A stretch of 64,000 nt of DNA from Hemileia vastatrix (taxonomy: Eukaryota > Basidiomycota > Pucciniomycetes > Pucciniales > Zaghouaniaceae): the NCBI GenBank assembly GCA_030280995.1, contig JASXTE010000005.1, positions 35,964,203 to 36,028,202 of the forward strand, given 5' to 3'. The notes below the pieces were generated by a model, which did not search any database, was not told the DNA's origin, and saw only the letters and a program-made list of their open reading frames with translations. Made by a program: the position numbers and the translations under genes. Below are positions 1-64,000 of the stretch, in pieces (the stretch's first letter is position 1; the number at the start of each line of letters is the position of its first letter).

Positions 1-1099
1 CAGATTTTTCTCTATCTTTTATGTTTTGATAGTTTTTTATCATATTTTACTGTTTTCTTAGTGTTTTACTTGATTTAGTGACTTATAGTATTATTGGTGG
101 ATATGGCGTGCTGATGGAATGGCCACTGAGCTCCAGTGCTCCAGTGCGCTCTGGTTTGCTCTGGTGATTTTCCGGTGCAAAAGCGAAGTGTACTGGAAAA
201 TTCTGTCATTGTGGCAAAGTTTGGTCTTGGGGGCAAAATTATCTCACTGTGGCAAATTTAGCTCACTCTGGCAAAATTAACTCATTTTGGCAAAAAAGAG
301 CTCATTGTGGCAAAATTTGCTCACAATGGGAAAATCTGGTCACTGGTTTAAAGTTTGGTCACTGGACCAAAGATTGGTCACTGTGCCAAAGTTTGGACAC
401 TGTACCAAAGTTTGGTTACTGTACCAAAGTTTGGTGACTGTGGAAAAATTTGGCTATTGTGGCAAAATTTGGTTAGAATAAATTATGCTTATTAGATCAA
501 TAGTTTATTGTAGATCCTATGCTTGTAGGGTATTGTTGGAAAGGTCTGGAGTAGGAAAATCAGATAGAAAGGGGGGAATCTTGGTCTTCTACAGTTTTTT
601 GTCTTTGAGTTTCGATAACAAGGGTCTTTTTATAATTAACAACCATTATTCATATTTTTTTACTCAACAAAAATTAAATAAAATTATAATACCCTTATAA
701 AATTTATATTTTTCATAACAATTTTGAAATAAAACACAAAAATTATATTTTTGTCACATATCGGGTATCATTGGAAAGGTCTCCATCTCAGGGACTTTTT
801 TTATCCTTAACTCATTTAAAATATAATCTTTATAAAAACATATAAGTCTAACTTTTCAGATCTTTCACTGGTACACCTTAATTGTTGTCATCAGTATTTA
901 TTTTTCAACAGCTGCTATTTCTAAATCTCAATAAGCATTTATAAATAAGAGTTTCATATATTTCAATCAATTTAAATAGACTAAAGAGCTTAGATATTTG
1001 AACAACCCTTATTTTACTTAGAAGGACAGGGTTTTCTTCAGTTTATCCAACTCCTTCAGATTCTGCTTACAGAAAGGCAACTGTAAGAGTCTACCTACA
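1..1099 (+). repeat. G1 Gypsy 5' LTR, truncated by the window edge
   Basis: The sequence is repeated almost unchanged at about 10746-11769. Both copies end in TCTACCTACA, and a tRNA primer-binding site follows this copy directly. By comparison with the 3' copy, roughly the first 120 bases lie outside the window. Positions 205-475 hold a minisatellite of about 20 bp with units like CTCACTGTGGCAAAATTTGG. The short frames at 249-700 are LTR sequence read by chance. Confidence 0.9.
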
Positions 1100-1103
1100 T
1101 ATT

Positions 1104-1120
1104 TGGCGCCCAACGTGGGG
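1104..1120 (+). promoter_or_regulatory. Primer-binding site of G1
   Basis: TGGCGCCCAACGTGGGG lies five bases after the LTR end. It is complementary to a tRNA 3' end ...CCCCACGTTGGGCGCCA, the sequence known for eukaryotic tRNA-Lys(CUU). The same 17 bases occur in G3 at 40510-40526 on the opposite strand. Reverse transcription would be primed here. Use of a lysine tRNA in this organism is inference. Confidence 0.8.
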
Positions 1121-1259
1121 TTCAAAATGTCTAGCTTTTTCCAGGACTTTCTTAGCCTGAAAGAGGCTTATTCTTTGGAACTCTAATCAATTTTATTTTA
1201 TTAGCCTGAAAGAGGCTTGCTTATTTTTAACAGTTTAAACACTTTCTTACTTTAATGGG

Positions 1260-2696
1260 ATGTCTTCTGAAACTGCTCCTGGATCTTCTTTTCCTCTCAC
1301 TCCTGCAGTTAGGATTTTTTCTTGGGATGGCCCAAAGTTTAATGGGGAGGAGTTTAAATGGTTTATTAGCAGGTATGAAGCTGCTGCTGCTGTTGATGGT
1401 GCTTCTAATTTTGATATGGTGAAGCAGGTTAGATTTTTTATTGCTGATAGGGAGGTGGAAAAAGAAATCATTGCTATGCAGGCTTTCAAGGATAAGGGTT
1501 AGGTAAAGCTATCTAAGGCTATGGTTGATAGATGGGGTGTTAGGTTTACTATTCTGGACCTTAATAAAGTTGTTGGTGATTGGCAGGCAAAGGGTGGTGT
1601 TTCTTCCATGGCTGATTTTAAGAAGCTATGTGTTCAATTTGATGAAGTGGTCAAGTATCTTATTCTGGTGGACAAATTGGTGCATGAGAATCAAGCTAAG
1701 GATCTGTTCTGGTCAGCTTGTAGTAGTGATATTCAAATGGATGTCTTGAAGGATCTCTCAAGAAAGGATTTGATGAAGGTTAGAGGTCATCAAAGAAAAC
1801 ATTCAAGCCCATCTTAAATTAATGGCGTTGGAAAAGTATCAGGAGTCTTGCACTCAGTATTTCAGCAAGGTTAGTGAGATTTTGGCTGAAAATAAAGATA
1901 TCATTGTCAAAGCTCAAGACTCCAAGAAGGCTCAAATGGGACTACCGGTGGCAAAAGTCGAGGGCAATGTGGACAACAAGATGGTCAATCATTTGGCCAA
2001 TTTAACAAAGCAATTAAAGATTTTTGTCCAAGAGACTCAGAAGGCCATAAGGCTCCAATGGCTTCTTTGTTGACGTCTACTTCATATCAATCAAGGGGAT
2101 ATGAATGTCCAAATTTTAATGGCAATGGAAATAGCAGGAATGGGAATGGTAATGTTGGAAATGGTTTTAGAGGTGGCTATGATGAGCCAAAGGTGTGCTC
2201 CTTTTTTAATATGAGGGGGAACAGAGCTGGAGTATGTTTTAATCTAGATAAAGATTTGGATTCTGGGAAAGTGTTATTTGATTGAAAGGTTTATAAATTT
2301 CCTGATGGATTGTTCATCAAGCCCAACAATGGAAAAGCGCCTTCTGATTTGGTTAGAAGGAATATGGCTGCTGAAAGAAGAGCCCAATTTGAAGAATTAA
2401 AAGACAATGATGATAATGCCAAGTATGGAAAAAATAGTGATGGTAAAAGCGGTGGTAAAGCTGATAAAGGTAAAGAGAAAGAGGTCAGTAAGGCCACAAT
2501 TTCAACTTCTTTTGTTGGTTTGGAGCTGGCAATGGTTGCTAGAGTGAAGGGTAACTGTATTGCTGGCGAATATGATGTCAATGCTTCTAAAAGAGCAGCT
2601 GATAATAAAGCTAAAAGTAGCATTCAGATCCAACTAAAGGCTAAACCAGGCAAGGAGATTAACAAGTTGAGACCTTACTCTAAGGACAAAATTTAA
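1260..2696 (+). pseudogene. G1 gag, decayed
   Basis: Gag (capsid and nucleocapsid) of a Ty3/Gypsy element. The start at 1260 (MSSETAPGS) opens a frame that aligns all along with the better kept gag of G3: the block around FNGEEFKWFISRYEAAA matches FNGEDVKWFLEKYETAA, and MVDRWGVRFT is shared. TAG at 1500-1502 replaces a tryptophan codon of G3. Near 1776 a deletion changes frame, continuing at 1822. TGA at 2283-2285 breaks it again. The nucleocapsid knuckle has decayed: CSFFNMRGNRAGVC keeps only the outer cysteines, where G3 has a regular CCHC. The last part (2310-2696) is lysine rich and ends in TAA one codon before the protease frame starts. It cannot make a full Gag. Confidence 0.88.
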
Positions 2697-2699
2697 AGA

Positions 2700-3764
2700 A
2701 TGAAGAAGGGGATGGCTGATATGGGGCCTCCTAGTTATGGCAAGTTTGATTTAAATTGTGAGCCTATTCCAGAAGATGATTCATATTCTGAGGAGGACCT
2801 ACCTTTGGTGTCACTACCCAGACCAAGTTTTAGCTGTCCCATCCCAATGGAGGGAGTAAGAAGTACTAGCAATGGATTAGGATTAGAGAAAGAAGCTGGT
2901 GATGGAGCTAGGGTTATCAGTAGTGAATATGTTCTTATGGCGGGTGAAGATGGCAATGTGGGTCCTCAAGAGGTGCCCAAGGCCAAGGTTGTTAAATCAA
3001 AAGTCCAGTACAAGCAGCAAGTAGTATTCGGTCAAGAGAACTCAATGGATGATGTTTTAAATAGTATGAATCAACTTCAGATTACCTTATCTTTGGGGGA
3101 ACTTTTCACTATTAGTCTGGCACTCTCAGAGAAGCAGAAGAAGCATCTGATGAGGCAACGGGTTTCTGCTGGAGAGGTGGAATATATTTGTGAAAATTCT
3201 GAGAAGTTTTGGGAGGATGTTGAAACACATTTTTCTTCTCCCCTGGGGTACCTGGTGGTAACTCTTAATGGTAAAGAGGTAAAAGCCTTGGTTAATTCAG
3301 GGTCTCAAATTAATTTGATTTCTTTAAAGCAAGCAAAAATTATAGGCTTGCCAATTAAAACTGGTACTGGGGGAAACCTCAGAGGTATTGGAATGCATGC
3401 AACAGAGCTGATGGGTACCTCTGAGCATGTTAAATTAGGTATTGGTGGGCCTATTTGTAAGGTTCACTTTTATGTAGCCAGAGGGGTAGTTAAAACTGTT
3501 CTTGGTGGTCCTTTTTTGATGGATTTTGAGTCCAGGATTGGTTATCAAGCTGGCATGGGTATAAGTTTGGAGATTACTGAAGAGGATATGAGGAGGCTAC
3601 ATATGCGGTTGGCACCTCCTGGAGATGAAGGTTGGGAGACACAGCCAGGGATCACTACTCTGTGTCAGTGTTGTACTTGCATCAAGAAGTGGTGTATTAA
3701 ACAGAGGGCTTCTGGTGAATTATGTTTAGAGGGGAGTTTTGGAAACCCTCATTTTTTGGGGTAG
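2700..3764 (+). CDS. G1 aspartic protease ORF (Gag-Pro end)
   Basis: An open 354-codon frame. The retropepsin-like domain occupies about residues 185-300, with LVNSGSQINLIS at the active site. G3 has LVDSGSQINLIS there, so the catalytic Asp is Asn in this copy and the enzyme should be dead. The flap and C-terminal half (LRGIG, VLGGPFLMDFESRIGYQ) match G3 closely. A cysteine cluster (CQCCTC) lies near the end. The frame closes with TAG at 3762-3764, one codon after a T_TTT_TTG heptamer, and the conserved coding sequence continues in the -1 frame. It shares its frame with the end of gag (2310-2696), separated only by TAA and one codon. Confidence 0.85.
   Translation: MKKGMADMGPPSYGKFDLNCEPIPEDDSYSEEDLPLVSLPRPSFSCPIPMEGVRSTSNGLGLEKEAGDGARVISSEYVLMAGEDGNVGPQEVPKAKVVKSKVQYKQQVVFGQENSMDDVLNSMNQLQITLSLGELFTISLALSEKQKKHLMRQRVSAGEVEYICENSEKFWEDVETHFSSPLGYLVVTLNGKEVKALVNSGSQINLISLKQAKIIGLPIKTGTGGNLRGIGMHATELMGTSEHVKLGIGGPICKVHFYVARGVVKTVLGGPFLMDFESRIGYQAGMGISLEITEEDMRRLHMRLAPPGDEGWETQPGITTLCQCCTCIKKWCIKQRASGELCLEGSFGNPHFLG
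3752..3758 (+). promoter_or_regulatory. Candidate -1 ribosomal frameshift heptamer in G1
   Basis: In the protease frame the codons read CAT TTT TTG GGG TAG, so T_TTT_TTG fits the X_XXY_YYZ slip pattern. The -1 frame is open from here to 4210. G3 has T_TTT_TTA at the same place, also one codon before its stop. A short GGGG/CCCC stem could form just downstream, but I have not folded it. Confidence 0.6.
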
Positions 3765-5600
3765 CAGGGGCTGATCACTCTAATGTTGCAATCTCTCCCC
3801 AGAATGAGATCCCAGATTTCAATAGGTCAGCTCACTTGGAGATAATTCAAGTGGATTCTCAATTATTTTCTGTTAATAATACATTAAATTGTTATTATGT
3901 CTTCAAATTTTTGGTTTGTCTCACTTCTCTGTCAAGTTTTTTGATCACATTCAAGAATGGATCAAGAGATAATATGAGAAATATTATGTTGAATAAAAAT
4001 TGGAATGGTTTATTTTCTGACCTCCAGAAAGAGGTTAAACTGCAATTATTTCATCAAAATTCTATAAAAAATCTTAGTATAATTAAAACACAAAAAAATA
4101 ATTTTTTTGATAATTTGATTCCGGTCCTCCAGCAAGAGGATAAACTGCCAACTTTTTTTACAGATGATTTTATGATGGATAAGGGAATTAAAGGTGTTAA
4201 AAATTGTTGATAATTTAGACAAGGGAAAAGAGAAAAGAGTTAAATTTAAAAATGAAATAAAATATTTTTCTACTCATATTGATTTTGATTCTGACAATGA
4301 AGAGAATTCCTTTAAAGAAATTTTTAATGGCAACAAAAAAATAAATGTTTCACCTCAAGTTTATGTAGATGAGGAAGCAGAAAAATATAAAAAGGTAGCA
4401 AATAAAATCCGGCCAATTGATGAACCGCTACCTGCTGAATTAAATCAACCTTTGAGAAGACCAAGGCTATCAAGAGATCCTTATGAATTTCCCTTGGTGT
4501 AGAATACACCCGAATTTTCTGAAACATCAACAATCACTGTTGATAGATTAGGTGTTGTAAATTTTGGACCTGATGGTTGGTTGTCTGGAGAAGAGAAGTT
4601 GTTGTTGGACATGATGATCAAGCAAGAGAAGGCCATTGCTTTTGTAGAAGAGGAGAGGGGTGTGTTGAAGCATTCCTATGGGGAGCCTTACAAGATTCCT
4701 GTAGTATGTCATGAACCGTGGCAGCAAAAACCAATCCTGATTCCGGCTGCATTAAAAGAAACTTATATCAAAGTTGTCAGAGAATGGATTCACACTGGAC
4801 TGTATGAGCAATCATCATTAAGTTTTTATATTCTGGTATTTTGTATCAAGAAACTGAATGGAAAACTTAGAGTAGTTCATGATCTCAGGGAATTAAATAG
4901 GGTTACAATAAAGGATGCTGGTATACCACTTAGTGCTGAGGAGTTTGTGGAAGCTTTTTCTGGGAGAGTGTGTTATGGTTTAGGAGATATTATGGGGGGA
5001 TATGATGAGAGAGAGTTTCATCCAGACTCTAGGCCTCTCACTACTTTTGATACACCTCTAGGACAATTACAATTTACAAGATCACCTCAAGGAGTAATAA
5101 ATTTAGTTGCCGTTTATCAAGCTAAGATGGCTTGGATTCTTCAAGATGAAATTCCTCAATATGCTGGACTCTTTTTTGACAATGGAGGAATTAAAGGACC
5201 TTCAACAGATTACAATAATGAAGTGTTGGAGGAGACCCCAGGGATACAAAAATTCATCTAGGAGTATGAAATTACTTTAAAGAGGATCTTGTTTAGAATT
5301 GAAGAAGCTGGTTTAACTATTTTGGGTTCAAAAATTTCATGTTGTGTGCCAGCTTTAGAGATTTTAGGTCATGTGGTATGTAGAGAGGGTAGGATTATGT
5401 CCAAGAAGAAATTGAATAAAATTCAGTCCTGGCCAAGACCCAAGAATACAACGGAAGTTAGGGGGTTTTTAGGCATATATTTTTATCTTCAAATGTTTAT
5501 CAAGGACTTATCTTCATTTTCAGCTCCATTGAGAAGGTTGACAAGAAAGATGCAGACTGGGAGTGGGATGAAGAGTGTGAAAGGGTGTTTGAGAGATTGA
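3759..5600 (+). pseudogene. G1 pol N-terminal region and reverse transcriptase, decayed
   Basis: After the -1 shift, the frame to 4210 begins GVAGADHSNVAISPQ and aligns with G3 (SDHPSATTSPQ); it includes a hydrophobic stretch of unknown role. It passes into the RT frame (from about 4194) through one extra base in an A5 run. RT blocks: LPAELNQPLRRPRLSRDPY, KLRVVHDLRELNRVTIKDAG, YGLGDIMGGYDEREF, SPQGVINLVAVYQAKMAWI. The catalytic box reads FFDNGG, where G3 has FIDDGG, so one catalytic Asp is lost. TAG at 4501-4503 and TAG at 5259-5261 (tryptophan in G3) interrupt it. The end (VRGFLGIY...SAPLRRLTRK) is the RT connection. Confidence 0.87.
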
Positions 5601-6443
5601 AGAAGGTTGTGGGGAAGGATTTAGTCCTGCACCAGTTAGATTATGGAAAAGATTCTGGTAGGATTTATTTAAGCAGTTGAATCAAGTCAGGTTTCTTCTG
5701 GGGCAGTTTTGTCTCAGATGGACAAAGCTGGTTACATTAGGACAGTTAGGTATGAATCTGTGGTATTCAACAAAGTCAAATCAAGATATTCTCAGCCAAA
5801 ATTTGAACTGTGTGGAGTGGCAAAAATTTTAAAGAAGCTTCAAAATGTTTTGTGGGGCCAACACTTCTAATTGCAAGTGGATGAAAAATCTTTAATTAAA
5901 ATGACTAATTCCCCCAATTTACCAAATGCACCTATGACTAGATGGGTAGAATTCATTAAACATTTTTCTTTTGACTTAGTTCATAAGCCTGGAAAAACTT
6001 TTACTATGCCAGATGGTTTGTCATGAAGACCACCTACTGAAGATGATTCAGACTCAGAAGAGTTTGATGAAGATATACCTATTATTAAAGCCAGCGCTAA
6101 AGGAGTAGAAGACTTTCCATACCTGCCCCATGAGGTTAAACTGGCAGGACTATTGTGTGTATATAATTATGGTGATGACCTCCACCAAGAGGATAAACTG
6201 GAAAATTATTTTTATGAAGATAAAATTTATGAAATTTGTGTATATAAATTTGGTAAAAAAGAGTTAGAAGAAGATGTTGTGTATATAGATGAAGATGGAG
6301 TGGTATTTTGGGATAGTAGTAGGTTAAGGAATGGTTCATATGTTGCAGAATTAGAAAATTTGGCTAAAAAGGGTGAAGAAGATAAAGAGGTATTTTCGAA
6401 TTCAGGTTCTAACAGTTCTAAAGGTTCAGATGAAGAAAATTGA
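5601..6443 (+). pseudogene. G1 RNase H and acidic linker, decayed
   Basis: Translated piecewise, this continues from RT into RNase H. An extra base near 5675 and a TAA within QHF*LQVD break it. Recognisable stretches are RYESVVFNKVKSRYSQPKFE and LVHKPGKTFTMPDGLS followed by TGA at 6024-6026, where G3 has Arg. The following linker is acidic (EDDSDSEEFDED and similar) and includes VYIDEDGVVFWDSS, matching VFVDEYGVVVWDSS of G3. It has two copies of a motif read as LPHEVKLAG and LHQEDKLEN, which is the TTAAACTG motif repeated in the 3' region. Confidence 0.75.
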
Positions 6444-6559
6444 CATAGCTCAATTAAGAAACAAATTTATGGCCAATGTTTATTGGCTCATTCATGTGCA
6501 GGTGATATTGGTGATAGAGAAGTGCCATTGATATTATATTAATCGATTTTCAAGATGAA

Positions 6560-7853
6560 GTCTGGGGTAAGACTGATTTTTATTTGTTGTTGGTCAAATA
6601 TTTATTGACTTTAGAAAGGCCAGAAGATTGTGAAGACAATGAATGGGAGGCTATAAAAAGGAAGTCATCTACATTTTACTTGTCTGGTCAACAATTAATG
6701 AAAAGGAGGTATCCAAATCCTCAAGTAGCTTTAACTCAAAAGAAAGGGCAAGATTCAGTTTTAAAGTCACTGCATGAAGATATTGGGCATAGAGGTGTTG
6801 GAGAAACATTCAGAAGAATTGCTGATTGATTTTGGTGGCCAGGCATGAAGATGGCTGATAAAAAGTGGGTTCAGTCATGTGAAGAATGTCAAAGAAGTAG
6901 TTATTTAAGGCCAAAAGAAACTGGACACACTACCGGAAAAAATACTCTCTTTGGAATGGTTAGCTTGGATGCTGTTTATATTAAGGAGGGACTGTATAAA
7001 TATTTAATTGTATCCAGAGGCGATTTATCTGGTTGGGTAGAGGCAGCGCCTCTTATTAAATTGACTGCCAAAAATGTGGCAGAATTTATTTTGAAAAATT
7101 GGGTGTATTGATATGGAGTTATGAAATTGGTAACGGTAGATGGAGGTCCTGAGTTTGGGACAGAGTTTAGAGAAGCTATATCAAAAGTTGGGTCAAAGGT
7201 TAGGATAGAAACCCCTTACAATCCTGAAGCTGAAGGTATGGTTGAAAGAGGGAATCAAGTAATTAAGGATGCTTTAGTCAAAATGTGTGGGTCAAGTGCT
7301 GAAAAGTGGAGGCATTATTTAACTTTAGGCTTATTTGCTGATCAAATTACTGCCAAAAGGACAACTGGATTTTCACCCTATGAACTTGTTTTTGGACAGA
7401 AAGAAGTTTTACCTGTTGATTTGGAAGCTGAATCATATCTTGGAGTTGACTGGGACATGGTAATGACGACTGAAGAGTTATTATGTGCAAGAATGATGCA
7501 GCTAGAAAAGAAAGAAGAGTACTTAGAAAAGGCATATTTGCAGATGATCAAGATCCGAAATCAGTCAGTAAGATACTGGGATGAGTTGTTGGCACATTGA
7601 CTTAGAAAACCTTTGAAAACTGGAGATATGGTTTTGGTGTATAATAGGAGTTTGGAGAGCCAATGGGGCAAGATGTTTGCAGATAGGTGGAATAGACTGT
7701 ATAAAGTCAATGAACAAGTATCTTGTTGTCCATATGTTTTAGAATAGTTGGATGGAGTGGTACTAAAAAAGAGGGTAGCTTCCAATCAAGTTAAGAGGTT
7801 CTATCCTAGAGGTACTACAAGGACAGAAGTATACTCCGCAATGAGGATAAACT
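6560..7853 (+). pseudogene. G1 integrase, decayed
   Basis: A Gypsy integrase. The N-terminal zinc-binding HHCC module reads HEDIGHRG...CEECQR. The core has Asp in VSLDAVYIKEG, Asp in VDGGPEFGTEF and Glu in EGMVERGNQVIK, so all three catalytic acids are present. The C-terminal part includes RTTGFSPYELVFGQKEVLP and a tail ending near KRFYPRGTTRTE. Three TGA codons (6827-6829, 7109-7111, 7598-7600) sit where G3 has arginine codons, and a TAG lies near 7747. Restoring none of them, the reading frame stays constant through most of the domain. Confidence 0.87.
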
Positions 7854-10615
7854 AAACAGAACAAAAAAAAATCATTCATTATCAAGTTTAACTCCGGAAT
7901 GACGATAAACTACTTTCCTATTAAAAATATTACTGTCGTTTTACTATGGTATGGGAGACAAAACTGTTAACAAACTTTTACAACATTTATGAAGACATTT
8001 GTTTGAAAATTCTTAAAACTCTTAAAAGCAACAAAAGTTAGAGAGAAGATGTATGTTGGATTGATAAATTATATATTGGTAGAAGTGTTCACAGGGGAGC
8101 CTTATGAATTACATATTGGAAAGTTTGGGGGTAATTGATGGGCTGGCTTCTCTATACACAATTACCCCACAATGTTCATTACCAATTTCTCCCTGTTTCT
8201 AGTTGAATCCTGGATTTGTTTTTTGAATTATAGGAAGTCCACTAAGACTATAAACTGGAACAAACAAAAAGACACCACTCTTAATTCCAGATTCAAGATT
8301 TCTTTTATTTTGTTTAGTTTATTTTCTCATTTATGTTTTTGTTTCATGATTTCAATACATTTCTTTTATATTTTACATCTTTAAAATTATTTTTAAGGGT
8401 AATGCTCACTGGTGGTCTCTAATCATTTTTACAAATTGGAGAGAGCCCACCCAGTGATCATTATATAAAAAATTTCTATTTTCTAAAAAAAATAAAAAAT
8501 AATTAAAAAAAATTAAAAAAAATACCTTCCATTTAATCTATTATATTCAAATTCTCAAAACTGTGTAACCACATCAAGTTGCACTTGGATGTGGGTATGA
8601 TGTCAAGGGTACGGTTCATCAATTAGCTGGGGGCATCTATTAAATTTTAAATTTTTATTATCAAATTTTTCAAATCTTCTTTTAAATATTTTTCTTTCTT
8701 AAACTTTCATTAGAAATCAATATTTTTATTTTATTTCTAAATTCACTCTTTTATCATAAAAAATAAATAAATAAAATAAAATAAAATAATAATATAAAAA
8801 AAATAGGTATATAAATATAAAATTCTTTCTCAATTTTTTTAATTTTCAAAAATTTTCTTTTGGTTATTTCTTTCATACTATATTTTATACAGGAAAAAGG
8901 GCCAAGTGAAGCTCAAGAAGAATTGGATCCCATTTAAAGATCTGTAAGTCCTCCAAGACTTTAAACTTTCTAATTTTCAAGACTTTCTTTAAGGCCTTAT
9001 TTGTATTCAAGATCTTTAGTCTTCTAAGACTTTAAACTGGATAGTTTTCAAGATTTTCTTAAAGAATTTGGTTCTCCTTTGGATGCTGTTAGTCCTTCAA
9101 GACTTTAAACTGAAAATTTATGAAGATTTCTTTTAATATTTACAAATTTTTGGTCCATAATGGCCTTAAACTGGCAAGTTTATCATTCTTTGGTCCACTA
9201 TTACCTTAAACTAGATTCTCTATTTATAGAGAGTTTGGTCCACCAAGACTTTAAACTAGATTACCAAAATTATTCAATCTTTGGTCAAGCCTAGGCCTCA
9301 ATTAGGAAGAATTCATGCACATAAACAATCTTTAGTCCACTAAGACTATAAACTGGCAATCAATTAAATTTTTGGTCCACCAAGACTTTAAACTGGAATG
9401 TCAACCTATTTGGTCAACTCAATTCAATCTTTTAATTTATCTCTGTCCACCAAGACTTTAAACTGGATGCTCAAACATTGTTGGATTTAGGTGCTGTTAA
9501 GCTTTAGGAGAATAAAAGTTTAGGTGGTAATGATGCTAAAAAGGCATAATGGTTTAATTAGGTGATATTTGTAGCGCTTTAAAATGGTCTAAAAGATTAA
9601 AATCAAATATTGGTAGCCTGGCTAAAAGTATTTTGGAAAGGTTGCTGAATAGCAAATGGATGAAAATTGTGATGAAGGAATCAGAAGTTAGGGTGGTAGT
9701 GTTAGGCTGTTTGGTGGAAGCTTGGAGGACCTCATGGCAAGATTGGAATCAAGGAATTCGGCTCAGTGGGGGGACCTATGAGAATGGAATCAAGTGTATT
9801 TGGCTCATTAGGGAGATCCACTCTCTCATGCTGTGACATAGATGGAAGACTGGTATATGGCAGTCTGAAGGGATTAGAACCTTGCTCTCAGTAGTGGAAT
9901 CATCACAAAAATTTATTTTTTATTATTATTATTATAATTTATATCAAGAGACGGAGAAGAAGACAAACAGTTTAAATTTGTAGAAGACCAGCTAAAATAA
10001 TGTTTATCAAAATAAAATAATTAGAAAAGATAATTTCTTTAAAATTTTTTGACATCATTATCAAACCTTTGAATTAGGAGTCTTCTCTTTAGGATATCTT
10101 CATGATTATTGGCTGAAGTTTCTTGAAAATAGTTAAAAATTTTACTCTTCAACTCAACAGTAAATTCAAGAAAAAGATAGTAATAAAAATTAGGATAATG
10201 ATTAATATAATCTGTCTTCACTTTACCAACATCATCAGTTCTTACATTTTTGAGCCAGGAAAAAGTGTTACAGTGAAATTTATAGGAGGAACTGGCATTA
10301 TAGGATCTGGATCTTGAGAAGGCTGATTTAGGCCGGAATCTACTGAAGAAGATTGGACTTTGGATAAGGAAGCTTTTTTAAACAAATTCTTTTAAGGAAG
10401 ATCAGGATTAGACACTAGACAGGGTACTTGGTAGCGAGAGCATAATTCACATGGAGAAGCTAGTTCTTTGAAGGACATTTTAAAATGATGAGATTTAAGG
10501 TTGATTTAGAAGAAACTTGGTTAATGGTGTGATTGGAGATGATGGTGGTTGAAGGGAGAGATGGAAGATTTTGGGCAATCAATTATGCAAAGTTGGGAAT
10601 GAGGAAATTCCATAT
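7854..10615 (+). repeat. G1 3' non-coding region with motif array and hairpin modules
   Basis: No sense ORF is supported. At 8120-8170 a module reads GGGTAATTGATGGGCTGG...CAATTACCCC. At 8405-8465 a hairpin pairs TCACTGGTGGTCTC with GAGAGCCCACCCAGTGA. At 8568-8640 lies the CACTTGGATGTGG block. Reverse-complement counterparts of all three occur in the 3' region of G3. From 8236 to 9466 there are ten copies of a degenerate motif like GTCCACCAAGACTTTAAACT (starts near 8236, 8948, 9018, 9091, 9153, 9192, 9238, 9334, 9374, 9444). 8640-8880 is simple A/T sequence. 9480-10038 holds nothing I can name. Confidence 0.65.
10039..10478 (-). pseudogene. G1 antisense CX2CX6C ORF, decayed
   Basis: Read on the - strand from ATG at 10478, a 28-codon frame starts MSFKELASPCELCSRYQVPC, giving CX2CX6C, then ends in TAA at 10392-10394. 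Further on, 10039-10221 encodes FNYFQETSANNHEDILKRRL, which aligns with the C-terminus of the antisense protein of G3 (LHYFQSTPARDPQDIENRRN). Position and order match G3, so this is the broken counterpart of that gene. The function is unknown; the cysteine spacing resembles half of a fungal Zn2Cys6 cluster. Confidence 0.6.
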
Positions 10616-10626
10616 TGGAGGGAGGA
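10612..10626 (+). promoter_or_regulatory. Polypurine tract of G1
   Basis: TTGGAGGGAGGA lies immediately before the 3' LTR start TGTGG. The same purine run precedes the 3' LTR of G3 at 19301-19315 on the other strand. It would prime plus-strand synthesis. Confidence 0.75.
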
Positions 10627-11769
10627 TGTGGCATTCCACATCTGGGTATGCCACTTAGGTTTATTTTTGAAGATCAGTAGCAATTTTCTGGATTATAAGG
10701 CTAAATATTTGGAATTTTAGAAGTTGATTATTTTAATTGGATAGCCCATATTTTTCTCTATCTTTTATGTTTTGATAGTTTTTTATCATATTTTACTGTT
10801 TTCTTAGTGTTTTCCTTGATTTAGTGACTTATAGTATTATTGGTGGATATGGCGTGCTGATGGAATGGCCACTGAGCTCCAGTGCTCCAGTGCGCTTTGG
10901 TTTGCTCTGGTGATTTTCCGGTGCAAAAGTGAAGTGTACTGGAAAATTCTGTCATTGTGGCAAAGTTTGGTCTTGGGGGAAAAATTATCTCACTGTGGCA
11001 AATTTAGCTCACTCTGGCAAAATTAGCTCATTATGGAAAAAAAGAGCTCATTGTGGAAAAATTTTCTCACAATGGGAAAGTCTGGTCACTTGGTTAAAGT
11101 TTGGTGACTGTGGAATTATTTGGCTATTGTGGAAAAATTTGGTTAGAATCTATTATGCTTATTAGATCAATAGTTTATTGTAGATCCTATGCATGTAGGG
11201 TATTGTTGGAAACGTCTGGAGAAGGAGAATAAGATAGAAAGGGGGGAATCTTGGTCTTCTACAGTTTTTTGTCTTTGAGTTTCGATAACAAGGGTCTTTT
11301 TATAATTAAAAACCAATATTCATATTTTTTTACTCAACAAAAATTAAATAAAATTATAATACCCTTATAACCTTTATATTTTAATAACATTTTTGAAATA
11401 CAACACAAAAATTATATTTTCATCACATATAGGGTATCATTGGAAAGGTCTCCATCTCAGGGACTTGTTTTTATTGTTAACTAATTTAAAATAAAATTTT
11501 TATAAAAACATATAAGTCTAGCTTTTCAGATCTTTCACTGGTACACCTTAATTGCTGTCATCAGTATTTATTTTTCAACAGCTGCTATTTCTAAATCTCA
11601 ATAAGCATTTATAAATCAGAGTTTCATATATTTAAATCAATTTAAATAGACTAGAGAGCTTAGTTATTTGAACAACCCTTATTTTACTTAGAAGGACAGG
11701 GTTTTCTTAGGTTTATCCAACTCCTTCCAATTCTGCTTACAGCAAGGCAACTGTAAGAGTCTACCTACA
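10627..11769 (+). repeat. G1 3' LTR
   Basis: It starts TGTGGCATTCC after the polypurine tract and ends GTCTACCTACA, about 1143 bp. From about 10746 it repeats the 5' LTR with few changes. The internal 20-bp minisatellite (about 10952-11150) is some 70 bp shorter than in the 5' LTR, so the two LTRs differ by unit loss or gain. The flank to the right begins GTGCC and is G2 protease sequence. The left flank is outside the window, so no target duplication can be checked. Confidence 0.85.
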
Positions 11770-14700
11770 GTGCCTGTTATTATATGTGGAAAAGAAATAT
11801 ATGCTATTCTTGAAACTGGGGCTGCAGGTAGTGTATTTTCAATTAAAAAATTAATGAAACTTGATAGTAAGTATAAAGATAAACTAGAACCTGTACAGAA
11901 AAAGGCCTGGAGGGGTTTTGGTTCAGTATTAAATCCAATTGGCAAATAAAAAACTGCTGTATTATTTAAATATAATAATGGATATGTAAGAGCAGTGTGT
12001 GAACTTGTAGTAATGGATAATAATAATTGTAGTGATTGGTTTATTATTGGTGATGACTTATTGACCAAATTTGGCATTAAACTAGTTCCTGAAAATAGTT
12101 GCTTCACTATAGGTGTAAATGGGAAAAGAAAATTCAAGATTTTCTCTGAGAATTAAAGATTTTCTCTGAAAATTCATTTTATTCAATTTCTCCTAAAGAA
12201 GAACAACTGCAAGGTGGAAGAACAACCACTGAAGTGGTAAAATGGAAAATGAAATCCATAAAGCCTATTTCAGTCCTAAACTCTCAAAAATTGTAGAAAA
12301 CAATATTTTGGAATTGATATAATCTCATCCTATGGCATTTTCTCATGCTTCAAATGAACTAGGATTGGTTAAAGACCATGAGATGAAAATATCTTTAAGT
12401 TGTGATTTAGATAATATTCCTGGCAGCTTGAAAAATAAATCTTACCCAGCTTCTCCTGAAAAAAGGAAATACATTTAAGACAACATTATAATGTTGTTAG
12501 AAATAGTTATTGTTGAAAAAGTGGACACAAAACCTAAATATTGTATTATTTAACCAGTATTAATCTCTTATGAAAAAGATAATGCAAGATTATGTGGTGA
12601 CTACAGAGCTCTGAATACTTTCACTGTATATGATATTTACCCTCTACCAAGCATAGCTTCTATCCATGCTAACTTAAAAGGTGCAAAATATATTTCCTGT
12701 CTGGATGGAAACAAAGTTTACCACCTGATCCCTGTGGAAAAGAATTCTCAGAATTTCTTACTCATAACCACACACATGGGCATCTATAAATATGTGAGAA
12801 TGCCTTTTGGCCCAAATAATGCACCTTAAGTCTTCCAAAAATTAATGGATATTATTTTTCATCAGGAAATGGTTGAAAGATGGTTTTTAGTTTATATTGA
12901 TGACATCATAGTGTTTATAAAAGCATACAATGAACATTTAAATCACCTGAAGAGAGTATTTCAAAAAATGGATGAAATTAATATGACAATTCATTAAAGA
13001 AATGTAAGTTTGGGTTTAAATCCTTGAAAGTAGTTGGACATGTTGTATCTGGATTGCAAATTTGTGTTCACCAGAATAAAGTGGAAGCAGTAAAAAACAT
13101 TAGTATACCTAAGAATGTGAAAGATGTTCCAAGGTTTTTAGATATTTGTGGATATTATAGGCAGTATATAAAAAACAACCAATCCATTGCAGCCCCTTTA
13201 ACACCATTAATCAGGAAAAATGAGGATTTCATTAGGAATAATGAAAGACACCAACATGCCTTTGATAAATTGAAGGAATTTTTAATGTCAGCTCCAATAT
13301 TGGGACTGCCAGATTTGAACCTCCCTTTTATCTTGTATACTGATGCAAGTTTCACGGAGTTAGGTTCTGCTTTACAGTAAAAACAGATAGTAAATGGTAA
13401 CTTATCTGAAGTATTTATCTTTTATATATCCAGAACCTTAAGAAAGACAGAATTGAGATATGGTGCCGCCCAACTGGAATGTTTAGCCATTGTGTAGTCA
13501 CTGGAGAAACTTCATTACTATCTGGAAGACTGGAAATTTTAATTAATAACAGATTGAAGTTCAGTAAAATCATTACTAAAAATGAAAACACCTAATAGGC
13601 ACATGTTTAGATGGCAACTAGCTTTACAAGAGTAAAGAGGAAGAACTAAAATCACTCATAGAACAGGAACATTGCATTCTAATGTCAATTTATTATCCAG
13701 AATCCCTTTACCAAATGATACTGATTTCCCAGCTTATGTACCTGAAAATGAATTTATACATATATTTGGGATTTATATAGTGGATTTAGAGGAAGAATTC
13801 ATGCAAACTATATTAGAAATTTATTCATCTGATTGAGATTTGTCTAAATTATCTACCATGTTAAATTATCCAAATAATGAGAAATTATAAACATGGATTT
13901 TGTCACTGGCTTGCCATTAGCAGGAAAATAATCTTTCAATTCTTTCTGGGTATTTGTAGATAGATTAACAAAAATGTGTAAATTTATCTCTAATCATAAA
14001 GAGGTATCTGCAAAAGACTTGGAATTACTAGGCTGGACTAAAATGATGAATAGTGCTGGGTTCCCCAAAGCCATAATCTCTGGCAGAGACCCTAAATTTA
14101 TTTCAGAGCTCTGGACATCTTTGATAGAAGTATCAGGCTTTCAATTGAAATTTTCTACAGCACACAATCCTCAAACTGCTGGACTGGCTGAAAGAATGAT
14201 ACAGACTCTGGAAGACATGATAAGAAGATATTGTGCCTTTGGATTAGAATAAAAAGACAATGTGAAATTCACCCATGGCTGGGTAACATTAATTCCTGGC
14301 CTTGAATTTGCTTATAATAGCACATCTAATTCTGTAACTGAGAAAAACCTATTTGAACTCTGGCTGGAATATCTACCAAATACCCCAGTAAATCATTTAA
14401 ATAAATAACCAAGGTTAGATATACAGCCTGGTACTAAGTCCTTTATTCATATGCAACAAATTTGTAGAAAGAATGTAGAGGAATGCATCTAAAAAGCACT
14501 AGAATATGAAAAGAAAAGGTGGGATAAATCTCATAAAGAATTTGAATTTAAAAAAGGAGATGAAGTCCTGATTTCAACACTAAATTTTAACTTAAAAGGT
14601 AATGTTAAATTAAAGGACCCCTTTGTAGGACCTTTTGTAGTCAAAAAAATGGTTGGTATTAATGCTGTGGAAGTCATAGTATATGTCCAATATGATAGGA

Positions 14701-14800
14701 AACATCCAGTTATCCCTATCTCATTATTAAATCCTTACCATGCAAATGATCCTGACTTATTTCTAAAAAGAAGAGGAAGGCCTAAAAAGCAACCTTAATA
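11770..14800 (+). pseudogene. G2, an older Ty3/Gypsy pol remnant
   Basis: A different Gypsy family from G1 and G3, broken by many stops. Protease 11770-12156 has ILETGAAGSVFS, so the catalytic Asp is Glu. RT about 12400-13000 includes LCGDYRALNTFTVYDIYPLP, MPFGPNNAP and the catalytic box YIDD. 13024-13380 is the RT connection and start of RNase H (GYYRQYIKNNQSIAAPLTPL, LYTDASFTELGSALQ). The integrase core at about 13890-14252 has SGRDPKFISELW and STAHNPQTAGLAERM; the zinc-binding N-terminus seems deleted. The C-terminal domain (about 14560-14800) includes GPFVVKKM and ISLLNPYH. The 5' half of the element is separated by the G1 insertion. Confidence 0.85.
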
Positions 14801-16600
14801 AATTGTGGAAAAAGAATATATTGAAGAAATACTCAAGAAAAATATCCTTACTAAAAGAAAGGAACTTAGTATTTATTAATATTTAATGGAAAATCAAATG
14901 AATTTGATAAATGGACACCTGAACCAAAATTTCAAATTTATCCTCCCTTCTCAATGAATTTAAACAGAAATAAATTTCTGTTCAACAAAATGAGGGGTTA
15001 AAAAACCAGTACTCATAATATTTTATTATTTTCTATCTCTTTAAAAAATTAATCTTTAATGCTACAGAATTTTCTGAATACCTGAAAAATAACATTAAAT
15101 AAAAAAAAGTGTATAACTTATCATTTTTTATTGTTTTTTGGGTGGGTTAGTTTTAACATGGATATCCCCAGGACTGATAAAAAATTACTTATAATTTATG
15201 TTAAACACATGGACTATACATGGGAGCAATAAATTAGAGTACCCAAATTGTATACATAAGTAAATTTATGATAAAATACAAAATATGCCATCATAACACC
15301 TTTTATACACGCATATATCCACCTTTTTAAGGCTTATGTACTTAAAATTAAGTTTGAATTTGTTAGGGTAATGTCAAGAACATTAATTTTAAGGCTGCAT
15401 AATTTTTAAGTAGACTTAAAGCTGTTGTTTCCATTATTTTATGTAAAAATCAAGAAATGTGCTTTAAATCATATAAAAGTTGAGTATATGCACTATAAAT
15501 TTAATAATATTAAAAATGTACTTTTACAGATCAATTTTTCTTAATAAGAACTATTGATCTGGCTACTAAAATGCATAAAAATAACACTTTTCAATTTTGG
15601 TGTTTTTTATGCCAGAAATGGCTTCTGTGTACTGGCCACACACTGCTTGCATTTTTCCGGTGTGAATAGCTTCATTTTTAGCAAATTTAGCTTTTTCACA
15701 CTTTAATTACCCCACATTCTAGGCATAATGTGGGTAAAAACGTTAAAATAGGCCACAGACGCTTATTTAGTGTCCAGTTTAATTATAAATGCATTGACTC
15801 TTATTATATGCACTAATTTCATTGATAACCTCAAGCTTGGCACTTTAATTTACTACCACACTTAAATTTGCCTAAAATAGTCAATTATTTACCCATTCAA
15901 GTGCCTTCCAAGGACTGCATGTAGTTACTCCACATCTCACGCCCTTTTTTGGGTTTAAAGTGGTTTCTCAGTCAATTTTGGTTATTTTTGAATGGTGATT
16001 TCATATATTTTAATGTCATTATTAGCCCCATAATTTTTACTGTTAGTCCCCCTCAATATTGAGTAATAATTAATTTTAATTTTCCCTTTTTTGTCTTTTA
16101 TTTTAATTTATTACACATATATACTCTCTTTTTTGCTTATTCTTTATTTTTGATGGATTATCCCTATTGCTGCTGGATTTTGGCGGGTGATATCATTCTA
16201 ATTATGTTAGTGGTTACTCTTAAGGTTTTTGGACATGTCTATTAGCTGTAATGCGGCATTATTAACTATGTATAGAGATGGTAAATCAAGGGGTTCATTG
16301 GGGAAGTTATTGTGTATAAAAGGAGGGGGTTTTTGGCCTTGTTTTCTACATTCTTTATCATTAAAATCAAACATATAACCAATAATATTTACAATACATA
16401 TCAATAGTACTTATATAGTCTTTAAATAGTATCTGAATTATTAAATCTATTTTTCTACCAACTATAAGATTGTAAGCCATATATATAATTAGAGAGATTT
16501 AAATTACTGAGACCCTTATATTGAGTGATATTTTAATACTTATTGGCTTTTGACTACAGTATTCATACAGGAACATATATATCTTCTAGAAAACTAACCA
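14801..16600. other. AT-rich stretch after G2, possibly including its 3' LTR
   Basis: Pol-like sequence fades out by about 14960. A purine run (AAAATGAGGGG) near 14990 could be a polypurine tract, in which case an LTR would start near 15000. No second copy is in the window to confirm it. No ORF, tRNA or repeat stands out. Confidence 0.3.
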
Positions 16601-16639
16601 TTAAAACTAGTTCATATCTCTATACTTGATCTCAGCCTG

Positions 16640-17260
16640 ACAGGAAATATCTGGTTGGGTTAAGGATTTAGCTTCAGGGAAGCGAAGGATGGTGGATGAA
16701 AAAGTAGACAAAGTCATTGAGGATGCTTCAGAGCAAGCAGGGAATGAATAAACCCTGTCAAAAAAACAACAATTTATCATAAAGAATGATGACAAAGATG
16801 AAGTAGAGGTTGTAGAGAAAAGCCTTTATTCCTTGAGGTTGACCCTGAGTTTGGAGTAAGTGATTTAATTTAATTTTCACTACTTTGACAGTAGCTTATT
16901 TTTTTGTTTTAGATTGTGGAGACCATGGAAGAGGTTCCTGTAGCATTTAACAGTGGGCCAGTCCCTGAGGTTCCCACTGAGGTTGAGCAGCCAATTGAGA
17001 GTGGTCTTCCAAGCACTGAGGAAGCCAACTTAACGGTTGAAGTCTTGGATCAATTATGGTCCAAGCAACCCCGTTTAAATTTTTGAATGTCATTATTCAA
17101 GGATTTATCTGAAGAGCTTGGGAAAACTGTGTATTTGGCTTCATATGATATAGCCAAGGTATTGTTAGATATTGGAGAGGCAGTTTTTGCTGAAGGTGAT
17201 GAGCTGTTTGAAAAGAGTCAAAAGGGAATTTGGCAAGTGATGGAATAGATGAAGGATTTT
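16640..17260 (+). pseudogene. Decayed spliced ORF of unknown function
   Basis: Two coding-like blocks flank a probable intron with GTAAGT at 16856 and a TTTTGTTTTAG acceptor at about 16912 (57 bp). The first block ends FLEVDPEFG; the second begins in phase with IVETMEEVPVAFNSGP and goes on through ELGKTVYLASYDIAKVLLDI. TGA near 17085, TAG near 17248 and at least one frame change upstream of the intron make it non-functional. I do not recognise the family. It may be an accessory gene of a retroelement, given the surroundings. Confidence 0.4.
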
Positions 17261-17264
17261 ATTC

Positions 17265-18030
17265 AAAGTAAAATAGAAGAAAAAATAGTTTAGAAAAGAA
17301 GAAGAAATTAAAGTAGAAAAGAAAAAATTTATTTTTGTATACAATTTTTTTCTTGAATATTATTTTATTATTTTATTTTGTTATTTTGTTTTTGATTGAC
17401 TTATTATGTAAAGAGAAGGAAAGAAAGAAGAAAAAAAAGTTGTGTTTAAGAAAGAAAATTTTGAGAAAAGAAAAAGAAATTTAGAATTTAAAGAAAGTTG
17501 ATTTGAGGTTGATTGTTTGAGTGTTTTGATAGTTTGAGCTTGACAAAACTGAAAAAAACAGAAAATAGTTTGAAGGTTGAATGAAAAAAGAAAAAAATAT
17601 TTTTAGAGAAAGAATATAATAATTGTAATATGAAAATAATTTTAGAAAGAAAAAATAAATTTATTTTAATATATGTTGTAATTAGTATGTTTGATTTTTT
17701 TTAAAATTTAAATTTAAATTAATTTGTTTTACTTTATTTTTATTTTACTTTAGTTTTATTTTATTTTATTTTAATAATGTTTTAAATTTTTGTTTTTTTT
17801 TAAAGAAATATATGGAAATTAAAAAATTTAAAAATTTAAAAACAGTTGAAAGAATAATTAAGATTTTAAATGATTATGAAGTTTTAAGTTTTAATTTTAA
17901 AAGACATGTTAAGGATATAAGTCTTTAAGTTTTTAGAAAAATAAAGACAAAGAAAAGAAAAGAAACAGAGAAAGAAAGAGAGATAAAAGAATGAATTTTA
18001 AGGCTTAAGTTTTGAAGGATATTTTAAATG
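17265..18030. repeat. Purine-rich low-complexity tract
   Basis: Long runs of A and G on the + strand (AAAAGAAGAAGAAATTAAAG and similar), broken by T-rich parts at 17680-17810. No ORF or tandem unit of constant length is seen. Confidence 0.6.
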
Positions 18031-18207
18031 AAAAGATATGATAAGTTTGGGAGCATTAGAAACATTTATGGCTGATTCCCAGGATGTTTTATTAGCTTCA
18101 TCAAGATAGTCTTCCCATTCCGAAAGATATTGGTGCTTCCCTTTGTGCCTTCTTGAGTCAAGAATCCTTCTTACTTACCACTCTAGATGATCCTCTACTT
18201 TTACCGG
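18031..18207. other. Short unassigned flank left of G3
   Basis: Not repetitive in the window and no gene seen. It ends ACCGG directly before the LTR. Confidence 0.3.
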
Positions 18208-19300
18208 TGTAGACAATCCTATAGTACTAGCTATAGGCCTTGGCCAAGGGAGTTGGAGAAAAACCAGAGAGAAATTCCCCTGTCCCTTTAGAAAAAAAAA
18301 GTGAGATTTACTTGCTAAAGTAAGTTAGTTCCTGTTTTGCTAAAGCTCCTTTTCAACACACTTGACTGCTTGATGAGCCAAGAAAGTAGTCCCCAGATAG
18401 ACTACCAGACCAAAGAACTGAAATGTAGAGCAATGTCCACACCAGAGACAGCAAAGATACTTGATGTAGGCTGAAAATCCACACCAGAGACAGCAATAAT
18501 ACTTGCTATAGCCTGCAAGACTATAACAGAGAAAACAGTTGCCAAAGTTAAGTTAAATGAAGAACTCACTTGCAACAAACACAGCCAATTGTGGCCAGAA
18601 AACAGTGAAAACTGAGTGAGGAACAATGATATCACCTCCGGATGGTTGTATGATGATTAAGGTTGCCCCAAACTCTCTTATTCACTATGTACACACAGAC
18701 CACTATCTAAGAGCCCATGCACACCCACCAATCTGGCGCCTGTACCTGCCAAATTGAATAAAAAACCCTCCTGAAGTGCTCCCCAACCTTCTAAAACAGA
18801 GGCGGGCCGGCCGCCCAACGTCGGAGGTGCCGCCTGAAGCGGCCCGGCCTCCCTGAATCCAGAAAACCAATAAAAACAACTAATCTACTTAGAAAAATTA
18901 GCTACAACTACTAAAACCTTTAAAACACAGAATTTCACTATAACAACATTGTGACATGAAATATAGAGAAAAATTAGCTCTATCCAATGGTACTAAGCAT
19001 TTAACCCTAAGACTTAATGTTAGCCCGTAAAACACGAAAAACAAAATTAAACAGCAATCTTTTATAAATGAAAAATGAGGAAATGACACCTTAAAACTTA
19101 GAATATAAAAAATGTCTACAAGACATAAAATATAGAGAAAAACTGGGGCTATCCAATGATAGTACCCACATACTTGCAGACCCAATATCCACGGAATGAA
19201 ACCATAAAAATACCCAATTCCTTAACAGATGTCAATTAAGACATGCACAAACAGCGCCAAATCACACAACAAAGGCCCCTACCAATGTTGGAAGACCACA
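18208..19300 (-). repeat. G3 3' LTR
   Basis: A 1093-bp copy running TGTAGACAATCC...GAAGACCACA on the + strand, that is TGTGGTCTTC to GATTGTCTACA in element orientation. It has the same length as the copy at 40531-41623 and differs by scattered substitutions. A GC-rich patch at about 18801-18852 stands out against the AT-rich surroundings. Confidence 0.92.
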
Positions 19301-19315
19301 TCCTCCCTCCAATTA
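19301..19315 (-). promoter_or_regulatory. Polypurine tract of G3
   Basis: On the - strand TTGGAGGGAGGA directly precedes the 3' LTR, the same as in G1. Confidence 0.75.
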
Positions 19316-19318
19316 AGA

Positions 19319-19990
19319 ATGTCCACATTCTTTCTTCATCAAACCACCATGTCCAACCTTCTTCCCAAATCTGCCTCTGAAATGGGTCCTTACCAATACT
19401 GCATCGACAATAATTTTATCTGCACCATGACACCACCTGTCCATCCATACAGAATGTCCTGCAATGTCTGCCAATCTAGAAAGAAGACCTGCTACAGACC
19501 TGGTCCATTATCTTCTGAAACAGATTCACCTCCACCTCAACCTGGTCCATCTTCTTCCAGCACCAAAAGATCTTGGCCATCCATCCTGATATCCAGATTA
19601 ATCAAAAAGCTTCACTCTTCCCAGAAGAGTGCCACAACCCATAAAACAACTAGTTCCACCATCCCTGGTCCATCTGATGGTAAAGAACTTTCCTTCCTTC
19701 CTTCAACTTTTAAAACTGATGACTTCTCAGTTCCCCCATCTTCTGATAGTGATGATAACAATGTAGGATCCATTGCACCACCAACACCAAACCACTTGCC
19801 CACTATCAAGGCCAAGTTCCAACAACACACATCTCAACAGAAACAACTTCTGCTTCACTACTTCCAATCCACTCCTGCTAGAGATCCACAGGACATTGAG
19901 AACAGAAGAAACCTCATTCACCAGTTCAAGGCTAATTCTGAACACTTCATTTCATCTCTTGATTCCCTCTGTAATTCCACTAGTACTTGA
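19319..19990 (+). CDS. Antisense CX2CX6C protein inside G3
   Basis: An open frame running against the element, between pol and the 3' LTR. The frame is open back to 19229, inside the LTR. I prefer ATG at 19319 or 19349, because G1 has the related gene starting just inside the polypurine tract. The protein has CNVCQSRKKTC (CX2CX6C), two further cysteines upstream (YQYCIDNNFIC), a Ser/Pro-rich middle (PPPQPGPSSSSTKRSW) and a C-terminal part with LLLHYFQSTPARDPQDIENR. The C-terminal part and the motif are shared with the broken G1 gene. The cysteine spacing is like half of a Zn2Cys6 DNA-binding cluster, but the second triad is missing, so function is open. Antisense LTR promoter activity would be the simplest driver. 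Confidence 0.6.
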   Translation: MSTFFLHQTTMSNLLPKSASEMGPYQYCIDNNFICTMTPPVHPYRMSCNVCQSRKKTCYRPGPLSSETDSPPPQPGPSSSSTKRSWPSILISRLIKKLHSSQKSATTHKTTSSTIPGPSDGKELSFLPSTFKTDDFSVPPSSDSDDNNVGSIAPPTPNHLPTIKAKFQQHTSQQKQLLLHYFQSTPARDPQDIENRRNLIHQFKANSEHFISSLDSLCNSTST

Positions 19991-20039
19991 GTTTGATTCA
20001 GAAAAGAAAAATTGACCACACCCTCTATAGGATGTAACC

Positions 20040-20520
20040 ACCAACAACCCTCAGTTTTAAGTCTTGGGGGACCATCCTCTTTTTATAGTCTTGGGGGACT
20101 CAAAAACTCTTAGTTTAAAGTCTTGGGGGACTCAAAAACCTAAATCATAAACCCAGAAACAGATATCAACCACATTAAGACACAGAGAAAAAACTAACGT
20201 TCTGGAGTAATTGTAAATAGAGCTGCCAGCTCATCAATTACCCCCAAACTTGCCTTTGCTAAATTTGGAGGCTCCCCCTGTGGATACCCTCCACCAATCT
20301 TTCAAAACAAACCCCAACAACAAAACTCATTCCTCAGTTTATAGTCTTGGGGGACTCAACCAACAAAAATCCTCAGTTTAAAGTCTTTGGGGACTAAAAC
20401 AGTGTTCAGTTTAAAGTCTTGACAGACTAAACTTGATAAAATCTTGAAACCAGCCAGTTTAAAGTCTTGGAGGACGGCCAGAAACCAGATTTCAGTTTAA
20501 AGTCTTGATGGACTGACGGA
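20040..20520 (-). repeat. TTAAACTG motif array in the 3' region of G3
   Basis: Eight copies, read on the + strand as CAGTTTAAAGTCTTGGGGGAC with variations, start near 20052, 20079, 20110, 20333, 20371, 20406, 20454 and 20492. On the - strand they match the GTCC..CAAGACTTTAAACTG motif of G1. A GGAGTAATTGT...CAATTACCCC hairpin module lies among them at 20200-20254. More copies follow at about 22913, 23176 and 23428. Confidence 0.75.
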
Positions 20521-20665
20521 ATTTTGCATAAAATAGACGCAGCCAATTTCATGCAGAACACCTCTACAGCCAACCTGCTGAACTTCCACCTTCACTTCAT
20601 CATCTACCCATCACTGACAAAAATCTCCTCCTATCCCTTTCCATCATCTTTTCTCACCACAGATC

Positions 20666-22218
20666 ATGGCTGGATCTCCTGATGTTAACCTTTCTACTCT
20701 CCCTTGCTTCACTGCTCTCAGGGACTATGCCTGCAAACAGTGCATACTCATGTGCAGACCTTGCACATTCACTCTTCCAACTCCTGAAGCCAAATTCTAC
20801 AACAGGGCTTGTGATTCTTGCTATTCCAAAAAGAAAAAATGTGACAGAGATGCCAACTACCCTATTCCTCCTCCTTTGCCTTCTCATAAATACATCTCCA
20901 GATCCCCTACCAGATCCCCAGTTCTTGGTCCTTCCTCTTTCTCTTTATCTTCAGAACCTTCCAGAAGATCCAGAAGCTCAGCTTGCAGAACTCTTCCCAA
21001 AAGACCAGCCTTAGCTTCCCAAGAAACTGCTTTTATCTCTGCCAAATTAGCTCCAAAAGCTTCAAGATCAGATCCCAGGCTTCTAGACCGCGTCCAGGCA
21101 GCCCTCCCGCCTCACTAGACAGTGAAAATCCGGCTCAAAACCTCCAAAAACAACTGTAAAACAGCCAAATTCAATCAATTAACGAAAACAACTCTACACA
21201 ATCACCTCCCACTTCTCCCAGAGCAATGCAGCCAACCCTTCCAAAGTCCAAAAACTCCAAATTTTCCCAAACTTCTAGGAGACCTGCCAGAGAACTCCAA
21301 GCAGAAAGCAGAACACCCAACAATGCACCCAAGCAACAACTTTGTCCCCAGCTAAGACAAAGAAACTACACCTCTCCTCTGTCAGCCAACTATTCTTCTG
21401 ACAGTTCCATCTCTTTAAAGGCTCCATCCAGAAGAGATCAATCTGCTTCCAAATCACCCTCTCCTGCTCCATCTTTTAACAACCCTGGTACTCCATCACC
21501 AGCACCTCCTAGAGAAGAATCCAACAAAAATAACAACAACAACAACAACAACAATCCCACTGCTCCAACTAAGCCCCAGGAACATCAGCCTCCTAGTTCA
21601 CCTTCTCAAAATCTTTCAGAGGAAGACCAAGAGAATCCATATCTTTCCCTGGTTGATCCACCCACTATGACCATTACAAAATCTTCAGAGATCCAAATTC
21701 CAGCTGCTTACAAATTTTATGAGCTTCCAATCTGTAAGTACCAAATTAATTTATCCCATTTCTTCAACAAAAATAATTACTGATCTAATTCTTCTTGTCT
21801 AGTTGGCACTCCTCCTCCTGAATCTATTATTGGAGTTGGCCAACCTCTTGAAACCTCTTTGACCCTGGATTATGGAGACATGAAAAAACACCAAAGCACC
21901 ATGTATTCCAACATGCTAAAAGCCTTTGCCATCCATGGACCTTTGAATGACTTTAAAAAATCCCTGAGAAAGCGCCTGTTGGAAGACCACTGGAAAATGT
22001 CTAGGATCATTAGGCACACACTCCAGAACTCCATTGATGACTCTTCTTCTTCCTCCTCTGAACTTCCCTCTAATCCAATTCCTGACCATTACAATCCTTA
22101 TAATCTCTCCAGCAGGATGCACTTCAAAGAACACAGTTCTTCCCACAATCCCAACAAAAAACAAAAACGACATCACAATCCGGACCAGCCTCCAGAAGCT
22201 TCATCATCCAGACCATGA
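20666..22218 (+). pseudogene. Second antisense CX2CX6C gene in G3, with one intron
   Basis: The first frame (20666-21118) begins MAGSPDVNLSTLPCF and has CDSCYSKKKKC (CX2CX6C) after a cysteine-rich lead (YACKQCILMCRPC), in the same order as in the protein at 19319. Near 21080-21115 the reading must move to another frame (GSPPASLDSENPAQ), with one TAA at 21157-21159. From 21160 the frame is open through a Ser/Pro-rich part with an Asn run. It then meets an intron of 69 bp (21734-21802: GTAAGT donor, CTGAT branch-like site, GTCTAG acceptor, phase 1). The last exon encodes PESIIGVGQPLETSLTLDYG, a charged segment with RKRLLEDHWKMSRIIRH, and a KKQKR tail. The frame change and stop make it probably inactive. 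I do not recognise the family. Confidence 0.5.
21734..21802 (+). other. Probable intron in the second antisense gene
   Basis: GTAAGT at the 5' end, CTGAT near the 3' end and TCTTGTCTAG at the acceptor. Removing it keeps the flanking frames in register (phase 1). Confidence 0.6.
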
Positions 22219-22229
22219 GCTCCTGCAAA

Positions 22230-23410
22230 AAGATTAGAAACATAATAATAATATAAAACAATTAATAAAAATAATTTCAGAATTTTTTTTTTTATCTACC
22301 AATATACTAAAATTAAAAATTAATAAATAAAATAAATGAAATAAAATAAAATATAAAAAATAATACAAATGGTATCCCCCAGCCAATTGATGAGCTGATC
22401 CCCTGATACCTTACCCACATCCAAGTGCACCTTGATGTGGATACACAATTAAATATTTTAAATGATTAACAGAAAACAATAAATTAAAAAATTTAGAAAT
22501 TCAGAAGATAATAAAAATAATGAAACACAGAAACACATGAAATAAATAAAAAATAAAAAAGAAAATAGCATTGCCTGGCCAATTGATGAGCCTTTCCCCA
22601 CCAATGCTTGCCCACATCCAGGTGACCCTGATGTGGTAACACCCAATATTTTTGATTTTATATTCTTAAACAACCCCCATAAAAAAATTAAAAGAAAAAA
22701 GAGAAAAAAGAAAATAATCTAAAACTACTGTCTAGCAAAAACATAACTGCAAAATCAAAGAAGGTCAAGCTCCATAGATGATCCAATAAGGGAAAGTCCG
22801 GTCCATAGAAATGATCACTGGGTGGGCTCCCTCCAATAAGTAAAAATGATGGGAGACCACCAGTGGTCCACCACCAATCTGAAAGAACCATAGATAAAGA
22901 AGCCAGTCCCAAACCAGTTTAATGTCATAGTGGACTTGAAACCTGAATAATAAACAACAGAACTAGAATTCAACTAGGAAAAACAAAAGACTTGAGACAG
23001 ACATTCTGGGGTAACTGTTCTACAGAGCAGCCAGCTCATCAGTTACCCCCACACTTGCAAAAATAAAATCTAGAACCCCCCCTGGGTACCTTCTAACAAA
23101 AACACAACATCCAACACAAAAAAACCCAAACCAATAAACAGTGAAGAGTCCAGCACATGAAAACTAAAGGAAATTCCAGTTTAAAGTCATAGAGGACTAA
23201 AACCTGTGAAAAGAAACCAATACTAGGGTTCAACCAAATTAAGAGAAAGGGTTGGAACCAGACAATCTGGGGTAACTGTTGATAGAGCAGCCAGCCCATC
23301 AGTCACCCCTACACTTGCCAAGATTAAATCTAGAAGCCCCACCCATGGGTACCTTCTAACAAAAAGTTTCCAACACAAAAGTTGCTCTGCAACACCAAAA
23401 AAATTCCAAA
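22230..23410 (-). repeat. Hairpin modules in the 3' region of G3
   Basis: Several modules each contain an imperfect inverted repeat. At 22371-22440, GGTATC pairs with GATACC and CCACATC with GATGTGG; a second copy is at 22574-22633. At 22810-22875, GATCACTGGGTGGGCTCCC pairs with GGGAGACCACCAGTGGTC. At 23004-23058 and 23265-23319, GGGTAACTG pairs with CAGTTACCCC across AGAGCAGCCAGC. The same modules occur in G1 at 8120-8640. No coding frame is supported here. Confidence 0.6.
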
Positions 23411-24641
23411 ACAAAAAGAACGTTCCATAGTTTATCCTCATTGCGGAGTCAATCTTCTGCATGCCTAGTGTCTCTGGGATAAAACCTCTTCACCTGGTCT
23501 GCAGCCACTTACTTTTTCAAGACTGCACCATCCAACTCTTCCAAAACATAAGAACCTCCAGACGCCTGAGATCTGACTCTGTAAGGTCCATTCCATCTTT
23601 CAGCAAACATTTTTCCCCACTGACTCTCCAAACTTCTATTATACACCAAAACCAAACAACCAGGTTTCAAGGGATTCCTAAGTCTATGAGCCAACTTCTT
23701 GTCCCAGTACCTGACTGATTGATTCCTAATCTTCATCATTCTAGAGTATGCCTTCTCTTGACATTCCTCTCTACATTCCAACTGTTTCATCCTGGCACAG
23801 AGCAAATCTTCTGTAGAGTGCACGTCATCCCAATCAATTTCAAGATAATAGACAGCTTCCAAGTCCACTGGTAGAACGGCTTTCTGACCAAACATTAACT
23901 CATAAGGAGAATAGCCAGTTGTCCTCTTCACAGTGACCCTATCAACAAATAACACCAAGGGTAAATAATGCCTCCACTTTTCAGAACTATCTCCGCACAT
24001 CTTCACCAAAGCATTCTTGATAACTTGATGGCCTCTTTCAACCATGCCTTCAGCTTCAGGATAATAAGGTGTAGCCACTCTAACTTTAGAACCAACACTA
24101 GCCACAGCTTCTTTAAATTTGGCACCAAACTCTGGCCCACCAACAACAGTCACCAACTTCATCAACCCATACCTATAAATCCACTCCTTCTTCAAAAACT
24201 CTGCCACATTCTTGGCAGTCAAATTAACCAGAGTCACTGCCTCAACCCAACCTGAAAAATCATCCCTAGAAACAATCAAGTATTTATACCTGCCCTCTTT
24301 AATATGGACAGCATCCAGACTGACCCTTCCAAAAACAGTTGATTCACCAGTAGCAAGGCCGACCTCTTTAGGTTTCAAGTGACTTCTTCTTTGACTTTCT
24401 TCACAAGATTGAACCCAACCCTGCACAGCCAACTTCATACCTGGCCACCAAAATCTGTCTGCTACTCTTCTATAAGTCTCTCCAAAGCCTCTATGACCAA
24501 GGTCTTCATGCAAAGACTTCAAAACCAATTCTTGACCCTTCTTCTGAGTCACCACCACTTGAGGATTTGGATTTCTCCTCCTCATCAACCGCCTTCCTGA
24601 CGCATAAAATCCAGGGCTCTTCTTCTTGATTGCCCACCAAG
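23411..24641 (-). pseudogene. G3 integrase (C-terminal part of pol, after the element A insertion)
   Basis: A 359-codon frame (24588-23509) covers nearly the whole integrase: HEDLGHRG...CEESQR (zinc module with one Cys replaced by Ser), Asp in VSLDAVHIKEG, and Glu in EGMVERGHQVIK. The middle catalytic Asp is replaced: VTVVGGPEF, where G1 has VTVDGGPEF. The C-terminal domain (SPYELMFGQKAVLP, YNRSLESQWGKMF) ends with stops near 23506, and conserved sequence (DQVKRFYPRDT) follows. Upstream the frame reads AIKKKSPGFYASGRRL and stops at the element A border, where it joins ERPDKCDDD at 35075. Confidence 0.88.
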
Positions 24642-24889
24642 TATCACCACAGGAAATCTGGGGGTGAACTGTTAGCAGTTCCCTCTTTTTGAAACTATCA
24701 GGAATTTGTTAGGAAACTGTTGGGAAACCATCCTGAAACTGTCAGAAAGATGTTTTTAAATCTGATGAAAAAACATTGAAAAAATAAACTGTCACAGATT
24801 GAATCCAGAACAATCCCTCCTTGAGCAGAGCTTAAGAACCACATTGAACATCAGTTAATCTCAGGTTTGGCAAAAGGTTGAACAACATC

Positions 24890-25285
24890 ACTTAGCATAC
24901 CTTAATATTCAAATAATAAACTTGAATATATGTTGCGTGTATGATATAGATGCATATGCATTTGAATTTGCATGGTGGATACTTATTGCATGCTAAAAAT
25001 TGATGTGAAATGCCTATCCAAAGTGTATGCATAATGACTATGAAGAATAAATATGCATAAAAAATATGCATAAAAATATGCATAAAAATATGCATATTGA
25101 ATATGCAAAAAAAAGGTGCATATATGTATATGAATAAAATATATTAATATGCATATAAATCTGTATAATGAATATGCATATGAATATGCATAAATATGCA
25201 TAATGATTGAAAAATGCAAAAAAATGATGCTTAACGAGTATATTTTATGCATAAATAGAAATATGCAATATGAATTCATATTGCA
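24890..25285. repeat. ATGCAT-rich subterminal block of element A
   Basis: Dense copies of TATGCATAAAAATATGCATA-like words. The short - strand frames here are low-complexity Met/His/Ile/Tyr translations. A similar block lies in element B at 49015-49390. Confidence 0.8.
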
Positions 25286-25859
25286 TACAGATAACACTTG
25301 CAAACCATTTTGACCAAAACTCATACTAAATTTTCATTCTGGACTAAAGGTGTGAGGGAAGGAAGAAAAACAGTCTGACGTTAGAAAAATGCTACATGCA
25401 CTCATTTTGTAGCAGAGCAAATGAGAAGTGCTGAATTATGGTTGGTGCCCATCATTTAGTATGATATCATAATTTTATTTAATTGTTTTCAATATTGAAA
25501 AGACTTTAGGTCGGTTGGTATGGATCTAGCTGTGCCAGGGTCTAATCTAATTATTTTAACAATTTCTTAATAATTAACGGGCTTTAATACAAAAACAGGT
25601 TGTATTTTTTGTGGGATATTGGATATGATAAGGTCTTTTGTAAAAAAAACTTATATTGTTTAAAAATATTCCTGAATCAGATGTGGGATAATCACTACAA
25701 AAAATTGTAGTACTGTGGGCAATAAAATATATGCACAAGCAGTAAAGAAAGGACCAAGTGAACCCTTTTTGTGCAGTGGGAATCATTAGAGTGGAATTGT
25801 GGATGAAAAATATAATTCATTATTACCATTTTATTTAATCAAAAAATTTATAATATTAA

Positions 25860-28800
25860 AAAGAACTATTGATTAATTGGTATTTGACCTTTGTGCCTCA
25901 CTCATATTTATCATTTGATTGATTTTTGTCACCATTATGTTATTAATATTATAAGTATAGCAAAAACTCGTGTGCCAAATGCATACCGGGTGATGTTACA
26001 CCTTTTATAATATTATTAAATAAAGGTAAAAAAATATGAAAATGATTTGTTTTACAAAAAATAAATTGATATCCAAAAGCAATATGAGGGATAAAAAGGT
26101 AAAATTAAAGGGATCAAATATGAAATAAAAAATTAAAGTGAAATTCTTCCCATCAAGAGCAAGTAGACATGATGGGGTGAACGCCCACCAGTGGCACTAA
26201 ACTTGGACTATAATTTCTTTTTTGTAAAAATAAAAAAAATCCACTGGAGCTTTACCAAAACTTCAGGATGACAATTTTGCCATATCAAACAACTTCTAGT
26301 GTAATTATTGAAGAAAAATTCATTTTCATTGCAATAGAGAGAATTGATCACATCAGACTGCACGTGACCAAAAGTGTCCAGCACAAGTTTGGCCGAACTT
26401 GTTCTGGACACTTTTATGATGGAGGTTAGCTAGGGTGGAATTTTTCTTCAGTTTCTCTGGTATTTCTTATAAATATGTCCACTGGTATTTGATTTTGTGC
26501 CTCACTCATATTTATCATTTGATTGATTTTTAGTCACCATTATGTTTTAATATTATAAGTATAGCAAAAACGTGTGTGCCAAATGCATACCGGGTGATGT
26601 TACACCTTTTATAATATTATTAAATAAAGGTAAAAAAATATGAAAATGATTTTTTTTACAAAAAATAAATTGATATACAAAAGCAATATGAGGGATAAAA
26701 AGGTAAAATTACAGGAATCAAATATGAAATAAAAAATTAAAATAAAATTACTGCCATCAAGAGCAAGTAGACATGTTGGGGCAAATGTCCACCAGTGAGG
26801 CTAAACTTGGACTATAATTGCTTTTTTGAAAAACAAAAAAGTGCCAATCTGAGGTTTAAAAAAACTTCAGCAGAACCATTTAGCCATATCAAACAACTTC
26901 TAGTTCAATGATTGAGAGAGAATTGATCACACCAGACTGCATGTGACAAAAAGTGTCCAGCACAAGTTCGGCCAAACTTGTGCTGGACACATTTATGACG
27001 GAGAGTAGCTAGGGTAGAATTTTTCTTCAGTTAATCTGGTATTTCTTATAAACATGTTCATTGGTACTTGATCTTTGTGCCTCACTCATATATATCATTT
27101 GATTAATTTATTGTCACCATTATATTATTAATATTATAAGTATAGCAAAAACTCGTGTGCCCAACGCATACTGGGTGATGTTACACCTTTTATAATATTA
27201 TTAAATAAAGGTAAAAAATTATGAAAATGATTTGTTTTACAAAAAATAAATTGATATACAAAAGCAATATGAGGGATAAAAAGGTAAGATTTATCTCAAA
27301 GAGATCAATTATGAAAAACAAAATACTAGTATAATTCTTGCTCTCAAGAGCCAGTAGAAGTGTTGAAAAAAATGGGAGCCATCAGGGCTAAATTTTAATA
27401 AGTGAACTTTTTTTTTAAGATAAAAAATTATACACCTGAGGTTGGGAAGAACAACAGGTGGATGATTCAGCCAAACAAAACTACTTGTAGTGACGTTTAA
27501 TAAAAAAATGTTTTTTTGTTGCCATATAGAGAATTGATCCCATCTGACTGCACGTGACTAAAAGTGTCCAGCAAAATTTGGCCAAACTTGTGCTGGACAC
27601 TTTTATGATGGAGAGTAGCTTGGGTGGAGATTTTTTTCAGTTCCTTCATCTTGTATTTCTCATAAACATGTCTACTGGTATTTGATCAGTCTGTATCTTT
27701 CATATTTATCATCCGATTAATATTTTATCACCATTATATCATTAATGTTATTAGTATAGCAAAAACTTGTGTGCCAAATGCATACCATGTGAAGTTATAC
27801 CTTCAATAATTTTTTAAAATAGACGTAAATAAATATGGAAAGGATTAGTTTTACAAAAATTAAATAGAAATTTAAAAGTAAAAAGAGGAATAAAAGAGTA
27901 AAATAAAAGTCAAAGAGTTCAAATATGAAAAAAATACTGGTAAAATTCCTGCTATCAAGAGCCAGTAGAGGTGTTAAAGCAAATGAAAGCCATCAGGGCT
28001 TAATTGTAATAAGTGACCTTTTCTTTAAAGATAAAAAATTATACACCTGATATTGGGCAGAACAGCAGGTGGATGATTCAGCTTAACCAAACTACTTCTA
28101 GTGAAATTTGATAAAAATATTTTTTTGTTGCCATACAGAGAATTGATCCCATCTGACTGCACATGACCAAAAGTGTCCAGCACAAGTTCGGTGGAACTTG
28201 TGCTGGACACTTCTATGATGGAGAGCGGCTGGGGTAGAATTTTTCTTCATTTCATCTGGTATTTCTTACAAACATGTCTACTGGTATTTTATCTTTGTGC
28301 CTCACTCATACATATTGTTTGATTAATTTTTTGTCTTAATTATATTATTAATTATATAAATATAGCAAAAAATTGTGTGCCAAATGCATACTGAGTGATG
28401 TTACACCTTTTATAATATTTTTAAAAAAATGTATAAAAATATTAAAATAATTTATTTTAAAAATTATTAATTGATATCCAAAAGCAATATGAGAAATAAA
28501 AAATTAAGTTAAAGCAATCAAGTATGAAAAACGAACTCCAAGTATTATTGCTAATATCAAAGGCCAGTAGAGATGTTGAAGCAAATGAGAGCCATCAGGG
28601 ATAAATTGTACTAAATTGATTGTTTTTTAAAGATAAAAAATTGTGTACATGTGGTTTGGATGAACTCTAGGTGGATAATTCAGCTATATCAAACTAAATC
28701 TAGTGAAGTTTCTTATCAAATAATTTTTTTCATTTCCATAGAGAGAATTGATCCCATCTGATTTCACCTGACCAAAAGTGTCCAGCACAAGTTCGGCTGA

Positions 28801-31800
28801 ACTTGTGCAGGACACTTTTATGATGGAGAGTAGCTAGGGTGCAGGTCTTCTTCAGTGAAACTGTTATTTTTTTAAAACATGTCAAATGGTATTTGATCTT
28901 TCTGTGTTATTAATATTTTATTATCTGATTAATTTTTTGTCATTAGAATATTATTAATTTTATTAGTATAGAAAAAACTTGTGTGCCAAATGCATGCCAT
29001 GTTATATTACACCTTTTATAATATTATTAAAAAATGTTAAAAAAATATGAAAATGATTTCTTTTCCAAAATTATAAATTAATATCCAAATGTAACATGAG
29101 TGATAAAAAAGTAAAGTAAAAGAGATCAAATATGAAAAAGAAAAATTCAAGAGAAATTCCTGCCTTCAAGAGCCAGTAGAGGTGTTGAAACAAATGGGTG
29201 CCATCAGGGCTAAATTTGATAAAATTTAATTTTTTTTAAAGATAAAGAATTTTTCACCTGAGGTTTGGAAAAATCAAGGTGGATAATTCAGCCATACCAA
29301 ACTACTTCTAATGTAATTATTTAGCATTTTTTTAAATTTAATTTCCACAGAGAGAATTGATCCCATCTGACTGCACCTGAACAAAATTGTCCAGCACAAG
29401 TTCGGCTGAACTTGTGCTGGACACTTTTATGATGGAGAGTATCTAGGGTGGAAGTGTTTCTCAGTACATCAGTTTTTTGTTTTTCACATTTCTATTGGGT
29501 TTTTAACTTTTTTTTATCATTCATATTTATCTTATAATTAATTTTTTGTCACCATATATATTATTAATGTTTCTAGTATAGCAAAAACCTGCATGCCAAA
29601 TGCAAAATTGGTGATGTTACAACTTTAATAATATTATTATATAAAGTTAAAAAAATATGAATATGTTTAGTTTTTAAAAAAATAATATATATTTAAAATT
29701 AAAAAGAGTAATAGAAAAGTAAAATGAAAATAAGTGGGATCAAATACAAAATAAAAAATACAAGTAAAATTTCTACTATCAAGAGCCAGAAGTGGTGTTG
29801 TGACAGTTGGGGACCCCTAGGTCAAGACTTGGTCTAAACTTACTTTTATGTATAGCTAACAAATTTTGACCTGAGGTTTGGACAGACTTCCAGGGGACAA
29901 TTTTACAATATTAAACATTCTTTACTTCAATAATTGAGTGAAATATCATTTTTATTGCCATAGAGAGAATTTATCTCATATGACTTCATGCAACCAAAAG
30001 TGTCCAGAACAAGTTTGGCAGAACTTGTGCTGGACACTTTTATAATTGAGAGTAGGCATACAGCAAATCTTCTTAAACTCAAAAGGGATTTTTTATAAAC
30101 ATTTCCACTGGAATTTGATCTTTCTGTGTCATTTAAATTTACCATTTGATTAATTTTTTGTCATCATTATATTGTTAACATTATTACTATAGTAATAACT
30201 TGTGTGAAAAATGCATACCAGGTGGTGTTCCACCTTTAATCATATATTATTAAATAAAGGTATAAGAGTATGAAAATTATTTATTTTAAAAATTAAAAAT
30301 TGATATCCAAAGCAATATGAGCAATAAAAAAGTAAAATAAAAGGGATGAAATAAGAAAAAAAATCTAAGGAAAATTCCCACTATCAATAACAAGTAGAGG
30401 TGTTAGATCAAATGTGCACCACCAGGGCTAAACTTGCACTATATTTTCTTTTTTGTTAAAAAAAAGAAAGTGTCCTGATGAGTTTTGAAAAATCATCAGG
30501 AGGACATTTTGGCAATATCAAACTACGTATTGTGCAATGATTGAGCAAAATGTCATTTTCATTTCCATAGAGTAAATTTATCCCATCTGACTGCATGCAA
30601 CCAAAAGTGTCCAGCACAAGTTCACCCGAACTTATGCTGGACACTTTTATGATGGTGAGTATCTAGGGTGCAGGTCTTCTTCAGTTCATCAGGTATTCCT
30701 TATAAACAAATCCACTTGTATATGATCTTTCTGTGTCATTCATATTTATCATTTGATTCATTGTTTTTCACCATTATAATATTAATATTATTAGTATTGA
30801 AAAAATTTGTAAGCCAAATGCATACTGGGAGATGCTACATCTTTCATAATATTATTAAATAAAAGTAAAAAAAATATGAAAAGTATTAGTTTTACAATAA
30901 ATAAATTGATATTTGAAAGCAAAAACAGGAATAAAAAAGTAAAATAAAAGTGATTAAATATGAAATTAAACATTCAAATAAAATTTCTGCCATCAAAGAT
31001 AATTTGAGTTTTCAGACAAAATTTGCACCACCAGTTCTAGATTTGGAATATGTTTTCTTTTTTTAAAAATTAATAAAAGTGTCCACCTGAGGTTTTCCAA
31101 AAAATCAGGAGGATAGTATAGCAGTATAAAGCTACTTCTTGTGCAATGATTGAGCAAAAATTCATTTTAACTTCCATTGAGTAAATTTATTTCATCTGAC
31201 TGCATGCAACCAAAAGTGTCCAGCACAAACTCAGCTGAAATTGTGCTGGACACTTTTATGATGGAGAGTAGCTAGGGTGAAAGTCTTCTTCAGTTAATCT
31301 TATATTCATTTTAAAAATGTCTATGGGTATTTGATCTTTCTGTGTCATCCATATTTATTATTTGATTATTTTTTAGTCACCATTATATTATTTATGTTTT
31401 TAGTATAGCAAAAACATGTGTAATGAATGTACACTGGATGATTTTACAACTTTAATAATATAATATAATAAATTTAAAAAAATGAAAAAGTTATCAGTTT
31501 TACCAAAATAAAATTGATATTTAAAAGCTAAAGGAGTAATAAAAGGTTAAGATTAAAATTAAAGAGATCAAACATGAAATAAAGATATTAAGTATAATTT
31601 CTGCTATCATGAGCCAGTAGAGGCTTCAGAAAAAATGGGCACCATCATAGATTAAAATGGATCAAATTTACTTTTTACCAAAGGAAAAAATTGTCTACCT
31701 TAGGTTTGGACAAACTTCCAGGGGACAATTTGTCTATATAAAACTACTTTCAGTGCAATGATAGAGTGATAATTCAGTCTCATTTCCATAAAAAGAATTG

Positions 31801-34500
31801 ATTGCGTCTGATGGCATGCAACCAAAAGTGTCCAGCACAAGTTTGGCCAAACTTGTGCTGGACACTTTTATCATGAAGAGTAGCCAGGGTGCAAGTCATT
31901 TTTAATCATCTGAAATTTCTTATAAACATTTCCACTGTTATTAAATCTTTGTGCCTCACTCATATTTATCAATTGATTAATTTTTTTGTCACCATTATAT
32001 TATTAATATTATCAGTATAGCAAAAAATTGTGTGCCAAATGAATACTGGGTGATGTTACACCTTTTATAATATTATTAAATAAAGGTAAAAAAATATGAA
32101 AATGATTTATTTTACAAGAAATAAACTTCTATCCAAAATCAATATGAGAGGAATAAAGTAAAATAAAAGAAATCAAAGATTAAAATTAAAATCCAAGTTA
32201 AATTCCTGCCATAAACAGAAAAAAGAGATATTGAATTAAATTAGCACAATCAGGGCTAAACTTGCACTAAATTTTCTTTTTTGTAAAAATAAAAAAAAAT
32301 CCACTTGAGCTCTACCAAAACTTCAGCATGAAAATTTTGCCATATCAAACTACTTCTAATGTAATTTTATATCAAAAATTTATCTTCATTTTTATAGAGA
32401 GAATTGCTCCCATCTGACTGCACCTGACCATAAGTGTCCAGCACAAGTTCGGCCGAACTTGTGCTGGACACTTTTATGATGGAGAGTAGCTAGGGTAGAA
32501 TTTTTCTTCAGTTCATCTAGTATTTCTTACAAACATGTCTACTGGTATTTTATATTTGTTCCTCACTCATTAATATCATTTGATTAATTTTTGGTCACCA
32601 TTATATTATTAATTTTATAAGTATAGAAAAAACTGATGTGCCAAATGCATACCAGGTGATGTTACGGCATTTATAATATTATTAAATAAATGTATAAAAA
32701 TATGAAAATAGTTTATTTTAAAAATTATTAATTGGTATCCAAAAGCAATATTAGGAATAAAAAATTAAGTTAAAGGGATCAAATATGAAAAAATAAATCC
32801 AAGTAATATTCCTACTATCAAAGGCCAGTAGAGGTGTTGAAGCGAATGAGAGCCATCAGGGATAAATTGTACTAAATTGACTTTTTTTCAAATATAAAAA
32901 ATTGTGCACCTGTGGTTTGGATGAAATCTAGGTAGAAAATTTGGCTATGTAAAACTACTTCTAGTAAATTTTTTTATCCAAAAAAATTTTTTCATTGCCA
33001 TAGCAAGAATTGATCTCATATGACTGCAACTGACCAAAAGTGTCCAGCACAAGTTCGGCCGAACTTGTGCTGGACACTTTTTTGATGGTGAGTATCTAGG
33101 GTGCAGCTCTTCTTCAGTGCAACTGGTATTTTTTTAAAACATATCCACTGGTATTTGATCTTTCTGTTTTATTAATATTTTATCATTTGATCAATTTTTT
33201 GTTACCAGTATATTATTATTTTTATTAGTATAGCAAAAAAACATGTGCCAAATGCTTACAGGTTGATGTTAAACTTTTAATAATTTTATTAAATACAGGT
33301 AAAAAATTATGAAAATGATTTGTTTTACATAAAATTAATTGATATCTAAAAGAAAAAAAAGGGATAAAAAGAAATAGGTTGAATAATAGGGATTTTATAT
33401 GAAATTCAAAATTCAAGCTAAATGCCTACTTTCAAGGCTCAGAAGAGGTGTTGGATAAAATGGGCATCATCAGGAATAAAATTTTACTTAATTTGATTTT
33501 TTGAAAAACTAAATGAAGTTTTCAACTGATTTTTTTCCAATATTTAGTTGGACACTTTATCTATATCAAATTACTTCTAGTACCATGATTTACCAAATTA
33601 AATCCTCATTTCCATATGCAGAATTGATCCCATATGGCTGGACCAGGCCAAAGGTGTCAACCACAAGTTTGAGAATTCTTCTGGTGGACACTTTTATTAT
33701 GGACAGTATTAGGGTGCAAGTCTTCTTTAGTTAATCTAGTATTCCTCATAAACATTTCCAACTTATTTTTGGCCAAAAATCAGGTGGAAAGTTTTTCCAT
33801 ATAAAATTACTTCTAATGCCATGATTGACTAAAAATTGATTCTCATTGCCATATAGAGAGTTGATCCCATATGACTGGATCTGGCAAAAGTGTCACCACA
33901 ATTTTTGATAAACTTAAGTTTGAAAATTTTATGATGGAAAGTAATTGCAAGTCTTCTTCATTTCATCAAGTAATCCTCATAAAAATTTCCACCTGTATTT
34001 TGGCCAAACTTCAGGTGGACACTTTGACAATATTAAATTAATTCTAGTTCCATGTTGATTAAAAACTGATACTTATTGCCATATATAGATATTAAACCCA
34101 TCAGACTGTGCCTTTCCAAAAGTGTCTACCTGAATTATGGCTAAACCTCAGTTGGACACTTTTATGATGCAGAGTAGCTAGGGCAAAAGTATTCTTCAGT
34201 TAATTTGGTATTCATAATAAATTTATCCTCCTGAAGTTTATCCTAACTTGAGGTGGACAGTTTTGGAAAGCACCAGTTAGTCACTATCCATCAAAAAAGT
34301 GTTCACCAAAAGTTTGGCTAAACTTGTGGTGGACCTCTTTGATCAGCCACAGTCAGATGAGATCAACTCTTTAGATGGGAATGAGGATAATGTTTTGGTC
34401 AATCATGGAAATAGAAGTAGTGTGATGTGGCCAAATTACCCCCCTGAAGGTCAGGCAAACCTCAGAAGGACACTTTTTAGCAGGGAGTAACTGAGAAAAA
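25860..34500. repeat. Satellite array of element A, about 607-bp units with a 46-bp palindrome
   Basis: Twelve well-kept palindromes start near 26370, 26949, 27560, 28169, 28774, 29383, 29997, 30603, 31212, 31824, 32430 and 33037, spaced 579-614 bp. Each reads AAAAGTGTCCAGCACAAGTT then a CGGCCG-like centre and the reverse complement; the copy at 33037 is perfect. Degenerate copies follow near 33650, 33890, 34120 and 34300 at shorter spacing. The rest of each unit is AT-rich and alignable (for example GTGCCAAATGCATACCGGGTGATGTTACACC). Confidence 0.92.
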
Positions 34501-35074
34501 TCCATTTATCAGAAGGAAAATCTTTTATTGGATAGATGTCAAGGTTTCATACTTGTGTATTATGGTCAGTATTAATTTTGAAAGTGTCTGTCCAAGCAAT
34601 TTCATTGCCCATCATGACTCATTTTGTTTTAAATGTTTCAAACTGCGTGATACAGTATTAAGGCTTCACATAGTATAATTAAGTTCTATTAAGTGCCCTC
34701 CTATGATGCCTAAATTTATAATTTAATATCTTACATAATAATTTTTTTATATAAATTCATCAATATTTTATTTTATTATCAAATTTAATAGAGCAAGTAT
34801 CCTGAATTATTATATATGCATAAGCTTAGGTTAGATCAATTTGTGCTCAATTTGTGCTCATCAGAGGACCAAAATCAAGTTCTGGAGGATCAACTTGTGC
34901 ATAATTTGGAATAAGTTGATATTCTGTCTATAATCAAGCTGAGAATAAATGTAAATCTAACTCTAATTTACTTATGTTTATAAAGTATTCATAAACCTGG
35001 CATATTTAAGGGACACTCTAAATTTCAAGAGAGGGGATTGCTAGCAATTCACCCCTAGATTTCCCGTGGTGTAT

Positions 35075-35987
35075 CATCATCACATTTATCTGGCCTCTCC
35101 AAGGTCAACAGATATTCCACCAAAATAAAATAAAACCCAGACTGACCCCAGGTCTCATCTTCAAAATCCAACAAAACAACATCCAAGGGTACAAATCTGT
35201 CATCAAAATAACCAGTATGAACATGAGCCAATTGAGCAGCTCAACCAGGACACCAATCCTTAAATTTTGGCACGTCCTTCTCTTTCCACTGAACCTTGTG
35301 AGAATCCAGTTCAGTAACAAAAACACCCTTTACCAAATTTGAGCTGTCCCAAACAACAACTCCATATTCATCAACAAAAACATCCTGATCACCAGAATCA
35401 AGATCAGATCCAGCCAGTTTAGCCTCTTGGGGGAGGTCAGAAAAATCTTCAGCACCCTTTGTGCTGGCCCTAACCACTGGAACATCTTCATCAAACTATT
35501 TAGCCTCAGAATCTTCATCTGTAGGTGGCCTCCTTGATAATCCATCAGGCATAGTAAAAGTTTTACCTGGTTTGTGTACCAGGTCATAAGAAAAATGTTG
35601 AATAAATGCCACCCACCTAGTTATTGGAGCATTTTGAAGACTAGGTGTATTGATCATCTAAACCAAAGATTTTGCATCCACCTGCAGCTCAAAATTCTGC
35701 CTCCACAAAACCGTCTGTTGCTTCTTTAAAATTTTAGCTACACCGCACAATTCCAACTTAGGTGGAGAATACCTAGATTCCACCTCATTAAACACCACAG
35801 ACTCATATCTTATTGGCCTGACCCTCCCAGTCTTATCCTCCTGAGACAAAACAGCATTAGCAGCAATATAACTTGAGTCCACTGCCAGATAAATTTTTCC
35901 AGCACCAACACCATAATCCAACTTGTGAAGAACAATATCTTCACCAACAACCCCTTTCAACTTCTGAAAAGCCTCTTCACACTCTTC
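35075..35987 (-). pseudogene. G3 RNase H and acidic linker
   Basis: RNase H (35960-35658) follows RT after a TAG at 35988-35990 and has IYLAVDSSYIAANAVLSQED and RYESVVFNEVESRYSPPKLE. A TAG at 35655-35657 precedes the conserved LVHKPGKTFTMPDGLSRRPP. The acidic linker has a TAG near 35499 and a TGA near 35238. It contains VFVDEYGVVVWDSSNL, shared with G1, and reaches ERPDKCDDD at the border of element A. Confidence 0.82.
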
Positions 35988-37184
35988 AGTCTATTCCCAA
36001 TCTGCATCTTTTCTGGTCAACCTCCTTAAAGGTGAAGCCAACAAAGAAAAATCCTTAATAAAAATCCTGACATATACACATACACCCAAAAATCCCCTGA
36101 CTTCAGTAGTATTTTTAGGCCTTGGCCATGACTGAATTTTATTAATCTTCTTCTTCGCCATAATCCTACCCTCTTTACATGCCACATGACCCAGAATTTC
36201 CAAAGCAGGAACACAACAACAGAATTTTGACCCTGAAATGGTCAAAACAGCCTCTTCAATCCTAAACAACACTCTCTCTAAATTTATTGCATATTCCCAC
36301 ACAAACCTCCTTCTGCCAGGGTTCTCCGCTAACACCTCATTACCATAATCAGTGGATGGTCCTTTAATTCCACCATCATCAATAAAAATACCAGCATGAG
36401 TAGGAACCTCATCCTGCAAAATCCAAGCCATCTGTGCTTGATATACCGCCACTGAATTAGTTGCTCCCTGAGGCAACCTAGTGAGCTGAAATATTCCCAA
36501 AGGAGTCTCAAAAGTTGTGAGAGGCCTTGAATCCGTATGGAGCTCCCTCTCATCATAACCACCCATAATATCACCCAAACTATAACACACCCTTCCAGCA
36601 AAAGCTTCAACAAAATCCTCTGCACTTGGTGGCATACCAGCGTCCTTGATAGTGACTCTATTCAAGGCTCTAAGATCATGAACCACCCTTAACTTCCCAT
36701 TCTGCTTCTTTACACAGAACACCGGACTTGAGTAGCTGTATGTCAATTGTCCATATAACCCAGTCCTGACTCTATCCCTAACAATCTCCACAAAATCCTC
36801 TCTAATAGCGGCTGGAATCGGAATAGGTTTGATTTTCCAAGGTTCATGACAAACCACCGGAATCAAGTAAGGTTCCCCATAAGAATGCTTCAATACACCC
36901 CTTTCCTCCTCAACAAACGCCACAGCCTTTTCCCTTAGCACAATAACGTGCAACAACAACTTCTTTTCTTCTTCAGACAACCACCCATCAGGACCAAAAT
37001 TAACAACCTTCAACCTTTCCACGGTCACCCTAGCCGTCTCTACAAATTCTGGAGTATTCTTCACCAAAGGAGTACAGTACGGATCTCTTAACAAAGGAGG
37101 TCTCTTCAAGGGCGGATTCAAACCCACAGGCATAGGCTCATTGACAGGCCTAATCTTCTGCGCTACCTTCTTATACTTTGCCAC
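35988..37184 (-). pseudogene. G3 reverse transcriptase
   Basis: A 397-codon open stretch ending at TAG (35988-35990). It has the RT blocks PVFCVKKQNGKLRVVHDLRA, YSLGDIMGGYDERELH, LPQGATNSVAVYQAQ and the catalytic box FIDDGGIKG with both aspartates kept. The thumb and connection (ILGHVACKEGRIM, TEVRGFLGVCVYVRIFIKDF) follow. The domain itself looks intact; only its link to RNase H and to the upstream protease frame is broken. Confidence 0.88.
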
Positions 37185-38064
37185 TCCACCTTCAACTTGA
37201 GGGATCTTCAGGAAATCTTCACCACCAGACCTGGATTAAAAACCAAGGGTTTCCCCATTGCTCACATGTGTGGCCAAGGTAATGTTTTTGAAAGGTGTAG
37301 AAGAAACCCTAGCGGTGCACAATTGGGAGGATGTACTTTTACACCCCAATCTCACCACTCCAAAACTTTTCCACAATACCAAATCTTCATCCTCACTTCC
37401 GTCTTCCAAATCTTCAAATCTTGATTCATCTTCAGAATCAACTCTTTTAAAATTTTGCAGTTTAACCTCATGCTGGAGGCCCAAAAATTGATCTTGATGA
37501 TCTTCTCTCTTCATACTTTTCTGCAGTTTAACCTCATGCTGGTGGCCCAAAAATTGATCTTGACAGTCTTCACAAAAATATTTTGAATCTTCTTCATTAT
37601 CTCCTGATTTTTTTCTTGATTTTCTTGAATTATCTTGAAATTTTTATCTTCTTTTCTTGAGTTTTCTTCTGACCTACAAAAATAACCAGGGGTTTCCCCA
37701 ATGCTCACAGGTGTGGCCCAGGTAATGTTTTTGAAAGGTGTAGAAGAAACCCTAGCGGTGCACAATTGGGAGGACTTACTTTTAGACCCCAATCTCACCG
37801 CCCCAAAACTTTTCCGCATATCTTTCAATAAAGATATATAACCAATCTTCTTCCTTGAACTTGAATTAAAAATTATTAAGAATCTTGAGAGAGAACAGAG
37901 ACTTGATAAAAAACTTGATGAATACTTGCAGAGAAGAGAAACATTAAAAAGAGAAAGTTGAAAATCCACTTGGTATATCTCCAAGGGAGCTGACCTACTA
38001 CAACCTGGGATTTCCTCATCTTGGGGAGAGGTTGTAGCACTAGGGTGATCAGACCTCATTACTC
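37185..38064 (-). pseudogene. G3 pol N-terminal segment after the candidate frameshift
   Basis: From the heptamer at 38065-38071 the -1 frame begins RVMRSDHPSATTSPQDEEIP and is open to 37511, aligning at its start with G1. A third frame (37550-37236) then carries HEVKLQKSMKRED and an acidic run, ending in TAA near 37236 before the RT frame. A stretch of about 130 bp is present twice (37242-37375 and 37685-37818, both with KSFGxVRLGxKS and CTARVSSTPFKNIT), which explains part of the frame disorder. Confidence 0.65.
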
Positions 38065-39063
38065 TAAAAAAGACAGACTCTCAATAGAGCCTGAGCCGCA
38101 CTCCAAAAAACCAGAGGCAGCACCCACTTCCTTCCTTCTCTTGCAACAGTCCATGCACTGGCACATTGAAGATAAACCAGGCCTGGTCTCCCAACCATCC
38201 TCTCCAGGGGATGACAACCTCATGTGAAGTCTCCTTTCATCTTCACCAGTCAACTCCAAACTGATTCCCAAATCAAATTGATAACCAATTCTTGCCTGAA
38301 AATCCATCAAGAATGGCCCACCCAAAACTGCTTTTACATTACCTTTAGCAATGTAAAAATGAACCTTCCCTGAGGCTCCGCCAACATCTAACTTCACAAA
38401 CTCTGAAGTTCCAACCAATTCAGTGACATGGCCACTGATCCCTCTCAAATTCCCACCAATACCAGCTTTGATGGGGAGGACCATATGAGTTGCCTCAAAC
38501 AAAGAAATCAGGTTTATCTGAGAACCTGAATCCACCAATGCCCTTGCCTCACTGCCATTCAGAGTGACATTGACATATCCCAGAGGAGCAGAAAAATGAG
38601 TTTCCAACCCCTCACCAAACTTTTCAGCAGAATCATAAATGTATTCTACCTCACCAGAAGAAACTCTTCTCCTGGTCAAAAACTTTTTCTGTCTATCAGC
38701 CAACCCTGGACTGATAGCATACAATTCCCCATAAGATAGGGAAACCTGACCCTGATTCATCCTTTCCAGGACAGAGTCCATAACATTAACTTGACCAGAC
38801 ACTACTTGCCTCTCAAAGTGAGCTCTTTGCTTCACCACCTTGGTCCTAGAAGATTCTTGAGGACCAGCACCACCAACAGGCCTACCATTAACAGGAACCA
38901 AACCAGATCCCTCACCAGAACCTCTAACTCCAGCAGGCTTTGGCAATGAAGCCAAAGGGACATCCTCCCCAGAGTCAGAATCTACCTCCATTAGCATTGG
39001 CTCACCATTCATGTCCAATGTGCCATAACTAGGGGGGGCCTTGTCAGCCATACCCTTCTGCAT
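38059..39063 (-). CDS. G3 aspartic protease ORF
   Basis: A 334-codon frame. The retropepsin active site is LVDSGSQINLIS, intact here though lost in G1, followed by GNLRGISGHVTELVG and VLGGPFLMDFQARIGYQ. A cysteine-containing stretch (CQCMDCC) comes near the end. The stop TAA (38059-38061) is one codon after T_TTT_TTA. The frame continues from the end of gag (39085-39432) across a TAA at 39085-39087. Confidence 0.87.
   Translation of the reverse strand: MQKGMADKAPPSYGTLDMNGEPMLMEVDSDSGEDVPLASLPKPAGVRGSGEGSGLVPVNGRPVGGAGPQESSRTKVVKQRAHFERQVVSGQVNVMDSVLERMNQGQVSLSYGELYAISPGLADRQKKFLTRRRVSSGEVEYIYDSAEKFGEGLETHFSAPLGYVNVTLNGSEARALVDSGSQINLISLFEATHMVLPIKAGIGGNLRGISGHVTELVGTSEFVKLDVGGASGKVHFYIAKGNVKAVLGGPFLMDFQARIGYQFDLGISLELTGEDERRLHMRLSSPGEDGWETRPGLSSMCQCMDCCKRRKEVGAASGFLECGSGSIESLSFLE
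38065..38071 (-). promoter_or_regulatory. Candidate -1 ribosomal frameshift heptamer in G3
   Basis: The protease codons read TCT TTT TTA GAG TAA, so T_TTT_TTA is a canonical X_XXY_YYZ site. The -1 frame is open for about 180 codons. It lies at the same position as the heptamer of G1. Confidence 0.65.
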
Positions 39064-39084
39064 CTTGTACAGCTCCTCTTTGCT

Positions 39085-40460
39085 TTACCTCTTCCTAGCT
39101 GCACTCAGCTTAGGATCCACCTTTGAAGCATTTGGCTTTGGTTGGGCCTGAGAACTGCTCTTAGGCCTTCCCACCTTTCCTGCTTCCACATCATAAACAC
39201 CAGCCAAGCATTCACCACTTGACTTTCCACCACAAGAATACAACTCCAAACCACCAAAGGAAGTAGAAAAAGAGACCTTATTGACCTCCTTCCCTTTTCC
39301 CTTGACGTCCTCATCTACCTTAACAGAAGACTTCCCCTGATCAGGAATCTCCTCAAACCTTGTCCTCCTTTGATTGAGACCACCCCTTCTCCTGACCAAA
39401 TCCACAGGAGCCTGCCCCTCACTGGGCTTCACAAAAGAACCGTCAGGGAACTTAAAAACCTGCCATCAAATTCCACCTTTTCTTCAGACACATCCCTGTT
39501 CAATGCCCAACAATCATTGGACCTGTGCCCCCTCCTGCTGCAATAAGAGCAGACCCAAGAATCACTTCTACCAGCCCTCCTATCAAAATCTCTAGGCTGA
39601 GAAGGTGCCTTATTGACCTTCTTAGCCTCCTGAACAATAATATGCAGCTGCTTTGTAAGATCAGCCAACTGCTCCACCATTGGGTCCCTCTCCTGTTTGG
39701 GAACCTGCACCAAATTCTTCTCCTCCTTCTTCTCCCTAACTTCCTCTTCAGCCAAAGCCTCACTTACTTTGCTGACATACTTGGCACACCCCTCCTGATA
39801 GGTGTCCACAGCCAATAACTTCAAATGGGCCTCAACAGCCTCCTTCACCTTATCCAAGGCAGGCAAATTCTTGTCCCCATTAGAAAGGGTCTTCATCAAT
39901 TCCTTTCTTGAAAACTCCTTCAAAACATCCATCCTGACATCTCTAGCCAGGGCAGACCAAAAAACATCCTTGGAAGCATTTTCATGTGCCAGCTCCTCCA
40001 CTTCCACCAAATATTTCACCACAGGATCAAACTGTAGCAGAAACTTCCTGTAACTATGCAAGTTACCAACACCACCATAAGATTGCCATTCACTGACAAC
40101 CTTGTTCAGATCCACCATAGTGAACCTGACACCCCATCTATCCACCATCTCCCTACACAACAATTTCCAATCCCTCTTCTTGTAGCCAGACATGGCCACA
40201 ATCTCCTTCTCCACTGACCTATCACCAATGAAGAAGATAATCTGCTTCACCATGTCCAGGTAGGAAGCACCATCCACTCCAGCAGCAGTTTCATACTTCT
40301 CTAGAAACCACTTGACATCCTCCCCATTAAACTTGGTACCATCCCAAGTTTTAATCCTCACACACTCCCTAACCATCACAGAAGGAGGACCATCCCCCCC
40401 ACTGACAGTCACTACAGGAATAGCAGAACCAGAAGCCATTCTTCCAGTCCAAAACACCAA
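39085..40460 (-). pseudogene. G3 gag
   Basis: The main frame (40460-39429, 343 codons) has the capsid-like region shared with G1 and a regular nucleocapsid knuckle CSYCSRRGHRSNDC (CX2CX4HX4C) at about residues 305-318. The likely start is the second methionine (MASGSAIP), by comparison with G1; the frame is open from 40460. After FDGR one base is missing relative to G1 (near 39465), and the reading moves to the frame 39432-39085 (KPSEGQAPVDLVRR, then a lysine-rich end). TAA at 39085-39087 separates it from the protease frame. Confidence 0.87.
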
Positions 40461-40509
40461 AAAGAGCCAACCAAAGAAAAAAGAGATTCCAAAGAACTAG
40501 AAAGTTCTA

Positions 40510-40526
40510 CCCCACGTTGGGCGCCA
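40510..40526 (-). promoter_or_regulatory. Primer-binding site of G3
   Basis: On the - strand TGGCGCCCAACGTGGGG, the same 17 bases as G1, four bases after the LTR end. Confidence 0.85.
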
Positions 40527-40530
40527 GAAA

Positions 40531-41623
40531 TGTAGACAATCCTATAGTACTAGCTATAGGCCTTGACCAAGGGAGTTGGAGAAAAACCAGAGAGAAAATC
40601 CCCTGTCCCTTTAGAAAAATAGAGTGAGATTTACTTGCTAAAGTAAGTTGGTTCCTGTTTTGCTAAAGCTCCTTTTTAACACACTTTACTGCTTGATGAG
40701 CCAAGAAAGTAGTCCTTAGATAGACTACCAGACCAAAGAGCTGAAATGTAGAACAATGTCCACACCAGAGACAGCAAAGATACTTGATGTAGGCTGCAAA
40801 TCCACACCAGAGACAGCAATAATACTTGCTATAGCTTGCAAGACTATAACAGAGAAAACAGTTGCCAAAGTTAAGTTAAATGAAGAACTCACTTACAACA
40901 AACACAGCCAATTGTGGCAAGAAAACAGTGAAAACTGAGTGAGGAACAATGATATCACCTCCGGATGGTTGTATGATGATTAAGGTTGCCCCAAACTGTC
41001 TTATTCACTATGTACACACAGACCACTAACTATGAGCCCATGCGCACCCACCAATCTGGCGCCTGTACCCACCAAATTGAATAAAAAACCCTCCTGAAGT
41101 GCTCCCCAACCTTCTAAAACAGAGGCGGGCGGGCCGCCCGACGTCAGAGGTTCTGCCTGAAGCGGCCCGGCCTCCCTGAAGCCAGAAAACCAATAAAAAC
41201 AACTAATCTACTTAGAAAAATTAGCTACAACTACTAAAACCTTTAAAACAAGGAATTTCACTATAACAACATTGTGACATGAAATATAGAGAAAAATTAG
41301 CTCTATCCAATGGTACTAAGCAATCAACCCTAAAACTTAAGGTTAGCCGGTAAAACACAAAAAACAAAATTAAACAGCAATCTTTTATATATGAAAAATG
41401 AGGAAATGACCCCTTAAAACTCAGAATATGAAAAATGTCTTCAAGTCATAAAATATAGAGAAAAACCAGAGCTATCCAATAATAGTGCCCACATACCCTC
41501 AGACTCAATATCCACGGAATAAAACCAGAAAAATACCCAATTCCTTAACAGATGTCAATTAAGACATGCACAAACAGCGCCAAATCACACAACAAAGGCC
41601 CCTGCCAATGTTGGAAGACCACA
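40531..41623 (-). repeat. G3 5' LTR
   Basis: A 1093-bp partner of 18208-19300 with TG...CA ends. A GC-rich patch with GGGCGGGCCGCCCG lies at about 41120-41175. Short frames inside are not genes. Confidence 0.92.
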
Positions 41624-43699
41624 GCAACTTATTCAGTTAAATGAGCCAGTTATACCTAATTATCAAGATTAGAGTAACAACAATTTAGTCTATTTGAATG
41701 TATTAAAAAGGGAAGAAAATACACACCTGTAAGTAGGAATGACTTGCTTGAGAGAAAAAGAAAAAAAAGACAATGCCTTTTAACCCAGTAAGTCCAACCA
41801 ATTACAAGGGTAAAATAGGAGTGAGATTACATGATAGTCAACGCAGGGATACTTAAATTGAGGTAAGCACAACTAAAGCACAAAATTATCTATTCTAAAG
41901 TATGAGATCATCTCATTAGGAATGCATGACAATATCGTACTTCAGGAGGTGATAAAGTCTCAGGCATATGTAATCTAGCAGAAGAAGAAAAGAAAGAAGT
42001 TTAATGCATATAGAAAGAGAAAAAAAAGATTACTATTCTGACATCAAAGACTGTAAATACAGTTGATTTAAAAGGTCCTTTCAGATTTTCATGCTTAGGA
42101 TATTATTTTACACATCATTTGTCTTACTCTCTACTGCACTATAATAATTGGCTCCTCATATATTTCATAGTAAATTTTACTACTTAATCCCCCCCCCCCA
42201 GGGTTATTGATTTAAATACCAAAAAACCTGAGTCTTTTTTTTGGTTTTTCTACAGATGGTAAGGGATGGCATTTGGATACAACAGTGGAAATTTGGGGGG
42301 AAATTTCGGAAAGTCCCCTAACTAAGCATATGTTAGACCAGTATTTGATTCACTTATTGAGTAAAGTTTGAGCTTGGTTGTGCAAAAAGTCACACAAAGT
42401 CAAAAATAATTGTATAACAATGTCCAAGCTGGGCTCAAAAAAGGTTACACTAGCCTATTTTTTCCCTGGTTATACTTGTCCTCAATATCAATTTTTTAAT
42501 ATAAAGAACTTTCTAGCACCCCTAACATGAAATATGAACTTAACTTGACCTAATAATCCTTTCCTCAACCAAGTTAATAAACCTCAAAGTGGGCATGCTT
42601 TCATGAAAATGCCTCAGTAAATGTTTCCTATCATCTGAACCAGCAACAAAGATGAAAAAACCCTGTTGATATTAGCACAGATATAATTAAAAAGTTTCTG
42701 AAGTGTTGCAAAAATCTATGATTCACAATAAAACAAATTCAAATTGTTTCTTTTCACTGATTTCCCCTGGTGAACCTCAACCAAAGGTCAAAATTCCCTA
42801 TCAGTTTCATTTTTTGTTGTTTTATGGTCTCAAATCATTATTATATGTCTCTATCTTTCACTCTAAGGTAGTATTACACTTGTATAATGTCTAATTCTTA
42901 TTTTTTTATTTTTAAAAACTTAAATAAAAAATATTTTAAAATAATGTAACTTTTGTCTTCATAATTTTCATCTATAGGCTTAGAATGGCCAGAATGTGAT
43001 TTATAATTTTAAGAATAAATCATTATTTAGGCTTAAATTTTGCAAATAAAAATTATGAGGACCTTTTTCAGCCCACTTTACTGTCCCTGGTAATAATTCA
43101 TTCTAATAAGGTTCTTTGAATATAAAAACCTCCTTTACAACTCAAGTAAAAAATATGTATGGCCAGTTTTAGCCTGTAGATTTTAAATATGAGCATGAAG
43201 TATTAGAATTTGAAAAATTTACAATAGTTTTTTTATTTGTACAAGACTAAGAAAATAAAAATTAAAGCATCTCTCAGAAACAATGGTACTGTTGGAAGAA
43301 AGACATTTGTAACCAAATAGGGGTGTTTAAACATTAGCATAAATATTTTTCTCTTGAAATGCCTTTTTTTGGGTATATAAATGAAAATCACACACTCCAT
43401 CTTTTTATAATGATAATAATTTTTCAGAACCAATGGTACACATGCCCATATCCTAATATTTTTTTACCTCCAATCCCTTTGGGAATTATCATTATGTGTG
43501 TAAGATATTTTACATGAGCTGGTAAGCCTTTCTTTTACCATCCCCTGACTCTTAAATTTTTTTTTCTGTGAAGTTGATTTGGGGGATATCTGTGTTAGTG
43601 GACTGAATAATGGTTGAGGAAATGGTGCAAAATTATGGTGCATTTGAATTCATGTTTAAGACCCCTAACCAGAATTCTGTGATTTATCACAGTTCCTTG
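41624..43699. other. Unassigned AT-rich DNA between G3 and the Copia element
   Basis: I see no supported ORF, no second copy elsewhere in the window and no RNA gene. There is a C9-10 run near 42190. Confidence 0.4.
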
Positions 43700-44170
43700 T
43701 GTCAAGATCTAATAAGCTTATCTATCTCTATTTTAAACTTTCCAATATGTCCAAGTCCCTTACCAGTTATTCTCATATAAGTACCCTATCAGGAGTATCC
43801 ATATTTAGTCTCCTATCAGTAGTTAATGAATAATCCTTGAAAGGTATTACTATCTAATTAGTTTACTGTTGTGTCCAAGTATTAGTTTCTGAACCTTCTA
43901 TCACCCAGTACTGTCATCTACATGCTCTACTAAGTTTATCAAGTTTCCACCTCTCTTGTGTCTATAAGAGTGGCAAACACTACCACTCTATTCTTCATCT
44001 TTTCTGTTTGCCTTCTTACCAATTTACACTTAATACTCTCAGTTCGAAGTCCTTCTCCATTATTATTCAGTCCCCAAGTCCTAGTCCCCTAGTCCTTTAG
44101 TCCTTCATTATTTTCAAGTCTTAGTTGTCCTCTAAATTCCCTAAACTTATTTTTGTCTTTTAACTTTTCA
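43700..44170 (+). repeat. Copia 5' LTR, with tail units repeated to 44509
   Basis: It begins TGTCAAGATCTAATAAGC and ends TTAACTTTTCA. The last 164 bp (44007-44170) recur at 44211-44374, and the last 125 bp recur at 44385-44509. Each copy ends in a T-rich run and TTTCAG followed by GTAAA or GTTAT. The primer site follows only the third copy. Confidence 0.9.
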
Positions 44171-44509
44171 GGTAAATTATGTGCTTGTCATCTGCAATGC
44201 ATCTTTTTGGTTTGCCTTCTTACTAATTTACACTTAATACTCTCAGTTCCAAGTCCTTCTCCATTATTATTCAGTCCCCAAGTCCTAGTCCCTTAGTCCT
44301 TTAGTCCTTCATTATTTGCAAGTCTTAGTTGTCCTCTAAAGTCCCTAAACTTATTTTTGTCTTTTGACCTTTCAGGTAAAATTCCAAGTCCTTTTCTATT
44401 ATTATTCAGTCCCCAAGTCCTAGTCCCCTAGTCCTTTAGTCCTTCATTATTTTCAAGTCTTAGTCGTCCTCTAAATTCCCTTAACTTATTTTTGTTTTTT
44501 AAACTTTCA

Positions 44510-44524
44510 GGTTATGGGCCTAGT
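44510..44524 (+). promoter_or_regulatory. Copia primer-binding site for a half initiator tRNA
   Basis: GGTTATGGGCCTAG is complementary to the anticodon stem-loop of initiator tRNA-Met rather than to its CCA end. This resembles the internal primer site known for Drosophila copia and Ty5. Confidence 0.65.
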
Positions 44525-44599
44525 GCCCCAGTATCCAATATCCTCTCCCAATCTTGAAGACTTGTCCACAAATAACTCTTAATTGTCTAATGCCACTCC

Positions 44600-45430
44600 T
44601 CATCCAACTTGTAAGTCTTATTTTTTATCAACTCATCATATCAACACTCTCAGTTATTCCAAAATTAAAGGTGTTGATAAACTCACTGACAAAAATTATG
44701 CCACCTGGTGAACCAATATATGGCTAGCACTTAAAGTTAGGAATCTAGATATTTTTTTGGAAAAAAATCTAGAATTCCCTAATGATCTTAATATTAACAA
44801 ATATTTCCTAATACACAAACAACAAACAGACACTATACTTAAAATGTTCTTGGACAGGAGTAATCGAAACAAATTTATACAGTACAATGACTGTATTAAT
44901 CCAGCTGGACTCTGGAATATAATTAAAAATGGTTATGCTTCTCAAACTGGAACTAACTGCTCCTATGTAATCAAATGACTCTTTAACCTCAGATTCACTG
45001 AAAGTAAAGTTACTTCTACTATTAATGAAGTCAGAAGTTTTATCAAACTATTACAAGATGTCGCAACTGAACTTTTAGAGAGTGATATATTCTCCTTCTT
45101 TATTTCTCATTATATCCTCATGTCACTGCCTGAATCCTATCAACCCACATCTCAATTTATCCTAAGTAATTACAAAATTACCAATATCAAACCCTCCATA
45201 GAAGGAGTATTTTTCTAACATTGAGAGTTAAATCACTAGATGTATCAACTTGGGAATTACTTCCTCAGGAGAAGTCACTTTAAATGTGGACAGTAGCAAA
45301 AACTCAAAACCTCTGTGCTCCAAAGGACAACACAATTCACTGGCTTCACATCCTGAGGCCACTTGCTTTCAACTTCACCCCCAAAAAAGGGACAAAATTC
45401 TTAATTGAAAGAAGGGACAAGAGGCAAAAA
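44600..45430 (+). pseudogene. Copia gag, decayed
   Basis: The clearest piece is 44757-44978 (EKNLEFPNDLNINKYFLIHK and YNDCINPAGLWNIIKNGYAS), preceded by KGVDKLTDKNYATW, a typical Copia Gag start. TGA after SYVIK at 44976-44978 and later stops break it. A zinc knuckle cannot be read clearly near 45300-45350. Confidence 0.7.
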
Positions 45431-45435
45431 AATAT

Positions 45436-46754
45436 TTGTCTGTATTGGCTGATTTATTACCTAATAATGCCATTCTAGATAGTGGGGCAGCCTTTTCTCT
45501 TTTTAATGACAAATCTTTCTTCTCCACGTACTCTGAATGCAAAACACATCTGTTTATGGCTAATGGAGAGGAACTTCTGGCTCTTGGACAAGGCCTAGTT
45601 AAGTTAACCTCAGACTTGGGTGTAAAATTTGAAATCAATGCTCTTTACACCCAAACGGTTAAATCTCCTCTTATTTCCCCTACTGACCTACTAACAGACA
45701 TTTGGAGTCTCACTAAAAATATCAGTGAATTCTCAATCCTAAAGGGTATGGACACTATTATCAAATGTTTTACCCTGGGAAACATCATTGGCTTTCCTTT
45801 CAAAATAAACATGGTGTGTACTATCAAAAGTTCTCCTTTCTTTCATCTAGAAATTATCCAACTTAGCCTGGGACATCCTAGAAACAAAATAATGAAACTT
45901 GTTCATCCTGAGTTGGACATCTCTAACTAAACTTGTATTACTTTTGATAAGTCTAAGGTGCATATATTTCCCTTTCCAGGACACTTTCCCTCTCCTTTAA
46001 ATAAACTTGAGGTGATCCACGTGGATCTATGCAGTCCTGTGAACTCAATTTCTAAAGGCGGAAAACTATACTTTATACAAATTTTTGATGGTTATACTTG
46101 GTATACACATGTTTTTTTCCTAACTCATAAATCTGAGACTTTTGGTAACTTCAAAATATTTGAAGCCTTAGTCAAAAATCAAACTCAATGCAGCATTAAA
46201 AATGTTGTAACTGATAACGAGGGAGAATTTGTAAACAGACATACTAAACTCATTTTCAAACCAAAGGAATTAATCACTTGCTCACTGCTCCCTATACGCC
46301 TCAACAGAACCCCATCTCCAAAAGAGGAAACAGAAATCTTGTGGAAAAATCTAAATGCCTGTTACTTCAATGTGGCCTAGAAGGTTCTTGGTGGGCTGAG
46401 GCCATAAATACTGCCACCTATCTCCTGAATAAGACACCTTCTAACAATCTACCAAATAATCCCTTGCCTCATTCTCTCTGGACCAATAATCAAAAAGATC
46501 CAACCATTCAACATCTTTTTGGATGTGATGTAATCTACTATGTTGAGAAGTGTAAAAGGGAAGGAAAATTTGATCCCTCTGGTACCAAAGGAATATTTCT
46601 CGGATATGAAGAAGGGCACAACAACGTTTGGATTTATAATCCCTACTCAGATGAAATTGTCATCTCCCACAACGTGAAAGTTCTCAATATCTTTCATGTA
46701 GTGGCTGAAATATCTTTGGGGAATCTGAAGACTCACTTGAATTCCCAAACATAG
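45436..46754 (+). pseudogene. Copia protease and integrase, decayed
   Basis: The protease active site is AILDSGAAFSLF at about 45470. The pre-integrase zinc region (LSLGHPRNKIMKLVHPELDI) is followed by TAA at 45928-45930. Integrase pieces are LEVIHVDLCSP (first Asp), VVTDNEGEFVN (second Asp), and, in another frame from about 46278, TPQQNPISKRGNRNLVEKSK. The usual catalytic Glu in the ERxNR box is Lys here. After it come AEAINTATYLLNKTPSNNLP and GTKGIFLGYEEG. Confidence 0.85.
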
Positions 46755-46984
46755 ATTCATTTTACTTATCTTATCCTCCCTCTACTGAAGAAAACCCAAT
46801 TAATCCTGAAAAAAAACTACAATCCAAATCTGTTAGTCCACCTCCTGCTGAAACTTCACCTGAACTTCCCTCCTTAAAACACTACTCTTGGAAAAATGCA
46901 GACTCACCCCCAGCTAAAGAGATTAACTCAGATATTAATCCCAGTAACCTTATCTCCCACAAAAAATGCATCAATAATATCAAT

Positions 46985-48020
46985 ATGTTTATTTACAATG
47001 ATCTAACTCCTAATTCCTACTACAAAGCTATTAACTCACAAGAAAAGGATGACTGGATAGCAGCCATCAATAATAAACTCAATAGTATTAGTCAACACAA
47101 AGTCTGGGATGAAATCCTGTGTATGCCCACTACCCATCTTTTGGACACTACCTGGAAGTTTAAAAGAGAAACAGATTCCAGAAGTAATATTGTCAAACAT
47201 TAAGCTTGTCTATGTGTGCAGCGTTTTTCTCAAATTGAAGGCCTTGAATTTAATGATACCTTTTCTCCCACTGGAAAACTATCCACTTTACGTTTCCTAC
47301 TAGGTCTTGCTGCTTACAAAAACTGAGACTTGCATCAAATAGATGTCAAATCTGCCTTCCTACATGGCACTCTTGAAGAAGACCTATATTTACAAATTCC
47401 TCTCCACTATACTCCCTCTCTTGAAAACTCCTTCCTCAAACTTAAAAAATCCTTGTATGGCCTAAAACAAAGCCCTCATTTCTGGTACTCTACCCTATGC
47501 CAATTATTTAAAGGCATTAATTTTCTTCCCAGTAAAGCGGATCCTTGCCTATTCATCAGCAAAGAAAACTTAAATCCGTGTTATGTCTTCCTACATGTAG
47601 ATGATATGATCATTGGTGGTCCTGATGTTTCTCAATTTAAGGAAAACATCAAAAAAGTATTTGACATGGATGATCAAGGTGAATTATCCTGGGTCTTAGG
47701 CATGAAAGTCACCGGTGATCAAAAAAATAAAACAATTAATCTTTCTCAATCTTAAAAGAGTCCTCGAATATTTGGCTGGTTCCAAAAATTTTACACTCAC
47801 TCTGGGTAACCTAACTGGTTGTTCACCCACCTCCTTAGTAGCTTACACCAATTCCAATTGGGGAGACTCAGATGAATGTTCTTCTACAACTGGTAGTCTG
47901 ATCTACTATCTGGGCCCCATTGGCTGGCATTCTCGAAAGCAACCAGTGGTCTCACTTTCCACAGCCAAAGTGGAATTCCAAGCCATGACTGGAACTGGAC
48001 AAGATATTATATGGCTTTAA
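46985..48020 (+). pseudogene. Copia reverse transcriptase and RNase H with internal deletion
   Basis: RT: NSQEKDDWIAAINNKLNSIS, then 47330-47755 with HQIDVKSAFLHGTLEEDLYL, KKSLYGLKQSPHFWY and the catalytic box HVDD in place of the usual YVDD. Directly after GMKVTGDQKNKTINLSQS the sequence jumps to LKRVLEYLAGSKNFTLTLGN and AYTNSNWGDSDECSSTTGSL of RNase H. Roughly 80-100 residues normally between them are missing, and the frame differs (47715-48020). Confidence 0.87.
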
Positions 48021-48310
48021 ACCTTATTCAAAGACTTTAATATTCAGCTGAGTTAATCAACACTTTAATGTGATAACCAGGGCACTTTCAAATTAGCATC
48101 GAATCCCTTATATCAACATTGCACTTGCCACGTCAACAGGCAATTACATTGGCTAAGAGACCTTGTCAATAACAAATCTGTCAATATTCAATATATTTCT
48201 TCATCCTACATGCGAGCTGACATTTTAACTAAAGCTCTCCCAAAGCCTGCACACCTATTGTGCACATCTAAACTAAGTCTCTCATCATTGCAGTCTCCAA
48301 CATGGGAGGG

Positions 48311-48781
48311 TGTCAAGATCTAATAAGCTTATCTATCTCTATTTTAAACTTTCCAATATGCCCAAGTCCCTTACCAGTTATTCTCATATAGGTATCCTAT
48401 CAGTAGTATCCATATTTAGTCTCCTATCAGTAGTTAATGAATAATCCTTGAAAGGTATTACTATCTAATTAGTTTCCTGTTGTGTCCAAGTATTAGTTTC
48501 TGCACCTTCTATCACCCAGTACTGTCATCTAGATGCTCAATTATGTTTATCAAGTTTCCAACTCTCTTTTGTCTATAAAAATGGCAAACACTACCACTCT
48601 ATTCTTCATCTTTTCTGTTTGCCTTCTTACCAATTTACACTTAATACTCTCAGTTCCAGGTCCTTCTCCATTATTATTCAGTCCCCAAGTCGTAGTCCCC
48701 TAGTCCTTTAGTCCTTCATTATTGTCAAGTCTTAGCTGTCCTCCAAAGTCCCTAAACTTATTGTTGTCTTTTAACTTTTCA
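48311..48781 (+). repeat. Copia 3' LTR
   Basis: It is preceded by the purine run GGGAGGG, begins TGTCAAGATC and ends TTAACTTTTCA, with CCTTG following. It has a single tail unit, unlike the 5' side. Confidence 0.93.
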
Positions 48782-49014
48782 CCTTGGAATCATCATGGAA
48801 AATTTGGGGGTGAATTGCTAGCAGTTCTCTCTCTTTGAACTCCATGGTGACACTAATTTATGCCATGTATCAGACCTACCATAAATGTCACATTTAGTCT
48901 GAGATTTGTCCTTGATTAAGGCCCAGTGTGCCCTACATTCAGCACAAGTTGATCCAACAGAACTATAATTTGATCCTTAGTTAAGCACCAATTGAGCACA
49001 CATTGATCTAACAT

Positions 49015-50040
49015 ACACATTATGCATGTGTACTCAAAATACATTGTTGATGCATATTGAAAATTCATACAAATTCATTACCAATTATGCATGCATGCTC
49101 AATATGCAATTTGCATTATGCATAATGCATAATGCATATTGAATATTAAGTATTGAATAATTCATGTTGCATATTGCATAAATCATATTGCATAATTTAT
49201 ATTCAATATTGCATAATGGATAATGAATATTAAGTATTGAATAATGCATAATGCATTATGCATTATGCAAGTTTCATATTGCATAATACATATTGAATAT
49301 TGAACAATGCATAATGCATAATGCATGTTGAATATTGCATATTTCATATTGCATGTGGATGCATAATGCATATGCAACATGAAATATTCATGCATACACA
49401 ATGTGAAAATTAACCTTCTACCAAGAAAAGTGAAAAATAAGTCATGTGACCTATAATTTTGAAAAAGGAAAAGAGGAATGATGATTTAAGCTTATTTTAC
49501 AATAGCCTTAGTTTTCATTATATTGTTAGAAAATATGCCTTGAAAAACTATATTGAAAAACCCCATATCCTTGGTGAGAAATTCTTCATCAAGTTTAAAA
49601 AGCAAATTTTAACCGTTAGCATTATCTATATAGCTTCAAATATGGAAGACTCTATGTAAAAAATTTATATCCTCAGTAGTTTACTTATTTATTATCGATC
49701 TCATTTTTATTCTCTGCATAAAGCTTTTGAGGAAAAAAATATTTAAGAGATATATATATTTTATCATGTCTATGTGCCCCAGATTCAATGTGCCAAATTG
49801 TGTTGAATAATCATTTGTTGTATTTGATTTGTGTATTTTGGGTTGAATGCAAAATGAGATTGCCAACTGGGATGCAAAAAAGTTGGCATGCAATATAAAA
49901 TGAATATTGCATAATTAACAGCGGCATTTTAAACTTCCAATTTCATTGATAGATTTTCATACTTGGCTAGTAGTGTGGGGGAACTGGGATGCAAAAAAGT
50001 TGGCATGCAATATGAAATGAATATTGCATATGAAAACAGT
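49015..50040. repeat. ATGCAT-rich subterminal block of element B
   Basis: TGCATAATGCATAATGCATA-like words are dense at 49015-49390. GGGATGCAAAAAAGTTGGCATGCAATAT occurs twice (about 49869 and 49986, given here in shorthand as GGGATGCA...CATGCAATAT). The block has the same place and word as in element A. Confidence 0.75.
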
Positions 50041-51346
50041 GGCAAGCAAAATTTGCAATTCCACTCTTGAATTTTCATTCTTGACTAGTAGTATGGGGGT
50101 TGGTAGCAGTGGTCAAGCAACCACTAAAGAAATTTGTGCACTTATTTTTGAGCAGAGGGTATCATGAGTGTAGTATTATGGAAGGTGCCCATAATTTATT
50201 ATTATTCCTTAATTTTATTGGATAATTTTCAATATTGAAAAGGACTTTTGGTTCATTAGTATTTGATCTAGCTGTACCAGAGCCTTTCTCAATATTGATG
50301 TTACTCTTTAAAATTATTGAATATTTTCCATTATGAGGATTTGATTCTGGTGCAAGTTAATGTTGGCTCTATATTATGACCATTGTAAAACAGAATTACC
50401 TGGTTAAAATTAATTACAGTCAGGAAAAAATGTAGTTATGGTATCTGTTCACTTTAATTATAAGTGAAGGTTGGTTTAATTATCATATTAACCTTATGAC
50501 TGAAAATTGTGGTTCACAAATGTTCAAGTCACTCACTTCTTGAATAATATTAAGAGTTGATAATAGGCATGGATAGTGCTCTAAAGTGAATGTTGGCTTG
50601 TGGGATCTTGTTATCACCGAAAATACTTTACATATTTTTTAATCATGTAATGATCAGTTAACCAATGGTGTGAACACCAGTAAAAATATGTGTTGTATTT
50701 AACATTACATTTACATTTGATGGATGGATATTTGATCAACTCAGTAGCTCATGACATCTAGTAAAATATGTCAAAAACTATAGATGGTGTGGATTATTTT
50801 TCTTTCACAAGTTGATAATAGGGAAATGATGAACCAATGTTTTGGAGATGAACATGCTGGTATTATCAAGTCTTGTGGGTCAGAGATAGAATTTTTGGGT
50901 TATTTGTGTAATAAATTATATTTACAAAGTCTGTGCATTCAATGTAATGCCCTTTGATCAATATATTTATACCTGATCCATCAGCAAAAGGTAAAAATAA
51001 TGCAGAATTCAGGTTAACTCTGACAACCATTTTTGATGGAACACAACAACTTATATAAAAAAGGCCTTGACATCTGGTGCAAATTTTTCCCCTAGGAATT
51101 TATCTTTATCAAACTAGTTATTTCTAGGAATATTATGAGTCAAATCATTTCTCACCACATCAAATATTGTGTGGACTGGTTAACAAGATACTTGATTAAT
51201 GCTTTAATTCTAGAATATTAGCTTCCAGAAAGTACTTGACTGATGGTCAGATGCACATTTGTGCAAGTGGGTGACATAAAGCATAAACAAGGCTGCAACA
51301 AGGCAAATTTATAAATTAATATGTTTTTGAACCTTTGAAAAGCATG

Positions 51347-51607
51347 CACTACGCAATATAGGGGGTGGACTTGCTGGCAAGTCCTCAACTTGAACTCAGA
51401 TGGAACTCAGGTGGAACTCAGACTGAACTCAGACTGAACCCATACTGAACTCTACTTGAACACCCACCTAAAACTGTTCTTCTGAGTGGTGTTCATCCCT
51501 GATTGTATGGTTCCTTTATCAATAGATCAATGTGTGTTCAATCTGTGGTGAGTTTAGGTCCAAGGTTTCAGACTTGCTGGCAAGTCCACCCCCCATGTTG
51601 TGTGGTG
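51347..51607. mobile_element. 261-bp MITE inside element B
   Basis: The left end is CACTACGCAATATAGGGGGT; the right end, reverse-complemented, is CACCACACAACATGGGGGGT, both continuing GGACTTGC. The target duplication is ATG (51344-51346 and 51608-51610). The middle holds TGAACTCAGAC repeats. The ends follow the plan of elements A and B. Confidence 0.8.
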
Positions 51608-54263
51608 ATGGTTATTAAATTTTTTGTCCCACCTATATTTGTGCTACAGTATGTATTGATTAATAAATCAATCTGCTACTTAGGAAAAATTATTTAAAAT
51701 AAAAATGTGAAGAATGTTGAAGCATTATTACTTTACAACTCCTATGATTTTCCTAAACCATTTCATGTTAATGGCCTAAGTGAAGAAAATTCAAATATCA
51801 CAGTTTCCACATATGTATGGGATAATATTTATCTTCTCATAATAATAATATAATGAACTTGTCCTTACCAGTTTATTATCTATGATTGGGGTATTGTTGA
51901 ATCTCATGTGCCACATGCATCTGGCAGAATTCTATACTTTGATCATAATAATAAAAGGATATTTGGCAGTTAAATATTTTTATTGTATGTTAAGAAAATA
52001 TTATTGTTTTCTTTTCAAAAATTCAACGGCTCAATTCTATTTTTTTAATAATAACTGTGTGTTGAAATATGCTTTCCATTATATTATTATTTTTGAGGTA
52101 GTATTATTTTGTGTTCCAAAGAAATCAGCCAGAATTATTTACCCTGAATAATGATAATTTAATAAAATGCATTTTTCAAATATGGGATTAATATCTTAAG
52201 TACATTTAAAAAAACAGTGGTATCTGGATTTACATGTCACCAAGTGTCCTTCTGAGCATTGGCAGAAGCTGAAAAAGATAATTTAATAAAGCATATCAGT
52301 AAGGGTATAAGTCTGTGAAAGTTGGGTAGTTGTAATTATTAAAGTGTCCTTCTCAGCAATGGACCATTACTCAAGTGGAAACTTTAGGTTCTGTGCAACA
52401 GGATGGCAAGGGTTTTGCTAATTTCCATAGTATTTGATTGTTGGCTAGCCATAAAAGTGAAGGTGTTGCAGACTTGGTCAAATTTGTCCTTCTGAATGAC
52501 ATCTGACACTCTGAAGGACACTTTTATAATGCATATCATCTAGATATTATATGTATACATATCTATCTTTAATGCATTATAAGTGTTTCCTTCTGAGAAT
52601 TGGACCGTCACTCAGAAAGACACTTTTGACCAAGTCTGCAACACCTTCATTTTAATGTTTAACCAATGTTCCAGTACCAAGACTATTAAAAGAGCTCATG
52701 TAATTTACAGTACTTAAAGTTTTCACCTAAACAATGGTTCATCACAGAGAAAGACAGTTTTATAAATGTTAAAGATAAAATGGTTATATATAATACCTAT
52801 ATGATATGCATTATAAAAGTGTCCTTCTGAGTGTTGGGCTGTCCTTCAGAAGGACACTTTTGACCAAGTCTGTAACACCTTCACTTTAATGGTTAGCCAA
52901 CAATCAAATACTATGGACATTAGCAAAACCCTTTCCATATACTTAAACATCACTTGAAGTGTCCTCATGAACAATGGTCTGTTTCTGAGAAGGACAATTT
53001 TAAATTTCAAATAAACTAGGTGTTATATATATACCTTTGTACTATTTATGAATTATAAAAAATTATTGTGCACACAATCAAATATTGTGTGGACTGGTTA
53101 ACAAGATACTTTTTTGATCCTTTAACTCTTTATTTTAAGTTTCAAGAAAGTATTTGACTTATGATCAGAAATATTTTTGTGCCAGTGGTTGACATAAAGC
53201 ATCAACAAGGCTGTAAAAGGTTCAATTTTAAAATTAATAGATTTTAAAACCTTTGAAAAGCAAGGGTATTAATTGTTTTTGTTCCAACTATAAGTGCGCT
53301 ACAGTAGCTATTTAGTAATTAATCAATCTCTTACTTAAGAGAAAATATTTAAAATACAAATTTGAAGAATGTTGAAGAATTATTATTTTACAACTCCTAA
53401 GATTTTCCTAAATTTTATAAATGTTAATGGCCTTAGTGAAGAAAATTCCAATATCACAGTTTTCACATATGTATAAGATAATATTTTTCTTTTTCTTTAT
53501 AATAATTTTATGAATTTGTTCTTACCAGTTTATTATTTATGATTGGGGTATTTTTGAATCTTTTGTGCCAAATGCATCTGGAAGAATGCTATACTTTGAT
53601 CATAATAATACAAGGATATTTGGAAGTTCAATATATTTATTATATGTTAAGAAAATATTACACTTTGCTTTTCATATATCAAATGTCTTAATGCTATTTT
53701 TTTCATAATAATTGTGGGTTTCAATATGCTTTCCATTATATTATTATTTTTTGAGGTAGTATTATTAGTACCAAAGGAATTGGAATGATTTTTTTACCAT
53801 GAATAATAATAAATCAATAAAATGCATTTTTCAAATATGAGATTAATTTTTTAAATACAATGAAAAAACAGTGGTATCTGGACTTACAAGGCACCAATTA
53901 CACTTCTGAGCATTGGCTCATGCTGAGTAAGATACTTTTATAAAGCATATCAGTAAGTGTATAAGTCTGTAGAGCATGGAAAGCTCAAAATATCAAATTG
54001 TTCTTTTCAGAAATGGACCATTGCTCAGGTGGACACTAAAGGTTCTGTGCAATAGGATGGAAAGTGTTTTGCTAATGTCCATGGTATTTGATTTTTGGCT
54101 AACCATAAAAGTGAAGGTGTTACCAACTGTGTCAAAAGTTTCCTTCTGAACAAATGTCCAACGCTCAGAAGGACACTTTTATAATGCATATTATCTAGGT
54201 GTTATATGTATACATATCTATCTTTTATGCATTATAAAAGTGTCCTTCTGAGCATTGTACTGT

Positions 54264-55335
54264 TGTGGTCTTCCAAAATTGGCAGGGGCCTTTGTTGTGT
54301 TGTTTGGCACTGTTTGTGAATGTCTTAATTGACATCTGTTGAAGAATTGGGTGTTTTTCTAGGTTTATTCCGTAAATATTGGGACTGCAGGTATGTGGGT
54401 ACTATCATTGGATAGCCCCGGTTTTTCTCTATATTTCATGTCTTGATGATATTTTACACATTCTAAGTTTTAAGGGGTCATTTCCTCATTTTCAGTTACA
54501 AAAGATAGTTGTTTAACTTTGTTTTTCATGTTTTATGGGCTAGCTTTAAGTCTTAGGGTTAAGTGCTTAGTAACATTAGATAGGGCTTATTTAGCTCTAT
54601 ATTTCATGTCACAATGTTGTTATAGCCTAATTCTGTGTTTTAAGGGTTTTAGTAGTTGTAGTGAATTTTTCTAAGTAGATTAGGTGTTTTTATTGGTTTT
54701 CTGGCTTCAGGGAGGGTGGGCTGCTTCAGGCGGCCTGCCCGCCTCTGTTTTAGAAGGTTGGGGAGCGCTTCTGGAGGGTTTTTATTCAATTTGGCTGGTA
54801 CAGGTGCCAAATTTGTTGGTGTGCATGGGCTCTTAGATAGTGGTCTGTGTGTACATAGTGAATAAGACAGTTTGGGGCAACCTTAATCATCATACAACCA
54901 TCTGGAGGTGATATTCTTGTTCCTCACTCAGTTTTCACTGTTTTCTGGCCACAATTTGGCTGTGTTTGTTGCAAGTGAGTTCTTCATTTAACTTAACTTT
55001 GGAAACTGTTTCTCTGTTATAGTCTTGCAAGCTATAGCAATTATTATTGATGTCTCTGGTGTGGATTTGCAGCCTACATCAAGTATCTTTGCTTTCTCTG
55101 GTGTGGACATTGGTCTACATTTCAGTTATTTGGTCTGGTAGTCTTTCTGGGGACTACTTTCTTGGCTCATCAAGCAGTCAAGTGTGTTGAAAAAGGGGCT
55201 TTAGTAAACAGGAACCAACTTACTTTAGCAAGTAAATCTCACTCTATTTTTCTAAAGGGACAGGGGATTTTCTCTCTGGTTTTTCTCCAACTCCCTTGGT
55301 CAAGGCTTATAGCTAGTACTATGGGATTGTCTACA
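54264..55335 (+). repeat. Solo LTR of the G3 type inside element B
   Basis: It begins TGTGGTCTTCC and ends GGATTGTCTACA, 1072 bp, and matches the G3 LTRs in opposite orientation. No internal retroelement sequence adjoins. It lies in the loop of an element B palindrome, whose arms are on either side (54236 and about 55345). The flanks ACTGT and CTTTC do not give a clean 5-bp duplication. The frame at 55162-55380 is LTR sequence. Confidence 0.88.
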
Positions 55336-58300
55336 CTTTCCTACAGAAGGACACTTTTGATCAAGTCTGTAATACCTTAAATTTAATGTTTAACTAGAGT
55401 TCAAGTACCAAGGCTATAAAAAGAGCTTATTTCATTTACAGTACTTAATGTTTTCACCTATATATTAGTCCATCACTAAGAAAAATTTATAAACTTTAAT
55501 GATAAAATGGTTTTATATAATATCTATGATATAAAATATAAAAATGTCCTTCTGAGCATCGGACTGTCCTTCAGAAGGACACTTTTGACCAAGAAACCAA
55601 GTGTGAAACACCTTCACTTTAATTATTAGCCAACAATTAAATACCATAGTCATTAGAAAAATCCTTACCATCCTATTGCAAAGAACCTAAGGTTTCCACC
55701 TGAGCAATGGTCCGTTAATATGAAGGACGTGTTTAAAAGGCATAACATCTTGGTAATAAATGTATATATTTGTATCTTTTATGCATTATAAAAAATCATT
55801 TTACACTACATAAATATTGTGTGGACTGGTTAATAAGATGCATTTTTAACCCCTTCAATTTTAGATTATTGGCTTGCATAAAGTACTTGACTGATGGTCA
55901 GAAAATTATTTGTGCTAGTGTGTGTTATAAAGCATCAACAAGGCTGTAACAGGTCCAATTTGTAAATTAATAGGTTTTTGCACCTTTGAAAAGCAAGGGC
56001 AATAATATTTTTTCCACACCTATATTTGTGCTTGAGTATGTATTGATTAATCAATCAAGCTGTTTCTTGGGAAGAATTTTTTTAAATAGAAATGTGATGA
56101 AATTTGGGGCATTATTATTTTACCAATTTTTTGATTTTCCTAAATCATATTTATGCTAATGGCCTCAGTGAAGAAAATTCAGATATCACACTTTTCACAA
56201 ATGTATGGGATAATATTTTTCTTTTCATAATAATAATATAATTAGCTTGTCCTTACCAGTTTATTATCTATTATTGGGGTATTGTTGAATCTTGTGTGCT
56301 AAATGCATCCAGCAGAATGCTATACTTTGATCATAATAATCAAAGGATATTTGGCAGTTCAATATATTTATTATATATTAAGAAAATATTATTCTTGGTT
56401 TTTATATATTCCCATGGCTTAAGGCTTTGTTTTCAACAATAATTGTGTTGAAATATTTTTTCAATTATATTATAATTTTTTGAGTTAGTCTTCTTTTGAC
56501 ATTTAAAAGCATTGGCCAGAATGTTTTACCTTATATAATGATTATTCAATAAAATTCATTTATAAAATATAAGATTAATTTTTTAAATACAATTAAAAAA
56601 CAGTGGTATCTGGCTTTAAATGGCACCAAGTTTCCTTCTGAGAATTGGCTGATGCTGAGGAAGACACTTTTATAAAGTCTATCAGTGAGGGTATAAGTAT
56701 GTGAATGTTGGGTAGTTGTAATTATTAAAGTGTCCTTCTCAAAAATGGACTATTTCTCAGGTGAAAACTTTAGGTTCTGCGCAATAGGATGGCAAGGGTT
56801 TTTCTAATTTCCATGGTATCTGAGTGTTGGCTAACCATAAAAGTGAAGGTGTTACAGACTTGGTCAAAAGTGTCCTTCTGAAGGACGGTCAGACACTCAG
56901 AGGGACATTTTTATAATGCATATCATCTAGGTATTATATGTATACATATCTGTATTTTATGCATAATAAAAGTGTCCTTCTGAGTGTTGGACCATCCTTT
57001 AAAAGGACACTTTTGACCAAATCTTTAGCACCTTCAATCTAATGTTTAACCAATTTTCAAGTACCAAGGCTATTAAAAGAGCTCATTTCATTTACAGTAC
57101 CTAAACTGTCCTCCTTAAAAATGGTCCATCACTGAGAAAAACAATTTTATAAATTTTAAAGATAAAATGGTTATATATAATACCTAGATGATATGCATCA
57201 CAAAGATGTCATTCTCAGATACAGACCATCCTTCAAGTGTATAACTTTGAACAAGTATTGTGCACCTTCAACTTTATGTTTAAAAAAAACAAATATTAGT
57301 GCCTTTAAAAAATTCATGCCATATACTTACACATTTTCTATAGTGTCCTTCTGAAAAAAATTCTGTTGCTGAGAGGGACACTATAAAAATGCATATCATC
57401 TTGGTATTATACGTATACCTTATCATCTTTCATGCATTATTAACAATCATTTCTCACCACATCAAATATTGTGTGTACTTGTTAAAAAGATACTTTTTTA
57501 ACACTTTAATTCTAGATTATTGGCTTCCAGAAAGTACTTGACTTATGGTCAGAAAAGTGTTTGTGCAACTGGGTGACATAAAGCATAGAAAAGGCTGTGA
57601 CAGGTCCAATTCATACATTAATAGGTTTTATCACCTTTGAAAATCAAGGGTTTTAATTTCTTTTACCATCTATATTTGTGCTAGATTATGTATTGATTAA
57701 TCAATCAATCTTTTACTTGGGAAAAGTTATTTAAACTATAAATGTGAAGAGATTTTGAGCATTATCATTTTACAACTCCATAGATTTTCCTAAATCATAT
57801 TCATGTTAATGGCCTAAGTGAAGAAAATTCAGAATGCAAAGTTTCCACATATGTATGGGAAAATATTTTTCTTTTCATAACATTAATATAATAATCTTGT
57901 CCTTACCAGTTTATTATCTAAGATTGGGGTATTGTTGAATCTTGAGCCAAATGCATCTGGAAGAATTCTATACTTTTATTATAATAATAAAAGAATGTTT
58001 GGCAGTTCAATATATTCATTATCTTTTAAGAAATTATAAATTTTAGCTTTTTATATATTCTTATTTATTAATGCTATGCTTTCAATAATAATTGTGTGTG
58101 TGAAATATTCTTTCCATTATATTATTAATTTTTGAGGTAGTATTATTTTTTGTTCCAAATAAATTGGACTGATTTATTTACCTTAAATAATAATAGTTTA
58201 ATAAAATGCATTTTTAAAATATAGGATCAATGTTTTAAACAAAATTAAAAAGAAACTGTGTTATCTGGCCTTAAATGGCACCAAGGGTTTTTCTGAGCAT

Positions 58301-60274
58301 TGGCTGATGCTGAGGAAGACACTTTTATAAAGCATATAAGTTAGTTTAAAAGTCTATGAAACATGGGTTTTTAGAATTGTAAAAGTGTCCTTCTCAGAAA
58401 CACTCCATTGCTCAGGTGGACACTTTAGGTTCTGTGCAAAAAGATGGCAAGGTTTTTTCTAATTTCAATGATATTTAATTGTTTGCTAACCATAAAAGTG
58501 AAGGATTTACAGACTTGTTCAAAAGTGTCCTTCTGAAGGATGGTCCAACACTCAGAAAGACACTTTTATAATGCATATCATCCAGGTATTATATATATAT
58601 ATATAAATCCTTTATGCATTATAAAAGTGTCCTTCTCAGTGCCAGACTGTCCTTCAGAAGGACACTTTATTCCAAGCCTGTAACACCTTCAATTTAACGT
58701 TTAACCAATGTTCAAGTATCAACACTATTAAAAGAGTTCATATCATTTAAAGTACATAAAGTGTTCACCTGAACAAAAGTCCATCACTGAGAAAGACACT
58801 TTTCTAATTTTTGATTGATATAATGGTTATATATGATACCTATATGATATGCATAAGAAAAGTGTTAATCTCAGCAACAGGCCATACTTCAAGTGTATAA
58901 TTTTGAACAAGTATGGTGCAACTTTAATTTTATTTTTAAACAATAATCAAATACAGTGGTCTTTAGAAAACCTCATACCATCTACTTACACATTGCCTAG
59001 AGTGTCTCCCTGAACAATTTTCCATTGCTGAGAAGGACACTTTTATAATTAATATCAACTAGGTATCATATGTATACATGTGTATCTTTTATGCATTATA
59101 AAAGTGTCCTTTTCAGTAATGGACTGTTGTTCAGGAAGACACTTTAGGCAATGTGTAAATAGATGGCATGAAGTTTTCTAAAGGCCATGTTATTTGTTTA
59201 TTGTTTAAATATAAAAGTGAAGGTGCATTAGAGTTCCTCAAAATTGTTCACTTAAAAGATAGTCTGTTGCTGAGAATGACAATTTTTAATTACCTATTGT
59301 ATAGGTATTATAAATAATCAGTGCTACTTTTGTGCTTTATAAAAGTGTCCTTCTCAGTGTTGGTCCATCTTTCAAGTGGATAATTTAGATACAGTGTATA
59401 ACATGAGCACTTTTACTTGTCTTGTTACTCAAAAGTTGACTAATCCTAAAGGTGAAGGTGTTACAGACTTTTTCAAATGTGTCCTTCTGAAGGATGGCCT
59501 GTTGCTGAGAAGGACATTTTTATAATGCATTCTTATAGGTATTTTATGTATACCTATCTATCTTTTATGCATCTAAATAGTGTCCTTCTCAGCTACAGAT
59601 TTTCTTTCAGAAGGACACTTTTGACCAAGTCTGTGATACCATTAATTTCATGTTTAGCAAATATTGAAGTACCATGGCTAGTAAAAGAGATCATGTCATA
59701 CACAGTACATAAAGTGTCCACTTGAAGGGCACTTTAATAATTGATACAAGCTATGTTGCACAGATTTACATCCAGACCAACATTTATTCTAAAATTATCC
59801 TCCTTACAAATGAAAAAAAATTTTGCAGTAAACTTTTTGCCATTATTAGATAGATCTCATGAGTTCTTTATCTTCAACTTATCACTGAATTCAAGTCATC
59901 CTTTCATTAAGGACGCCTAAATATGACATGATGTATCACCATTGAATGTGTTTGTTACTAATGAAGGAATTTCTATAATGAATACTACAAGCAATTTAAC
60001 TATATATGTAAATTAGCAGCTTGAATAATATGGCACATTAAACTCAGTGCTTAACCTTTGATCAACCTGGGTTAATATTTTTTTCAATGTAACTTCATTG
60101 CTCTTATCAAGATAACTTCAAGTAAGGGTAAATCTGGTTTCAATCATTGACCAATTTTTTTTCAATTTTTTTAAATCAAATTTCCCAAAAGTTTACCAAC
60201 CTACTCCAGACCATTTCTTAATTATTTCAAAGGGGGAGAATAGCTAGCAGTTCACCCCCAAGTTTCCTGTGGTG

Positions 60275-60489
60275 AATGGTGTATTGAGGCTGAAGTCTTC
60301 CAGGTGCACATGCTAATTTTTGAGACATCTAATGATTTTTGTGAAATGATAAAATCAAATTATTCATTTTATTTTTTATTTTTCTAAAAAAATTATTATT
60401 TCCAGTCCACTCATGGCAGTATTCTTCATTTTTTTGAAATGATTGGAAATGATGAAATATTCTTTTTTTTAAAATAAAATAAAATAATA
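60275..60489. other. Unassigned flank right of element B
   Basis: AT-rich and without a recognisable gene; it starts with the AAT target duplication. Confidence 0.3.
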
Positions 60490-60687
60490 GGGGGTATCAA
60501 AGTTAGAAATCTTCCATTTCAAAATACCTTATTTATTCACCAAATCAACCATGACTATTTTTAAAAATATGACATATTGTGCCCCAAAAACACCTTTTTA
60601 TCGAGAGTTAATGTCAAGTTTGTGGCTTTCTTTTTGTGTTGTGAAATGCCTTTTAAATAATTACAAATTTATAACTTTGATACCCCC
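60490..60687. mobile_element. 198-bp MITE with 16-bp perfect inverted repeats
   Basis: GGGGGTATCAAAGTTA at 60490-60505 is matched by its exact reverse complement at 60672-60687. TAATA flanks both sides (60485-60489 and 60688-60692), a 5-bp or a TA target duplication. The short frame over it is not supported as a gene. Confidence 0.7.
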
Positions 60688-61252
60688 TAATATATTCATC
60701 ATTTCAGAAAATTATTTTTTATGTCTACCTTTTCACCTAAGGTCATCTCTGCGAAATTCCTTTAATTTTTGGTATTTTCCAAAAAGAATTTACAAAAAAA
60801 TAGTTAAAAATGTTAATACTTATGCTCATGTTTGAAATCGTCAGGTTTAAGTTGACCATAATAAGTTTTACTTAAGTTTTAAAGAAGTTTTTTCTAATGG
60901 AAACACCATCATGTGCGTTTTTTAGCGCGCTTCGGTTTTCTATATTTCGCTACCTCTGGCAAGATTAAAGGTGTCTTATCATAAATTTGAAATTTCTTAA
61001 TACTCATCCCAGTTTTTTTAGGTATCGTTCAGGAATTCGATTCAAGAATTCAAATACCATTTAATCATCTGAATTTTGAATTATTATCATGTTAATGAAT
61101 GACTTCAAAAATAAAAGATTTGGTTAAGAAAAAAAAGGTAAATATTAAAATAAGAGTCGTAATTCATTGCAAATGCGAAATAAATACAAACAGAAAAATA
61201 TATATGAAAGCTTGATGGACTGAATAGATAACAAAAATTCATGTAACAACCT

Positions 61253-62022
61253 CTAATTTTTGGAGGGAGCTTCAGTGACTTCAAGATTTTTAATCTTTCC
61301 ACTTCCAAGATCATAAACCCAGCCATGAACTTGAACAGGATGGCCCGCAGCCCAAGCTTTTCGAATAATATCACTGGTCGCAATATTTGAGACTTGAGCG
61401 CAGACATTAGTTTGAATAAGTTGACTCAATCCACCTTCTTTTCCTGATACTGCTTCTGCTTTAAGTTGAGCGACAGCCAGAGCACGAATGGGTGAGATCC
61501 ATTTAGCGATCGCTTGGTCACCGACATCCGAAGGATCAGGAAAGGTAGTTGTTTTGGTTTTAGCAAATTGAAGCGCAGCTGCACATCCACCACAATGTTC
61601 ATGACCTACTACCACGACGTGTGACACTTTGAGATGTTTAACGGCATAAGCTAAAGCAGCGGTTGCTGATGTATCCTCAGGGTTGTACACGTTAGCAATG
61701 TTGCGCTTTTAGGTATATGAATCAAAATATCTAAAAATCAGTTATACGCTCCAGCTTTACTTCATGACTAAATATCAATTAAGGAGTAAAAGCTGCTTAC
61801 GTGGACAAACACCTCTCCAGCTCTGGCTCCTATAACTACAGCCTCAGGGACTCGAGAATCGCAACAACCAAGCCAAAAAACACTTGGGCTCTGTCCTTTG
61901 CAAGAAGAAGCCAAGGTTTCTGGATCAGCCTGGGAGGCATAGTCGGCATTACGGTTGAAAAATGACACAAGACAATGTGAACTATCTCCATTAAGTTGAG
62001 TGTTGGAATCGTTAGAAGACAT
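61253..62022 (-). CDS. Beta-class carbonic anhydrase
   Basis: A zinc enzyme that interconverts CO2 and bicarbonate, probably cytosolic since no signal peptide is visible. Two exons, 62022-61801 and 61705-61253, give 224 residues, a normal length for the beta class. The start is the first ATG (MSSNDSNTQ). The Asp-Arg dyad and first zinc Cys lie in WLGCCDSRVPE (about residues 50-60). The splice makes VFVHRNIANVYNPED, a family signature divided by the intron. GHEHCGGC gives the His and second Cys ligands. The C-terminus is VHGWVYDLGSGKIKNLEV. No frameshift or lost residue is seen, so it should be active. It is the only clearly intact host gene here. In fungi such enzymes supply bicarbonate for carboxylation at low CO2. 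Confidence 0.95.
61706..61800 (-). other. Intron of the carbonic anhydrase gene
   Basis: On the - strand it starts GTAAGC and ends CCTAAAAG, 95 bp, phase 0 between His and Arg of VFVHRNIAN. A stop codon appears if it is kept. Confidence 0.9.
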
Positions 62023-62075
62023 GTTTTTTATATTTTGGGAAGTATTGTGAAAGGTCTAAATGGAAGGAAGTGACT

Positions 62076-62087
62076 AATATATATGGA
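62076..62087 (-). promoter_or_regulatory. TATA-like sequence upstream of carbonic anhydrase
   Basis: CCATATATATTA lies about 55 bases before the ATG on the - strand. The distance allows a short 5' leader. Based on sequence only. Confidence 0.3.
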
Positions 62088-63070
62088 TTGAGTAGAGGTA
62101 GTTGTAAAGATACGATGAGTGTATTGGGTTTCGGTTGATGAGAGAATGATCGGATGGTGGGAGGTGCCGTTTATATACTCGGAAGGTAAGGAGATGAGGT
62201 GTTTTACTGGTCTACAGATTAGTAGCGGAACAAAATAGTGAGACAGTATTTTTTAGGATGAAGGGGGTCCAAGGCAAAAACTTCCACCGCTGCGAACCTA
62301 CATCCTGCTTCTATTTCCAACAACCTCCGGTCAGTTTATGAGTAAAATGTTTTTCATTGGTTGTCAATTTCTCATATGGGATTTACTATTGCGAAAACAG
62401 TCTTCCAATATATTTTAATAAATGTGTGAAAATGTATCCCCATCACTATCACTGTGTGAACCAAAAATAAAAACTCGTGGGTTTGGATCGGAAGAGGCTG
62501 TCTAGCTTCTGAAATTTCTAAGATTTCATTACTAACTTGTGCAAATATAATTCATACCCTTTTCCTGCCGCTGTTCTTTTGCTGCTCTGTTGAGAATCCA
62601 TCCAATCTTACCGCCGCAGAATTGGAAAGATCAATTACGCGAAAGTGGATTTGTTTCTCCAGTAATATGTATAAAAAAAACGGCTTTGATAGTGCAAGCA
62701 AGCAACTCCTCCACTCTCACATTTACAGTTAACAGATGAAAAAAAAATTTCTTGTTCAACGGATCTAAATACCATCTACTAATCACGTTCTGCTTGGCTA
62801 AACATCCAGACCTTTCTAGTCTCACATCGCTTTAAAACCCCATGAGAAATTCTTCATAGTGGCCTTGGATATCAGTTTAAAAATGTTCAATATCAGCCTG
62901 ACCGCTGAATAAACGGGTGATCAGAAAAGATTGTGATGAGAAGCAAAAATGATTACTGCTAGATTAGAAATTATCTGTGCAAAAACGAATTGTTTTGGCA
63001 GAGATACTCAGCACTTTTATTGCAAAAATCCTGCAGGATTGCCGCCAGTGACAAATCCTCAATGGTTTTG
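62088..63070. other. Unassigned intergenic DNA
   Basis: No ORF, splice pattern or RNA gene is convincing. Base composition is more balanced than in the TE region. Confidence 0.4.
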
Positions 63071-63071
63071 T

Positions 63072-63375
63072 TGTACAGCTAAATCGAAAAAGCTCTGTGC
63101 AACTTCCCAAAAGAGTTGCGCGACTTACCCAGCATTTTCACTCATATTTTCATTTCGCTAGCCTGTCACCCGCTAAAAATGCTGGGTAAGTTGATCAAAA
63201 TTTTGAAAAGCTGCACAAACCTTTTTCGATTTAGCTGGATATACATTCATGCAAGTTTTAAGTTTTTTGACGAGAATCTGTCAGGATCTGTCAGATTTTG
63301 GTGCCAAAAGTGCTGGGTAACTCTGTCCGCAATTTTGGTTTTTGCACAAACCATTTCTAGTATAGCTGTAGTAAT
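63072..63375. mobile_element. Foldback or MITE-like inverted repeat
   Basis: CAGCTAAATCGAAAAAG at 63079 reappears inverted as CTTTTTCGATTTAGCTG near 63217-63233, and ACTTACCCAGCATTTT near 63121 inverted as AAAATGCTGGGTAAGTT near 63176-63193. A third part near 63308 (GTGCTGGGTAACTC) and an end TAGCTGTA near 63366 suggest an outer repeat TACAGCTA. The target duplication is unclear. Confidence 0.5.
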
Positions 63376-64000
63376 TGAAAAGTGGGAGTGGGATTATATC
63401 AATAACATTACTAAAACTGTCTGACTCCACCTTCATACCCAAGCTGGGTGAGATTGTAAGAGCATCCGCAGCCGTTTCAGCAACTATTCATACGGCGAAA
63501 AAAAAGTAGTTTGCCCGCAGACATACCGGTTCTGACATACCGGTTATATTTTTGCCCTATGCATAAAATTGTATTCAACTTTGAATTTCATCACGATTTA
63601 AAACTGTAAATCAGGTGATTTGGCCACTTAATAGATTGCAATAAGTCCATATTCTTACACAATTGATTTAATTAATCAAGGGGCTTGATTCATGCATGAT
63701 GTATATTAATTTTAAACCCCCTCCCCCTATTTTTTTATTATCATTCAATCTCACCCAACTAAATGAAGGTAAGGGGAAAGTAAAGTGTAAATACATGAGG
63801 AGTGAGGTTATTGGGGAGGGTACGGGACAATAACAGAGGAAACACAAGTATAGAAGCTATTGGGTAAGGGGAAAATTATTTGGGAATCTACCGGAATGAA
63901 CAAGAAATGCAGCTACTAGTGGGGCAATAGGAGAGTGAGAAAGGAGGCCAGAGGTAGTAAAGGGAACTTTATGTTGTTGGGCCGCTCTCAAAAGGGCGCG
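63376..64000. other. Unassigned right edge
   Basis: A direct repeat ACATACCGGTT occurs twice at about 63522-63550. Otherwise nothing is recognised; the last bases are GC-rich. Confidence 0.3.

Follow-up and report, generated by a model that had tools for sequence, protein, structure and literature searches.

What are two long insertions whose ends match, whose bodies are mostly satellite and which hold no recognisable gene, and what could move them? The question is raised by a 64,000-nt stretch (the window) of the rust fungus Hemileia vastatrix (GCA_030280995.1, a genome of 748 Mb), which contains two such elements, A (24645-35071, 10427 bp) and B (48791-60274, 11484 bp), with the exact borders given here and the remaining features in Table 1.

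Table 1. Coordinates of the features of elements A and B in the window (TSD, target site duplication; TIR, terminal inverted repeat).
Feature	Positions	Strand	Remark
TSD TAT, left of A	24642-24644	.	
A left TIR, CACCACAGGAAATCTGGGGGTGAACTGTTAGCAGTTC...	24645-24693	+	same end type recurs at many genomic copies
A left arm, AT-rich with ATGCAT tracts	24645-25881	+	outside the 605-bp array
A array, 13 tandem monomers of ~605 bp	25882-33760	+	each contains a 46-bp palindrome, AAAAGTGTCCAGCACAAGTTCGGCCGAACTTGTGCTGGACACTTTT, with some variation
Two partial repeats of ~230 bp	33773-34228	+	akin to A monomers
A right arm including right TIR (reverse CACCACGGGAAATCTAGGGGTGAATTGCTAGCAATCC)	34229-35071	+	
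TSD TAT, right of A	35072-35074	.	
TSD AAT, left of B	48788-48790	.	
B left TIR, CATCATGGAAAATTTGGGGGTGAATTGCTAGCAGTTC	48791-48835	+	
B array, units of ~1.65 kb with inverted sub-repeats	51147-59730	+	split by C and the solo LTR
C, 261-bp MITE nested in B	51347-51607	+	TSD ATG; related ends (CACTAC/CACCAC-N8-GGGGGTGGAC)
Solo gypsy LTR	54264-55336	-	later insertion in B
B right TIR (reverse CACCACAGGAAACTTGGGGGTGAACTGCTAGCTATTC)	60230-60274	-	
TSD AAT, right of B	60275-60277	.	

Borders and genomic copies

The two ends of A match each other in 36 of 42 terminal bases and those of B in 32 of 42. The original prediction of two elements with matching ends, 3-bp duplications and no transposase ORF was confirmed, the left end of B being CAT (CATCAT). 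Allowing up to 3 mismatches, the pattern CACYAC-N9-GGGGGTGRAC has 5 sites in the window (the four ends of A and B plus one unrelated), against 0.52 expected by chance. Chance likeness of the ends was rejected, since no shuffle gave 5 sites and the reversed control gave 0 genome-wide. In viral_contigs and genome_contigs, neither a match to the TIR pattern nor a confirmed relative of the host pol protein was found.

A is inserted in a gypsy pol. When A and one TSD are removed, the joined flanks align with the second gypsy copy of the window with 72% identity over 1293 bp, without any gap at the junction and with few others, all more than 100 bp away. The empty site of A is present in this paralogous pol, and the claim that A interrupts a pol frame, with exact borders, holds. 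In B, the MITE and the solo LTR (90% identical to the LTR at 18207-19300 and 89% to that at 40528-41626) are both missing from sister satellite units, where the empty site of C is thereby seen; as they are later insertions, B proper has about 10.1 kb. Neither an empty site nor a coding relative of B was found.

Throughout the genome, the 21-base end core (up to 2 mismatches) occurs 2789 times in forward and 2793 times in reverse orientation. Among 30 pairs of neighbouring ends on one contig, including the coding relative G described below, 26 have a perfect 3-bp TSD; in the control, ends deliberately mispaired (22 of the 30 pairs taken) match in 28 of 462 cases. Four pairs have no TSD, two of them joining same-type ends and two having ends about 42 kb apart. 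The borders of these other copies coincide, as expected from the prediction of a transposon. Over its full length, A shares 96.9% identity with copy e1 and 96.5% with copy e2, and three shorter copies lack about 4, 6 and 2 monomers, approximately whole numbers. Since the full-length copies are so similar, although 12 of the 13 monomers of A share just 72-86% identity with its first monomer, the arrays moved together with the copies. Segmental duplication or an artefact of the assembly has next to no chance of explaining these copies: a single assembly was examined, but for most copies the 3-bp duplication is their own and the flanks differ, and the empty site of A is seen in the paralogous pol.

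For the five longer end pairs (e6 to e10), 10 chosen ORFs were scanned for domains, the ORFs of e8 being outside the scan. Long end-to-end pairs as autonomous elements merely by length were rejected: LTR retrotransposon domains occur in e6 and e10, and a DDE_Tnp_4 transposase in e9, inside copies of A. Both ends of e7 are left-type.

Coding relatives and class of the elements

The longest stop-to-stop frames of A and B have 116 and 109 aa, as in shuffled sequences (means of 107 and 108 aa). A Pfam search of their six frames, with stops read as X, gave a single match at E <= 0.1, a weak Hedgehog domain in B (E 0.008, below the domain cut-off), and a hidden transposase in either element was rejected. 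A tnp2-type transposase (Transposase_21) is absent from every frame, which makes A and B non-autonomous, and there is no match to a TET/JBP-type dioxygenase (PF20515) in either.

The search for a relative coding for a transposase led to a candidate, G (C2:22731712-22768131), a 36-kb element with A-type ends, TSD TAT and a CACTA tnp2 domain (Transposase_21, PF02992, 5e-16). It also has matches to SNF2 (8e-26 and 4e-18) and to a Tet-like oxygenase (PF20515, 4e-15), and contains at least one nested retrotransposon. Its transposase is spread over several ORFs, so G is possibly dead. The end stretches of G align with those of A with 74% identity over 271 bp and 83% over ~265 bp (right end); a likeness of just 74-83% counts against our best explanation, given below. 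The second coding copy, H, read in two pieces, is 96.35% identical to G in its left 2575 bp and has an 89% identical transposase match ~6.42 kb from the end core, as in G, as well as a palindrome array where G predicts it. The outermost bases of H differ from the TIR, and neither a right end nor a TSD was found for H. In these two coding copies, the only ones read at the DNA level, the SNF2 region occupies the same place, and TET is found in one; both sequences may be parts of the G-type element. For a third G-type transposase (C2 6518322), no perfect end core at the expected spacing was present among the matches listed, and 20 transposase loci (L068-L087, with 1.5-kb flanks and 3.4 kb each, too short to decide) have neither such ends nor the palindrome.

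CAC..GTG is found at both ends of A and C, at the right end of B and at almost every end in the 30 pairs. In their first five bases, A and B start with CACCA or CATCA and not with the canonical CACTA, which only the left end of C has. PIF/Harbinger elements duplicate TWA. The TSDs found here are varied (ATT, GAT, AAG, TGT, ACT, GCT, AGT, ATA, TAT and TAA, among others), with TWA in just 2 of 26, both TAA. Membership in another superfamily with 3-bp duplications, such as PIF/Harbinger, or in Plavaka is very improbable: PMC12730594 describes such TSDs for Harbinger and PlavakaB too, the transposase of G weakly matches Plavaka (2e-5, below the cut-off) and the left end of B is CATCA as in PlavakaB, but this is the only such end, the common type being CACCA and not CATCA..TGATG, and the top Pfam match of G is Transposase_21. 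Both assignments were rejected, since TSDs and termini disagree.

The rust EnSpm families described by Kojima (2025, PMC12730594) are classed by CAC..GTG ends and have 3-bp TSDs, some with TET/JBP; TET-bearing families are reported there from P. striiformis, and related EnSpm from six named Pucciniales species. These TET-bearing elements resemble ours in their ends and TSDs and, with respect to G, in the EnSpm/Plavaka-like transposase and possibly the TET/JBP-type dioxygenase, whereas A and B are gene-free, the comparison with those families being by description only. In the main text of that article, SNF2 and satellite do not occur and the lone passage with "non-autonomous" is about TET genes.

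Our best explanation, with a probability of about 0.83, is that A and B are CACTA/EnSpm-type elements without a recognisable gene, mostly satellite, which larger relatives probably mobilise in trans, their tnp2, SNF2 and TET-like sequences apparently lying between matching ends. Like the original prediction, we infer mobilisation by a transposase that A and B do not encode, and one of the tnp2 class would cut them at their ends.

Satellite arrays and their conserved boxes

The body of both elements is mostly satellite, as predicted, with the array of A covering ~7.9 kb of 10.4 kb; the long palindromic satellite that had been proposed proved instead to be arrays of tandem monomers holding short palindromes. 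The best conserved 46-bp windows of the A monomer coincide with the palindrome (0.93 against a mean of 0.83). G has a satellite unlike that of A, in an internal array 11.8-15.8 kb from its left end, yet the same palindrome, with an identity to A of 0.82-0.93 within it and 0.23-0.52 beside it. B has no 46-bp palindrome, only the outer boxes around a different inner sequence. These inverted 9-bp boxes (AAAGTGTCC...GGACACTTT) are common to A, B and G with a fixed span of 44-45 bp: 14 pairs in A (13 at 44 bp, one at 43), 15 of 15 at 45 bp in the B array and 27 of 27 at 44 bp in the G array. AAAGTGTCC occurs 27 times in A, 22 in B and 39 in the G array, with 0.03 expected in each, and once in the remaining 42 kb of the window. 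A and B had been taken as one family; their common ends and 9-bp box stand, but they represent different families and not copies of one element. We presume that GGACACTTTTA resembles the maize TNPA motif; the papers listed in a search for this resemblance did not contain the motif string. The central CpGs of the palindrome were first read as a clean methylation footprint, a reading weakened by a recount.

The shared 46-bp block ends abruptly within dissimilar filler, which could suggest that a very small element, mobile or self-copying, had entered the arrays of both A and G. However, in A the palindrome always occupies the same place of the ~605-bp monomer, once in each, and in G and H it recurs at near-regular steps of 102/137 bp, and within the window its half-site is confined to A, which makes this origin highly unlikely.

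A more serious alternative, still well short of even odds, is that the array is a passenger, grown by slippage and unequal exchange in a CACTA element without any role, the palindrome being shared by descent or gene conversion. Satellite growth within transposons is documented (PMC9659126; PMC7320549), and the copies differ by about whole monomers. Against this, monomers of A and G fall to chance-like identity around the palindrome, which is the best conserved part of the A monomer, and the outer boxes persist in B with a constant span despite its different inner sequence. Neutral descent is hard to square with palindrome and boxes conserved amid unlike sequence in A, G and B.

Judging from their sequence, the bodies of A and B are probably overgrown arrays in which a likely binding site for a protein is repeated. 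The paired boxes would bind a protein encoded by the element, in analogy to TNPA sites or VANC target repeats; the gene-free elements may have lost all genes while keeping or enlarging the binding array, which would grow and shrink by unequal exchange between monomers. In the soybean CACTA element Tgmt* (20.5 kb, 3-bp TSD), direct and inverted copies of a subterminal motif form palindromes, and in En/Spm a TNPA-type protein binds such repeats, as described in PMC2613891. Large size, 3-bp TSDs and motifs repeated as palindromes are thus shared with Tgmt* and maize En/Spm, but the repeats of Tgmt* occupy 159 and 732 bp beside its ends, compared with most of A and an internal place in G. That the G array is not subterminal, as TNPA sites are, speaks against our best explanation.

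VANDALs are plant Mutator-like elements. In their VANC system, a protein of the element binds short motifs in non-coding tandem repeats, with loss of methylation, and the target arrays expand and contract (PMC10398659); here, unlike in that system, the putative binding would have TET and SNF2 as effectors. The satellite may even be the working part of the transposon, an address array, on whose fixed-geometry 44-bp palindromes an element protein docks, bringing SNF2, the TET-like demethylase and the transposase, so that overbuilt gene-free elements out-compete their coding parents and flood the genome. We regard this further step as rather unlikely.

Both the CACTA/EnSpm class and satellite-carrying transposons are already known, and the architecture of A and B is a new variant. 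Satellite monomers carried or generated by DNA transposons are described for the CACTA element Jozin of Chenopodium (PMC7320549), for Tetris in Drosophila and for oyster Helentrons (PMC4079207, PMC7492417). In contrast to these, the satellite here is the bulk of a many-copy element, with the palindrome kept across unlike monomers and boxes at fixed geometry. The elements offer a concrete many-copy case of transposition dispersing tandem satellite DNA, for which the target duplications are the evidence; a discrete 44-bp module persists in them while the surrounding sequence differs, and a possible coding partner in a rust fungus would join a CACTA transposase, an SNF2 helicase and a TET-like enzyme. 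Why satellites spread becomes testable, because binding of an element protein to the 44-bp module is a yes-or-no question. If the arrays do serve as addresses, the satellite would spread by winning the competition for an anti-silencing machine.

Borders and genomic setting of the elements

In the window (C260:35964203-36028202 of the 747.6-Mb assembly searched, with 791 contigs), the borders and target duplications that the original prediction had claimed for the gene-free inverted-repeat transposons A and B were confirmed. Alignment of the four ends shows CACCACAGGAAACTTGGGGGTGAACTGCTAGCAGTTC-like repeats, the inner part of which, GAACTGCTAGCAGTTC, is itself palindromic. The flanks of A, once joined, match a second gypsy copy (6482-7771) at 72%, and the alignment runs across the junction without a gap. 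For B, an empty site was sought through the repeat at 43699-44170, on the far side of a Copia-like element, which is 95% identical to the left flank of B, and none was obtained since the match ends 9 bp before B. The empty site of the small nested element C is seen in three other satellite units of B (81 to 83% identity). Sister units also show the empty site of the solo LTR, although no target duplication is obvious beside it. Without C and this LTR, B has around 10.1 kb, which is near the size of A.

Coordinates of the elements and neighboring features (window positions, except for G, on contig C2)
Feature	Position	Description
Element A	24645-35071	Inverted-repeat transposon
Element B	48791-60274	Inverted-repeat transposon
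Element C	51347-51607	Small element inside B (261 bp; TSD ATG; related ends)
Solo gypsy LTR	54264-55336	Later insertion into B
Carbonic anhydrase exon	61253-61708	Best named matches in rusts
Element G	C2:22731712-22768131	36.4 kb, A-type ends, TSD TAT

The minus-strand gypsy element interrupted by A (18207-41626) has LTRs with 95.2% identity, and no matching target duplication was found in the bases adjoining them. Its 3' part contains plus-strand ORFs (19229-22218; 254, 166, 207, and 144 aa) with CxxCxxxKKxC motifs, which we take to resemble half of a fungal zinc cluster; Pfam gave no match for three of the four ORFs. Records named Xanthomonas sp. A2111 and a Streptomyces (P0012, P0054) include pol fragments that share 81% and 55% identity with this gypsy, which are likely contaminations of bacterial assemblies. 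The Copia-like element (43699-48781) has internal tandem copies of about 200 bp on its left side. Related repeats with 19-bp minisatellites are found at 63-642 and 10837-11312, with a relative (74-75%) inside the coding element G. The carbonic anhydrase exon shows identities of 57% with Puccinia triticina, 56% with P. striiformis, 54% with P. graminis, 49% with Phakopsora, and 59-60% with two unnamed matches, which places the source among the rust fungi, though probably outside the species named here.

Genomic copies and satellite bodies

The 21-base end core was found 2789 times in forward and 2793 times in reverse orientation across the genome (up to 2 mismatches; reversed control, 0), and these are counts of ends rather than copies, taking in those of all relatives that share this core, G included. 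Positions were listed for the perfect matches on contig C2, where a hand count gave 30 pairs of plus/minus neighboring ends within 45 kb, all tested for TSDs. A perfect 3-bp duplication flanks 26 of them (10/10, 15/18, and 1/2 in three batches), against 28 matches in 462 combinations of deliberately mispaired ends, a control built from 22 of the 30 pairs. The four pairs with no TSD are e7 and L095/L096, with ends of one type, and L064/L065 and L066/L067, with ends about 42 kb apart, the left end of the latter having no CAC. TAA accounts for 2 of the 26 duplications, the TWA consensus being absent from the rest.

The A array is composed of 13 tandem monomers of around 605 bp, 12 of which have 72 to 86% identity with the first. 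Ten element bodies were read (e1 to e10). The array has spread as a whole, as two copies match A over the full length (e1, 96.9%; e2, 96.5%), and it is older than the spread of A since the monomers diverge far more from the first monomer than the copies do from A. Other copies are short by about whole monomers: e3, e4, and e5 have 8.0, 6.8, and 9.2 kb, that is, about 4, 6, and 2 monomers less, as calculated from their lengths. LTR retrotransposon domains are present in e6 and e10, a Harbinger-like transposase in e9, two left-type ends in e7, and about 4 kb of additional unclassified DNA in e8. An 18.8-kb element (L038-L039, C2:9018600-9037560) has left-type ends on both sides and a pair of A arrays facing opposite ways, with no matching TSD, and is possibly a two-headed rearrangement. 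The B array is made up of units of around 1.65 kb with inverted sub-repeats, and the body of B is mostly dissimilar to that of A, the common pieces having 70% identity over 286 bp and 81% over 86 bp.

Coding relatives and the shared palindrome

The Transposase_21 domain (PF02992) was confirmed at all 150 places scored in this genome, from 2198 first-look candidates, and in 0 of 14 control genomes. One match lies within a pair of A-type ends with a TAT duplication, which defines G, a relative that bears tnp2, shares the palindrome, and has end stretches with 74% and 83% identity to those of A. Its transposase ORFs match Transposase_21 (5e-16) and, more weakly, Plavaka (2e-5) and RAG1 (0.004). 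SNF2 domains are seen in two further ORFs between its ends, together with an ORF for a Tet-like 2OG oxygenase (L090:6997-7527) and a nested Copia. The G transposase piece has at least 134 genomic matches, the other copies being 87 to 94% identical, and long open frames cover several of these. Three such matches on C2 lie in the region for which end positions were listed. In two of them, G and H (C2:3000792), an end core stands about 6.42 kb upstream; for the third (6518322), no perfect core is listed at the corresponding place. The left 2575 bp of H are 96.35% identical to G, including a 411-aa frame across the SNF2 region, and its array stands at the position predicted from G. The outermost bases of H differ from the TIR, and a search for the right end of H found none. 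A sister transposase of 781 aa has 73% identity with that of G over 277 aa, and 11 proteins 25 to 35% identical to it were found in the protein collection, where only the best-sharing candidates were scored.

The best conserved 46-bp windows of the A monomer alignment (0.93 vs a mean of 0.83) fall on the palindrome, of which the G array has 34, mainly in steps of 102 and 137 bp. Between A and G, identity in 10-bp windows is 0.82-0.93 within the block and 0.23-0.52 alongside, the higher flanking values coming from windows that touch the block edges. No palindromes of this type were found in B. Inverted AAAGTGTCC boxes occur at a fixed span in the arrays of A (44 bp in 13 of 14 pairs, 43 in one), B (45 bp in 15/15), and G (44 bp in 27/27), with one mismatch permitted per box and spans of 29-69 bp covered. 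The exact box is found 27 times in A, 22 in B, and 39 in the G array, with none in the rest of G and, across the remaining 42 kb of the window, a single occurrence.

The palindrome center, TTCGGCCGAA, has two CpGs. Non-consensus bases at the four CpG positions amount to 18/52 in A and 47/136 in G, versus 29/546 and 95/1428 elsewhere in the palindrome, and are chiefly C>T or G>A. We regard this only as a hint, not as a clean methylation footprint, since both CpGs of G are altered to very unequal extents on their two strands (18 vs 3 and 18 vs 4) and two non-CpG positions are likewise changed by C>T/G>A (11 and 8 of 34).

Possible mobilization and relation to known elements

We suggest that a G-type transposase likely mobilizes A- and B-type elements in trans, that a protein would bind the paired boxes, and that unequal exchange may make the arrays grow. 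The fixed box span with varying inner sequence is the trace expected of a two-headed binding site. A model comes from plant CACTA elements: in Tgmt*, 12 palindromes are formed by 24 subterminal repeats at the right border (PMC2613891).

Rust EnSpm elements with CAC..GTG ends, 3-bp TSDs, and TET genes are already described (PMC12730594), as are transposon-born satellites (PMC7320549, PMC9659126). Among the matches listed in the open-licence literature, none described rust CACTA elements with satellite bodies, or SNF2 together with such elements. Tandem motifs of VANDAL elements are bound by VANC proteins, leading to methylation loss (PMC10398659). The TET-like and SNF2 ORFs in the coding relative would fit a putative anti-silencing role.
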